Shown in pieces: positions 1 through 64,000 of a stretch of 64,000 nucleotides of DNA. Each line of letters starts with the position of its first letter. The first letter of the stretch is position 1. The DNA comes from Agelas oroides (Eukaryota > Porifera > Demospongiae > Agelasida > Agelasidae). The translations under genes were made by a program, and so were the position numbers. Where the stretch lies: the NCBI GenBank assembly GCA_949130485.1, contig OX422205.1, forward strand, positions 3,764,415 through 3,828,414, written 5' to 3'. Under the pieces are notes generated by a model that made no database searches, was not told the origin of the DNA, and saw nothing but the letters and a program-made list of their open reading frames with translations.

Positions 1-110
1 TGCGTTCCCCAACAGTAGTACCATCGATGCGAAGGCATGGCAACAGTCACAAACTGACCTCTTCACGTGAACTACGGTATTACACTGTGGGCATACCTTT
101 CTCAGACGCA
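1..110 (-). pseudogene. Truncated zinc-ribbon N-terminus, copy 1
   Basis: Read on the minus strand, ATG at 110 opens a peptide starting MRLRKVCPQC, nearly identical to the longer copy at 43303-43569. The zinc-ribbon pattern CPQC...CDC is visible, but the conserved CDCGHAF reads CDCCHAF here. The frame then departs into unrelated sequence and leaves the window. It is a degraded or partial copy of the same mobile-element-associated protein. Confidence 0.55.
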
Positions 111-383
111 TAGACCTAATCTACGGTATTACACTGTGGGCATACCTTTCTCAGATGCAATGTTAGACCTAATCTACGGTATTACACTGTAGGCATACTT
201 CTGAACCTCTCGTAAAAGACCATCACAAACGTCTAAGTTCGACGGAAAAACCACAATACCGCGTGCTCCAACTCACGTGATTACACATTTACCGTTACGT
301 ACGTGTTACGGAGAGGTATACGGAAACATTGCCCGTGAAGAAAATGGCTGACTTAGTCGCGGTAAGTTTATAACGCTTCTAAC
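24..383 (+). repeat. Segmental duplicate of 43476-43781 (promoter-like region)
   Basis: About 300-360 bases are nearly identical, in the same orientation, to 43476-43781. The block holds the start of the minus-strand zinc-ribbon peptide, an AT-poor spacer, and on the plus strand an ATG at 344 opening MADLVA followed by a consensus splice donor at 362. Copy 1 carries an extra tandem duplication of the segment around 116-205. The layout resembles a divergent promoter that has been copied, probably as part of a Helitron-like element. Confidence 0.6.
344..361 (+). other. Candidate first coding exon (MADLVA) with splice donor
   Basis: Six codons, ATG to GCG, are followed directly by a strong donor (gtaagt). 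The same exon and donor are conserved in the duplicate at 43745-43762. No downstream exon could be joined to it. Confidence 0.3.
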
Positions 384-869
384 TTTTGAATTAAGTATTG
401 CATATATTGCGCGTCAGCGCCATCCCTACATAGAGAGTCTACCGACTCTCTGATACCCAATTGAGATTTTTCGTCGTCGTCGTTGTCGTAGTCGTCGTCG
501 TCAACCGGAAAAAAATTCTCTAAAGAAGCAAGGGCACAGTCAAAATAGCCGATATCTCAAGAATGGTCTACGGGATCACTATCAGACTGGCAAGCATGAA
601 AGCTCTAGCAGTTACTAATCAACAGTGAACAAATTGTGTCAGTAGCCCAAGGGAAACAGATGCAACAGTGAGATATCCGTAAAACACGGATTTCTCCAGA
701 ACGGTAGGCACAACAGCTATCGAACTTACTGGTAAGACAGTTCCACCTGTGAGCAACCAACGGCAGACAAACAGCAACTGTACCTAAGACAAACACGCTC
801 TTTGTTCCTACCAACCCAAGCATACAACAGGAGCCATTTTTACATGTAAGACTGGTCTGGTTCCCAGGA

Positions 870-958
870 TACATGGATTGGGAATGTAGAAAGTATACTT
901 GGGAAATACGAGGGCAAACGCGGACGTTCGCGGAGCGAAGTCAATGTGTGTCCCTAGT
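870..958. repeat. Dispersed repeat, inverted relative to 37888-37988
   Basis: The sequence matches the reverse complement of 37888-37988 over about 90 bases, including the segment with the aacgcggacgttcgcg core. It is a copy of a dispersed element, probably a terminal part, since the second copy sits beside another repeat. No coding potential was seen in it. Confidence 0.6.
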
Positions 959-1903
959 AAAATCTTCTTTAGTTTGTTTCCTGCCCTTGTCTTTGTTGTA
1001 ACCTTGCTCTGCTCTGTGTGTGTATGAGGTGGTGCTGAAGACCAGCAAATTGATGCAACACCCGTCTTTAGAACAATTATACATATTGTATTATGCGCCT
1101 ATCAATAGTATGCCCCACCTAGCATACCTAGTCTCGTGCCCAGACTACTTTTCACCGAGCAGGCAAATAGTCTGGTAACTGCCTATACCGTTTTGGTTCC
1201 AAATCACCATGACGTCACGTCAACTGGATTGTGAATTCAAAAACGCTCTAGTAAACAGCGAACTCCGACACAGCCTACTTGTGCTCCTTTCGAAAGATAG
1301 AATAGCCTAGTCTATACGGGGCAGCTAAGGTTGCCCGATCAATGTCCATTTCGCTAGTAAATCGTTGGCACGCAGTGTGGAATGCAGTCTTCGATGATGT
1401 CAAGCATTCCGGCGCACTTGTACAAAAATGGAATAGGCAGTTGACCAGACCCATTTTTCCGGCGGGCTTGAAAAATGTGGTCTGGGAACGAGACTACTAG
1501 CATACCTGGGGCAGATGTTGGAGAAGGAGGGGGATTTGTCGTTGGAATCTTCCACAAGTGGTTGGTACTTAGTCGGGATTGTCCAAATCCACTCAAATTG
1601 CATATATATTCTCTTTCATTGTGTTAAAAAATGTCTTTGGAAAATTTGTGAATTTCACAGATACTCATCCTGTCACACAGTGTACATGACAGGGAGATAT
1701 GGGGTATTTGTAAGGGATATGTAGGGGATGGTATGCAGGTTTGTGCCCCAGGTATGGGGGCTTGTTCGTTAGGACATGTCAATTCCCCTCCTTTTCCCCA
1801 CCAAGCCCCAGGTATTGGAGGTAGGGCATACCACAGATACGTAGGTGCACTATACAATACAACCCGTGTGGTAGCTAGCACCTGTTGGTGTTGCTTAGCC
1901 TTA
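959..1903. other. Non-coding stretch with repeat remnants
   Basis: No credible exon was found. Remnants of the small inverted-repeat family with the gtctcgttcccagac end occur near 1130-1180 and 1440-1500. An inverted pair built on the motif tacctggggca lies at about 1503-1514 and 1741-1755. Confidence 0.4.
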
Positions 1904-2278
1904 GGCCACTCCAAATTAATCTTTAGTTTCTGGTCCTACCTTTCCTTCCTTCATGATAAAGAGCGGGTGGGTGATGAAGACCATAGAACTCCTTCACTAA
2001 TTTTCTGCAATATTATGCCCTTTGTACTTATTGGATAGCTGCAGTCACTTTTGGGGTTCATTAGAAATGTTCACCTGCTGCTCAATGACATTGTGGTAGT
2101 AGCCGCAGTGGGCGATGGAAGATATCTAGGAGGTCTGTGGATACACAACAGCTACTTTCTCATGTATATCGTGTATTCACACCCTGCCTAGTTATAATTT
2201 GTATAGTCCTCATCAATTCAATCGTGAAAACTAGATGCAAATGGAGGACCAGAAACTAAAGATTGATTTGGAGTGGCC
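1904..2278. mobile_element. Harbinger-like non-autonomous element (MITE)
   Basis: Terminal inverted repeats of about 37 bases start ggccactccaaat on the left and are mirrored at the right end. TTA flanks both ends (1901-1903 and 2279-2281). A three-base TTA target site with GG-starting ends is typical of PIF/Harbinger elements. The 375-bp interior has no transposase. Confidence 0.65.
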
Positions 2279-2882
2279 TTATAGATTTATTGATACCACT
2301 AGGATCTGATCCCGTGTAGGGTCTGGCCACGTGAGACTAGTGCATGTAGCTATAAAGATACATGTCACATGACAGAGGAAGGTGGACAGAGGATTGATCC
2401 CCATTGGATTGTGAATGTGTGTTGCCTCGTACCCTAACCTTCCTCCACGTGGCCTGGGTATGAGGCTAGAATGTGTGCAATATTTAGCCGTGTGTTCTAT
2501 AAGGCCATACCAATTTATCTGTTGTTTGGGTTCTTGGGCAGCTAGCTATGCAAAGAAACTGTCATATGGATAGCTTGCTCTGCAGCAATTTGCTCTCACT
2601 GGCATTGGTAACCACCATGATCAGGTATGGCAGCATGACTAAATGTTTTACATGCAAGTTTATAACCAGCTAGGTGTAGCCTCCTGTAACTTCTGTTGTC
2701 TGTGAACATATAGAGCGAGGCTTATCATGCACAAATATTTGGTAAGCTGCCATGCATGCTAAATTCATAGCTATTCTAGCTACATAAAGTCAAATCACCG
2801 TTCAACTTGCTAGTTCCTTCTGCATTCTTACTTGTAAGTAGTCTACATAACTGCTATAGCCCTGCATGATTCATACAAATAG
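2279..2882. other. No gene seen
   Basis: AT-rich, non-coding in all frames examined. A degraded end pair of the tagcctcg family lies near 2428-2470. Confidence 0.4.
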
Positions 2883-3029
2883 ATGCTCACATTCCAGCTG
2901 CTCCTGCTGAGTGTCTCTCTTAGCCTTCTTCACTCATGCCCTGGTTGTGTCATACCAGTACCAGCAAGCTGTGAAAATTTTACTTACTATCTGTACATGG
3001 CTCATGGTTGCATTAAATTACAGTCTTAA
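2883..3029 (+). CDS. Short ORF with signal-peptide-like start
   Basis: An ATG at 2883 opens a 48-residue frame whose first 19 residues (MLTFQLLLLSVSLSLLHSC) look like a secretory signal peptide. A cysteine-containing stretch with an N-glycosylation-type site (ENFT) follows, then a stop. It lies 950 bases upstream of the first recognised exon of the class C receptor on the same strand, so it could be that gene's first exon. The possible donors I see are phase 0 or 1, whereas the exon at 3976 needs phase 2, so at least one exon would be missing between them. It may equally be chance. Confidence 0.25.
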   Translation: MLTFQLLLLSVSLSLLHSCPGCVIPVPASCENFTYYLYMAHGCIKLQS

Positions 3030-3292
3030 GAGACATATATGGAATATAGACGAAATCACCGTTCAACACACTAGTATGGGGCTTGCTCAGGTTTGCCCTG
3101 ATTATACATTCTGCAATCTGATTAGAGCTCTCAAATCAGAGAGCAATCCCATCCATGTGAAAAAATGTCATTCAGAACACCAGACCCTGTCTTTCACATA
3201 GGTACTTTTGTGATGATCTGGGCACAAGACCATATGATAGGCTTATAATAGTAATAGTAATAATAGTCACATGGTCAAGCTCTTGGCAACAG

Positions 3293-3477
3293 TCATATGT
3301 GTATGGCCTCTTTTACTCATCTCTTGTGGAATTGTTGTTCTTAGTTTTACTATTTCAGGTTGTCTAGTGTTGTCCAAGTCTATCCACAGCCAGCTATACA
3401 AGATAGACTGGGACAATGTAGATCGAGAACAACAATTCTACAAGAGATGAGTAATAGAGGCCATACACATATGACAC
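3293..3477. repeat. Imperfect hairpin element
   Basis: Bases 3293-3345 and 3425-3477 are inverted copies ending in catatgtgtatggcctct. The small interior also shows inverted matches. It looks like a fold-back element and makes the overlapping short ORFs unconvincing. Confidence 0.55.
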
Positions 3478-3491
3478 TCAGCAAACTTCAA

Positions 3492-3664
3492 CCACACACT
3501 TTTATACATGCAACAGCTATTGATACCCAATACCTTACATCAATGTCATGTGAATATAGGGACACCCACCCTGGCCCCCCACTTCTATGGGATATCATCC
3601 CATAGAAGTGGGGGGCCAGGGTGGGTGTCCCTACAGCTGTTGCATGTATAAAAGTGTGTTTAGC
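3492..3664. repeat. Nested long palindrome
   Basis: Two inverted layers are present. The outer pair (3496-3516 with 3634-3658) is built on tttatacatgcaacagct. The inner pair, about 33 bases around 3563-3636, is a perfect inverted repeat with a 7-base loop. The transcript would fold into a very stable hairpin. Confidence 0.75.
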
Positions 3665-3975
3665 CTGGTTCTGACTGGCTTACCAAGCAGTTCCTGCTGC
3701 TGTATTGGCAACTATATTTGCACTATTAGTTGGTGCTGTTATAATGCTGTTGTACATGTTGGTTTGCTACTACTAGTAAATTATATTGTGCTTTATACAT
3801 TAACTAGCTCTCGTTGACTTGACACTTGACCAAGTGCAGCTTAAGCAACCATTTAACTACTGAGTTCAGATGTGACTTTTAAACAATGGAGCTCTTCAAT
3901 ATTTCCAGTTCTGTTAGGATTTAGATTTTGAAACTTTCCAGAAAACAGATTATCCTCTCTCCTGTCTGCCTACAG

Positions 3976-4119
3976 CTGGAAAACCTTTATGATGGAAACA
4001 AGAGGAGAGCTAGTGACAGTGAACACTTCAGTGACAGTGATACTTTGCATTCTCACCTCCTTTGGTGTCATCCTGACTGCTGTCTTTCTCATTTTAAACC
4101 GTGTCTTCCATAGGAGGAA
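3976..4119 (+). CDS. Receptor exon: helix 1
   Basis: The acceptor is tctgcctacag before 3976 and the donor is gtgagt at 4120. It carries 47 whole codons, entering in phase 2 (one base completes a split codon) and leaving with two bases. A Trp-led linker is followed by a hydrophobic segment ending in a basic RVFHRR loop. The phase-2 entry proves that at least one coding exon lies upstream. Confidence 0.85.
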
Positions 4120-4219
4120 GTGAGTGTGAAATGGTTTGTTGGTTTGCTACATACATTTACGCTGTTGTGTTGAGATAGACACTCTGTATTTGTGCTTCAC
4201 TGTGTTTTAAACACATTCA

Positions 4220-4250
<31 letters not shown>

Positions 4251-7200
4251 GCATACTCTCGATCTGCATGCAGAATCATCCGCTTCAGTAGTCCTAATCT
4301 CAACTATGTCATCGGAGCTGGAGCTCTGTTGCTGTATATGAGAGTCTATTTTATGGCTATTCCCAGCACTGACCCAACTGTAGTGGCAGTGTTCTGCAAT
4401 GTAAGAATGCACACACTTGTGTGAAGAGTAATGTGTAGAGGTTGTGTGAGTTCTGTTGGTAAACTGAGAACTGTGGCAGTTTGTAATGAACCATGCAGTG
4501 GTTTTGATTGTGGGCTCACATTATTGGGAAAGTATGCAGACAAGCTTATTAGCATCAGCCAGCAGGCTATAATAGAACCTTGTACATAATGGGCTGATAT
4601 AACAATATCTTCAATCTTTTTTTTTTTGCTATTTCTTAAGTTTACACTGTGATTGCTTTCTGCCATTCAAACTTGCCCCATCTATCCAGGGATGACATTA
4701 AATTACGTGTGTATTTGTCAGCAAGCTCCACTCCAGTGTCTTAAAAAGGTGGTTGTTGGGGAAAGATACTAAACGATGTACTTATCCTTTGGGGGTGGTC
4801 ATTGGTGTTGAGTGTAGACATCAATGTGGGAGACTATGCTATACATAACCTGCTACCTAGGTAATACCACTGTAGAAGAGTGATATGCATTCCACCAAAG
4901 AATGGTATTATTATCTTTTTCGAGGTCTAGGCACATCAGTAATGGAAAGTGAGCAAATGAGTGTATCACTTGACCCAGAAAAGCATCTTTGTTATTGTTC
5001 ACAGGGACCCTATAAGGCTATAAGGCCTGCATGGTTACCAGAACTAACAACAGCTGGTACCCTGCTTGCTCATTCAACTATTTTAAGTAGTTAATGCAGC
5101 TGCTGAGCTACTCTGATCAGTTTAAACATGAACACCAACAACAAACAAGGACAGCCCTATAACTTGGACAGTGTTAACTTTTACTGTGCATGTCTCTTGA
5201 AAAAAATGGTATGAGCAGCATTCTAATGTGTTGTCTTGGCAACAAGCACAATACTAGAAAATGTAGAACATTGTGGGGGCGAGCCTGAGCAAGCAGCTAC
5301 TACGGCTACACATGAATAGACTAAGCTTCACGCTGAAATCATGAGCTGAATCGTTAGCGTTTGTGAGTGCCGTTTATGCATGGGCCTTACCTGAAACGGT
5401 CTCAAACCGGTGTGTATAATGTGTACGGTCTGCGAGCAGCCTGCCGTTGATGGTCGGTCTGTACCTGCCGTGACAAACAAGAAGTAAGGTGCCATATGTG
5501 CTTCAACTTGAGGCGTCTCTGCTACGGTTGCCAACACTGCACTCTGGCAGTAGCCCAGCATTGCCCTTCACCTATTGCGGCTACCTATACGAAGTGCACA
5601 AGGAGGTTCAATTTTCGGGAAATATTTATGCGCATTTAAAACTTGTGGTATATGGCCGCAAACAAACAAACAAACAAACCGACATATACACGCGTCTTGC
5701 AATGCAGTCCCGCTAGTGTGGGGCTTGCTCAGGCTCGCCCCAACTAATTATTTCACTAACCACATAAGACTAGTACATACATATACTAGGTAGAGTTGCT
5801 TCATCATTGTGGGGTGAGCCTGACTGAGCTGCAACAGAAGATAGCTATGTGCATTGCATCATTCTGTACACTGCAACTACCAATAGTTTCTAAGAAAAGT
5901 TGATGAAAATAGATGTAAATGTAGGATACCTGAAATTGCCTACTGTACTAATTTGGGCTGTTTATGTGTTATTATACAGCTGTCTTCCTGGCTGACCTCT
6001 CTTGGCTTCTCTCTGTGCTTTGGCACCATCGTGGCAAAGACGTTTAGGGTATACTACATATTTCACAACCCAAAAAAAATTAAGAAACGTGTAAGTATGC
6101 ATAGTGCTAAGTGTTGTCTGCTTAGCCTTGTTTAGGCTTCTACCTCAACTTTTGTTGCTTCCAGTGCTAAAGTTTCAGTCCTGTAAGAGACAAAGCAGAG
6201 GTAGAAGCAAAGGCTACTTTATGTGTATATACATATCATTTTATAGCACTTAACTTCCAGTAGTACCTCCAGTGGCATAGGTGACTTTGAGTGTCTGGGG
6301 GTGACATACACTCACAGAACGTAATTATTGTTAAAGACTTGCACTGAGATGGTACTCTTGTGGACTATGGTAGCTAGCTAGACTCTCAATAAGATTACAG
6401 GTATTGGTCTGGTTCCATAAATACACCATTTATAATATCCATGTTTGAATGGTTGTCACAAGATGTGCCAATTACTCCATATTTGGTTTTATACAGAATT
6501 AAAAGAACAGAAAAGAAAACAAACAAACCAACCAACAAACAAACCAACAAACAAACAAACAAACAAGCAAACAAAAAACAACTGTCGTCATCTATTTGTG
6601 GATGATTCCAATTATCCATTCTTGGATGATACATAATGTTATCAGTGCAACCTACATCTAGTTCGCTTTGTTTATGCCTGTTGTTGTAGTCCAAGACATA
6701 AAACATCAGGTTGTCTTGCTTCATGTACATGATGTGTCCCTTGATCCTCTGCAGTCCAGCTTGGAGGAATGTGTAGTGACCAAGTGAATTATATGTACTG
6801 GGCATCAGTATCAGTGTTGCATGCCTGAGGAGTACTTCCCATAGGTGTCTTTGTGTTGCTGGGCAGTCCTTTTTTCCTGCACTAATTGTGGTATATTTGG
6901 GAGAAAGGAGAGTGGATGTGGGAGAAAGTCTTGTTCACGGTTATTACTGAGATCCCTAAGTTGCAGTGTATGACATAGCTGACATCGTGAAGTAGGCTAT
7001 GGCCATAGTAGTGTTAAAACCGGTGCTTTTGCTCAAGCAATTTTAGCTGTCAGAAGGGAGACATTGTGCTTTGGAGGAGGAAAAAATCAGCAGTGGTTTT
7101 AGCTGATCTGGATATGTATTGGCAATGTGGTTGCAACAAGCATCACTCAACAGTGTAAGTTACCCCAAAGCAGCAGTGTGTTTGTGTTTGATACAATCCA

Positions 7201-7479
7201 CTGAGTAGTAAGCAAACACTTCTGGCTGTATATGAGAAAGCCAAGAAGGGATAATAGTTGTTTGTTGTAATGTATGTTAAGACATTGTACATTGTACATT
7301 GCTAATAATAAAATTGTATCTATAGCTTGAATCATCCAGCTAAATTAGATCATCCAAGAATGGATGCTAAATTTGACAATCAAGGATTGAATGCTAAGTT
7401 GAGCCACCCAAAATGGATTACCAGTTTCACCCATAGATGGTTAATTAACCATCGGTGCGCATGCATGAGGGTTGCAGTA

Positions 7480-7518
<39 letters not shown>

Positions 7519-10150
7519 CATCTGTCTGCACGGTAAGTGCCAAAGTAAGGTACCAACGACTTATTTGCTTGCCATGATGACCCTTGACACTTTTGTAGAC
7601 AGTGGACACATCAACAGTCATAATGATAAGTTAGGTGCTACTTCCAGCAGCATTAGCAAGTGAAACAACTACCCAGTATGATCTAAAAGAAACAGCTGAC
7701 TTTGTGACACAATAGCCTCATTCCTGGTTGTACTGGGAATGAGGCTAATAATGACACACCCTCGTGTCATTGGCGCGTGCACTTTGCCTAGCACACACAT
7801 GATTGTTGCATCAATGTGGCTGTGCTGTCGACTTGTCCACCACATAGCTTGTAGTCTTACAAGCCAGATACAACCAACCTCAGCGTGGATCAGTTTTAGT
7901 GTGACTGATCCGCACTTGGGTTGCTTGAGTCTGGCTTGTGTGACTATACATCACTTGCAATAGCTGTGGTGGAGAACTGTTGCAGTGAGTTTGTAAGCCT
8001 ACTTGTGTAACTTGTCTCTTTTCAGTTGTTTGCCTCTTACAGCAGTATGTCTACAGTGTTGGCTGAACCAGCAGGCATTTATTAGTCATTTTTATCACAA
8101 TGAAACTGCGTGAATACCAATGAAGAGTAAAAGAGCATTGAACCAGAACGTGATGCTAAATCTTAAAAACCTAGCTGATTGTTGATCCCAATGACCATAA
8201 CCTATTGTGAACGAAAGCTGTAAAACATTGTTGTGCTGCAGGGTGTACTTTGTTATAATGAACTTCAACTGAATACCGAACATATGTACCATTACTCAAT
8301 ATTTCAAGGTGCACTTTTGTGCTTTCATTATTGTTTTGTTCAGAGAACATATAATAATTTTTGCACATCATCTTCTAACAAACATGGATGATGTGGACAT
8401 CCAAAATCGTCAGAATCAAACATGCCTCTTATTCATCTTGCTCGATGATGTGGACGTCCAAAATCGTCAGAATCAAACATGCCTCTTATTCATCTTGCTC
8501 GATGAGATGGGGTGCTCTGGTGGAGATGAGAAATTTGAAGATATCTTACTGTCCATTATACTCAGTATGTCACTGTGCTCTGCAGTATTTCCATAGCTGC
8601 TCCTCTCCATAATAAAACTGTCTTCACCATTATTCACTTCTCAGACAATTAAAGACTATCAGTTGGCACTTTTTGTCTGTGTTCTTGTGGTGGTGGATGT
8701 GGTGATACTGCTTGTGTATACACTAGTGGAGGGGCTGAGGGGGAACCTTGCACCAATCAGAGTGACCAGTGCTGAGAATCCGTCATACACACTAGGGGTG
8801 AGCAAATATCAGTCAAAACTACAGCTCCCTGTTTAATAGCAAGTGTAGTACTAGGAAAATGCACACACACAGTGTATGCTGCCTTGTATACACACATACA
8901 GGCAACCCAAAGGAGTAAATATATATATGTATCATCATTTTTACACATTTAATGGTATGGTTGCTAATTGGAATGCAGTCCAAGCCTTAGCCCACTTATT
9001 CAGGATCGAGTAGATAGTTTGGCGGGAGGTCTGGGAACCTCTTGTAATGCAGTATGACATTGACTGACAGTTGTGCATTACTCTTGGCACCTGCAGGCCA
9101 GAGAAGTGGAATTCCAATACTTCATCTACTCGTGCACATCAAATGCCCGGGATATTGTATTGGGGATACTGTATGGCTACAAAATCCTCCTGCATGCTGC
9201 AGCAGTTGTACTGGCACTTCAAACCAGAAGAGTGACAATTAAGCCACTGAATGACTCCCGAGAGGTCATTATGGCAACATATGTCAGCAGTTTAATGATC
9301 GTGGTCATCCTTGTTTTCAACTACACTGTGATTGATCGAATTAACCTCTATGCTATGCTCACAAATTTCAGTCTCTCCATTGGAACCACAGCAATAATGG
9401 TGCTGGTTTTTGTTCCCAAGGTGAGATGTGCTGTTGTTATATGGGGTGATCTGCAATGCTCACTCTGGTTCACCTCATAATGATTTACATTCCGCTAGCT
9501 GTACTAAGTAGCAATACCATATAGCGGGAAATTTTCATGGGCAGAAAACTCATGAATTGAAAAAGAAAATGGAATTTTCACGTTTTTATTTTTGTGACAA
9601 GTGGTCAAACTTTGACCACACCCTTACAATTCACACTGCACTGAGAAATAGATTTTTGAGAATCAGCGGATGGATGGTGCACTGCCATTTAGTGAAGCCT
9701 AGACTCAAATACACCATCACCAAGGTCTCTAGCCTATTGACCTTGGTGTAATGTGTGTGATAATGTGTTCAGTTTGTCTTTAGCAGCTAACCAATGGCAT
9801 CCTTGGGTGATGGCAGTGTATGCTGGAGGTATCAATGGAGTGTCATAGCTAGCCAGTTAGCCAATAAATCGTACTCTATTCTATGATTGGCACTTCGTGT
9901 TTGGGAACAACTTTTGGTGGGAATAAATTTTTGTGAATTGGTATTTGATTGCAAAAAATTTTGTGCCTCATGAAAATTTCCCGCTATATGGTAATTACCC
10001 TGTAGGTTAAGTAGCTGTGTCGTTATGTTTGCCTGCCATATGGTATTCTTCAAATTGCAGATGATTGAACTGTACAAGGATCCGCATGGAACGAATGTAT
10101 TTAAGAAAGAGAAAGAACGGCCTGTCAGTTTTAAACCCCCCCATGACTGA
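3976..10150 (+). CDS. GABA-B-like class C GPCR, seven-helix domain and tail
   Basis: Six exons (3976-4119, 4274-4400, 5980-6090, 8645-8797, 9097-9420, 10061-10150) splice in frame with GT-AG borders into about 315 residues ending at TGA 10148-10150. They give seven hydrophobic segments in the class C order. Family landmarks include the loop FSSPNLNY after helix 1, the helix-3 cysteine (VFCN), the matching loop-2 cysteine (YSCTS), AKTFRVYYIF at the end of helix 3, a PLNDS motif before helix 6, and FVPK at the end of helix 7. Metabotropic GABA receptors carry equivalents of each. The protein should sit in the plasma membrane and couple to G proteins; the ligand is unknown. The extracellular Venus-flytrap domain was not found, so the 5' part is missing, lies beyond the left edge, or is lost. 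The tail is short and lacks a coiled coil, unlike vertebrate GABA-B subunits. Confidence 0.88.
4221..4249. repeat. (CA)n microsatellite
   Basis: About 14 CA units lie in the intron just before the helix-2 exon. Confidence 0.9.
4274..4400 (+). CDS. Receptor exon: helix 2 and start of helix 3
   Basis: One base completes the Lys codon split from the previous exon, then 42 codons follow to the donor gtaaga at 4401. It contains the conserved SSPNLNY loop and the helix-3 cysteine near its end. Confidence 0.87.
5253..5750. mobile_element. GGGGCGAGCCTGAGC-family MITE in receptor intron 2
   Basis: The left end (tgggggcgagcctgagcaag) and the inverted right end near 5719-5744 bound about 490 bases. 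The left flank, with its gaaaatgtagaacatt motif, and the interior match the copy at 52780-53440. The ends are approximate because no clear target duplication was found. Related ends lie at 3071, 5805, 30815-31215, 35323, 36715 and 63420. Confidence 0.65.
5980..6090 (+). CDS. Receptor exon: helix 3
   Basis: 37 codons in phase 0 lie between the acceptor ttatacag and the donor gtaagt. It encodes the rest of helix 3 and the basic loop that follows (NPKKIKKR), as in GABA-B receptors. Confidence 0.87.
6517..6577. repeat. (CAAA)n/(CCAA)n simple repeat
   Basis: About 60 bases of CAAA and CCAA units in receptor intron 3. A shorter run of the same kind lies at 5658-5680. Confidence 0.9.
6620..6890 (-). 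pseudogene. Antisense exon-like ORF of unknown origin in receptor intron 3
   Basis: On the minus strand an open frame runs from about 6890, after a possible acceptor, through a protein-like stretch (for example HATLILMPSTYNSLGHYTF) and on towards 6620. Its composition looks like real protein, with few low-complexity residues and regular hydrophobics, until it enters the CAAA repeat. I do not recognise the family. It may be an exon fragment of a mobile element or a nested gene remnant. Confidence 0.3.
7480..7518. repeat. (GTCT)n microsatellite beside a TTAA-family end
   Basis: A GTCT run follows a degraded end resembling ccatcggtgcgcatgc. The same end-plus-GTCT arrangement is seen at 19646-19720 and near 43890-43945. 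Confidence 0.75.
7712..7747. repeat. Minimal hairpin of the TAGCCTCG family
   Basis: About 35 bases begin tagcctcattcc and end with the inverted copy, with almost no loop. The ends are those of the larger elements at 27111 and 44158. Confidence 0.5.
8387..8500. repeat. 57-bp tandem duplication
   Basis: Two copies of a 57-base unit, differing at one base, lie in receptor intron 3. The length is a multiple of three, so overlapping short ORFs stay open through both copies. Confidence 0.85.
8645..8797 (+). CDS. Receptor exon: helix 4
   Basis: 51 codons in phase 0 lie between the acceptor cacttctcag and the donor gtgagc. They encode helix 4 (LFVCVLVVVDVVILLVYTL) and the first part of extracellular loop 2. 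Confidence 0.87.
9097..9420 (+). CDS. Receptor exon: loop 2 cysteine, helices 5-7
   Basis: 108 codons in phase 0 lie between the acceptor cacctgcag and the donor gtgaga. It includes the loop-2 cysteine that pairs with helix 3 in class C receptors, helix 5, a basic third intracellular loop (QTRRVTIKPLNDSRE), helices 6 and 7, and FVPK. Confidence 0.9.
9517..9991. mobile_element. CCATATAGCGGG-family TA element in receptor intron 5
   Basis: The 22-base terminal inverted repeats begin ccatatagcgggaaatttt. TA flanks both ends (9515-9516, 9992-9993), and there is no transposase. Relatives with similar ends lie at 21233-21575 and 55631-56288. TA targets suggest mobilisation by a Tc1/mariner-type enzyme. 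Confidence 0.72.
10061..10150 (+). CDS. Receptor terminal exon: short cytoplasmic tail
   Basis: After the acceptor aaattgcag, 29 codons (MIELYKDPHG...) are followed by TGA. The start matches the juxtamembrane tail of class C receptors. No coiled coil or long tail follows. Confidence 0.82.
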   Translation: MIELYKDPHGTNVFKKEKERPVSFKPPHD

Positions 10151-10418
10151 CGGTTTAGAACAATACTACAGAGTGTTCTTTTGTTATTTTCACTGCATCC
10201 CAGCTGTGTTTGACATGTCATTTCTATATAGGCCTACTGTTTGTTATTACTGTTGATGGTAATACATAAAGTGGAATAACTGAGGAAGGCCCAGCAGTGT
10301 CAGAATGGCTCCTAAGTGGACGTTATGTATAGGCCTAGTGTGAAAAAATTATCCCCCAATCTATCTTATTATTCCTTGCAGACATAACTTTTGCCACAGC
10401 AGAACAACAAACTACGTT

Positions 10419-10424
10419 AATAAA
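10419..10424 (+). promoter_or_regulatory. Possible polyadenylation signal of the receptor gene
   Basis: AATAAA lies about 270 bases after the receptor stop codon on the same strand. Confidence 0.35.
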
Positions 10425-11671
10425 CAGTGTAGCAGACTCTTACTCATGGCATCCTCATGTCATCGTGAAGTAGGAATCAGCAATGTTTCAGCTCTGCAAA
10501 GGATGTTTGCACCATTTATTTCCACTTGGCTTATGTCTAAACCCAAGATCTACCTTAGCTAAAACACTTTTAGAGGTCAGTGTTATACTTCGCTAAAACC
10601 TTTATCAGTAGGCTTTAAGTTCACTGCTATTTAGCAAAAAGGATTTACTTTATTGGGAAAAGCATGGGCGAGCCCCACACTTGTGGTGAAAATGGAACTA
10701 TATATAAATGTGTGTGTATATTATGTACATATATAATAATGTGGTACATACATATTTCGCATATACATTCTGAGGTTTCCCGCGCACATGAGGCTGCGGC
10801 AGGGAGAGGGACGAAGGATGGGAGAGGAGTTGGAAGGATCTTCAATGTTGGTGACCTCCGTGCCCTATTTGTGTGCATGCAACATTTCCACATGTATACA
10901 AGCTATATGTCGGGATCTGACAGATGACTCAGTGGTATAGTGACTAAGGTGATGAAGATTGTCATGCTGCTGAAAGAGCTCAGCAATGGGAGGTACAGTT
11001 AGCAGGAGGAAATAGTTGCGTTTGAAACAGTAAGATGCACCAATGAGTCAGAGGCAGAGATGGAGAGTATAATAAAGGCCATTGTCTGCTGTCCAGTGGA
11101 AAAACATCTTGAACCAGATTAGAGTGATTAGCGTCAGAGACACTGAGCAGAGACAGGGCTAACTCCAGCAAATGAAACTCACTTGGCAAAGAAAATGATT
11201 GGCTTGAAGGGCAAATTTTTCAAACCTACCTTTATATACTTACTAGCACACTAATAATATCTGAGAGCAGAAGAGCAGTTTCCTGACATGCTAACTTCGG
11301 CTTAGTAACTAGGGGTGAGCATGAGTGATTGAGTTGTACCATGCATTGGTGTTGTACACACTACCTTATATATGTTACACTTTCATCTCACAAACTCTCC
11401 TTTCAACAGCTGTGTTCAGCTAATTAAGTATGCCTGTACAGTTCACATGCATGACAAAATGCCTTTTAGTTGTGCAGTACTCACCAGACCAGTTCAAAAA
11501 ACACTGAAACTGGATTAACCACAATAAAGGTTACTTTGTAGTGGCGTGATGTGCACTCATTCACATACTCATAGATTATTAACCTCACGTGAGGATAATA
11601 ATCGCGTACACCTGTGGTCAGTGTATGTGTATGGCGTAAGTGATCACTTAGTTTTTGACTGACTTGACGTA
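10425..11671. other. Intergenic stretch, no gene seen
   Basis: Short ORFs only, with no recognisable protein. This separates the receptor gene from the left end of the pogo transposon. Confidence 0.4.
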
Positions 11672-12090
11672 GCGTAAGTGACCAATTATTATCGGCATAT
11701 AAACTAGCCGGATTTGTAACTTACCCTAGGAACGCTTCCTGACGACCGTATGAACAAAGTCGGAAACTTCGCGGAGTTGACCTGGACACTGTCATAAGTG
11801 ATAAGCATATTCACATCCGAGTGGGAGCGGTATTGTTCCGCACGGAAGTGCTCAAAAACCAATTATCGGCATGACGTATCTATTAGCGGCACTCCATAGA
11901 TCCGCATCGGTCAATTATCGGCAGCCCAACAGTACTAGTTGCCTACGGTAGACTACGTAATTTTAATATTTTTTTACCCGCACCCCCTGGATTCATGCCA
12001 CCGTGCGGTATTACCTGGATGACAAAATCAGACCAATCTTTTTGATACCATGACAAGAATAATTTACGAGCATAATGCAGAAATGACATG

Positions 12091-15000
12091 TCACACACAA
12101 CAGAAAGGACATAACAATTCTCTTCCATTGACATCCACATCAGTGACATAATCAATGCAGTCTTCGTGTAGCCATCGCATACACACACACTCTACCCACT
12201 CCAAGCCAGTCTTCTCTATTTCATCCTCTTGGAAAGTGCGGAAGCATACGCAACACTCATTGGGATTTATAGTACTGTCATTCTTAGCAGCAGCAGTCAT
12301 GCGCTTTTTCCTTGTTGCAACTGGATTTTTACTAGTGTGGCGCTGCTTTGTTCCTGATACAGGTTCTGCGGATGATGTCCCTTCTTCATCAACCTTACGC
12401 CTCTTTGGCACTGAAGTCTTCACTTTAGGGGGGGCTCTATTCTTTGATCTTGAATTCCTTTCAGCAGCTTTCTTAGCTCTTTCTTCTGCCTTGCGCTTTG
12501 CAATCGCTTCTCTTTCTTCCTTTCTTTTCTCTCTCTCAATCTTACGCTTTGCTTTCGCCTCGGCTTCAATCCTTTTTTTCTCTTCACGCTCCTTAAGAAT
12601 AGAAAAACACTCAGAACTTGTTAGTATCCTAGCACCCCCTACCCGCTTAGCTTCAGCTTTCTTCTGCGGTGCTGGAACATACTGTATCAAGTACTTAGAT
12701 ATATATTTCAGGTCTCCCGCTCCAGAAGGAGGTTTGTGGGACAATCCAGTTCCGCAAGGGGCCGTGTGGGATCCAGCTCCGGAAGTGTGTGTGTGGGACA
12801 ATCCAGGTCTGGAAGAGGACTTGTGGGACAATCCAGCTTTGCAAGGAACCCTGTGGATGGGGGGGTGTACATTATGTCAAGCATGATTTGGAGCAAAATT
12901 AGTAGCGAGCATATTTCTAAAATCCACGTTGCAATAGAACAATTTACGAAGTTAAAGCGAAGTCCTCTGTATTTTACACAGCTCTATTATGACAAAAGCA
13001 TATAATTATGCTATTCCATAATTTCCAATTTTATGTTTGGGAGCGTAATAATTTGGAAATTGTGGAATAGCATAATTATTGTTCAGGTGCTTGCCTGTGG
13101 AACAATCCAGCTCCAGAAGGGTGCCTGTGGGACAATCCAACTCCAGAAGGGGGCGTGAACGACAGTCCAGCTCCAGAAGGGGGGGTGGGCGACAGTCCAG
13201 CTCCAGAAGGGGGGGTGGGCGACAGTCCAGCTCCAGAAGGGGGGGTGGGCGACAGTCCAGCTCCAGAAGGGGGGGTGGGCGACAGTCCAGCTCCAGAAGG
13301 GGGGGTGGGCGACAGTCCAGCTCCAGAAGGGGGGGTGGGCGACAGTCCAGCTCCAGAAGGGGGGGTGGGCGACAGTCCAGCTCCAGAAGGGGGGGTGGGC
13401 GACAGTCCAGCTCCAGAAGGGGGGGTGGGCGACAGTCCAGCTCCAGAAGGGGGGGTGGGCGACAGTCCAGCTCCAGAAGGGGGGGTGGGCGACAGTCCAG
13501 CTCCAGAAGGGGGGGTGGGCGACAGTCCAGCTCCAGAAGGGGGCGTGGGCGACAGTCCAGCTCCAGAAGGGGGGGTGGGCGACAGTCCAGCTCCAGAAGG
13601 GGGGGTGGGCGACAGTCCAGCTCCAGAAGGGGGGGTGGGCGACAGTCCAGCTCCAGAAGGGGGGGTGGGCGACAGTCCAGCTCCAGAAGGGGGGGTGGGC
13701 GACAGTCCAGCTCCAGAAGGGGGCGTGGGCGACAGTCCAGCTCCAGAAGGGGGGGTGGGCGACAGTCCAGCTCCAGAAGGGGGGGTGGGCGACAGTCCAG
13801 CTCCAGAAGGGGGCGTGGACGACAGTCCAGCTCCAGAAGGGGGGGTGGGCGACAGTCCAGCTCCAGAAGGGGGCGTGGGCGACAGTCCAGCTCCAGAAGG
13901 GGGGGTGGGCGACAGTCCAGCTCCAGAAGGGGGGGTGGGCGACAGTCCAGCTCCAGAAGGGGGGGTGAGCGACAGTCCAGCTCCAGAAGGGGGCGTGGAC
14001 GACAGTCCAGCTCCAGAAGGGGGGGTGAGCGACAGTCCAGCTCCAGAAGGGGGCGTGGGCGACAGTCCAGCTCCAGAAGGGGGGATGGGCGACAGTCCAG
14101 CTCCAGAAGGGGGGGTGGGCGACAGTCCAGCTCCAGAAGGGGGGGTGGGCGACAGTCCAGCTCCAGAAGGGGGGGTGGGCGACAGTCCAGCTCCAGAAGG
14201 GGGCGTGGGGGACAGTCCAGCTCCAGAAGGGGGCGTGGGGGACAATCCAGCTCCAGAAGGGGGCGTGGGAAACAATCCAGCTCCAGAAGGGTGCCTGTGG
14301 GACAATCCAACTCCAGAAGGGGGCGTGGGCGACAGTCCAGCTCCAGAAGGGGGGGTGAGCGACAGTCCAGCTCCAGAAGGGGGCGTGGGGGACAGTCCAG
14401 CTCCAGAAGGTGGCGTGGGGGACAATCCAGCTCCAGAAGGGGGGCATGTGGAACCATCAAGGGGGTGTATGGTACCATCCAGTTCCAGAAGGGATGTGTT
14501 GGACCATTGAGATTCAGAAGGGTGTGTATGGAACCATCCAATTTCAGAAGGGGGTGTGTCGGTCCATCCAGGTTCAGAAGGCAGTGTATGGGTCCATCCA
14601 GCTCCGGAAGTGGACCATCCAGTTTTGCAAGGAGCCCTGTGGATAGGGAAGTGTATAATAGTAGCCATGAACAGATGAACAAAATTCTAAAATCCAGGGC
14701 ACAATAGAGCAATTTACAAAGTTATCACGAGGCTACACGTGCTCATGCAAAATCGCTGGTCATTAATCGCTGACAAGCCTATGAGTTCAAACTCAGCTAA
14801 CAGTAAATCCAGTGATCAACAACTGGCATCTATATCCTCTGATACAGATGCACCATATCAATGCTCAGTCCTCTGTATTTTACAAGCTCTATTATGAGAA
14901 AATGTTTGGGAGCCTAGAAATTGTGGAATAGCATATTCAGGTCCTTGCCTGTGGGACAATCCAGATCCAGAAGGGGGGCATGTGGAACCATCCAGAGGGT

Positions 15001-17482
15001 ATGTGGGACCATCCAGTTCCAGAAGGGGCGTGTGAGACCATCTAGCTCCAGAAGGGTGTGTGTGGAACCATCCAGCTTCGGAAGGGAGTGTGCAGGACCA
15101 TCCAGCTCTGCAAGGAGCCCTGTGGATAGGGAGATGTACAATATGCCAAGCATGATTTTGAGCATAATTAGTAGCGACAAACATATGACCATAACTATAA
15201 AATCCAGGTTGCAATAGACAATTTACAAAGTTAAAAATGAGGGTACACATAATCATGCAAAATCGCTGGTCATTGGTCACTGACAAGCCTACACGTTCCA
15301 GCTCAGCTAACAGTGAATCCAGTGATCAACAACTGGCATCATATCCTGGTTCTCATACTAGTTTGTTGCTATATTAATACTCAGTCGTATTTTACACAGC
15401 TCTATCTAGAAAAGTCTATTTGTATAGGAGCCTAACTTTAAGCATAATTGGTACTTTTTCAGGCAGAATGGGCCAGAAATTTGGAAATTGTGGAATAGCA
15501 TAATTAGGAAATTATTGTTCAGGTGCCTACCTGTTGGAAGATTCAGCTCCAGAATGGGGCGTGGCGGACAATCCAGCTCCAGAAGAGTGCGTGTGGTACA
15601 ATCCAGCTCCAGAAGAGTACGTGGGGGACAATCCAGCTCCAGAAGAGTGCGTGTGGTACAATCCAGCTCCAGAAGAGTGCGTGGGGGACAATCCAGCTCC
15701 AGAAGAGTGCGTGGGGGACAATCCAGCTCCAGAAGGGGAGTATGCGGAACCACCAAGGGGGTGTGTGGGCCGATCCAGCTGCACAAATGGGTATGTAGGA
15801 CCATCCAGCTCCAGAAGGGGTGTATGGGACCATCCAGCTCTGGAAGGGTGCATGTGGGACCATCCATCTACAGAAGGAGGTGTGTGGGATGATTCATCTC
15901 CAGAAGGTGTGTGAGGGAATTCAGATGCCACAGTCAGTACATCTCCAGGAAAGGGTGGTGAAGTTAGTGGTAACGAAGGTACTACAGAGGTGAAACTGTC
16001 CACAGCTGACTTTGTGGTTGAAGGTGAGGTTGATACTAAGTGATGACGATCACGTGGAACATCAGAAGGGTGGTGAACTTCAAGCCATCTCACGTACTCA
16101 GGATCAAATAAATCATAGCCTTCCTCATATCTCTTCTGAAAGAGCAAATCTTTATCAGCAGAAAACTCATTGCCACCTTCAAGAATATCTTCTTCAGCAC
16201 CACCATCATCGCCAACGGTGACTTTGTTTTTGCCACACTCACCACCAGTTGAGCTTGAAGAGGTCAAACTGCAGTCAATTGCATTCGGATTGAACGGGTA
16301 AACACCACATCTTCTGAAGCCAGAACAAATATTTGAAGGTGTCATTGTCAACATCCACGCTTTGTTCAGCAGAGCAGAGAATTGATATTTGGTCACAACC
16401 TTGCCAGGATTTGACTGCATATATTCATGACAAGCACTTTGCCAGTTTCGTTTCAGTGGACCAAATACAGCAGTATCAAGCGGTTGAGACTCGTGTGTTG
16501 TGTGTGGAGGAAGACAAAATAAGATGATGTTGTGATCCTTGGCGAAACGAATGAGATCGGGTTGGTAATGCGAACTATGCCCATCCAAAAGCAGAAATAA
16601 TGGTCTGGCAGCAACAGCATACTGGAGGAAATGACCAACTAGCCAACCACAGAATAGCTCACTATCAACCCACCCTTTATCACTTAACCCATATGATGTA
16701 CCAGAGACTTCACCATCTGTCCACTCAGTATTCAGACTTTTAGCATCAAAAATAACAAATGGTGGTATTGCTTGGCCTGCCGCACTTACACAACCAATTA
16801 CAGTGATTTGGCTCTTGTTTCCAGAAGTACGGCACCGTACTTTCTTCTGGCCCCTCTTGGTAACTATCTTCGGTGGGCGATGATCTAATGGCATGCCCGT
16901 TTCATCGACATTATATAGCTGAGCTGGGGAATTAACTAGACCTAGCTCCACCAGTGCATCCTTTAATAAATCAAAATACTGCTTAATTGTTTCAGGATCA
17001 AGTGACTCCATTCGCACATTAGCTGTTGCGTCACCCTTTCGCAGGGAAAGTTTTGGATGCCGTTCCATGAACCGCCTAAACCACCCATCGGAAACCTTTC
17101 CACTTCGAAGAGTTCCTTTCTCAGTGGCGACATGTTCCACGATGTCTTTGATTTGCTTTCTAGTTTTACCATAACCAGCCTTTGCCACGTCCACTATGAA
17201 CATTGACAGTTCTTCCTCTTCATCAGCAGCTAAGTATGGCTTAGGACCAGGCTTTGCACCATGAACAACCCTCCCATGGATTCTATCCTGTAGGGTTGAC
17301 CTAGGTATACCATGCATCTTGGCCACACGAAGGATTGGTTCCCCACCTCTCACTGCTTCTAGTGCAGCAACCATCGCCTTATCTGTCCACTGTTTTCTTT
17401 TTGGTGCCCTTTTTGGATTTAATACAGGTGGAGCAGACTTAGACCTGGGTCTACCAACCCTTCGCTTTCTTGCTGCAGGCAT
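12091..17482 (-). CDS. Pogo/Tigger transposase, four exons, PHD-like C-terminus
   Basis: The exons on the minus strand are 17482-15531, 15119-14949, 14636-13095 and 12850-12091. All junctions fall in phase 2, giving 4,425 bases (about 1,474 residues) with no stop. Exon 1 holds a psq/CENP-B-like helix-turn-helix (about residues 35-75), a second DNA-binding region to about 165, and a DDE_1 catalytic core with NVDETG, LLLDGHSSHY and PLDTAVFGPLK supplying the three acidic residues. A Ser/Thr/Pro-rich repeat region (unit SGAGLSPTPP) follows, then a Lys/Glu-rich coiled coil and a Cys/His finger (CCVCF...WLHEDC...CPFC) like the C-terminal PHD-type finger of other pogo proteins. The usual family length is 500-700 residues; the excess is the repeat. 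The role is cut-and-paste transposition at TA. The catalytic residues look intact. Confidence 0.85.
12851..13094 (-). other. Transposase intron 3 (GC-AG)
   Basis: The donor reads cag|gcaagc and the acceptor catccacag|gg on the minus strand. It shares long stretches with introns 1 and 2, so it arose from the same exon-intron duplication. Confidence 0.65.
13130..14450. repeat. 30-bp coding minisatellite, about 43 copies
   Basis: A 30-base unit containing gacagtccagctccagaagg repeats almost perfectly, with minor g/c and a/g variants. In the transposase frame (minus strand) each unit encodes SGAGLSPTPP. Because 30 is divisible by three and the unit lacks stops, at least five of the six frames stay open, producing several spurious long ORFs. 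Shorter, more diverged units flank it in exons 1, 2 and 4. Confidence 0.95.
14637..14948 (-). other. Transposase intron 2 (GC-AG)
   Basis: The donor is cag|gcaagg and the acceptor ctatccacag|gg. Much of it matches intron 1, for example the stretch around gtgatcaacaactggcat. Confidence 0.65.
15120..15530 (-). other. Transposase intron 1 (GT-AG)
   Basis: The donor is cag|gtaggc and the acceptor ctatccacag|gg. It is the only one of the three paralogous introns with a GT donor. Exon 1 leaves two bases (AG) that join G of exon 2 to make Arg, as at the other two junctions. Confidence 0.7.
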
Positions 17483-17883
17483 AATTCAGTGAGCTGCAAT
17501 AAACAAAACATGAAACATAGTGTTAAATCTAAACATGATCTCGTGTACAAACGTGTAAGATGCCAGAGAGATATACGTGGAATACAGCAATAGAAGCTGG
17601 GAAGAAAACCTAGAGACATTTGTAGTAAAAACATTACCACTGAAAAAATGCTTTGTGCAAATACAAGAAAATTCCAAGCATACAGGGCAGCTGCGCTGCG
17701 AGTTTATTTACCCCAAACACCATCTCAAGTTAACTAATGAGGCATGCCAGCATAGTCATGTGACTTTACCACAATAAGAATTTCGTTAATTAATCTGCCT
17801 AAGCTTACCAGCAAAAGAGACCCGCAAGTTCATCCCACACAGTCACCAATGTTATAGTATGTACTCTGCAAAGGCAGAAAGGT

Positions 17884-18177
17884 CTAGGTATACATACGAA
17901 AGTGATCACAAGCAGCAGAGTGCCACTTTCGGAAGTGGTTTCTCTTCCGGTCAAAGCAAAAATTTAGCTTGCATGCAGCACAATGATAAATGGTTTTTCT
18001 TCTTACATGCTCTACAATCCGACAATAATCACAATATCTCTCTTTAGGTAGTATTGACAGCTGGTGTAGTGCCCTGACAGTGCACCGTTCGTGCCTCCAC
18101 GTCTGTCCAGGAGGTATTTTGTACTCTTCTTCTTCTTCTTCTTGGTTAGTTGTAGCAGCTGAACACGATCCGCCCAT
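17884..18177 (-). pseudogene. PiggyBac-type cysteine-rich C-terminal fragment
   Basis: A 97-residue frame on the minus strand ends with a cysteine-rich module (RYCDYC, then YHCAACKLNFC, then histidines). Its spacing resembles the C-terminal zinc-binding region of piggyBac transposases, and the stop follows soon after. No DDE core of that family is nearby. It lies between the pogo start codon and the pogo right end, so it is either an inserted fragment or an upstream exon captured by the pogo element. The assignment rests on motif shape only. Confidence 0.4.
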
Positions 18178-18227
18178 ACTTCTTTACGCACAAAAAAAAA
18201 AAAAGAAGAAGCAAAATAGTAGGCTAG

Positions 18228-18322
18228 CCTCACATCGTGCCCAGGTTCTCCCGCGCGAATGATGTTGGCGGGGAGAGCCAGGGCGCTACGATGTTCGCGC
18301 GGGAGAATCTGGGAACAATTCC
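18228..18322. repeat. Small inverted-repeat element
   Basis: The end gtgcccaggttctcccgcg is mirrored at 18297-18318. It is a short fold-back insertion inside the pogo element. Confidence 0.5.
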
Positions 18323-18602
18323 ATACGAAGGACACAACTGGCCACAAAATAGGACTACTTTCAGTAGCTACAGATAGAAATCAATGTCTTACCATTACGT
18401 GGTGAGTTGATTCGATGCGATTGTAGATAGCTGCAGGTCACCTTCACCAAGCCTACACACATACACGCTGCACGAGCTCTTCGACTGGGCACGTGGCTAT
18501 TTCCCGTATATTTTCCGACCAATGTCCGTTCATGCTGGTGCCGATAATTGGTGCTTCAGGTGCCGATAATTGGTACATGCCGATAATTGGCAACTTACGC
18601 TA

Positions 18603-19641
18603 GTTGTCTTGCAGCTTATTCTCAGCTGCCCCCAGAGAATTTATGGCCGTCATGAGCTTTTGTAAACCATATATACCGTGCAGCAGGCCATTTTAGCATC
18701 TGACAGAGTGGAACCGGCACATAACTACTTCCGTAATTTGTAGCGAAGTGCGTGACTTTGCGGAGTGATTTTCGCTAGATCTGGGTCCGACACTGGTGCA
18801 GTTCCCATATCTATTCACGTCTATTGGACATGGAGGGCATGAACATAACGAACGGTGAGGATACTGTTGATAAAAGTACACGCAGTGTTAGTACATCCTT
18901 GTAATTACGTAACATTATACCAGTTTTTCGAAGGCTGAACGGAAGTTGATTTGAGATCGTTTACCGTATGCAGGTATCAAGAATATTGATATGTAATCGA
19001 TACCGGATGTGTAAATACAGGAAGCCCACCTTAATAATCAATGACAACACTCCTCTTTCGCTTACTCATAGCCATTCTCAACTTCTCACTTCTATATAAC
19101 AAGTTACAAGAATTGGTGCTAGAGCAGTAGACTATACTCAGTCTCAGCGACGATCACATGCACAGGAAGTGGCCGTGTGGCGCACGTGACAAGTATCGTT
19201 ACAAACCGATACTAATTCTAAGTATCGATACCAGTAATAGTGACGCCAGTATTGGAAATATTGATATTTTGGCATTGGTATCGCCCACCACTAGTGTGGT
19301 TAAGGTTGGTATAAATACAGTATAGCATACGGATGCTAAACGTACTGTCGTTAATGGCTTGTCAAGTAAATATTTGTGATGGATATCCTGTGTGTCTCAA
19401 CCGTGGTCTCAACTGTGGGAGAAAGTGTTCTAACATTGATGTGCAGATTGTGTCAGGGTAGCCTCACCTGAATTTCTGAATAAACATTTTAGTTGGTGGG
19501 GGGGGATTTTAGTAGTATGATCTGATTGGCCAATTTGGCAATTATTATCTGCTCTGCATGGGTTTCCTCACCACAAACTTTGATCTCACTTCCAATTTGC
19601 TAAAGCCCAGAAAGCAATTTTAAGGCTTTGGCTTTAGCTTT
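18603..19641. other. Intergenic stretch, no gene seen
   Basis: No exon-like sequence. Inverted copies of short motifs with the core tatcgatac occur at about 18965-19290, consistent with another decayed inverted-repeat element. Confidence 0.35.
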
Positions 19642-19645
19642 TTAA

Positions 19646-20508
19646 CCCTCGGCGCGCATGCGCAGCGAGGGTTACAGTACTTCGTTTGTCTGTCTGTCTG
19701 TGTGTCTGTCTGTCTGTTACAACTAGCTTGGCTCACCTGGCGGCTAAATCTCTGAAGTTTGGACGCAGATAGGCTTCAAACCGAACGAGGATGTGTTTAA
19801 ATTTCGCGATTTCGCCAAGAACGTTTCGTTCAAGAGTTATGCTGCGATTCGTTTGCCACGGCGAGTGCTAGTTGTAGCCTCGTTCCCAGGCTCCCCCGGA
19901 ACGCGAATATGTATCGTATTTTCTACGTAAGCATGACGTAATCAAAATAGGACTAAAACAGAAAGGCAACGTTTTGCGCGTTGTTCAACCAACTATACGT
20001 TCAACGCTCGGTGTGTATGATATTCAACCCCCGATAACTAGATACATGTAATAAGTTGGCCGCTACCTTCGCTCTTTTTCCTGTTCTGAGTCTCGGGTAC
20101 GCCCACGCGCAATTAAGGTCGTTCATGCATGCTCAATACTGCTACAATATGTATGTACATGCATGCTCAATACTGCTACAATATGTATGTACATGCATGC
20201 TCAATACTGCTACAATATGTATGTACAGGCATGGTCAATACTGCTACAATATGTATGTAAGGCATGGTACATATCCAGGATTACCAGGGAATATCCCACA
20301 GATTCCCTACTCACTACACATGCTCACTACATTAGGGAGGGGTTTGTTGGGGGAAGGTAAAGGGCTAGTAGGACAACTTGGGACACTGTTATCCTGTACG
20401 ACTTTGTGTAGTCTCAGCTAGCTATCTAGTGTACCATCATACCGCATGAATTTCCTTCGCCTACTTAGCTATGTCCTGTGACTCTGCATTAATATTATGC
20501 GCCGAGGG
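19646..20508. mobile_element. TTAA-flanked element with CCCTCGGCGC ends
   Basis: TTAA flanks both ends (19642-19645 and 20509-20512) and the inverted ends begin ccctcggcgc. GTCT simple repeats and a 4 x 34-bp tandem repeat lie inside. There is no transposase. Similar ends occur at 7448, 38220 and 43918-43947. Confidence 0.6.
20124..20259. repeat. 34-bp tandem repeat, four copies
   Basis: Four head-to-tail units built around gctcaatactgctacaatat. The last copy is the most diverged. Confidence 0.9.
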
Positions 20509-20512
20509 TTAA

Positions 20513-21232
20513 GCACTTCAGTGCTATTCATTTGCTGAAGCAGTTCTGTTGGGGTCTGCTCAAACTTTTGACTGGTCTCATCCCTAGACCAGATTTTTTG
20601 TGTGAGCCCTGTGGCCTTGTTGAAAAATAGTAGCCTCGTTCCCAGGCTCTCCCCGCGCGCGACCAAAAAATTGAAAGGAAAGGGGAGAGCCTGGTAAAAT
20701 TTATCACGTGAGAAACGTCATAGGTAGAGAGAACTTAATCACAATTGGGTGAACAAATGAACTCACCCACGCTTTATGGACAGAATATACTTGTTCCATT
20801 GCGAAGGCTTTATGGCTGACAGAACGGGACTAGGCAGCACTATGCTACATTGGGACTACAAATGCTGCTTGCCGCTAAAATTTGAGAGAGACAAAAGGCC
20901 TTCCATTCATAAAGTCAGGCTCACTGAGGCAGTTTCAAGCTTTGGGAACAGACTCCAGTCTAAGTTGAAGTATAATATGTACAATGTTTCTAGTGCGGCT
21001 CGCCTATGCCGCTTCTTAGCTCATAAGACTTAGCTTTGTAACCATCGAGGTCTCTCACACGGCTTACCCCGTGTTTGTAGCCCCTCTACAGCTTCAGACG
21101 TTTTATTTCCAGTCAATCAAAGTTATTCTGTTGTTCCGTTATTTCGTATTCTGCGTTTTACAGCGTCCCGGAATCTGATTGGTGCGACAACATGCCAATG
21201 CACTTTGTAATTAGGTCCCGGTTTTCCCAGTA
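20513..21232. other. Repeat-derived stretch, no gene seen
   Basis: A TAGCCTCG-family hairpin end lies at 20631-20696. The open frame at 20776-21033 has no recognisable domain and probably belongs to a decayed element. Confidence 0.35.
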
Positions 21233-21575
21233 CCGTAGATCAGGAAAATTTTGCTGGTAAAATAATTTTGCAGTTGAGACCAACCGCGAAAATGTAACAC
21301 TCGAAAAAACTTGCGCGGTGATCATCAATGAATAAGCGTGCACGGAAGTCCACACCCCCCGAGGTAAATGTCCGATTGACAACTACAGCTAGCAATACCT
21401 GGCTCTCCTGATACCTCGTAGTAGACTAAACGCTAGGAACGCTTCAGGCACTCGTCTCTATTGTAACCGTCAACCGTGAAAAAAATTTCGCGCATCGAAC
21501 GAAACCGCAAAAATTTAACACCACGAAAATTTTACACTCAAATCATTTTTAATGTGAAAATTTCCCGATCTGCGG
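21233..21575. mobile_element. CCATATAGCGGG-family TA element, diverged
   Basis: Ends read ccgtagatcaggaaaatttt on the left and are mirrored on the right. TA flanks both ends (21231-21232, 21576-21577). Confidence 0.55.
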
Positions 21576-21577
21576 TA

Positions 21578-22628
21578 AACATGTCCAGACTTTATTTTTC
21601 AACTTACAAATTGTTAAGGACCTAGTGTGGAAGCCTACCTACAATAGGGCAATTGTGGAACAGGGAATCAAATCCAGTTGATCAGCTGGTGTATGTGTGT
21701 TGGCTGTAAAAGGGAATCAGATCTAGGTGCGCAATCCAGCTCTTACCAAAAAGCATAGCTGTTGCATGTAGAGTGATGCTAAATGCCTACTCAGGATGCC
21801 TGTGGGTGTGCTAATTGGTGATACCACATAGAGGTGAGATGATAAACAAAGCCAGCCAACTTCACTTTACCGGCTGGGCAGAAGATTGATGTGCTACGGT
21901 CCACTGCTACTGCTGTCTCCATCTGAGTTGTGTAGGAACTAAGAACACCACACAAAGCCTTTGAGAGGCACCTGTTGGTATTCTAAAGAAGCGCTGTTGC
22001 CATCAAAAGTGCTGTAAACGCATGGGATGTGCTGCAGTGTAGCAAGTAAGTGTGCATTTTACAAAACTGTCGAAGTGACTTGTAGCTCAGTGTAGCAGTG
22101 CTGTATTGATAATCTGCTACCAGAAATGTGTAGCTAATAAATGTAGCTTGTGAATGGTGTACATATCTTAGTATTTGTACAAGGCTCAAGAGCTGCAAGT
22201 CACGGATAATGTTGGTGTGATCACTGAAGGAACAATACTTTTGATCATAACTCAGGTTAACAGTGGTTTAAAAAAAATCACATATGCCCAAGTTCTGCAA
22301 ATACAAGTACCTTCATGCTAAAATAGCTAACTTCCCTATTGTGAATCCTGTGTGATTGTTGGTCACTTTTGTGGGTGGCAAATATTTCGCTTCATGTACT
22401 CGCTGTGGATTATTTCTCACCCTTAGCGCTTGAACTGTAGATACTTCAATGATAACTGCTTCCACCTGCCTGGTCGAAGTTGAGTAGGCCCTGTTAGCCG
22501 GAGAGAGAAAGGCTGAAATATTAGGCATGTGTAAGCACTTATATGGCTTTTCTCAACATTAATTAAGCCTCGAGTGCAAAGCAGAGCCTGGTCATTATTG
22601 TCAAGACACTAAGCATAAATAGCAGCCA
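21578..22628. other. No gene seen
   Basis: AT-rich sequence with short unrelated ORFs and no splice-bounded exon that resembles protein. Confidence 0.35.
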
Positions 22629-23180
22629 TCTACAATCACTGGACTGGACTAGTGCACTGGACTGGTGGACTGACGCTAATAATCATTTTTATGCTCCCCA
22701 ACCAAACTCACTCACCCGTAGAGGTGCATGATGCATTATATGAGCCCCAAAGCACAGCCTTCTTCTTGTACAGACCAATTTTGATACCAAACTACTAATG
22801 ACAGAAGCCAACACTCCCTGGGCTAAATGTCGGGATATGACAAAGGTGAAGTTGCTGTTAAAGATCTCACTGTACACACTGTGTTATTATGGTGTAATGA
22901 CAACTGAACAGTTTAACAGACGGCAAACATCATTCGTAGTCTTAGAACCTTCACTGAAGTTAAGTTGTCTATATGGGAGAAGAAAGCCATTACGTGCTGG
23001 AAACAAAGACCTTCAACTATTACTGTATAGTAGGTTATTTGCACAAAGGCTGACAGAGAGAAGGCTACAGGGTTTCCACACAACTCCACAAGTTGTTAGG
23101 AAGCTTAAAATCCATTTTAGTGTCAGTCCTCCAGTCCAGTCCACCAGTCCAGTCCACTAGTCCAGTCCAGTGATTGTAGA
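22629..23180. mobile_element. Inverted-repeat element with CTACAATCACTGGACTGG ends
   Basis: About 55 bases at each end are inverted copies built from repeated cactggactgg/ccagtcca motifs. No transposase; target duplication not clear. Confidence 0.6.
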
Positions 23181-23779
23181 CGGGTGGAGGTAGCAGGAAA
23201 GGGATTGAAAACTTTCGTTAACCCTTTACACCCGATGCGCATGCGCACAATAAACACGTGAAGGGAACTCCTGCTTATGTTCTGTGTGTAATGCTTTTTG
23301 CTGTGTTTTCTGTCTGCTCTGTATTGGGCGAGTTGCAGAATGAATGAACTTTGAATGAACTTTGAACTTTGAACGTGATTACGAGAGAAGCAAGATAAAA
23401 AATGGCGATTTTGTACTATGTTGATTCATTGCGTTATATCTTGTGAACTAGCAGAGTTCAACAATCGGTAGTTAGGCTTAGTTTGGTTGAAAACAAACCT
23501 GCTTTACTCGGGAAGTAGTCATACGAGTTGGCAGTGAAGTCCGAATAAGATACAGCGGTGGAAGCGCGGGTATTCGCTACGTATTGGAAAATGACTGGAA
23601 ATCCGTGGCAAAACTTCCAGCGAAGGTACGTTTTCACTGTTGTTTAGATGATTAGCGAGAACAAATTCGGTAGGCCCAGTAGCGCGTGGGAAACCAGCTG
23701 TTCTGTGGCAGTACTAAGTACCGGAATTTTCAGGTTTGTTGTCCAATACCGAATACGCATGCGCACAATTGCTTGAACT

Positions 23780-24805
23780 TTGACCCAGATTATGTGCCGC
23801 GGTAAATCCAAACAACAAAAGCACCGTCTTGTGGCTTTAGTCATGCCTATTCCGTACTCCCTCGATTTGCGATGGCGAATAATCTGGATTGCCCTCGCCT
23901 GGCATGCTTCTCCACAAGATATAGGCCAGCTACTCAGTGTGTCTGAACGGACTGTGAGAAGATACTTGAAGATGTTCGAGGAGACCGGTGATGTGAAGCC
24001 ACGTTCACGTAGAAGTGGACCACTTCGTCTATTCGGCGAATACGAGCAGCTGACGCTGCTAAGGCTGATTCTTGAAAATCCTGGCATCTACCTACATGAG
24101 ATTCAACAACAACTATTTCATATGTTTGGTGTGGATGTCAGTGTTTCTACAATTTGCAGAACCCTGAAATTTATGGGGTGCAGTCGCCAGAAAATACAGC
24201 ATATAGCATTGCAGCGGTCTGAGGTGTGTCGAGCGAGATTCATGTCCGAAATCTCAATATATGACCCTGCAATGCTTGTTTGGGTAGATGAAACAGGGTG
24301 TGATCGGCGAAACAGCATGAGGAAGTTTGGATATTCTGTAAGGGGTATACCTCCTCGTGACCACAGGCTTCTGGCAAGGGGTGTGAGATATTCTGGAATA
24401 GCTGTGATGTCCCTTGAGGGCATGCAAGATGTCCAACTGGTAGAAGGAACAGTGAACGGAGAGAAGTTTGAAGACTTTGTCTTAAACACCCTAATACCTG
24501 TTTTGAATCCATTTGATGGGAACAACAACCACTCTGTTGTGATCATGGATAACTGCTCTATTCACCATCTTGATCAAGTTGTAAATTTGATTGAAACAAG
24601 GGCAAAAGCTAAAGTGATATTTCTGCCTCCATATTCTCCTGATCTGATGCCCTTGGAAGTTTTTAGCGAAGTAAAGAGCATAATGAAGGCAAATGATGTG
24701 TTTCAAGTGTGTACTCAACCAAGGACTCTGCTAGCAATGGCATTCAGCATGGTGACAACAGAAAACTGTTTTAGCTTCATAAAACACAGTGGATACATCC
24801 CTTAA
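23780..24805 (+). CDS. IS630/Tc1-mariner-type transposase (DDE_3)
   Basis: A 341-residue frame ends at TAA 24803-24805. The N-terminal 120 residues hold a helix-turn-helix (GQLLSVSERTVRRYLKMF) and a second winged-helix-like part. The catalytic core shows VDETG near residue 170, IMDNCSIHH near 257 and LPPYSPDLMPLE near 285, giving an apparent D-D-E triad with the spacing of the IS630/Tc1 group. The start is uncertain: an internal Met before PIPYSLDLRW is a common family start. It lies inside the TTAA-flanked element and faces the companion gene, about 200 bases away. It probably catalyses cut-and-paste of this element. No frameshift seen. Confidence 0.85.
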   Translation: MTQIMCRGKSKQQKHRLVALVMPIPYSLDLRWRIIWIALAWHASPQDIGQLLSVSERTVRRYLKMFEETGDVKPRSRRSGPLRLFGEYEQLTLLRLILENPGIYLHEIQQQLFHMFGVDVSVSTICRTLKFMGCSRQKIQHIALQRSEVCRARFMSEISIYDPAMLVWVDETGCDRRNSMRKFGYSVRGIPPRDHRLLARGVRYSGIAVMSLEGMQDVQLVEGTVNGEKFEDFVLNTLIPVLNPFDGNNNHSVVIMDNCSIHHLDQVVNLIETRAKAKVIFLPPYSPDLMPLEVFSEVKSIMKANDVFQVCTQPRTLLAMAFSMVTTENCFSFIKHSGYIP

Positions 24806-24832
24806 GAACTTTATATAATCATGCATACACTA

Positions 24833-24881
24833 TTCTCGCACCCAGACATTCGTGTGGATGTCTGGGTGCGAGACTGAGCAA
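24833..24881. repeat. Short hairpin between the two convergent genes
   Basis: An inverted repeat on ctcgcacccagacat closes a 4-base loop. Its sequence resembles the gtctcg-ended small elements elsewhere, so it may be a tiny insertion rather than a functional terminator. Confidence 0.6.
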
Positions 24882-25004
24882 TATATGACATTGTAATTAG
24901 AAGCATGATCACAACATCATTGTTGTATATATATATACAAGAAGTAATAGGTGAATCAGTTGAATAAACAAGCATGAAAAATGAAAAATGACTGTCTACT
25001 CATC

Positions 25005-25781
25005 TTATAGTTTCCTCAGGACTGATAAAACTGCCTCCTTTTCAGCACAATACTCTTCCTCAGTGAGGATGCCCGACAGTTTCAGATTGTTAATGTCACT
25101 TAACTGCTTGTAGCACTTAGAGCGTGAGTCAATTAATTTTGCCGGACTGCTTCCAAGTGGATTTCCCGATGATGGTTGAAGAGATGGTCGCGATGAAAAT
25201 GCTGAAGAAATAGCAACAGCAGCTTCCTTCACGATCTCACCAATCGAATTGTCTTTCTTTCTTCCTGTTCCAGTCTCACCTCCAGCCCGTACAAACATCG
25301 ATGATGTTGGGCAGTCTGTCAAGCTGGAATGGATGCCACCTTGCAACATCTCGCTCCATATGCGAAATTGCATTGGACTATAACGGGTGCCATGTTTCTC
25401 TCTCAGTTTATCTATTGTGTCCTTTACCTGTTCCTCCCTTTCATCTTGTGCACATGATCGCTTCTTCTTTTTTGACACCGTTTTTTCAGACTCACAACTC
25501 TCCTCATCTGTTTCATTTCCATCCAAACCTGGTGACCGCTTTCTCTTACCTGTCACAGAGTCAACGTTCAAACCATCACACCATAGCATCACCTTTTTGC
25601 CCTTACAGAGGTCAACCCAAATTTCGGAAAGGTCTTCTTGATTTCGAATGCTGATGACACTGTTTCCGTTCATAAATCCTACGTCAAAGTCAGTGCGTAT
25701 AATATCCTTCCGCAGCTGACCTCTAATAGCGGTTTTCAATGCATCACGTGATACAATCTTATCGGTGTCAATACTTCTCAT
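25005..25781 (-). CDS. Companion protein of the TTAA element, unknown function
   Basis: A 258-residue frame on the minus strand. Visible features are an N-terminal region rich in acidic and hydrophobic residues with CKGKKVMLWCDG, a basic cluster with KKKKR, a helical segment leading into YSPMQFRIWSEMLQGGIHSS, a low-complexity Ser/Pro part, and a C-terminal helix ending in RKL. No catalytic motif is seen. From memory, proteins with the WSEMLQGGIH-type motif recur as uncharacterised predictions in invertebrates; I could not check this. Sharing one element with the transposase suggests a role in transposition or DNA binding. The upstream frame at 25768-26085 is probably its N-terminus, separated by a one-base shift. 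Confidence 0.6.
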   Translation of the reverse strand: MRSIDTDKIVSRDALKTAIRGQLRKDIIRTDFDVGFMNGNSVISIRNQEDLSEIWVDLCKGKKVMLWCDGLNVDSVTGKRKRSPGLDGNETDEESCESEKTVSKKKKRSCAQDEREEQVKDTIDKLREKHGTRYSPMQFRIWSEMLQGGIHSSLTDCPTSSMFVRAGGETGTGRKKDNSIGEIVKEAAVAISSAFSSRPSLQPSSGNPLGSSPAKLIDSRSKCYKQLSDINNLKLSGILTEEEYCAEKEAVLSVLRKL

Positions 25782-26085
25782 AGTGAAAATCTTTGCCTCT
25801 TTTTTTCCCCGTCTTGCTAACAGCCTTCAGCAGTACTTTATCGATCAAAGTTGGTCTAGCTCTTGCTGGTACAGTCAGAGGGGTGACCAACACCTGCCGT
25901 GGCGTAGGAGCACTCAGCAATGGTCCAGGATGACCGTCAGGGCTTATCGCAGCCCCATTGCTTACAGTAACATTCGCTTTAGCTCTGTTGTCACCAATTA
26001 CAGACACAATAACGCCAGACGGACGTGGTATTTCAGTACGATTCATGTTCAGACCACAGACCACTATCTCAGATGCTTCATGCAT
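25768..26085 (-). CDS. Probable N-terminal part of the companion gene, frame-shifted
   Basis: A 105-residue frame, rich in Val, Pro and Ala with a basic C-terminal end, ends 14 bases inside the start of the next frame. A run of seven A (minus strand, about 25799-25806) lies at the frame change. One base fewer there would make the two frames continuous. It may be a mutation, a sequencing error in the homopolymer, or programmed slippage. Confidence 0.5.
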   Translation of the reverse strand: MHEASEIVVCGLNMNRTEIPRPSGVIVSVIGDNRAKANVTVSNGAAISPDGHPGPLLSAPTPRQVLVTPLTVPARARPTLIDKVLLKAVSKTGKKRGKDFHYEKY

Positions 26086-26411
26086 GCAGCCAAACAGGTT
26101 TTTTAGACAGGCAGTATGCGCATGCGCAAGTTATAAACCAAAAGGGCGCGGACAACAAACCTGAAAATTCCGGTATAACACGATCGAACGGTAAACTTCG
26201 AACGCGATTTCCGGGGAAAGTCCCTATAGGATGGCCCAGCTAATTATGCTTTATTTGACTTCCTGCGGCACATACTAACTATATACTACGTAGCTGCGGG
26301 GTGTAGAGCGCTAACCGCTCGATAGTGGCCATGACGACTATAGTCGTCATTCGGAATTAACGTACCTATATTCATGACGACTATAGTCGTCATTCGGGTA
26401 TAAAGGGTTAA

Positions 26412-27110
26412 TGCCTAATTAACACCTCCCATTTGGGTGAGTAGTTGGTCAATGTAGCATGCCATCTGTACATGATGATAGCCATATACCAGTGTTTATG
26501 TAGGCAGCAGAAAGTTTAGTATGATAGACAAATAGTAGCATGGAGGACAGTACAAAAGTCAAGGGGTTGTCTAAAGCCAGAGTTGACCAGTCGTTTGACA
26601 CCTATTTAGACACGAGGGCGCTAAAAACATAACCCGATGGTTAACCATAGGCACTCTATAGCATAGCAAAAAATACAAAGGTGTTGATTGAGTTTCCAAT
26701 CCCTGTCCAACTGCTCTACTATCTATGCACTAAATGATAGGCTACAGATAGCTAACTGATAGCTACCTGAGCCTCGTACGTATGTTATTCATTGGCCTGG
26801 GTACGAGGCTAGACAGTCCTTGAACAGTAGCTGTTGAAAGTGGAAGGCCTGGCCTGGGTACGAGGCTAGACAGTCCTTGAACAGTAGCTGTTGAAAGTGG
26901 AAGGCCAGTGCTCAGCTATTCTTCAGTTAGTCCAGAACTGCTGAGCAAAGGACTTCGGACAAATGGCAATACACCGCCGATAAGAGGAGTGTAGAAACAG
27001 CTGAGCAATGCAGATCGAGCTGGGTGCGGACGCCGAATTCGCTCACTTGCTTAGATGAAAGTCGAGCTGGAAGCTCATGCCGAGCTCACTCACTGCTCAG
27101 TAGTGCTATC
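26412..27110. other. Repeat-rich stretch, no gene seen
   Basis: Contains a tandem 57-bp duplication (26794-26907), each copy holding a TAGCCTCG-family end. No exon-like sequence was recognised. Confidence 0.4.
26794..26907. repeat. 57-bp tandem duplication
   Basis: Two nearly identical units starting ggcctgggtacgaggctaga. Confidence 0.9.
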
Positions 27111-27709
27111 TAGCCTCGTCCCCAGGCTCTCTCCTCAAAAACGGGGGGAGGAGAGAGCCTGGTAACATTCGCGAGAAAAGCTGTCGACTTCTGGCGCGTC
27201 ATCATTCATGTGATCAACGTAGGACGCTCCCACTTTAGTAATAATTGTCATGTGATTTAATAAGCTGCCATGCAATATCGGTACTGTACCTGGTAGCAGC
27301 GCAAGCTATTTACAATTTCGCTTCTCATCTTCGAGGCATCCGCAGCTCTGTTGAGTTCTGTGACGTGCTTTGTACATGTAAACTCGGAGCTGCGAAGTAT
27401 GGTGAGCGAGTCGGTCCCGCAAACCAACTACAGCGAACTTCGATCTTGGACTCTCTGGACTTGCGCCCCTTCCGCACATCCGGAAACTGTTTTTCACCAA
27501 CCTTCGAGGTGTAGTCTACGCTTATAAGTTCATTTTCGAGTTGACAATTTTTGCTGAGTGGACAAAATGTCACGTGTACACATGGTTTCGTTCTGCAATC
27601 TGATTGGTACCGCCAGAGCAAGGCGCCGGAAGTCGACAACTTTTCCCGCGGATGTTACCAGGCTCTCTCCTCCCCCCATTTTTGAGGAGAGAGCCTGGGG
27701 ACGAGGCTA
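27111..27709. mobile_element. TAGCCTCG-family long-TIR element with 9-bp target duplication
   Basis: Inverted ends of about 85 bases begin tagcctcgtccccaggctct and contain an internal secondary inverted repeat. The target duplication agtgctatc is exact (27102-27110 and 27710-27718). Nine-base duplications with long inverted ends suggest mobilisation by a Mutator-like enzyme. The 599-bp element has no transposase. Confidence 0.85.
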
Positions 27710-27982
27710 AGTGCTATCCACGATCGAGATCATGAGATACGGAGGCCGAGATTCATGCTGAACTCACTTGCTGCTTTGTAGCACGCCATCTTGAACTGGA
27801 ACTAGTTCGACCGCTTACTCAGCAGCAATGGAGATCACGTGTGCCTGTAGCTTGCGGGGGGCCCCCTGGGGGCCAAAAGCATAACATACATTTGAAATTG
27901 CGGGGCCGAGACTGCAATGCGACTGCTGATCCTCAAGCCTCCTATACATATGTCATGCCTTTACGCCTACGTCGCGATTACC

Positions 27983-28037
27983 TAGCCTCGTTCCCAGGCC
28001 CCTCCCCCCTCAGGGAAGGGGCCTGGGAACGAGGCTA
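27983..28037. mobile_element. 55-bp minimal member of the TAGCCTCG family
   Basis: Begins tagcctcgttcccaggcccc, ends with its inverted copy, and is almost all stem. Flanks gcgattacc and acgattacc form a nine-base duplication with one mismatch. Confidence 0.8.
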
Positions 28038-29144
28038 ACGATTACCAAGCCTTGCTGCGCTCAGCAATTAATTAATTCATTCATTCATTGCTGTATGTTT
28101 TACCTTTCCACTTGGGGTGTAATTTGTTAAAATTATACAGCAGTTGTTTTTAAAATTATCTACATGGATGTGTACTTAACTCATTACACATTCAGTTTTA
28201 GCAACGCCGGAAATTGCCCATAATCAACATTATCAGGTATGAAGGTCAAAGTTGACAAGCCTGCTAGCAAGCCCTGGGCAGTGCCAACGGCTTGAATAGT
28301 GTACATAATGTGTAACTAGGCTGGACTAGTTTACCTAAGTGGCTTATCGCTGCCAAGTGTAAGCTATTTCTACTTGGGCCATACCGAATTGATTTTGTGT
28401 TTCACGGATCCAGCCGGGTCTTTTTTTTTTTTTTGAAAATTGAAAATTAATATGTTCACATGATCCAGTACTCACCACGTGGCAAGAATGAGCAGTTTTG
28501 TATGGCTGAGTGGTATCTAATTAAATTCATGAGAACTTCGGTCATTTTTATTTTTATTTTTTTGCCTGCCTACCGGGCCATGTTTCTGACCTAAGCAATC
28601 TATTTGGTATGGCATTGTTTGAAGCAATTTTCTGCTCGCTATACATCATAGCTGATTACCAATTTGAAACGGCACGATTCTACCACTGAATACTTACAGC
28701 TCCGACTTAAGCCAGTTTCCAAGTTATATGAAGGTAGAACTCCTACCTCAAGTGAAAACTGGAGGCTGTTTGCTTGCTATGTTTGAGTAAAAGCTTTATG
28801 TCTGACTGCCTTGGCTGAACTCGCGATCACCCCCAAACTAGCACCACCTCTTCCTGCCTTTCCAGATCGAGTGATGATGTCACCAAAAAGGTGTGGTCTA
28901 GCCACATTAGGACCTACCCCTGAGTTTTGCTAAGCTTCTTAGCTTTGTGGTAAATGGTGAGTTCTACTGTATGGGCCACTTTAATTAGTGGCCTTCCACG
29001 TGGGCTAACTGGCAATTATTGGGTCACTAAAGTGGCCTCCCGCATGCATTGAGTTATCTATACTTAAGTTCTAGTTTAGGAAATTGTATGTGTGTGTGTG
29101 GGTGGAGTACCAGAGTAGGTGATTCTTGGGGAGCAGCTCTTAGT
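28038..29144. other. No gene seen
   Basis: AT-rich non-coding DNA. A short inverted pair on gggccactttaattagtggcc is at 28974-29035. Confidence 0.4.
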
Positions 29145-29553
29145 CAGAGGAGGTCCGACACAGCTATGCATTAATGAACATTCCAAGGACTAAAAACCAT
29201 CAATACAACAATCGGAAATGCTGTGCGGCAAAGATCATGATGGGTTTAGGGGGGTTTTCGTGATGCTGAAAGTGTCTCACCAGTCACAAGTAACATTGCA
29301 TACCTTTGTGACCTCCAAACGGCATTTATGTGGCTGCTGAGAGCTAGATGAGCGGCAGTGATCGATCTCGACCTAATAGACAGCTTCAGTATGGTTGAAA
29401 ATACCCCCCAACCCGAGTGAACCCAGCACGCTAGAAGCTTCTGATGCCCAGAAATCGCTCTTGAAGCAATAGAATGCAGGAGGTTAGCAATTAACTTGAC
29501 AATCAGGATCACGTGTTGATGTATATGACATCACAAGTGTCAGACCTCCTCTG
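29145..29553. mobile_element. 409-bp MITE with exact 9-bp target duplication
   Basis: Ends cagaggaggtc and gacctcctctg are inverted. gctcttagt is duplicated exactly at 29136-29144 and 29554-29562. No transposase. Confidence 0.8.
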
Positions 29554-29597
29554 GCTCTTAGTACATTGCCTGGGGAGGGACTATACCTACTTCAGGG

Positions 29598-30045
29598 AGG
29601 ACCCTGGAATATGCAGATGGAACTAACACTCAAAAATCTTGTACAGTCTGGCTACACTGTACTCATAGTGTAGTTTAACTGAGGCACCACATGAACATTG
29701 AATGCACCAAAACGTCTTCACAATCGCCTTCAGATCGATGCTATACGCTTTCCTCTTAAAATTTGATAGTATTCCCTGGTCAGAAGACATCCAGAGACAG
29801 CCCTGGCATGGCATGGCACTGCAAACAGCAATGTACATGTGTATTTCAAAAGTTCTCTCAAGTTCAATTATATAGGGCATGGCGTGCGTGGGCACCGTAT
29901 CTCGTATGGGTACGGGTGTTAGTTACCTACAATTGCTACTAACTTCTGTGGATTTTGCATGTTATTTTTTGTTAGTTCAGCCCTAAAGTCAGGCTAAACT
30001 TGTATGAATTTACGTGTTAGTTCCATCAGCATATTCCAGGGTCCT
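29598..30045. mobile_element. 448-bp MITE with exact 8-bp target duplication
   Basis: Ends aggaccctggaatatgc are inverted over about 30 bases, and cttcaggg is duplicated exactly at 29590-29597 and 30046-30053. Eight-base duplications fit hAT-type mobilisation. Confidence 0.8.
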
Positions 30046-30814
30046 CTTCAGGGGCCTTTTTACTTTGTGACAGGCCCAATTTATATTCTATATTATAAGG
30101 GTACACCCCCATTGAGGTACGTCTTGTCAGAATGATTGCTGCTACATGCGTAAAATCAGTGACAATACTAAATGTGCCCATTAGCTATTGTTTTCACATG
30201 GTGGCTGGCTACCCAGAGGATCCCACAAAAACCCAGAGCTGTCAAAGTTTAAGGGAGTGGGAGGAGGAGGGGGGGGGGGGGGGGGCGGGGGGAGCTTGCA
30301 CAGAAATAGGCACTTGCTCGGGCAATACTATAGACATCACAGATGGCCAGATTGCAAGTTGGCTTATGCTGATAATGTGATAGTTTTGCTCCTCAAAAAA
30401 TCTGTCCTCTTGTGCTTTGTATGCAAACTATACAGGGGGTCAGTGAGCTGGCCCCTAGGAAAATGTGAAATTTTAGACGCTCTGAGATCACTTTTTCAAG
30501 TAAAGTTTTTTACCACATTTCCTAGTATTGGTTAGGCACTCCTGAGTTTCAAGGGGGGTGGGGGGAAGATTCTGGCATGGTTTTTTTTCCCTCTTCACCT
30601 CCCCTTTGTCCCTCTCCAAATGAAGCTCAGATTGTGTGATTCTTTGTTCCATGTGTTGTCAAAGTAATGCAGGTCTGTGAAACTCTGTATAAGGAAAAGC
30701 GTATAATTTAGGGTTAGGTTGGTGAACAGGATTTCCAGTGCCGTTGATCCCCAAAAGCTAGGATGTGAATCTCTGCTGTCTGTGAGCACACAGCCTAGCT
30801 AACTTACTAGGGGG
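30046..30814. other. No gene seen; poly-G tract
   Basis: A G-rich tract of about 25 bases lies at 30269-30293. The frames spanning it are low-complexity and not credible as protein. Confidence 0.4.
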
Positions 30815-31215
30815 AATGTAGAACATTGTGGGGCAAGCGTGAGCAAGCGATGCACTACAGCATTGACTGTTTGTTATGTAGCAGCACGCCTAAGCCTTGT
30901 CAGCTTTCCTGCGCCTTGACAAGCGAAGTTCTTTCTGTTCTGCTGTTTCTGCAGAGCGTTGAGTCTCTTCTTCGCCTCAGTCTCTCTTCTCTACTCATAA
31001 TTTTACAGTTTGGCTCATTAATGCGCCATGCGCAACAAGAAATATGCTCTTGACCTCTTACCCATGCCAGTTGATCTCGTGCCCAGACCTGGGGCAGGGC
31101 GCCGCTTAAATAGATCATATAATAGAGATATATGGAATCATGTATGTACCATACATATTGAGAATCCTCCAGCCAACTCACTAGTGTGGGGCTCGCTCAC
31201 ACTCGCCCCAATTAA
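30815..31215. mobile_element. GGGGCGAGCCTGAGC-family MITE
   Basis: The left end (aatgtagaacattgtggggc) and the right end (ctcgccccaattaatt) match the copies at 5253 and 52780. The interior is non-coding. Confidence 0.6.
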
Positions 31216-31512
31216 TTTTGTCTCCTTTATTAAGGTAGCTTAGACTGGGTAATTCACCATGCAGCCATGCAGGAGCTGGCGCTCTGGCTATTGCACTGGC
31301 TATTGCACTGGCTTCACTGTGACCCATTAAAACTATAGGCTGTGTACGTTTAAAACTATAGGCTGTGTACGTAGCAGAAGAATCTCATGCTACCTTTGAG
31401 CAGACGGGTCAGCCCGGCTTATCTGTGATGCTTGAGAGAAAACTCTACTGCCCTCAGCATCCTGTAAACAACAGGTCTACACACTGTATGTAGCATGTGT
31501 ACTTGACCTAGG

Positions 31513-31884
31513 GTGCTTGTCTGAGAGAATGTCCCTCACATTCTCTGTTCTGTACCAATGGTGTCATTCAGCCTGAGGGCACCCTCTTTTCCATGTTCAG
31601 TGAGAATTTGGAGGGCAACCTTGGTTGCTCTCCAAGTGCCTTCCTCAAGTGCACCTGTTATGCATGCACTCTTCAAGTGAATGCTCGTTCCCATGCCACT
31701 TGCAATGCAGTGTACTGGGATGAGGTTAGTGAATGCGAAAATGTGCTTGGAGTCCGCATATATGCCTGGTCTCCACCATATCCAAGTTGTTGACCAAATC
31801 AAAATGGACTACATCAATGTTCAATGGAAAAGAGCTGGAAATGCAGACGATTAAACTATTTCTGTTTAAATCAAGTACACGTTA
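31513..31884 (-). repeat. Retroelement fragment, inverted copy of 33139-34643
   Basis: The reverse complement of this segment equals 33139-33207 joined to 34344-34643 once the palindromic insertion there is removed. The minus strand encodes a protein-like stretch (ITGALEEGTWRATKVALQIL) that precedes the reverse-transcriptase-like part on the other copy. It preserves the uninterrupted target of that insertion. Confidence 0.75.
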
Positions 31885-32574
31885 CATGTGCAATCGGTCA
31901 TGCATGCACACACACTGTTCATGTTACATCTTTGGCACGCATGTGAATGGGATGGACACCATTGGTTGGTTAGTTAGTTGGTTAGCTAGTGTGGGACTCA
32001 CTCAGCTTGTGCTAGTCTCGTGCCCAGACCCCACCCAGCTCACACAAGGAGAAGGGGTCTGGTGTCACAAGCCTGAATCCTTGGGCTTGTGGAGATATTG
32101 AAGCCTTGTAATTGAATTACAAATTGGTCAGTGTTAGATAATGAATCTCATAACATCAGAAGATTGAAGTATAGTGCATCCTCACTTATCCCAACCCCTT
32201 TGCACAGAGGTGTGTTCAGATAAATGAAAAGGGATAAATGAAACAATACTATTTGTATACAAAGCAGATTACCATAGAATTTCTAATAATTCTTACACCC
32301 TATTAATTCGTACACCCCCCTTTTCTGGGAAAAAATGGTAATCTATGTACTCTAATCTATTCGTACACGTAAAAATTAAATTATTATTCTATTGTTCGTA
32401 CAGCAGAAGCGCGTTTGAGCACAAGCACTCTGAGTTGACGCAAATATGGTGAGAGTGTTTCTAACGTCCACAAAATAAAATTAATGCGAATAAACACGTT
32501 CTTTTGGTTCTTGGTTCTGATTGTACGACCAGGAACGATGTCAGGTACGATGTCAAAATAAGCTGGGGTAATTT

Positions 32575-32945
32575 CACGAGGGATTTATTTTCGCGTTTTT
32601 CGTACATCAAGAGCCATTTGTGAAAATTAAAACCGCGAAACTTTCATTGTCCATGTGCAAAGCGAGCAAACCTCATTTCAATCCGGCCTACTTCAAACTA
32701 TCTAGCCGTCCTAACTCCAACAGAAGCCTGTCAGCGAGTGTGCCTTTGACGGCTATCGCTCAAACCATCCCGGAAATCAAAGTGCTACGTAAGCACAGAT
32801 GCACAAACTGGACGGTGGCGCAAGGCCAAGAGTGGAAGCAATTGTTTCTAAGAACATCCTGGTATGATGCTACTTTTCCCGCCACACTGGAACAAAGAGC
32901 TGAGATTGCCATCTCTCTCATTCACTCAGCTTTTAGCTGTACCGC
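32575..32945. repeat. Dispersed repeat, inverted relative to 39175-39510
   Basis: Long matches to the reverse complement of 39175-39510, for example the segment with gaaaattaaaaccgcgaaa. Probably copies of a non-autonomous element. Confidence 0.65.
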
Positions 32946-33055
32946 TAGCTAACAGTGTTATACAGAAGAACATTGTCAGGCATGGATTTTAGGTTGTACT
33001 TACTTTGACTACCTAATGTGCGCATGTGTGAAGGGGTTAAGCAATTGGTTCTGTC

Positions 33056-33122
33056 CATCTGTCAGTCTGTCAGTGTCAGTCTGTCAGTGTCAGTCTGTCA
33101 GTGTCAGTCTGTCAGTGTCAGT
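33056..33122. repeat. GTCAGTCT simple tandem repeat
   Basis: About four 16-base units of the type gtcagtctgtcagt, next to a TTAA-CCC-type end at 33030-33042. Confidence 0.85.
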
Positions 33123-33209
33123 CCAGTGAAAGAATAACGTGTACTTGATTTAAACAGGAATAGTTTAATCGGCTGCATTTCCAGCTCTTTTCCATTGAAC
33201 ATTGATGTA

Positions 33210-34341
33210 GAGTAAGTTAGCAATCATCGGACGACAGGTATATTCGGACACTCAAACGCAGAGGGAAAACTGCGTAAACATTCGGCGATACCACAAGACT
33301 GTAGCTGAGGTACGTGGTACCTGGTGTACCAAAAATGACGCCCGCACATTGTTTCCTGTTGGCGCTAGAAGCGATAAAATGGCCGTCCGAAAAACATCAA
33401 TATTCGGAAAAGTGTATGTATTTTCAGACACTGTTGTTTGTGCCTTCTCTGAAGCTGCTTTTGGAGAGATTTTAGCATCGATACGATGCCCAAAGACCTC
33501 CCCAATTCGCAATATATTTTGGTAGCGGTAGCTGCTTTGAACACTCAGGGGCGTAGCTGAACATGGACCAGTCCGATCGATCAATAATCGGACGGTGAAA
33601 TTTGTCATTTCTTGCTGTGTTGTCTCCAAACAAGTTGAAGTCTCCACCATATTAGCATCAGTAGAATCTACAGGCTCTTGGCTACATGCTGGTACTTGTC
33701 CGGTGTTTGTGCGTTGAGTAGTTCTCGAGATATTGCACGATATCGTTTGAACTCACCTATTTATGCTGCACATAAATCAACCAGCGTACTTTATGGAAAG
33801 AAACATGAAATATATTTATATCTCGAGAACTACTCAACGCACAAACACCGGACAAATACCAGCATGTAGCCAAGAGCCTGTAGATTCTACTGATGTTAAT
33901 ATGGTGGAGACTTCAACTTGTTTGGAGACAACACAGCAAGAAATGACAAATTTCACCGTCCGATTATTGATCGATCGGACTGGTCCATGTTCAGCTACGC
34001 CCCTGATTGTTCAAAGCAGCTACCGCTACCAAAATATATTGCGAATTGGGGAGGTCTTGGGGCATCGTATCGATGCTAAAATCTCTCCAAAAGCAGCTTC
34101 AGAGAAGGCACAAACAACAGTGTCTGAAAATACATACACTTTTCCGAATATTGATGTTTTTCGGACGGCCATTTTATCGCTTCTAGCGCCAACAGGAAAC
34201 AATGTGCGGGCGTCATTTTTGGTACACCAGGTACCACGTACCTCAGCTACAGTCTTGTGGTATCGCCGAATGTTTACGCAGTTTTCCCTCCGCGTTTGAG
34301 TGTCCGAATATACCTGTCGTCCGATGATTGCTAACTTACTC
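33210..34341. mobile_element. Palindromic (fold-back) TA element, 1,132 bp
   Basis: Two arms of about 525 bases (33210-33734 and 33817-34341) are near-identical inverted copies around an 82-base loop. TA lies at both ends (33208-33209, 34342-34343). The undisrupted target is seen at 31800-31815. Each arm carries the same open frame in mirror orientation (containing MVETSTCLETTQQEM), with no recognised domain. The TA target suggests Tc1/mariner-type mobilisation. Confidence 0.85.
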
Positions 34342-34343
34342 TA

Positions 34344-34965
34344 GTCCATTTTGATATGGTCAACAACTTGGATATGGTGGAGACCAAGCATATGTGGACT
34401 CCAAGCACATTTTTGCTTTCACTAACCTCATTCCCAGTACACTGCATTGCAAGTGGCATGGGAACGAGCATTCACTTGAAGAGTGCATGCATAACAGGTG
34501 CACTTGAGGAAGGCACTTGGAGAGCAACCAAGGTTGCCCTCCAAATTCTCTCACTGAACATGGAAAAGAGGGTGCCCTCAGGCTGAATGACACCATTGGT
34601 ACAGAACAGAGAATGTGAGGGACGTTCTCTCAGACAAGGACCCTCTGGTCAGCCCACCCATCCAGACTCTGTTGCCAAGGGTGAGTCCCACATTTTGTTT
34701 GACTCGCTTGATGCCACCCTGACTAGTTGTGCAGCAGACCCCTCAAGCCTTGGTATACTTGGCTGGAGGAGGCTATGCACCTTCTTTTAAATCTGCCCCT
34801 GCCAGTCTGTTGCCACAGTAGCAAAGTACCTCTGTACCAGTCTTTCTGACCCTAAAAGCATTGCTCCTCTTATGGCCTACCTACTAATTGCTCTAAACAA
34901 GAATCTTGGTGTTCTTCACTCCTTCGGTGTTGGTGATGTTGCCAGACCAATCAGTGCTTGATCAT
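34344..34965 (+). pseudogene. Decayed reverse-transcriptase retroelement fragment
   Basis: Reading across frames, the plus strand gives LEEGTWRATKVALQIL, then a stretch ending in LGILGWRRLC, then DPKSIAPLMAYLLIALNKN and LGVLHSFGVGDVARPIS. This follows the order seen in a widespread invertebrate reverse transcriptase family, whose core reads like L-x-K-N-P-G-V-R-P-I-G. Stops and frameshifts separate the pieces. Element class was not determined; it could be a LINE or a DIRS-like element. Confidence 0.5.
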
Positions 34966-35350
34966 CATTAGGGTGAACTAGCTTTGTTCCCAGGGCCGTT
35001 CGAAAAATCGGAGAAAGGACCTGGAATCTACTGTTTGCGCATGCACTTAATTTCCTGACATTTTGGGAATTCTGGATAATGCCATGTTATCTTCGTGTAC
35101 CTTGACATCAGGTACGTGTATATTGCTGTATATTTAATCATACACTGCTGACAGTGGCTATTTGTGTGCAACACATGGGTCCTGCTGTGTTGTATGCCTT
35201 CCTTTGACTTTGAGGCGAAGTGACGGTGCTAAAACTCGAAATAAAATCATCTATGAAGCATTTATCCTGGCTGCTTATGGGTTTTGGCAAGTTATAGTTT
35301 GTGTTACGAAGTTATAGCTTATTGGGGCGAGCCTGACCGAGCCCCACAGT

Positions 35351-35508
35351 AGGGAGTTGAACGAGGATTTTTGTAACCGGCCGTGTAACCGTACGTACGT
35401 CAGAGCTACTACGCATGCTCAAAAAAAACAGGGAGTTTAACGGGGATTTTTGTAACCGGCCATGTAACCGTACGTACGTCAGAGCTACTACGCATGCTCA
35501 AAAAAATC
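35351..35508. repeat. 79-bp tandem duplication
   Basis: Two units beginning agggagtt, each with the palindromic core cgtacgtacg and the sequence actacgcatgctc. Confidence 0.9.
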
Positions 35509-35851
35509 ACGTGCGTAATAGGCCCGGACTGTGTTAGAACATTCATAAGTGTTATAACACTTCGACAGTCAGAGAAAGTCATGAATGACCAAGAACCACG
35601 AAGAGAATCTCGAGGTAGAGAAACACCCCAACAGAGGGAGCAGAGGCTGGCTAGGCGAAGAGAACGGGACAAAGAACGTCGAGCTGGAGAAACGCCCGAA
35701 CAGAGGGAGCAGAGGCTGGCTAGGCGAAGAGAACGGGACAGAGAACATCGAGCTGGAGCTAGAGCTGAAACGCCGGTTTATAGCGAGACGGAGAGTAAGG
35801 GATAGAGCCCATCGTGCTTCGCGGTCTGAAAGGACGCCATCCGTCAGGTGA
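35494..35851 (+). pseudogene. Helitron-type N-terminal repeat fragment
   Basis: The frame carries two tandem copies of a charged unit (ETPEQREQRLARRRERD). The reading then moves to a second frame with RRFIARRRVRDRAHRASR, which marks a one-base frameshift. Arg/Glu-rich ETxEQ repeats of this kind occur, from memory, at the N-terminus of Helitron replicase-helicases in invertebrates. No Rep or helicase domain follows. Confidence 0.5.
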
Positions 35852-36735
35852 TCTTCAAGCAATAGCTGTGTGATTTCAGTGAACTGTACCCAGGTGTAGC
35901 CTCCCCACTAAGAAGAGGGAGAGCCCTTCTTAGCGGGGAGAGCCTGGGAACGAGAGGCTTCCCAGGTAAGCAAGAATGGGAAGCATTTTCCACAGTTGTC
36001 TCCACTACACAATCTCCCAGAGACAATGATGATGCAAATATAGACTTTCTAGCCAGCACGACGTTCAGCAACCTGGAGTAGAAACTCTCAGAGAAAATGG
36101 AATGATTCATGTGATCTTTAATAGGCCTTGCAACTTCAACCCATGATGTCATAGAAAAAACGGAAAACTTTTGTGGCTACCAACAGTGGTGTTGAGATAG
36201 CAATGACACAGCCCTAATGGAAAAACTGAATCAAACCAACATCCACTAACTCACTGGCAATGTGTTAAAAACTACCACCATACACCATTTGAAGCTCATT
36301 TGGTCGATAGAAACTCCAATGTAAGCTCTCATGTAAACAGGAAATATTACATCATCACTTTTATATCATTATTAGTGTAATTAGTGTAATGCCATGTTGA
36401 ACCATAACTGTGATTGGGTACAAAAAAAATTGCATGCTAGCCTCTTCCAAATCAATTCATTGTTTATCATCCCTAAGCAGAAAAATGTGGGTTGGCCAAG
36501 AATTGAAGGCTTTCAATTACAAGGTCATTCCTGTGTGAATAATGTACAACACTGCCTTTGTCATTTATACACTCGGATGAGGCACAGTAAACAAACAGCA
36601 ACTTTACTTCTTACTAAACGCCACGCCAACTTCAACACCTTGACAAGAAGTGCGAAAGGGCACGCGTGTATACGAACTGCGCATGCACAATTATAGTCCT
36701 TGGCATACTGCTTGCTCAGGCTCGCCCCACAATGC

Positions 36736-37887
36736 CCTGCATTCATCTAGTATTTATAGTGTGAAGATCGTCCTGCGTCAACAGTGCAGTTCATGTGATA
36801 ATTGCTGGGGTTAGAAGGCCCAGGCCAAGGGCTAGGAGAGCAGCGCTTACCTCTTTGGCAATATAATCACATGATATTGGCCGTCATTTGACACATCCTT
36901 GCATAATTTCACAAAAACTTGCGGATTGTATACACAGCACCTTTCAGATTGCGTATGCAACATGAAAGATTTGAGCGCAACTGAAATTTGCTGTAGATCA
37001 ATAGGGACAGAGAAAGTGTCATGGTGTAAGAGAGTTTAACATGCCGTGCAAGTGTAAATGGCTGGCAGTAATAACTCCCTGTTTGTCCTACGTGCTGTGG
37101 GCATTACTCACAGCTATGTGCTTATCGTAGGCTTTGTTCATGACACGCTCTACTCAGTGATGGAATTCGTCGGAGTTTGCTTGCCATATATAGGTAATAG
37201 GGTGGCAGTGGTGAGATTTTAGACAAGAAATTTAAAGTGCACTAGCACGTGCTGCAGAGTTTGAAATTTCAGTGATGCGCCCTTGACATTATCAAGTTCA
37301 TAGAATGAATCCAGTATGATAAATGCCACCTGAAAGTTTCAGTACAGTTGTTGTGCCTTAATTAGTGCACCTGAGGGGTACCCCCTGTACCCCTCTCCAA
37401 AATTTATGACCCCATCTCTCTTTTCAATGGTCAATGAATAAAGGGAGATGCTTTAAATACCTGTAGACAAGCAATGAAACCAGCACAGTTGTTAAGGTTA
37501 CAGTGAACAACATGTTTCTTAGAGTTATAACTCTGAAGTGCTTGTGGATGTTTTAGCACTAGAGAGAGGCCAAAGATGAGGATTATACATATATGATACT
37601 CCTTGGTTCAGCTCTAGTAAATTCACACCATCCACAACAAAACCCTCACATAACTCTTTTGTGTCCTATATCTGCTTACTGAGCGTCACCAAACTCACCA
37701 TTTCTCTGTACCTAGTCTCTTAGTGCTAGTACCCAGGCCGAGTCTATGGCCATCCTCCAGTACTGCTTGAAATCCGGGCAGAAGTACTTTGCTAAAACTA
37801 GAGGTCTTCAGAGAAGACATATCCCGCGCAATTGTTTGTGGTATGCAGTGTACATCATATTTATAATACATAGGTATCTACACTATA
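36736..37887. other. No gene seen; weak exon-like segment at 37722-37800
   Basis: After an acceptor-like cctag at about 37720 a frame reads SLSASTQAESMAILQYCLKS and continues open. It looks protein-like but has no recognised family or partner exon. Confidence 0.25.
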
Positions 37888-38060
37888 ATAGTAGGGATAC
37901 ACATTGTGCAAATGACCTCGCTCCGCGAACGTCCGCGTTTGCCCTCGTATTTCCCAAGTATACTTTCTACGTTCCCAATCCGTATCCAAGTGATTGACCG
38001 TATCAAATGGTGGACAATACCAATGTTAAATAGAAAAGAGCTGGAAATGCAAAGGAGTGA
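37888..38060. repeat. Dispersed repeat copy (partners at 870-958 and 31790-31850)
   Basis: The first 100 bases are the reverse complement of 870-958. The following 75 bases, with aaaagagctggaaatgca, are a diverged direct copy of 31790-31850. Confidence 0.6.
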
Positions 38061-38489
38061 ACTGCTTTGGTCTCTATCAGGAATGCATGCATTATTTATT
38101 TTTATATTGCCATGTCATTTCCTGTACAGCAATTGTTTAACCCAGTAAATGTGCTGATTTCAAAATTTTTCACCGGACTGACTGGCAAACTGACTGACAG
38201 ATGGACAAAACCGATTGTTTAACCCCTTTGCGCATGCGCGCGCGGGGTAATGATGCAATCTTAGGGATGCATTCGGTACGCAATATTATGTATATTGTTA
38301 TAAAAATGTTTGCATGCAACTTGTTCATTGTAACCTTAGTATGTACATCCAGGGAGGCCTTAATTGTTGCTAGATTATTTTTACCATTCTAGTTATTGGA
38401 TGTGTAGAATAAGAATCAGATCACTGTGTGATATTGTATTTCACTTCATGTATAGCTAACACTTTGAATGTTTTTTTTTTTAACCCCAG

Positions 38490-38579
38490 GTTCTAATTTA
38501 ACTGGACCAAGTGCTACTGGATTGATTACATTTACAGCCGTTTCCTGGGTTTATCCTGTGCTTGCATTTGGTATCTTCT
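38490..38579 (+). CDS. ROCO gene exon: membrane segment 1
   Basis: Acceptor aaccccag, donor gtaagt. 30 codons in phase 1-1: GSNLTGPSATG, then a hydrophobic segment to GIFC, the Cys codon being completed by the next exon. Confidence 0.7.
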
Positions 38580-41500
38580 GTAAGTACTTCATTAATGGTA
38601 TGCATTTGACACTTTTAACTCTTGATCAGGAATGTTGGAAAATTTGGCCCTATAGATCCAAAATACTGTATATCTAGGAACAGAATTAAGTTTGAAATTT
38701 TCAAGCATATATTTGATATCCACATATATGAATGATGAAAAATCAAAGCATTACAGATCTCTTTTGCAAAACGTGTCTGACCAACTGTGTCAGTGTCTTT
38801 CTCTAATACTACTACAACATACAAGTCACACAATTCTGAGTTGGTGACCAGAATGGTTTGGGGTCACAGCCCACCCCATTTGGTATACCTACAACATAGA
38901 TTGTAGAACACTCCTCAAAGCAAACCTTAGACATAGAATGGTCCCATTCTTTAAATATGTAGTGAATTATGGGTCGGCAGTTTACTGGGATTGAAAATAT
39001 TGTATGGTTGGTGGTAATTTTCATGGGTACAAATTTTTGTGAAACAGGCCAAAATTAAGGTTTCAGAAATTTTCGCAGTTTTAATTTTCACGGTTGGTGA
39101 ATCTGGGACCCACGCGTTAGCTGTACGGCTAAAAGGTGAGTGAATGTCTAGAATTGTCTACAGAGAGAGATGGCAATCTCAGTGCTTTGTTCCAGTATGG
39201 TGAGAGAAGTAGCCTCGTACCCAGGACATTTATAGAAATGAATGCTTCTGCTCTCGGCCTTGCGCCGCCATCCGGTTTATGTCTGTGCTTTACGTAGCAC
39301 TTCAATTTGGCTTGAGCGATAGCTGTTAAAAGCACACTCGCTGATATAGGCTTCTATTGGAGTTAGAAGAGCTAGAAAGTTTGAAGTAGGCTGGATTGAA
39401 AAGTGATTCGCTGGCTTTGCACGTGGACAATGAAAATTTCGCGGTTTTAATTTTCACGAATGGCTCTTGACTCGCAAAAAATGCAAAAATAAATCCCATT
39501 TTATTGTAAGTGTCTCACCCATTTACCCATAACTACCCCACCCTACAACCGTTTCAGCACCACATCTGTGTGATGGGAACAACAACTGTGCCAGCTGATG
39601 TTGGTCTTCCTCCATTTGACACAACAACTTCACTTAGCTACACGCAACTTTGTTCACTCTTTTTCTGACAGTACATGAGGTGTCTTTAGGAAGGCATGTT
39701 GGTCTCTCTGAACGTAGCTGCTTATGGCACGGATGTGTAGAACTCCACTCACAACATTAATGGGATGAATCAGTGAAAATAGTTGCACACCCTTATCTAG
39801 TTGTTCTATACATCTCCTGCACTTCTGTTGGTGTGTTTTGTGATATTAGTATTTGATTTGGTGTTGCACTTGCCAACCCAATACCATACTAATATTCCAG
39901 CTATGTTGTACATTGTGATTAGGGTGCAGCATATACATGGTAAGGTAACACGTATTTCTTTCTTTCATCCTTTATGTTAGGTATTGAGTGGGCAAGTAAG
40001 CTCTGTCTTGTGACTAGGAGGCAGACTAGCACCAAGTCCACTTTTGTTCGTATCTTTACTGCACTGACTGTCATTGGAATGATAGTAGGACTGGTGATAC
40101 TGGTGACTGGAAGTGTGCTGTCTGCACAAAATGGTTAGTATGCATGTCTTACGTGCCATGCTAAAATGTTAATTAAAACAGGTTTTATAGGAGGAATGAG
40201 TATACCACTAATTAAGTTTTGCTGATGATTTAGACCAAGACGAAAAATGGAAAGACAGAATAAGGTGTATTTTATTGGGCTACTAACTTCATTCTTGCTA
40301 CAATTACTGAAACTTGAATAGAGTAACCGATCAACTATCAGACACCCCTCATTATCGGAGGGCTACACAACACCAACGGAAGTAACAACAGCTATTGCTC
40401 TTGATCCAGTAGGTACGTACATAGGTTGATGCTACGTGCACCCCAAATTTGGACTTTGTAGATCAGTGGATGTGGACACTATTGGACGAAGCCACCGATC
40501 CACAGACGATGAGGTCCTATAACAGCGAGGGAGGCAGCACTGTCCACCAAACTTGGTTTGCAGCTTCAGCTATCCTTACTCTACACAGCCTCCATGCAAT
40601 ATCAGCGATTTCTATCATAGAGTTTATAGAACCTCGTCTCCGTCGATTGGTGGCTTCGTCCGTTGTTCGCGACCATCGGACACCGCCCTTTTTTGTGGTA
40701 TAGGGTCCACATCCACTGATCTATAAAGTCCAAATTTGGGATGTACGTAGCAGTTGCATCAGCCTACCTACTGGATCAAGAGCAATAGCCATTGTTACTT
40801 CTGTTGGTGTTGTACATATACAGCCGTCCAATAATGTGAGGGGTGTCCGATAATTAAATGGCTACTCTGCTTACATTTGTATCTATGCAGAAGACACTTT
40901 AGATTGTGTGGTCTGCTTGCTGGGTAAGCAGTTAGGGGATCTGGGGGCATGCCCCCAACTTATTTGAAATTTGATGCTCTCACATTGCTTCTGAGTTCAT
41001 TTTGTGACAATCTGATCTGCACAGCTCTGAGCACTGAGCACAGTCATTACTCTACTCAGGCAATACCCTTCACAATATGTTTCAGTCACTGGCTGACTCT
41101 GTACACATTGAGGGTGATGGCAGAGGCAGATCATGTGACAAGCTGGAACCAAGTGCAATACTAGGCCTAGTATTCAATAGGCCTACATGTATGCAATTAT
41201 CACATACCAGTAATGCAGTCACCATTTGATAAGTACTGCAATTGCACGGTTGCTTTCATGTTGGTGAGTATAGCTGCTTCCTCCGACTCTTCCTACCATC
41301 AGGAGTCAATTCCAATATAACTTCTCTGTACTCAAATCTGTGTTTTATACTGGAGATGGACCAGCATGTTCGTAGTGTTGCCTTTGTAGGACATTGCAGC
41401 TTACATGACTTGCATTGTAGTAGACGTGGTGCCTTTTATTCTTGCCCATCTCCAAAAACTTGCCAACTCAGGCAAGAAACCACGAAAAGGTCCAAACAGA

Positions 41501-44500
41501 AATTTAACCTTCTGCAATAGTCACTAGTCAGAATTAAGACCCAGAAGTACATACTACATTTTAGTGGTATCTTTCCAGGATTTGCTGAATGCTTTGCCAT
41601 ATATGCTAGAGGTCTTATCATGGAGAAAGGGAAGTAAACTAAGTAATGGATTTTACAGATAGTAGCTTGCCTCACTGCATAAAACCTAGCACTGCTTTCA
41701 AATCTGTGAAAGTCTGAGTACCAACTTACCAGCATGAAGTACAACCCACAAACACCCTCCACAAATGGTGTCTGCTGAAGCTGAAGTAGTCTTGTTCCCA
41801 GACTAAATTTTTCATGGGTAGTGCAGTCCCACAAACAATATGGTCCAGATTCTTATCCATTACACAGTGTTTCTAACCAATCAGATTGGGCTGAAGGTAA
41901 TTGTGTGTAAGTGTGAAGCATGGACAAATGTGCAGAGACAAATTCGAGGAGTTAGCAAACTCACCTTTGTTGATGAATATTGTCAGATGAAAGAGATGTC
42001 TTCGGTGGAGGACCTTCAGACCCTTTCTGATGAGCACCTGGTGAAGCGGAATGTACAGAACTTGAACTGCTTTGAGCTTCCACCATTAGACTCATAGTGG
42101 TTGAAGAAGCTCAGCCTTACTAGACTGTACTTGATTAGGATTAATCAAGCGTTTATACCTTGGATCCAGCATGGTGAATACAACAAACAGCGGCTTGTAA
42201 CAATCATCTCCAGGGTCAGTAAATTTTTTGAAGCCTACGATTGAGTTGTGACTGTTGGACAACAGTACTCATTATTCTAATAGAACGGTAGGGAATTAAA
42301 TAGTTTCAAATGTGGCTTCCGCTACATTAAATTTACAAAACTTCCAGGAATCCAATTTCTTCAGCTTGATTAGATCTACCACGAGGGGTCCGTCACGAAA
42401 GAAGTCTTGTACACCGTCAGCAGAAATCTAAGTGAAATCCAGAAATCCACTCTGAAATCCAGAAATCCACTGTGAAATCCTGAAATCCACTCTGAAATCC
42501 AGAAATCCAAACTGAAATCCAGAAATCCACTCTGAAATCCAGAAATCTACCTGAAATCCGGAAATCCAATTCAGGATTCTATTAAAATACTCCGCAAATA
42601 TCCGTATACTTTAAATTAATTACATCACCGGATTTACACAGACGTGCACGTGCACGGATTTTCTACATCAACGCACAACAAATGACCTTTGTACCCAGCC
42701 GATCTTAGGTCGGGTACAAAGGTCATTCTTCTGAGGTGATGTAATTTATAGTACATGTGTATATGACAATCAATGAACACGCAGCATGCGCATGTATATG
42801 TATGACAATCAACGAACACGCAGTATGGCGCATGTATCTGTATGACAACCAAACATGCAGTATGTGCATGTATATGTATGACAATCAAACACGCAGTATG
42901 CGCTGCGTAGCGGTGAAGTGCCTGTGACATTGTATTCTGTTAGCATCAAGGCTGAGAGGAATGTGGTTCATTGATTGTTCATGAGTATATTTTAGCTGTA
43001 TCTTGAGAATAACAAATACTAGAGATTCAAATGAAATCCAGAAATCCATTTTGAAATCCAGAGATCCAATCTGAAATCTGAAATCCTCGTGAAATCCAGT
43101 GGATTTCGAAATCTCGTACGCCGAGATGCGCCGTGGCGGACCCCTTGATCTACCACTGTAATGGGAAGCACATTTTCCAAGAAAAGCACTAGCCACGCAC
43201 AGATGCCTCTTCACCCCAAGGAGTGTTGCTTGCAGTACTAAATGAACAGCACTGAAGTGCAGAACCCTCGGTGCAAGCTAGATGATAAGTTGCCATATGT
43301 GTTCAGTTCTGTTCTTGCCTGTGCAAAGTCTGCTCACGTGTTTCAGAAGCTCTCTTACTCGATTTGCGGACTTTGTCTCTCTCTTTCGTCACTAATAACT
43401 CTTCCTCAGACAGTAGGGCTTTTCTACGTTTCATTGCGTTCTCAGGCTCCCAAACAGCAGTACACCATGCTTTCCTTTTCTTCGATGCGAAGGCATGGCC
43501 ACAGTCACAAACTGACCTCTTCACGTGCACTATGGTATTACACTGTGGGCATACCTTTCTCAGACGCATAGACCTAATCTACGGTATTACACTGTGGGCA
43601 TACCTTTCTGAACCTCTCGTAAAAGACAGTCACAAACGTCTATAAAGTTAGACGGAAAAACCGCGTGCTCCAACTCACATGATCACACATTACCATTATG
43701 TACGTGTTACGGAGAGGTATACGGAAACATTGCACGTGAAGAAAATGGCTGACTTAGTCGCGGTAAGTTTATAACGCTTCTAACTGAACTAAGCAGTTAA
43801 AGAGAAAACGGCTTTTTAATTTTCCGCGCTGTAGCCGCTGATACCTCTCGTTGGACGCCTAAAAGCGCGAGAAGGCAGAATAGAGAAAACAGACACACAG
43901 ACACACAGGACAACTACTGTAACCCTCGCGCATGCGCGCCGAGGGTTAATTACCATTGGCTTTCCCAGAAGTGTATATATAGGCTTCAGGAACTTCGATT
44001 GTCTGAGCATCGTTCTGTCTGCCGGGACTATTGCCCATACTTGTTTTGATAAGAACACGGTCTGGGTGCACTACTGCACCTCTGCAGTGACTTTACAAGT
44101 GTTGTTTTGATAAGAACGCTTCCTAGTGCACTAAGCAGACTCGTTCTGCCCTTGACTTAGCCTCATACCCAGGCCGCATGGGAGGAGAGAAACTGCCTGG
44201 TATTGACTGTTTGCGCATGCGTGATCACTCCCAGAAAAACCTTGGAATCCGTTTACGTTTGGAAATTGTCGGTAAAATCAATACGTATGCGTTCGATATA
44301 TTTCCGTATCATCGAAAGATGCAGCCGTTTTCCAGTTGAATTACCTTCAACTCCATGAAAGTAGAAGGTATATACGAAGGCAAATATGCTTTCTTGCGGT
44401 TACCAACCAGTTTTGGTAAGTCTGTACGCTACGAGGTGCTGTCATTTGCGTGCTTGACCGTAAACAAAGCGAGTTGGGTATAGCATAGATAGTAGCTACG

Positions 44501-47500
44501 CCATTGTCTTGTTAGTCTTGCTGTTGGTATCACTTATGATTGCCAAATTTATCGGTCTGGGTGAGCGTTGTTTTGTTGTAGCTCTTTTTCAGCTTTGTAC
44601 GTATACTACTTTCAAATATCTTGTCCGTATATTATTCCACGTGGAAAAGCTACGTAAACATTACAATTTTACAGAAATATAGCGGAAATGTCTGCGCACG
44701 TGCAAGCAGTCGACACCAGGCTGTTTCTCTCCTCCCATGCAGCCTGAGTACAAGGCTACTCGTGACTTCACAGTTTTGTTTAGCTAAGAACGCTTCGTGT
44801 TGTCTACTACTACGGCCTCTTCCGCTAAATTGGAATCACTCGAAAATAGTGCAGCTACCTTCTGCATAATTGGATCAACAAGAATTAAATTTCTTCCACT
44901 AGATTGGATCTACCGTTCTATTAGAATAATAACGGTATGTCTGAAAGGTCAGGGATCTTCTTCATGTCTTCTACCATTAAAACAGACTTTAAAAGTTGAA
45001 CTCCACCTACTGGGGCAATTTACCTATCAACTTTTTGTATCACAGTGATACAAAAGTTTTCTGTCGCTTTCGAAGTTTTATTTACTTGCTTCATTATTTT
45101 CCAAAAAGGAGTTTGAAACGTGTTAAATTTGATCATAAAAAGCTGAAGGTGTGTGCAAAACTGCTGAGATGTTTCCAAAATATTTGAATGCACGGTCATG
45201 CTCCAGTTTCTCTGTCTTCAAATCCTCCTTGTCCTACTGTTCTTCCGCAGACATGTCACTATCATCAGTTTCTTCATGTGCTGAATCATCATTCATTTAA
45301 GCAACTTGCCCCTTAATCATATTACTTCCATTGTCCTTGATAACAACGTTGAGTTTTGTAACAGGAATATCCCATTCCTGCTAGACTTCGTCTGCTATGT
45401 CTTTCGTATTTTCTGTGTGATGAGGATGAGGTAACTTCCGAACACCTAAGATCATGTCTGACAAAGATGGAGGGTGACATTAAACAGATGTCTGTAGCTA
45501 CCTACATTAACTTTTCTTGAACAGGTGCTTTCAAATCTGATCTGCTGGGTACTTGGAGTCTTTGGTCATATGTTTCAATTAGCAACTTGAACTCTTCATT
45601 TTCTACTTTTCTCAATAAAAGTGCATCGAAATGATTGTGGAAGGGTCAGCTGCCCTATTTCTGGGCCTGTTGACTTTCTCTTAGCCTTAAGTTCCTTGCT
45701 CTCTTCATTTCATCTTTCAATTTTCTACAGCAGGAAACACTCTGTTTTTAGGTGTTGTTTCAGGTTAGTTGTAAATTTTCCTGAAAGGGTATGTCCACAT
45801 GCTTGGGGTTTGAAGTAGATGCTTCACTTGAAAATTGACAAACACTTTTGTTGGTGTTTCCATCATATATAAAATGATCTCAAACCAGGCTCTTCCTGGG
45901 ATGTCCAAGACTTGTCACTGATGAATCATCGAATCTCTGGAGAGATGAAGAGGTGCTGAAGGGTCTTGGTGTCACTGAATATTCAATGAATCCAACTGAA
46001 TCATGTCTGGGAATGAAACTAACTTCATCTTTTTAGTTCATGATCAAATTTTTACAGCAATATGTAGTCTTAGTCAGAGTAATCTTTTTTAGTTTTAGTA
46101 TTATGTTAAGCTGTTACTAAAAACCATATTATGTGTAGCTGAAGTTTCTTCTACTCCTGCTTCACCACAACACTACCTGGGTCCTGAGATCCTTGTCCCC
46201 CTCAACCCTCAGCCATAGCCCAATGGCTTGTGTTTTCCCGCACATGAATGATGGTGAACTGGGAATGAGTGAGTGAACTGATCTTTCAGGCTTCTTTATC
46301 ATTATTGAGTAGACAGATTTCATGCTACAGGTGGAGTCACTCGGTTTCTAGTGCAGGAAGTCTAAGAAAGAGGCTATACCCTACTCAGGGAGAGAAGAAG
46401 GAAATATACCATGAGACATTCAGCAAACTGCCAGGAAGAGTCTTCAGCAACTAAAGCAAAACAAAAATGTTTCATGGGTGACACATCTGACTGTGGTTGT
46501 GTGTTGGTGTGGGAGAAGGTGTGTGGTTCCCTACTGATTGGGTGTCTTGATCTCTGACAACACTCACTTTGGGTGTGATTGTCTGTACTAGGATGAGTCT
46601 ATAGCTCTTCAGTTGGAAGTAAACAACTGGTATGACATTTTTCATCAATCTACTTGAATAATAATACTATAAGTATTCTACCAGTAATTACCGTGCTTGT
46701 ACAATGAACCTCATCATAATGATTGCACATGTATAATATGAGGAAATAATCATAAAATGGCCCTTGCAAATTTAAAAATACTTGTGTATCAAGATTCAAT
46801 CCTATGACTAGTGGTGCCTGGTAGAGCACTTTAACCCCTTGCATTTTCTTGAAACAGCACTCCAAAAAGAGCGACTCAGTGTCACAAGATCAATTCTCAT
46901 GAGATCAACTTGTCACAAGATCAACTCTCACGAGATCAATTCGCCATGAAATCAACTCAATTTTTTTAGGTTGAAAAACCCCAACAAACATGAAACACAT
47001 GTACTTAACCTAAAGTCCTTTCAGTGGCTTCTCAGTTGGCTGCATAAATGAAGAGAAGGTTATCTGTTACCAACTTTAGCTCGGAAAATAACTTGCCGAC
47101 GTTTCGACTGAATGCTCCAGTCGTCATCAGGGTGAAAGTGAAGAGGTGCGAACAAACGTTGCTATTTATAGCCATGCACTACTGAGGATACACGTCATTG
47201 GAGGTCAAAGGTCGGTGAGGATTGCTCCTCCCTCCCTGCTTCCTCGTCACAGCGGTCCAGCAACCAGGGACTTCCAGGAAGTCCTCCATCTTGGTTGAAG
47301 CGCTCCTCTGAGGGTGTCATCTGGATGTGCAGGGCCTCCTTCACCAACAGCTCCTGTCCTCTGCCATGGTCCAGCACTGTGGTCTCCTCCCAGTCGATTG
47401 GATGGTGATTCTCCCACGCATGCTCCGCTACAGCTGACTTCTCCATCATCCCCCTCTCGCAGGTATCTTGGTGTTCCTTCAGTCTCGTCTCCAGTCTCTG

Positions 47501-50500
47501 TCTGGTCTCGCCGATGTAGACCTGGCCGCAGCTGCAGGGGATATGATATACCACATTGGATTGCTTACCAAGAGGTAATGTATCCTTGACCTTGGTCAAC
47601 ATTGAGCGGAGAGTCCGCCCGGACTTAAAGACTACTCTGATGTTGAACTTCCTGCAAACACGCCTAATGTCCTCACTCATCCCAGCCACATAGGGTATCA
47701 CCACCGTGGTCCCCTCTCCTCCTCCTGTTCCTCATCACGGCTGCTTGTGTCTGCTGTTTCCTGTGTGGGTGAGGCAGAAGCATTGCGGATAAAGTTTGCA
47801 GGGTAACCGTTCTGCTTGAGGACTCTAGCAAGGTGGTCAACTTCCTTCTGAAGGTTGTCCTGCGTGTTGATGATCTCTCTGGCCCTGTCGTGGAGACATC
47901 TCACCACACCTCTCTTCACGTGGGTCAGATGATGGGACTCGAAGTGGAGATACCGGTCCGTGTGCGTGGGCTTCCTGTAGACAGAGACGTCCAGGCTTCC
48001 ATCCTCTCTCCTCCTGAGTAGCGTGTCGAGGAACAGGAGTGTCCCGTCTTCTTCCTGCTCCACAGTGAACTTGATGGTCGGCCTGACCCCGTTGAGATGG
48101 TGTATGAGTTCTTCGGTTGAGCCCTTCCTGAGGATGCAGAAAGTGTCATCAACATACCTCTTCCACAGCCTGGGTCTGGTTGGTGCCGTCTCCATTGAAG
48201 AGATCGTCGCCAGCTCAACTGTGGCCCTGGTCAACCGACAGGTTTGCTGTGACCGTTGTTATACGCAGCATTGATAAAAACAAAACCACTGTTGGCCATC
48301 CACCTAGAGAATTCAGGCGCTTACTCTGGCATTTTCTAACTCACAGAGGAGAAATCTGAATGCGAAGTGACTGGAAGACGATGGCGCTCTCCCCTCATTC
48401 AAGGCGGATTGAAGATTCCTTGCTACGTGACGCTCCATGGGAAGAATTAGTGGTACGAGCGAGTGACATTATAGCAAGAGAAAATAAAACTGAGTAGAAC
48501 TTGCCCGTTTGGTCGATTAGAATGGTTATTTATTTTTTAAATTTATTCGTTCAATGAATTAGAGCGAATTAAATAATTAAAATTTGCGTTCCAATAATTA
48601 GAATGTTCCATAAATTAGAGTGAATACGGTAGTTTCACTGCAGTCTTGTATGTGGACTAAGATTTTGACATCTGGGTATGGAGCAACTCCTGATAATTGC
48701 CGAGCGCCTTAGCGTGAGGCATCTAATCCTGCAGTACAGTCTCGCTATGCGTTGTATGTATGTCAGTCACGCTTTGGAATGCAATTATAACTGTGGGGAT
48801 TTCCGTTACATCATTGATGATCGCTAGCGCTACGTGCACGTATTATTATAGACTGTACATGTATGTGCACGTGTTATCAAGCCACGCGTGTACGGTGTAC
48901 ATGTACTCGGTATGGAACGTCGAAAGGAGCTGGCCAGGCTTCGAAAACGAAGGCAGAGAGAGAGAGATGGCCGAGAAACACGCCGTGAGCAGGCCAGGAT
49001 ACATCAGCAAACATCAAGAGCTCGTGAGACAAGTCAGCGAAGGTCAGTCAACTATGATAATAGATGCCTTGCATAAGGCACTGAGTATCTGGATTCCAGT
49101 CTAGCTTCCTGTTGCCAAGCTGGACATGTATGCGGGTGGCTAGCTAGCTAGGATGCAGCAGGTTCAACTACCCTTGAGAGTTGGCTACAAACATCGGAGC
49201 TATGATGCATTGCATAAGGCACTGAGTATCTGGATTCCAGTCTAGCTTCCTGTTGCCAAGCTGGACATGTATACGGGTGGCTAGCTAGCCAGTATGCAGC
49301 AGGTTCAACTACCCTTGAGAGTTGGCTACAAACATCGGAGCTATGATGCATTGGCATCGTGCGTCTTACTCTCAGACTCGGAGAAAGAGATAGAGATGAA
49401 CAGGGTGGACCAGGAACATCCAGACAACTTCAGGAAATGGTCTCTCCTTGCCCTCTGCTGTTTCTGCCCAGTAGTACCATTATTGACTTGTCATTGAGTG
49501 ACCATTCATCACTCATTGATTACTAAACATCCATAAAATTCTTCATGGTTTAACTGAGTATGCTAGCGCGAGGCACTAAAACTGCACTGAGTGTACACCT
49601 AGTATGAAACTACTATAGAAATGCACTAAATTGAGTCACTTTAGTCATTTCAGGTAAGCATGCACTTTGATACAAAAATTTACATTGTGCGTGCTTGTCG
49701 TGTGTAGTCATAAAGTCATCTAAATGACATGTTTGAGTCATTTTTTGATAATAATGACTGACAGACAGGTAGACATAACTAATTGCTTTGTGCATGGCAC
49801 ACAGGGTAATAACTTTCTTCGACTTAGCATGTAGGTAAATGCTGCTTCAGTTGAAATATGTAGGTCGGTAGTGAACTATAGGTTTGCCATTATTCTGCCA
49901 TGTACAGTGGACTAATCTTGTGAAAAAGAATGTGGAGTGGAAAGTGATTTATATGTAGTACATAATTTAGTTACACTCTAATGTGTATATTTCATGGACC
50001 ATTATTACTCACACTAGGTGATTCTACTGATACTGCTGCACTGAATACTGAGGGTCTGACTGGACGTGTGTTGCTCATTCTCAGTGCAGTTATATCACTA
50101 CTGGTTGTGATAGTCCTGACGGCAGCAGTGTCTTGCAAATTACATGGTTTGTTTGCATGAATTTGTGCTGTAGCTGTGTGATGTAGCCAAGAACCTCTGC
50201 TATGAAAAATCTTGTAGTATGGCCTTTGATATATGTAGTGGAATACTGAACAGAGAACTGAGTGCTGATAAAACCACATGCTTGACTTGAGGTTAATCCC
50301 AACTCACTCAGACTATATACATTGCATATGTGGGTGAGTTGATTTACTTTTTCTCCAGGTCGTAAGACGGCTTGTGCTGCTGCTGTTGGATTTATGCCTG
50401 GAATTTTGCCTGGAATTTTGTCAGTGATAGGTGTGGCTATACTTGCACAGTCGTCTTTTGAACCTGATACAGTGCAAATTACAAATGGTTAGTGCACTGT

Positions 50501-53500
50501 TTCCCTTATATACCTGTCTCGCCTCATCATTATGTTTTCTACCACTAGTTAACTGCCAACTTCTGGTTTGTGAATTTCAGCCACAAGCTGTGGAAAAGTG
50601 TGACTTTTAGTAGAATTTGCAACCATTTCACACCTTTTTTGTACCCTATGACAACAGCCATTCACATCTGAAGACATGGTCATGGGCATAGTTTCGTATC
50701 ACTAACAGTATATTTTGGTTTTAGACACATGCATACCCACACAGTGATTCTTCTGTATGGTATCACTACAAGTCCATACAACACATAATGATATCATTTT
50801 TTTATACTCTTGACTATTTACACAACATTTAGATGTGTTTTCTCTTCTCACACCAGGTTCTAATTCTACCATTATTGTTTCTCCTGGGCAAAGTACTACT
50901 CAAATTGCTGGAGAAACCCTTTGTGGCCTTGGTACTGGATTGCTGGTGTTTTTTCACTTCATTGCGTTTGTTGTGGTTATACTACATACTCGAGAATTTG
51001 ATGAAAGTAAAGTGACGAACAGGACCCAAATTACCAAAGGTGAGTTTGGGATGTCTCATTTGTTTGAGTGATACACTGTCCATCACTAGGAGTAGTGCTG
51101 TGTTTATGCAGTATCAGAGAGTCGATAGACTCTCTATGTAGGGATGGCGCCGACGCGCAATATATGCAATACTTAAGCAAAAGCCGTATAACTTCACCAC
51201 AAACACGCTAAAAGCTTATTTAAGCGCCCAGGCTTCCTCTTTGAGTGGCTTTGTGATCAGCAAGACTCATATAAGTGGCCAAAAGCCACGCGGAAGACAG
51301 CTAAACGCAAAAGTGTGCGGTCATGAAAGTGCCACTTTTCGTATTTTTCTTTCTTTCTTTCTTTCTTGTTAAGACCATTATGTTCAACAACGATATCTCG
51401 CAAACGGTTTAAGTACTCACCGTCATTTTAGCACGAAACTGATGCTTATCATAGCGCGGAGCTCTACGACCACTCAGCGTCTTCATAGCTTCAAATTCAC
51501 CCTGGTCAACTAAAGCCATTCACAACACTCTGAGGCTGCTGTCCGTTGCTTAGGACGCCATTTTTAATTTTGTACGCATGCGCACACGAAGTCTCGTTCC
51601 CAGACCAAAGACCACGGTCGTTGGTCTGGAAGCGAGACTAGTACACATGCGAAATGGCCAGCGGGCAGTACGCATGGCTGGCACGGTCTTTTCCCCCCGT
51701 GGCATTGGGCAAGGCTTATGAACACCACGTAGGTAAGCCTACTACACTAAAAATAGCCTACTCACAGCTTTAGTGAACTGTAAAGCTAGCATGGTAAGTT
51801 GTCAGTATGATAGTTTTCTGTGCTGCAGCCGGTCAGTCGTCATGTGATTGACAACTGAATCATGAAATTGGTTTCACAAAGTTTGGTAGGGAGAGCGGTT
51901 GGCCCTTCATCAGGTTCTAGCTGGCTATATTACGCATTATTATTACATGCCTGGAACTACTACTATTACTGTCAACGCCGTTTCAAGTTCTGGTGTTGTG
52001 GTTACACTTGAAATATTCTTCTTAGGCTTAGGTCTAACTGTAACAACAAAAAAATGGACAGAAACAAGACTTAAAAAACATTAGAAATGTAAAAAGATGT
52101 AGGGATGGCATGCCAAAAAGTATGCAAACAAGGTAGGGATAATGCATGAAAGCAAAGGTCAACATATTGGCAAAGCCCCATCCCTACATCTTTTTCACAC
52201 TGCAGTTAGACAGTGCATGGGGGTCTTCCTAAAACGTACCACAAGTTTACTCCAACCTTTACTGCCAGTTCATGGCTGTAGCCTCATTTTCAGGCCACTT
52301 CCTCCTTCCACGTGGCTAGTATGACCCCCTTGGTAGCATTATGTTATACAGAACCTCTTCAACAACTTAAGCAGTGAGTTAGAGTAGACTGCAGACTTAT
52401 GATAGTGTCGATCGTTAAAGTACATGGCATGGTTTTAGCCTCATCCCCAGGCCACCTTCCTTCTCCCACATGTCAGCTCAGGAGCGAGGCTAATATGATC
52501 TAGCAGCATTGCATCAGCTGTAGTGTGAAAAAGATGTAGGGATGGGGCTTTGCCAATATGTTGACCTTTGCTTTCATGCATTATCCCTACCTTGTTTGCA
52601 TACTTTTTGGCATGCCATCCCTACTCTTTTTACATTTCTAATGTTTTTTAAGTCTTTAATATATGAATTGTTACGGTGCTTCAAAGTAAGAACAAAATTT
52701 TTAGGCAAATGCATCAAATGAATTTACAAAGCACAGAAAAGGAAAGACTCAACACCATGCAGTTTTGCTTTCCATGTACTAGAAAATGTAGAACATTATG
52801 GGGGCGAGCCTGAGCAAGCTGATACAGGAACGGTGTTATATCTAACACATTAAGTCAAGCATCCTCCTACATGCACATCCATTCACCATTCACAGGGGGT
52901 TTTAAAAGTACTTTTTAAAAAAAAGTCAAATGAAAAGACATCCTATGCATGTATACACAATCAAATGCATAACAGTGCCAGGGGCTGAGATAAATGTGTG
53001 ATGCATATGCCAGTCGTTTCTCCAGCCAGGGCAGCTACTGTAGCTACACATGCATGGACTAAGCTCCACGCTCAAATCATGAGCTGAGTCTCTGGCGTAT
53101 ATGAGTACCGTTTATGCACGGACCTTACGGGCAGAAGCGACTTCAACCATCGTCCATAATTTACACCATTGTGAGCAGCCTGCATGCTGTTGAAGGTCCG
53201 TAGCTGTACAAAACCACGATTAAGTTGCCATGCGTGCTTCAACTTCAGTTGTCTTCGCTTCAGGTCGCCGACGCTGCACTCTGGCTGTAGCCTTCACCTA
53301 CGGACATTCAAAGCTTCGTAAAATACTTAATGTGTTAATTTAAAATTTACGGTATATGGCTGCAAGCAGACAGACATACACACGCATCTTTGCAATGTAG
53401 TCCCGCTAGTGTGGGGCTCGCTCAGGCTCGCCCCAATTAACTATCACATGATGTCTCTTCAACATTTTTATGGCTTCCAACAGTCTCCATATTCAGAAAC

Positions 53501-56500
53501 AGAACAAATGTATTTGGCCCTGTTACAATGCATGCTCTGTATTGTCCTGGGCAAGCGCCCACCCCCCAATTTAGACAGTTTTGGGGGTTTTTTTTAGGTC
53601 CTCTGTGTAACCGCCTACCATCCTAACTTCTTGCGTAGTGAATTGAAAGTAGGTCTGCTGAGCTCACGTACATAGCTGTGATCGTTCTGATGTGCTTCAG
53701 GTGCTACGACATCTGGCATCAAAGTTTCGCACACACCTGTCCGTAGCCTTGTTCATAGCGTTCTTCGGTTGCAGCACGAAATTTGCATACTGCAAGGGAC
53801 GAACACTGCGGAAGCTTGGCAACGAGGCTACCAGTCAGTCTGCTTTCTAGCACGATACAGCTTTCTCCATCGTCAGGTTGGCCTCGACGAAGCATGAGCG
53901 AAGCCGCGATGCAGGTTGATTCGGTACACCCTGGCAGCTAACTTCATATCCGGTGTGGGCACTTGCACGGGACAGTCGAATCATTCAAGCATTTCCTCTG
54001 TATAACTGCCCACCCCCAATGTTTGGTGCTTAAGCTACAAGCGCCCATGGGCGCTTACTGGGACAATCCAGTAAATACATAGAAGGAGAGACTTAGCACT
54101 TTTTACTTCCCCTAAATTAATTATCGTGTGATGTTGTTGCAGTATTATGGTTACAAACAGTCACCACAAAAAATGTTTGGATAAGTTTAGCCCTCCTACT
54201 TGAAGTTATGAGTCCAGACGCGTGCAGTGTAAAAGTAGGTCCCACCTGATAGCTAATCATGAGCATAGTCAACAGGCAGGACTCTCTAGCATTGCCGGAA
54301 AGTCTTTAAAAAGTGTTTGTTTTTTTGGCAAGCAAAAATTTTAGATAAATATAGCTACAAAACATCAAGCTAATGAGATTCACTGGAAATATCACTTTTA
54401 GATAGGATATAGTTTCTCTTCAAGTACTTTTCTTGGATTAGGAACCTTCCTGGAATTTATGAGAGCACTTTTGCATGGAAACAGTAACTTTTGGCCATTT
54501 TAGTGATGTGTCAGGGGCAAGCATTACTTTGAGATGTCATCAACCACAGCACGTGGCTAGGAGAACAATATGGATGCTGTCTTGGTTGACCTGCGTTTAT
54601 TAGCTCTAGGTGCATAGTGTGAAGTCTTACAGTTTATCTTAGTGGGACGCATGTTACGACATTGTGCAGTATCGAGGGCTGGCTTCCTGGTTACAGGGAG
54701 ATGATTGAAGTACTTCTGAGTTAGCTCTGAGTTGTAGTTGCTTGTTACATTATCCACGATGCCTAGTTGATGGAATTTCTAGCCAATGAGTAGTTTGAAT
54801 CTTGGAAATTTTAGCTTGCTGATGGTTTTCGGCATGTGGTGTACATTAATTTTGTGATATTATCTGTGACATCATGAAATTATCTGATGTGTAAGTCACA
54901 GGATCTTTGCTTTGTGGTAACAGGAAAAATTAATCCTATGCCTTACTTTTGCTGTTAATCTTTATTACCCAAAGAAATGGATGCGTCATATTCATTAGGG
55001 AAGTCAGCAGGGTTGAATCCCCAGCATTGCCAGTTGAAAGTGTTTTTACACCACAACTGGCAGAAGTGGGGATGACACTAAAAGTGAACTACATCTTGCT
55101 CAAAATTTCATAATTCTGAAAGAGCTATATGTGTCAGTAAGCTGCATGTAGAACACACGTACAGGGACCATATGTGTGGATACTACATGCACTGGCTTTT
55201 ATTTTCATGAGATATACCATAAGCTCCCAATAATACGCCCCCTTCAAACTAATGCCCTTCCCTCTCTTTACCTTCTAAGTTCTTAATGGGTATTTTTATT
55301 TGCTTAAATGACCAGTAGTGAATTCTTCTGGGTGTGCTTTTAGTACGCTTTGGTTACCTCTGTTATTGAGTATTTTTCCATAATCACTAGCCATGTCCAC
55401 AGGCCACCGCCTAGGTTTTCGTTGCTTGTGTGACAAGCTTACACGGGTCGTCCTGTCACCACTGATTATACAACTTGCTTTGATGCCTCTCGACTGTAAT
55501 AGTATCAACACAGGCACCAGTGAATTTCCCATAGTACGTGACTAGCAAAGCTGCCATTTTCCGGAAAGCGACGGCAGTCATCATTATTGTCCACCCTGTG
55601 TGTAACATCTTGAGAAACCAGTGGTATATACCGTATAGCGGGAAATTTTCGCCAGGAAAAAATTTCGCCAAAGCCTGCGCCTATGTATTGCAGGAAAAAT
55701 TTGCCAGATTTATTTTCACGCAGCGCCGGATTGGGCGAAATTAAATTCCAAATTTAACCCCTTAGAAACTTGTATGGTCAGCATGGCGCCAAGTGTGATA
55801 AGCGCTAGCTATCTAGTAATGACTGTAGGTACAAGAACCGGAGTCTGCGGAGAATTTTGCCATGGAGAACTTCGAAAAGGAATGTAATATACATGGCTAC
55901 CATGTATATAAGGAGATTTAGGAATCCGCCATTGGTGAGGAACTAGATTGTCGACGGGAGCCAAGCAACACTGTAGATCAATATGCTGTGGTGGTCGTTT
56001 CCCCGACTGGCGGGCCCACGATGTGGCGTGACTTGGATGTAGCGTAGTAAAGCCATTTGTTACAGCTAGTTAGTAGTCAAAGTAGAGTCTTCAGCACACT
56101 GAACACACTTGAACACTTCTGCAGTGTATGTAGCTAGCTTCCTTCACACTTTTTCCACGTGCTAATAAATTTTTCACCAGGCAAAATAATTAACCAGGAA
56201 AATTTTTCACCAGTTAAATTTTCGCCACTCCAAGCTAATGGCGAAATTGGCGAAAATTTACCCCTGGTGAATATTTCCCACTATACGGTAGTTAAGACTA
56301 ACCTCTCCATTTAGACTCGAAGTAGTGTGCAAAAGGGGGGAGCTCATTAATCGTGAGCTTACAGTATATGTATAGGAATGTTGTGTGACTGTTGAACATG
56401 TTTTTTCTTGTGTGCAGAAATAAAAGCCAGACTACGAATGCCAAAGTCACTGCTTGAGGAAGCCTTAAAACATGGCTTTGTAGAATGTCGAACAGTGGTA

Positions 56501-59500
56501 TGCCTGCTTGTTGGTGTGGCAGGGGCAGGCAAGACACATACCAAACACTTGTTATTCAGATGGGACCCTCCTGAGTGTAGGCACAGTACCCCCATAGCAG
56601 TGAGGCCAGTCCGAGCTGTCCGAGTCAGTACGCAAAGTGGCAAACTGCAAGAAGTTGACCCTGATCAACTAGATGAAATACTTGCAGCTACAGTGGCAAC
56701 TGGTGTTCCTCTGGAGAAGATTATTTCAGTGCAAAACCTTTGCTGCATTTGCGAAAATCACTCTACCAGTACAGGAATTAGTCCACCATCTGAAAATCCA
56801 CAATCACATGGTAGCACTGAAAGCCTACCTATCTCTAACAAAGAAAGCTGGTGTTGCTGCTGTCCAATTGCACATTCGCCTGACTCTCAACTGGAAGAAA
56901 TCACAAAATCGGCATTACACCAAACAACTTGTCTAGTTTCAGCCTCATCTGGATCAAAGCAACGTCTTGGTAGCGACTGGATATACCTCATCGATAGTGG
57001 AGGCCAGGTTGAATTCCTTGAAGTTCTGCCAGCCTTTCTCCAGAACACATCAGTATGCTTGTTCATCACTAAGCTGTCTGAGATGCTAAGTGAGCGTCCT
57101 CAAATCAAATATTTTAAAGATGGCAAGCTAGTTGGTGAGCACCCACTATGCCCCTTCACAAATGAAGAGATGCTCATGCGTTGTGTACAGACATTCCAAA
57201 GTCAGTGCATCCATCAAGATGACAGTACAAACAAAGGCTCACGACTTGTTATGGTAGGAACTCACCAAGATCTTGAAGACCAGTGCTCAGAAAGCAGGGA
57301 AGAAAAGAATCGAAGGCTCACAACATTACTTCATAAATTTGAGAAGAGTTTGGTTTTTCGTGGGCAAGAGATGAAGGAGCTCATCTTTCCTGTTAATGCC
57401 AAGACCCCAGGCCCTCAAGACCATGAAGTTGCTAGTGAGATAGCAAAAGTGACTTTGAATGCTGTATCAGGTGTGGAACCTCGAAAGACACCCATCAGCT
57501 GGTTTAAGTTTGAGCAAGTTATACAGAAAATAGCCAGCAGTGATCATGGGAGAAAGATTTTACATCGGGAGGAGTGCTTTCAAATAGCTCAAGTGTTCTA
57601 CCTTTCTGAGCAAGATTTTGATGCAGCTTTAGATCATTTGGCTAGCTTCGGCGTCATCCACTACTACCCCCACTTGCTACCAGATGTTGTGTTTATTGAT
57701 CCCCAGTACCTGCTAGACAGAATATCGGAGCTTGTCAGGTATCACTACAAGATTAGGCATGAAGCAGACCCCCGCACAGCCACAGGAGGAGAACTGGGGA
57801 AGTTCAGAAACGAGGGATGTATTACACTCAAGTTTCCTATAACGGAAAAGTTCTCACAGCAGTACACTAGCTTCTTTACACCAGTGGACTTTCTGGAGCT
57901 CATGAAAGATCGCCTGGTTGTAGCTCAGCTGATGGGTAAGGATGAATATTTTATGCCTTGCCTTTTACGAACAATGGAGTCCAAAGAAATTGATCAATAC
58001 CGAGTGGCATCTTCAGCATCCAGTGTGGCTCCGCTTGCCATTCACTTCTCCTGTGGGTATGTACCCCATGGTGTTTTCTGTTCATTGGTAGCTTATCTTC
58101 GGTCCCCGTCATCACAGAATAATTCCTCCTGGAGATTGTCTCCCAGTCCAGAAAGCAACACTGTACCATTGTGTTTGACTAGGAATTGCATCAAATTCCA
58201 GTTCCCAGAAGGTGCTCCAGGATCACTCACACTGATTGACGCATTCTCGCACTTTGAAGTTCATGTTAATGCACCACATGATGTATGCGCTTCTTTATGT
58301 CCATCCATTTGGCTCACCCTCTTTGAAGGCATTCAGAAAGCAGCAGAAACCCTCAAGTACTACCAGCTAGTTCCCAAGCTAGCCTTCCTTTGTAAACATG
58401 GAAGTGATTGCTACACTCAACATCTTGCACTTCCAGCAGATGCTCTCAACTACTGGAAGTGTGAACTTAACCCAGATACTGTATTTGGCTCTCTGACAGA
58501 TGAACACAAAGTGTGGCTTCCCAAGAAAGGTAATGATGTCTTGTGGATTTGTAGTTTTGTTCTAAAGAACTATGACATAGGTAACTATAAAATAGCTGGT
58601 ATTTTTCATGGGGCACTGAATTTGTTGTGGTTCTATTGGATTTACTCCCATTTCGTCTACTCCCATTTCGTCTACTCTACTCCCAATTCGTCTACATTTG
58701 CTTTTCAATACATAATGCTGTGAGAATAAAGAAAATGAATGATGGCAGAGTACACACTACATACTAAAATCCATTCACTTGCTATAATACTCTTCTAGTG
58801 TATAGTCTCCCCTTTCAAACTTTTCTCCAATTTTTGCAAGTCTCTTCTGTTTGTGTGGTACTTCTTGTGTTTCTCACTGCCCCACCCGCTGCCAACTGCG
58901 CCAGAGACACCTCTGTATTTGCCTGTTCTGTTTTGAATAGCTCCACCAGCTCAAAAATGTTAGGATGAGCCTTCCCAGCAGCACGGTTTATCTTGTGCCA
59001 CCCCTCCACATGTTTGTTTTGGGGCCTTCCATCTGGTAGTATTCCAGGTTTTGAGAGGGTAAGGTCTATTCAACCATCTTTCCTTGAAATAGCTTAGCAG
59101 TAACAGTAGTCCAAATGGGAGTGGACAAAACGGGAGTAGACAAAACGGGAGTAGACGAAATGGGAACATACCGTATTATGAATTGCTGGTTAAATTTTGC
59201 AAGTTTTTAACTGTCACCAAGCATGAAGTAGGCTAGCTAGTTTCTACCAGGTCTAGAAATGGGCACAATGGAGCCAAGTTGTGCAGTATTGACGTGCTTG
59301 TCATATGGACTAGTCTTGTAAGTGGAAGTGGACTGGCTTGTGCAAGACTAGGAACGTAGCAGGCTAACTGAGAGGGTAGGCCCTCAGAGTTTGGTAACTG
59401 TCTTGGGTAGGATGGGTATTGTAGCAGCAACATGTTTCATGGGCACAACTGTCTGTAGAACTACATGCACATTGATATGAGTCACAATTTTGTGGGCTAG

Positions 59501-60172
59501 TTTTTTGCAGATCCCATTCAACTACGAAAAATGCAAAAATATATATAACCCCCATGAAAAACACCTGCTAAGAAGGTAGTAGACATGTTTTTTCTGTACC
59601 TATACAACATTCCAGTACACCTTTTTTGGTTATATACAGGAGTGCAAGCACCCACTACACAGGTGCAGGCTGTAGTGGAAGGGCAGTCTGTAGTGGAAGA
59701 AGGTATGTGCATTGACTTCACTGATTAACACTATAATTAGTATTGAAGTGGTACACATTGCATCTGGATTTGTGTAGATTTTCATCTTTTTGTGATTTAA
59801 TTTTTACATTTAAAATGCAATGTCTGTGCTTTTTGTGTTGTCTGTGTAGGCTGCCCGACTGTACTTGAGTGCATCAAGTTCCGAGGGAAGGAGAGAACGA
59901 TCAATATTCCGCAGGAAATTGGCACCAATTACAGCCGGTTTGGCATCTTCATCCTAGATGACCCTAATGGAACTCGAGCACACAACATGGAACATGAGTA
60001 CAGAGGAAATGCTGAGCGAATCAACACAGAGATCCTACGGGAGTGGGCTGCTGGGAAAGGGAAGCAGCCAGTAAGCTGGGAAATATTGACAGAGGTGTTA
60101 CGGGATATTGAACTGTGCACTCTTGCCAGTGAGATCGAAAAAGTGAAGTTGTCACAAGCTATATCCCTCTAA
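38490..60172 (+). CDS. Multi-pass membrane ROCO-like GTPase with death-like domain
   Basis: Eight exons (38490-38579, 39981-40133, 50018-50146, 50359-50487, 50857-51039, 56418-58529, 59640-59702, 59850-60172) join in frame; every intron is phase 1 and GT-AG. The first five encode five hydrophobic segments with short loops. N-glycosylation-type sites (GSNLTG, GSNSTI) fall in loops predicted outside, and basic residues in loops predicted inside. The large exon carries G1 GVAGAGKT, G3 DSGGQ and G4 THQD, then a COR-like region. The last exon encodes a death-like domain. ROCO proteins are GTPases that dimerise through COR, and death domains recruit adaptors in apoptosis or innate signalling. A membrane sensor coupling to death-domain signalling is my inference. 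The first exon enters in phase 1, so the start lies further upstream. Confidence 0.78.
39175..39510. repeat. Dispersed repeat in ROCO intron, inverted copy of 32575-32945
   Basis: Shares long inverted stretches with 32575-32945; no coding potential of its own. Confidence 0.65.
39981..40133 (+). CDS. ROCO gene exon: cytosolic loop and membrane segment 2
   Basis: Acceptor tatgttag, donor gttagt. 51 codons, phase 1-1. Basic loop with LVTRRQTSTKST, then IFTALTVIGMIVGLVILVTG. Confidence 0.72.
40338..40850. mobile_element. TA element with long inverted arms
   Basis: Ends tcagacacccctcat and tcggacacccctcac are inverted and flanked by TA (40336-40337, 40851-40852). Arm similarity extends inward for about 150 bases. 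The interior frame is not credible as protein. Confidence 0.7.
41258..41520 (+). other. Weak exon-like segment with a hydrophobic stretch
   Basis: One frame reads DIAAYMTCIVVDVVPFILAH, then a basic tail. It lies in the long ROCO intron and might be a decayed membrane exon, but its phase does not match the neighbours. Confidence 0.2.
41840..42097 (+). other. Unrecognised 85-residue ORF
   Basis: An ATG-to-stop frame with ordinary composition, containing FVDEYCQMKEMSSVEDLQTL. No family was recognised. It could be a fragment of a mobile element inside the ROCO intron. Confidence 0.25.
42365..43145. mobile_element. Inverted-repeat element rich in GAAATCCA repeats
   Basis: gatctaccacgaggggtccg at the left is mirrored near 43125-43150. 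Inside are degenerate tandem repeats of gaaatccagaaatcca (42428-42575 and 43030-43115), a hairpin (42678-42726) and about four 40-base tandem units around 42780-42900. Confidence 0.55.
43303..43569 (-). CDS. Zinc-ribbon protein with Helitron-type ETxEQ repeat
   Basis: 89 residues on the minus strand. An N-terminal zinc ribbon (CPQC...CDCGHAF) resembles the small UPF0547-type ribbon. A basic region follows, then the start of an Arg/Glu-rich repeat (RASETREQTLHRQEQN) before a stop. The repeat style matches Helitron-associated N-termini. The sequence after the stop looks like a continuation broken by a small indel, so this is probably the 5' end of a degraded mobile element gene. Copy 1 lies at the left window edge. 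Confidence 0.5.
   Translation of the reverse strand: MRLRKVCPQCNTIVHVKRSVCDCGHAFASKKRKAWCTAVWEPENAMKRRKALLSEEELLVTKERDKVRKSSKRASETREQTLHRQEQN
43476..43781 (+). repeat. Segmental duplicate of 24-383
   Basis: Same orientation as the copy at the window start. It contains the zinc-ribbon start on the minus strand and the plus-strand ATG at 43745 with its donor at 43763. Confidence 0.65.
43917..43948. repeat. TTAA-CCCTCG family end fragment
   Basis: Palindromic segment with ccctcgcgcatgcgcgccgaggg, next to TTAA. Related to 19646-20508. Confidence 0.5.
44158..44758. mobile_element. TAGCCTCG-family element, about 600 bp
   Basis: Ends tagcctcatacccaggc and the mirrored right end share about 70 bases. 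Flanks cccttgact and ctcgtgact look like a decayed nine-base target duplication. Confidence 0.7.
45000..45900 (-). pseudogene. Decayed hAT (ZBED-like) transposase
   Basis: On the minus strand, across frames, a BED finger can be read (DHFIYDGNTNKSVC, then GKFTTNLKQHLKTE). Further on come VRKLPHPHHTEN, EWDIPVTKLN, a KDNGSNM motif, an acidic stretch and KTEKLEHDRAF. This order is typical of hAT transposases of the ZBED group. Stops and frameshifts are frequent, and the C-terminal dimerisation region is not seen. It lies in the long ROCO intron, antisense to the host gene. Confidence 0.6.
45901..47044. other. No gene seen
   Basis: AT-rich intronic DNA with short unrelated frames. Repeated gagatcaac/cacaagatcaac motifs occur at 46880-46950. 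Confidence 0.4.
47101..47131 (-). ncRNA. Hammerhead-like motif of the Penelope element
   Basis: The minus strand shows CTGATGA (47124-47130), a hairpin whose stem is GACTG/CAGTC, then GAAAC (47101-47105). These are the conserved core blocks of hammerhead ribozymes, which Penelope-like elements are known to carry. One extra C sits between CTGATGA and the stem, so activity is uncertain. Confidence 0.55.
47195..47704 (-). pseudogene. Penelope GIY-YIG endonuclease domain
   Basis: About 169 residues. The linker VIPYVAGMSEDIRRV leads to a Cys-containing YHIPCSCGQVYIGETRQRL (the GIY-YIG core) and RLKEHQ, then AEHAWENHHPIDW, ending in a stop. This nuclease nicks target DNA in Penelope-like elements. 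The frame differs by one base from the reverse transcriptase upstream, so the original single ORF is broken near 47700. Confidence 0.8.
47698..48234 (-). pseudogene. Penelope reverse transcriptase, C-terminal part
   Basis: About 178 residues with the catalytic LWKRYVDDTFCI, followed by FLDTLLRRREDGSL and VYRKPTHTDRYLHF, as in Penelope-type polymerases. Sequence upstream of about 48235 does not continue the domain. The C-terminal end runs into a shifted frame at the junction with the nuclease. Confidence 0.82.
48888..49076 (+). pseudogene. Helitron-type N-terminal repeat fragment
   Basis: An Arg/Glu-rich frame (ERRKELARLRKRRQRERDG, then REQARIHQQTSRARETS) resembles the charged repeats at 35494 and 43303. 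No downstream Rep or helicase is present. Confidence 0.4.
49071..49352. repeat. 141-bp tandem duplication
   Basis: Two nearly identical units starting gcataaggcactgagtatct. Confidence 0.9.
50018..50146 (+). CDS. ROCO gene exon: membrane segment 3
   Basis: Acceptor cacactag, donor gtttgt. 43 codons, phase 1-1. Outside-type loop GDSTDTAALNTEG, then VLLILSAVISLLVVIVLTAA. Confidence 0.75.
50359..50487 (+). CDS. ROCO gene exon: membrane segment 4
   Basis: Acceptor ttctccag, donor gttagt. 43 codons, phase 1-1. GRKTACAAAV, then a hydrophobic segment with PGILPGILSVIGVAIL, then an acidic loop ending ITN. Confidence 0.75.
50857..51039 (+). CDS. ROCO gene exon: membrane segment 5
   Basis: Acceptor cacaccag, donor gtgagt. 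61 codons, phase 1-1. Begins GSNSTIIVSPG, similar to the GSNLTGPSATG start of exon 1. A hydrophobic segment follows (LLVFFHFIAFVVVILHT), then a charged juxtamembrane stretch ending QITK, which joins EIKARL of the GTPase exon. Confidence 0.8.
51105..51175. repeat. Inverted copy of the repeat at 383-442
   Basis: Matches the reverse complement of 383-442, including agagagtct and the segment with atattgcgcg. Confidence 0.6.
51595..51642. repeat. Short hairpin element with GTCTCGTTCCCAGACC ends
   Basis: gtctcgttcccagacc is mirrored by ggtctggaagcgagac within about 45 bases. Confidence 0.6.
51905..52084 (+). pseudogene. Decayed duplicate of a ROCO membrane exon
   Basis: After an acceptor (catcag) the sequence starts gttctagct, like the other GS-type exons. 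In phase 1 a stop arrives after about 33 codons. A second frame gives a hydrophobic VVVTLEIFFLGLGLTVTT and then runs into the inverted end of an inserted element. It looks like a broken relative of exon 50857-51039. Confidence 0.3.
52065..52665. mobile_element. Long-TIR element inside the ROCO intron
   Basis: About 135 bases at 52065-52205 (with aaaaagatgtagggatgg) are mirrored at 52520-52660. The interior holds TAGCCTCG-family remnants. Confidence 0.7.
52780..53440. mobile_element. GGGGCGAGCCTGAGC-family MITE, longer copy
   Basis: Same ends and interior as 5253-5750, with about 160 extra bases inside. A third partial interior copy lies at 63590-63700. Confidence 0.65.
53543..54068. mobile_element. 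Inverted-repeat element with ATTGTCC...AAGCGCCCA ends
   Basis: The left end attgtcctgggcaagcgccca is mirrored near 54045-54068. No coding sequence recognised. Confidence 0.5.
54069..55630. other. Intronic stretch, no exon seen
   Basis: Non-coding in all frames examined. Part of the 5.4-kb intron before the GTPase exon. Confidence 0.4.
55631..56288. mobile_element. CCATATAGCGGG-family TA element upstream of the GTPase exon
   Basis: Ends ccgtatagcgggaaatttt and its mirror are flanked by TA (55629-55630, 56289-56290). It ends 129 bases before the large exon. Inside are further repeats of the type aatttttcaccag. Confidence 0.7.
56418..58529 (+). CDS. ROCO gene exon: GTPase and COR-like region
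   Basis: 704 codons in phase 1-1; acceptor tgtgcag, donor gtaatg. Approximate positions in the exon: G1 GVAGAGKT at 34-41, a Cys-rich insert with NLCCIC and WCCCC between about 110 and 155, G3 DSGGQ at about 192, G4 THQD at about 281, and an RRQ-like helical COR region with winged-helix character (REECFQIAQVFYLSEQDF, then GVIHYYPHLLPDVVFIDPQY) from about 355 onward. The THxD form of G4 and DxGGQ form of G3 suit ROCO proteins better than NACHT. LRRs, common in ROCO proteins, are absent. Confidence 0.82.
58645..59168. mobile_element. Inverted-repeat element built of 15-bp units
   Basis: Tandem ctcccatttcgtcta units at 58645-58695 are mirrored at 59108-59165. It lies about 115 bases after the GTPase exon donor. 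Confidence 0.65.
59640..59702 (+). CDS. ROCO gene exon: short linker
   Basis: 21 codons, phase 1-1, acceptor tatatacag, donor gtatgt. Val/Glu-rich linker between the COR-like region and the death-like domain. Confidence 0.6.
59850..60172 (+). CDS. ROCO gene terminal exon: death-like domain
   Basis: 107 residues to TAA 60170-60172, acceptor tctgtgtag, phase-1 entry. Helical pattern from ITIPQEIGT-like start (INIPQEIGTNYSRFGIFIL) through NAERINTEILREWAAGKGK and SWEILTEVLRDIELCTLASEI. The LREWAxGKGxxPVSWExLxxVLRxIxL pattern is typical of a death domain. Confidence 0.75.
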
Positions 60173-61425
60173 CTTCTCCTTCTCCTACTTCATACCCAAG
60201 TAGTATTTAAGATTGAGTTTTAGCTGATCCATGCTGTTTTTGTTGGTTAATCTAGTTTCTATTTGTCTGCGGAAGTTGCTGAAGTTTAAGATTTTACTGT
60301 TTACTCCACCATTAGCAACCAAAATATAGTTTTATACTGGTGTTTACAGCTACATTAAACTGATTGGCCGGAACTGCTAGTAGATTTTTCACATGACTAT
60401 TATTACTTAGTGTTGTGTAGTGCCAAAAATAACAAATTATTAATGTGTACTAAATCAGGTGTTCTAACTGTACAATAATAGTTGTTTTGTATGTCTGTAG
60501 ATGTTAATGGACACATTGAAACTTGGAGTGTAAATTTAGATACCATTTGAAGAGGAAAGTTATCTGTTTGTTACCAACTTGAGCTCGGAAAATAACTTGC
60601 CGATGTTTTGACTGAATTGATGCTCATCACGCATTTGATACAATCATAGGACAGAGGAAGTGTTAGACATCCAAACTGAGGGGATATTTGTTATTCCTTT
60701 AGGGTGAAACTTGTTTTGAGGAAAAAGCTTTTTAGCTAAATAGATAGCACAAAATTTTGTGTTGACAAAGCCTTCTGATAGTGTTTTGTTCTATCTAAAA
60801 AACAAGTAATAATACACAGGCTGGAGGAAGCATTAGACATCCAACTAGAGTGCATATTGGTTGGAACCATGGTGCACCTACCCACTGAACTGAGACTGTT
60901 GTTGACTAAACAGCAGAAAGTGGCGCTAGATGGCTGACTGCCTTAGTTGCACAGCTGGCAGCCACTCAGCATGTACCATTAGAAGTTGGTTACGGATTGA
61001 CCAGAAAATTTTCTCCATCATGATAGAACCCACTCTGAGTGGTTTTTTCACTCTAAAATGCTTAGAACATCTCATGATATTTAAGACAGAACTGGTGGTT
61101 GTCCAAACTAAATCTGCTTATAGAAACCATCTCCATTAGTTGGTTAGTTCAGTGTTGAAACTTTCTATGTCTCACATATTCATTAGTCTAATAAAGTATG
61201 TTGGTGGCGAAAATTAAGGTATCTCAACACAGACAGGAAGCCTAGATGCATGATGGTAGATACCACCTCAAAGTAATGCCATGCAAGAATGCAGCAGTTG
61301 GCTACGACTAAATAGCTCATGCAAAGAACCTACTAGCTATACAGTTGTGTAGTAACATAGCATCAGTTTTGTTTGGTCATGATATTAGATCATATTGCAA
61401 TCTGAATTTGCTTATCGTATCTCAT
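60173..61425. other. 3' flank of the ROCO gene; no further gene seen
   Basis: ATTAAA near 60353 could serve as a polyadenylation signal. The rest is non-coding apart from the Penelope fragment at 60548-60625. Confidence 0.4.
60548..60625 (-). repeat. Fragment of the Penelope 3' end
   Basis: Matches 47050-47130, including ctcggaaaataacttgccga; the hammerhead core is damaged (GTGATGA, TCAAAAC). Confidence 0.65.
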
Positions 61426-61429
61426 TTAA

Positions 61430-62048
61430 CCCATTACACCCGATAGCGGCCAAATGCGCCCGTGAAATATCTTGTCCGTTACACCCGATAGCGGCCAAAT
61501 GCGCCCGCACTTCGCTTCCGCTATTTATCGTGATCGCTGCGCCTTTTTGGACTTGGAGTTAGTTATTACGTGTAACAGGAAGTCAATCGAAGCAGAATTA
61601 GCTGCGGTGTCCTATAGGGACTTCCCCTCAAAATCGCGTTCGAAGTTTGCCTGCCGATCGTAGTTGGCTACAGTACAGCTTATATCCACACGCTACATGT
61701 TCTATCGTCTAGATACTATCTAATCGTGTCAACGACAGTTGAAACGTACCTTCGCTGGAAATCTCTGCCAACTTTTGCCGTGTATTATCGGTCATTTTCA
61801 AGTACACAGCGGGTACCTACGTTTCCACCGTTGTAGCTTCTTCGGACTTCACTAGCAGGTCTTCTGACTACATTCTGAGTAAAGCAGGTTTGTTTTCAAC
61901 TAAGGTAAGCCTAATTATCATTGCCTGAACTCAGCTATTTTGCAAGATATAACGCAATGAATCAACACTTCGCAAAATCGCCATTTTTTATTAGCTTCTC
62001 TCGTAACCACGCGATCGATTTCTGCGCATGCGCGTAGGGGTTAAAGGG
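61430..62048. mobile_element. Non-autonomous relative of the 23222-26407 element
   Basis: TTAA flanks both ends (61426-61429, 62049-62052). The left end reads cccattacacccgat, and its right half is an inverted copy of about 23222-23640 (for example the part with gcaaaatcgccattttttat). No transposase, so it would depend on a full element. Confidence 0.72.
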
Positions 62049-62310
62049 TTAAGCTATTCCCTTACAGACCAGACCTTAGTTGCATGACAGCAATATAATT
62101 TAGCACACTTATAATTGTTACAATTATTACATCATGCACATTACCGGTTCACCATGTTGACTACGTATATTAGCGGTCTGCTTGCACTTCAACAAACATC
62201 AGGTATGTACACATCACATCAGGTTTGGCGAACTTCTTAGCATTGACTCTAACAACCCATTTTCACTTCATTGGTTGCACCAACAATAATTGTCGTTAGT
62301 GTTTTACATC

Positions 62311-62448
62311 TTGAAAGGTGGTTTTGCATCTTGCGGGCAGCCAAAGGACAAACCACATGGTGTACCATGATTGTGGTTTGTCCTTTGGTGGGAAGAACTC
62401 TTGCAAAGTACAGGCTGCCCGCAAGATGCAAAACCACCTTTCAAGAAT
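62311..62448. repeat. 138-bp palindrome
   Basis: Arms ttgaaaggtggttttgcatc and their mirror pair over about 35 bases. A second inner inverted pair lies on aaaggacaaaccac. Confidence 0.8.
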
Positions 62449-64000
62449 CCAAGTGCAGCCCAAGTTTTAGCCTCATTACTAGCCTGGCAACAAGGCTATG
62501 CCATGCAGTATGCACTCCTCCCCCAACCCCAAGTTAGCACTGATGATCCATCATAGTAGTCTTTTGTCCTGTAGCTTCAAATTGTACAGACATGTATATA
62601 CATAATATGCGTACATCTAGGGTACTTGTTAGTTGCAGCAGAGGGCTATATAGAATCTATCATAGTGCTATTATACTACTACATTCTAATAACACGTTTA
62701 CACTTCAAGCCTCTAGTGTTTGATACTTTTGCTCCTCTTTCATTCCACTTCCTACATTGCATGTAAATGCGCACTTGATGTCAAGGGTGATTATCAACCT
62801 TCCTTCAACATGAAGTATGCTGGAGAATAGCCAAGATGCTAGCAGACTCTTTTGCTGTTCTTTGTAAAAGTAATCACCAACTTGTTCCCCCCAAAACATT
62901 GGAATTGATGCCTATTCTGAAGTCAGAGTGATGTCTACCACCACAGTTTCAAGCAAAACACTCACACACACACAACGGATATTGTGTACAACAATTCAAC
63001 AGTAGATTATTCTGTGCACAACAAGCAGACTATAATGTATCATTAATGTTAATAGAATATTAACACAAAAATGAATGCAGTGTTTAATTAGTGTATCAGC
63101 ATAATATTAGGTTCAAAAATTAATACATCAGTATGATGTTCCTTCTGGCGGCTGGGGGAGTTTCATGTTGTCTTTAGCAGCCATTGCCCTATTCAAAAGA
63201 AGATGAAAACAGACATGGACTAACTGTGCACTGAAAACACACCATTGGAGGCACTCTCATTATGTCTTGTGTAAGCTACCTATTCTCTGTGCATGGTTTT
63301 CTTTATTTGGCCATTCCAATTTAATTGTTTAATGAATTTCCCAAATACTGAAATGCTGTTGGTTGGCTGATATAAATTTGATTTTGTTTCAGCATTCTTG
63401 CTGCAAATTACTACTAGTCAGATGATTCATCACTGTGGAGTGAGCCTGAGTCAGCAGCACACTGCTGGTTTAATTGTGTTACATGAGCCTGATAAGCCCA
63501 ACTACATAACGTACAAGTACACAAGACTACGGTATAGCCAAGTCCTCACCAGAGGTAGGTGACCACATATGCAGACAAATTGCAGCTATTTCTCCAGTCC
63601 GCATAGTTACTGTGGCTACAGAGGCATGGACTAAGCTTCATACTAGAATCATGAGCAAACTCTTTGCCGTTAATGAATACTGTTTATGTCTACAAGCACT
63701 TCAACTACTAGGCCTTGACACATTATGCTAGCTAGCATAATTTTGGGAATGCTGGAATAATAGGCAAAAATCTTTAGACCAGTGAGGCTAGCCTCGAACC
63801 CTTCTCCACGTGAGAACATTATAATTACACGTGGGCCTACGTTCAGAGCATGCGCACGCATAGGGCCGGGTGTTTCGTTGTGCATCCGATGATATATGGT
63901 AGGCATTTATTAGAACAGGATCTCACAACACATGTACCACACACCCGGTGGAATGGCATGGCTACTAGTAGTACTAGTGATATAGGGACCAGTGAAGTTT
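62449..64000. other. No gene seen; repeat remnants
   Basis: Includes a partial GGGGCGAGCC-family copy (63420-63700) and a short inverted pair at 63780-63840. No exon recognised up to the window edge. Confidence 0.4.

Follow-up and report, generated by a model that had tools for sequence, protein, structure and literature searches.

Roco proteins, including the Parkinson's protein LRRK2, are described in excerpts of a review as largely cytosolic and recruited to membranes (PMC6337361). According to partial texts of two sources, proteins of the third Roco group, typified by DAPK1, lack LRRs and end in a death domain that comes after Roc-COR (PMC6337361, PMC6320773), and a kinase and ankyrin repeats make up the N-terminal part of DAPK1 (PMC6320773). 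In the excerpted report, the sea-anemone proteins NG1 (LRR, Ras/Roc, COR, TIR_2) and NG3 (kinase, death, TIR, Roc/COR, SH3) combine Roc-COR and death or TIR domains in a way specific to one early animal lineage, with no mention of a multi-pass membrane module (PMC5094078). Transmembrane NLRs of sponges and anemones are likewise, in the available portions of the sources, NTPase immune receptors that include a transmembrane part and, in some cases, death domains; they form large lineage-specific families and contain NACHT and LRRs (PMC12909245, PMC5094078). Brown-algal ROCO genes have shuffled N-terminal exons of a single phase, which are phase-2 LRR exons, and the excerpts mention no membrane module (PMC11378527). 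The Roc-COR core is also common to the LRR-Roc-COR proteins (bacterial Roco, MASL1 and LRRK1/2). We know of no membrane-spanning part in DAPK1. Death receptors of the Fas or TNF-receptor type are membrane proteins whose death domain lies in the cytosol; Fas crosses the membrane once, has an ectodomain rich in cysteine and lacks a GTPase.

The window, that is, the whole stretch of 64,000 nucleotides that we analysed, contains a gene that very probably encodes, judging from its predicted product, a multi-pass membrane protein continuing into Roc-COR and a C-terminal death domain. Five helices occupy the place of the kinase and ankyrin repeats of DAPK1, and, unlike in DAPK1, approximately 150 residues separate the G1 and G3 motifs. 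Compared with LRR-Roc-COR proteins, a membrane module and a death domain are added, and there is no LRR or kinase match; compared with transmembrane NLRs, Roc-COR stands in place of NACHT and LRRs; and compared with the brown-algal genes, the single-phase exons are phase-1 membrane exons. This order (multi-pass helices, Roc-COR, death domain) was not found described within an incomplete coverage of the literature, and the statement of the earlier note that no named family has it agrees with partial texts of the Roco reviews and with literature searches.

The gene comprises eight exons on the plus strand (38490-60172), which join in frame with every junction in phase 1. All eight have AG/GT ends, and the spliced open reading frame, for which one G was assumed ahead of exon 1, has 1,060 codons and a single terminal stop, in agreement with the in-frame splicing of eight exons previously proposed. 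The proposed start at 38490, however, did not hold, since a phase-1 splice acceptor opens exon 1 and no start codon is present in this exon; hence, the 5' end of the gene is missing. The first exon found, exon A (38490-38579; another donor in the same frame lies at 38597), encodes an outer stretch with an NLT sequon and transmembrane helix 1, and is followed by exon B (39981-40133; basic inner loop, helix 2), exon C (50018-50146; outer loop with EGxxGRVLLI, helix 3), exon D (50359-50487; helix 4, outer loop with SSF ... Q..NG) and exon E (50857-51039; outer GSNST sequon, helix 5, inner juxtamembrane stretch). Exon 6 (56418-58529), 5.4 kb downstream of exon E, encodes the Roc GTPase (G1, G3, G4 and G5) with its long G1-G3 insert, COR-A and a following region; exon 7 (59640-59702) is a 21-codon linker and the least certain exon, called from splice signals, phase and codon score; and exon 8 (59850-60172) encodes the death domain and the stop codon. 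Intron 2 (40134-50017) spans 9.9 kb and contains minus-strand open reading frames (47195-48258) that had no Pfam match and that we take to be reverse transcriptase-like. Scans of the window upstream of exon A yielded no ectodomain exon and, as a first exon, a single weak candidate (32484-32544). A block conserved between the upstream DNA of loci L002 and L009 (L052:4820-5154) is not matched by anything in the window and its splice phase is inconsistent, and thus no first exon is claimed.

We scanned positions 38001-51400 for strong phase 1-1 exons containing a hydrophobic 19-mer, using thresholds chosen after the exons were known, and recovered exactly the five transmembrane exons A-E and no others. 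By comparison, 60 Markov-shuffled copies contained a mean of 0.12 such exons (maximum 1), which bears out the five hydrophobic segments of the earlier note; the remaining plus strand of the window contained one more (12477-12731) and the minus strand zero. The 228-aa membrane part had no Pfam multi-pass family near the cut-off, and no Pfam channel or transporter family matched it, the best match being to an unrelated N-terminal domain (E = 0.023). For exons C-E of 10 genes, outer loops contained 2.9 K+R per 100 residues and inner loops 18.0, and 22 N-glycosylation sequons fell on the outer side and 1 on the inner side. This charge distribution, together with the glycosylation sites, supports a predicted cytosolic location for the GTPase side of the protein.

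The part preceding Roc-COR consists of transmembrane exons both in the window and in its paralogues, not of a DAPK-type kinase and ankyrin repeats, and no N-terminal kinase was noticed among the best 45 phase 1-1 exons of the window. The C-terminal position of the death domain relative to Roc-COR and the lack of an LRR match are nevertheless as in the DAPK-type group. The gene also departs from the TNF-receptor type: it has five transmembrane exons, and among the exons identified we noticed none rich in cysteine.

In exon 6, we identified G1 (GVAGAGKT), G3 (DSGGQ), G4 (GTHQD) and G5 (VNAK), whose core residues are invariant across 27 aligned family members (alignment A1, from which L023, L026 and L027 were dropped because of broken frames); the first three had been listed in the earlier note. 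Pfam Roc matched 12 of the 27 members (best E = 3.8e-5), whereas the window's own protein was not recognized (E = 0.22 when the insert was omitted). When the 27-member profile was compared with solved structures, the Roc domain of LRRK2 was the best match (E = 0.0089), with the G1, G3 and G4 stretches in order. The previously noticed COR-like region corresponds to a COR-A match immediately following Roc, at residues 358-444 (E = 9.1e-8), although its 32.6 bits lie below the Pfam cut-off of 35.3; 10 of the 27 members matched COR-A in Pfam (best 2.2e-8). The death domain of the window alone gave a weak match (E = 0.03-0.06, under the Pfam Death cut-off), whereas a 7-member profile had the FAS death domain as its closest solved sequence (E = 2.2e-5) and Pfam Death matched 7/7 members, which substantiates the death-like domain noted earlier. 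Both the Roc and the death homology are clear only with family profiles. AlphaFold models from the single sequences of exons 8 and 6 had mean pLDDT values of 37.3 and 34.5, respectively, and the fold was unusable. No LRR or NACHT match in Pfam was obtained for the window protein or family members, exons 6 and 8 had no match in NCBIfam or PADLOC, and no relatives of exon 6 were found in viral contig collections, genome contig collections or phage records. On these sequence comparisons, the exon 6 product is assigned to the Roc-COR (ROCO) kind, and GTP binding and hydrolysis are predicted.

We searched the window's own genome (259 Mb) for paralogues and obtained 72 matches to exon 6, of which 30 were taken as loci; 14 of these are close paralogues of the Roc-COR exon (65-71% identity). 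Homologous transmembrane exons in matching order were found upstream in 11 of the 14 (L010 being counted by one transmembrane exon only) and none were found for L005, L011 and L014. Downstream, 12 of the 14 have a death-domain exon (0.6-4.4 kb away in 11 and 11 kb away in L007), and none was listed near L005 and L013. These flanking exons uphold the fusion and the domain order that had been proposed from the window. A distant paralogue on contig C7 contains Roc-COR and the death domain within one 826-aa frame. The dN/dS values of exon 6 were 0.25-0.35 against all 14 close paralogues, and those of the death domain were 0.20-0.29 against the five paralogues read; both are under purifying selection. 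For the youngest pair, L011/L014, dN exceeded dS (0.023 versus 0.013), and therefore not every copy need be constrained.

Membrane exons (dN/dS, topology and trees) were compared among the window gene and the nine of 14 close paralogues with a full C-D-E set, L005, L006, L010, L011 and L014 being left out. The median dN/dS was 0.89 (pairwise counts over 117-148 codons of gapped alignments, using the first cassette of L002 and the second of L009); positive selection is not claimed, as a value of about 0.9 can also arise when hydrophobic residues replace one another freely. Within exon C, the residues EGxxGRVLLI are invariant in 9/9 aligned sequences, and mean pairwise identity was 88% in the outer block versus 44% in the inner half; the SSF block of exon D (six sequences aligned) and the outer block of exon E reached 95% and 64%, respectively. 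The fastest-changing parts are the inner halves of the helices and the inner juxtamembrane stretch. Because the outer motifs are conserved and the inner parts change fastest, the exons seen, whose outer loops are short, lend no support to diversity at an extracellular ligand site. The gene L009 carries two four-helix cassettes, and an exon similar to exon A, designated A', is located in it at L048:1489-1605. The trees of the membrane exons and of the GTPase (window gene and nine paralogues) conflict with strong support, which shows that membrane exons were exchanged between paralogues.

Taking anatomy and mechanism jointly, we consider it fairly probable that a single functional gene is present here, that it belongs to an expanded family, and that its membrane module, Roc-COR and death domain would provide GTP-controlled death-domain signalling. 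An alternative with a smaller but substantial probability is that the helices are a plain membrane anchor, and that the protein is a DAPK-like Roc-COR-death scaffold answering the cytosolic GTP level or partners, with no sensing across the membrane. The short outer loops (13-39 residues between cores in 10 genes), the absence of an upstream ectodomain exon from the window scans, and the membrane dN/dS, which is that expected if hydrophobicity alone matters, are all in its favour; however, the outer-loop motifs of exons C, D and E are kept beyond hydrophobicity, and an anchor needs no second cassette, yet the L009 gene has one and L002 and L006 have parts of one. A GTPase-gated channel or pore formed by the hydrophobic cassette, with the death domain serving for assembly only, is the most improbable of the explanations considered: repeated four-helix cassettes are compatible with a pore architecture, but the membrane part matches no Pfam channel or transporter.

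The remaining alternatives question the gene itself. That there are two adjacent genes, a small multi-pass protein (38490-51039) and a cytosolic Roc-COR-death protein starting in exon 6, might be suggested by the 5.4-kb gap, by an in-frame Met eight residues into exon 6 of the window, by in-frame Met codons just ahead of the exon 6 acceptor in L004, L005, L008 and L013, and by locus L068, which has orphan D and E exons and no GTPase in the following 9 kb. However, the phase-1 acceptor of exon 6 recurs in close paralogues and agrees in phase with the donor of exon E, the transmembrane exons lie upstream in most of them, the window Met is missing in 14/14, and in 10/14 the stretch from the last in-frame stop to the P-loop contains no Met, so that the start for exon 6 has to come from an exon further upstream; we regard two genes as very unlikely, although a shorter protein from an unspliced start in L004, L005, L008 and L013 is conceivable. 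Only marginally less unlikely is a decaying family relic swollen by transposons to 22 kb, as the introns of 10 kb and 5 kb, one with the reverse transcriptase-like frames, and the one cassette found here (two in L009, parts of two in L002 and L006) might indicate; the long open frame, intact splice sites, retained G motifs and low exon 6 dN/dS against each of the 14 paralogues argue against decay.

For the preferred single-gene reading, the signalling mechanism taken by itself is tentative, our confidence in it falling slightly short of even. We infer, as the earlier note did, a transmembrane sensor that signals, by way of its GTPase module, through the death domain, with a putative ligand and partners. 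The N-terminus, as far as seen, would lie on the outer side, followed by a four-helix cassette (A-D) and a closing helix (E), with Roc-COR and the death domain inside. The helices may react to an adjoining chain or to a cue located at or within the membrane, and such a reaction might alter the pairing of Roc-COR domains on adjacent chains. A bacterial Roco protein undergoes a monomer-dimer cycle that follows its nucleotide state, according to excerpts of a review (PMC6337361), and GTP could therefore decide whether the death domains are kept close to one another; once clustered, they would in turn attract death-domain adaptors that act in innate immunity or cell death. With Roc-COR built into a multi-pass membrane protein, effects of membrane signals on the Roc-COR dimer would be directly testable, natural swaps between membrane and output parts would be available for comparison, and death-domain signalling in an early animal lineage would gain, through this family, a route of entry based on a GTPase.

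A further proposal, which we consider doubtful, is a modular receptor repertoire in an early animal lineage, in which phase-1 four-helix sensing cassettes were duplicated within genes and swapped between genes sharing a constrained Roc-COR-death output. If true, many receptors would share one signalling end, and the family would be a candidate immune or self-recognition system with a GTPase switch in place of a kinase or TIR domain.

The earlier note had proposed eight exons spliced in frame at 38490-60172 (+); these are present (A, 38490-38579; B, 39981-40133; C, 50018-50146; D, 50359-50487; E, 50857-51039; 6, 56418-58529; 7, 59640-59702; 8, 59850-60172), with AG/GT ends and phase 1 at all junctions, but 38490 is not the beginning of the gene. 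The spliced exons give 1,060 codons and a single terminal stop (one G being assumed before the first exon), and because the first exon opens at an acceptor and lacks its own start codon, the gene reaches further upstream. The only first-exon candidate found by scanning the window, at 32484-32544, was weak and is not claimed. The five hydrophobic segments proposed earlier were recovered: scanning 38001-51400 for strong phase 1-1 exons that contain a hydrophobic 19-mer returned exactly five, exons A-E, whereas 60 Markov shuffles gave 0.12 on average and never more than 1, using thresholds picked once the exons were already known. For exon A, the scan gave an alternative in-frame donor at 38597.

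The decisive evidence that these exons form one gene comes from the window's own genome (259 Mb in 141 contigs; the window is C23:3764415-3828414). The Roc-COR exon (exon 6) has at least 72 matches there at E ≤ 1e-5, itself included, a lower bound since 63 of 239 candidates were scored. Among them, 14 loci (L002-L015) are close paralogues with 65-71% identity in the alignment, located on contigs C11 (12), C20 (1) and C1 (1), the L015 match being split in two pieces; the other 56 matches are more distant (30-45%), and some are fragments of one gene. Homologous membrane exons that follow all or part of the A-B-C-D-E order were found 5΄ of 11 of the 14 close paralogues (a single exon for L010), and the ends of those read were compatible in phase 1; for three exons, namely C in L012 and L013 and E in L006, the scan favoured an earlier acceptor with phase unchanged. 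The membrane-part queries found no homologous exon upstream of L005, L011 or L014. On the 3΄ side, a death-domain exon follows 12 of the 14, at 0.6-4.4 kb in 11 cases and at 11 kb for L007; none was near L005 or L013 among the matches listed (E ≤ 0.001). The proposed fusion of membrane part, GTPase and death domain is supported by matching exons around the paralogues: the window gene is real, and it shares its order of multi-pass membrane module, Roc-COR and death domain with other members of a family in this genome. Moreover, the Met within exon 6 of the window is missing in all 14 close paralogues, and in 10 of them there is no Met between the preceding in-frame stop and the P-loop, so that most family members cannot have their start in exon 6; L004, L005, L008 and L013 have an in-frame Met immediately 5΄ of the exon 6 acceptor. 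A distant paralogue on contig C7 carries Roc-COR and the death domain in one unbroken 826-residue frame.

Exons of the death-domain type abound in the genome, with 150 matches at E ≤ 0.001, and some copies lie inside frames of 582-1804 aa, which suggests other fusions. A further stretch on C11 (3173200-3183100) contains transmembrane exons D and E as orphans, the next 9 kb having no match to Roc-COR; this may be a relic, part of a longer gene, or a gene in which the membrane exons have a different partner.

We aligned Roc-COR from 27 of 30 loci, excluding L023, L026 and L027 for interrupted frames, and found the core residues of G1, G3, G4 and G5 invariant. Against solved structures, the 27-member profile matched LRRK2 Roc best (E 0.0089), with collinear G1, G3 and G4 stretches; Rab6 and more LRRK2 entries came next. 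Of the 27 members, 12 had a Pfam Roc match (best 3.8e-5), 10 a COR-A match (best 2.2e-8; window 9.1e-8, under the curated cut-off) and 14 a match to AAA_22, another P-loop family (best 0.0035). A COR-region query found no Roc-COR structure among solved structures. The window's own protein, with the G1-G3 insert removed, matches Roc at E 0.22 only. The death-like domain is a weak match from exon 8 by itself, but a 7-member profile matched FAS (E 2.2e-5) and Pfam Death matched all 7 members (best 1.7e-4). Neither of the AlphaFold models, each built from one sequence, was usable (mean pLDDT 37.3 and 34.5). Judged by these sequence comparisons, the window family belongs to ROCO by its core.

The text consulted of two Roco reviews (PMC6337361, PMC6320773) distinguishes three groups, LRR-Roc-COR, LRR-Roc-COR-kinase and DAPK1 with a death domain, and the word ‘transmembrane’ is absent from their main text. 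Whereas the DAPK group has a kinase and ankyrin repeats, the window family has membrane helices in that position. Related combinations appear in the portions consulted of other papers: in sea anemones, Roc/COR joined either to LRR and TIR or to kinase, death domain and TIR (PMC5094078); placozoan ROCO genes that carry CARD and death domains, cited in PMC11378527, which itself reports that LRR exons are shuffled in brown algae; and membrane-bound NLRs in sponges, with the abbreviation COR, possibly for a similar protein, in a figure of NLR-annotated architectures (PMC12909245). Large death-fold expansions are described in Amphimedon, and the membrane-Roc-COR-death order is absent from the text consulted (PMC8195603). 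In agreement with the earlier note, no named family with this order appeared in the titles, abstract openings and passages that the literature search covered; as subscription journals and protein databases lay outside this search, an unnamed database entry may well exist.

The dN/dS of exon 6 was 0.25-0.35 between the window and the 14 close paralogues (median 0.33 over 105 pairs); the youngest pair, L011/L014, had dN 0.023 and dS 0.013. For the death domain, values were 0.20-0.29 between the window and five paralogues and 0.27-0.65 among those five. Across 45 pairs of 10 genes, the median was 0.89 for membrane exons C-D-E and 0.31 for Roc-COR, and in 43 pairs the membrane exons had the larger dN. 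Since their outer motifs are conserved and the inner halves of the helices variable, hydrophobic residues that freely replace one another may account for this ratio, and we do not claim positive selection. The two exceptions, L012/L013 and L004/L015, had dS values of 0.03 and 0.14 in the membrane exons versus 0.48 and 0.49 in the Roc-COR exons, respectively. The membrane-exon tree pairs L012 with L013 (support 100/99), whereas the Roc-COR tree pairs L008 with L013 and L012 with L015 (each 100/100), most remaining branches of both trees being weakly supported. The dS contrasts and conflicting trees indicate that membrane exons and GTPase differ in history through gene conversion or exon shuffling between genes; the common phase 1 would leave the frame unharmed by such exchange.

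In 10 genes, with the membrane taken to be the best 19-residue core within each of exons C, D and E, we counted 15 K/R in 519 outer-loop residues and 63 in 350 inner-loop residues, and 22 outer and 1 inner N-glycosylation sequons, the inner one belonging to the window gene. This distribution places exons 6 and 8 on the cytosolic side. The window gene has a single A-B-C-D cassette plus E. The order in the L009 gene is A-B-C-D, A΄-B΄-C΄-D΄, then E, giving up to nine helices, with A΄ (L048:1489-1605) only moderately hydrophobic; by eye, window exon A is closer to this A΄ than to the first-cassette A. In the L002 gene, exon C occurs a second time and exon B is partly repeated, and exons sufficient for two cassettes are scattered across 45 kb upstream of L006; in each case, they probably belong to one gene. 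A block of about 330 bases, 83% identical, lies 5΄ of exon A in both the L009 and the L002 gene (L052:4820-5154 and the matching L053/L050 stretch); its core has more than 40 perfectly conserved bases, and it may hold a first exon or promoter.

Anatomy, constraint, topology bias and membrane-exon exchange are established here, whereas the function of the family is inferred. A membrane signal, or adjacent chains, would elicit a response in the membrane module, Roc-COR pairing would shift with this response and with the bound nucleotide, and the death domains would cluster and then recruit adaptors, as death domains do. A reading based on ligand diversity fits less well: the outer loops recovered are short, their motifs are conserved, and the exons recovered, from which the first is missing, showed no ectodomain. 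The monomer-dimer cycle of the preferred scheme, in which Roc-COR pairing would relay the response, is that of a bacterial Roco protein in the review text consulted (PMC6337361).

Elsewhere in the window, a phase 1-1 exon candidate at 9073-9444 (+) encodes the C-terminal portion of a class C G-protein-coupled receptor (Pfam 7tm_3, E 1.1e-12). Two transposase frames are presumably pogo/Tigger-like (15527-17485, –; 652 aa; DDE_1 E 2.6e-25, HTH_Tnp_Tc5, HTH_psq) and Tc1/mariner-like (23777-24805, +; 342 aa; DDE_3 E 4.7e-22). Two frames in intron 2 (47195-48258, –) had no Pfam match, and we take them to resemble portions of Penelope-like elements, namely reverse transcriptase and GIY-YIG. A dispersed repeat (24-384 and 43482-43785) is 97-98% identical in two blocks; here a frame at 43306-43578 (–) weakly matched UPF0547 (E 2.8e-4, under the cut-off). 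A minisatellite at about 12952-14700 has a 30-base unit in 49 overlapping register copies, with several frames open on both strands. Finally, an inverted repeat at 33183-34368 has 551-base arms, 97% complementary and 84 bases apart, and is flanked by more inverted arms at 31510-31720 and 34432-34644.
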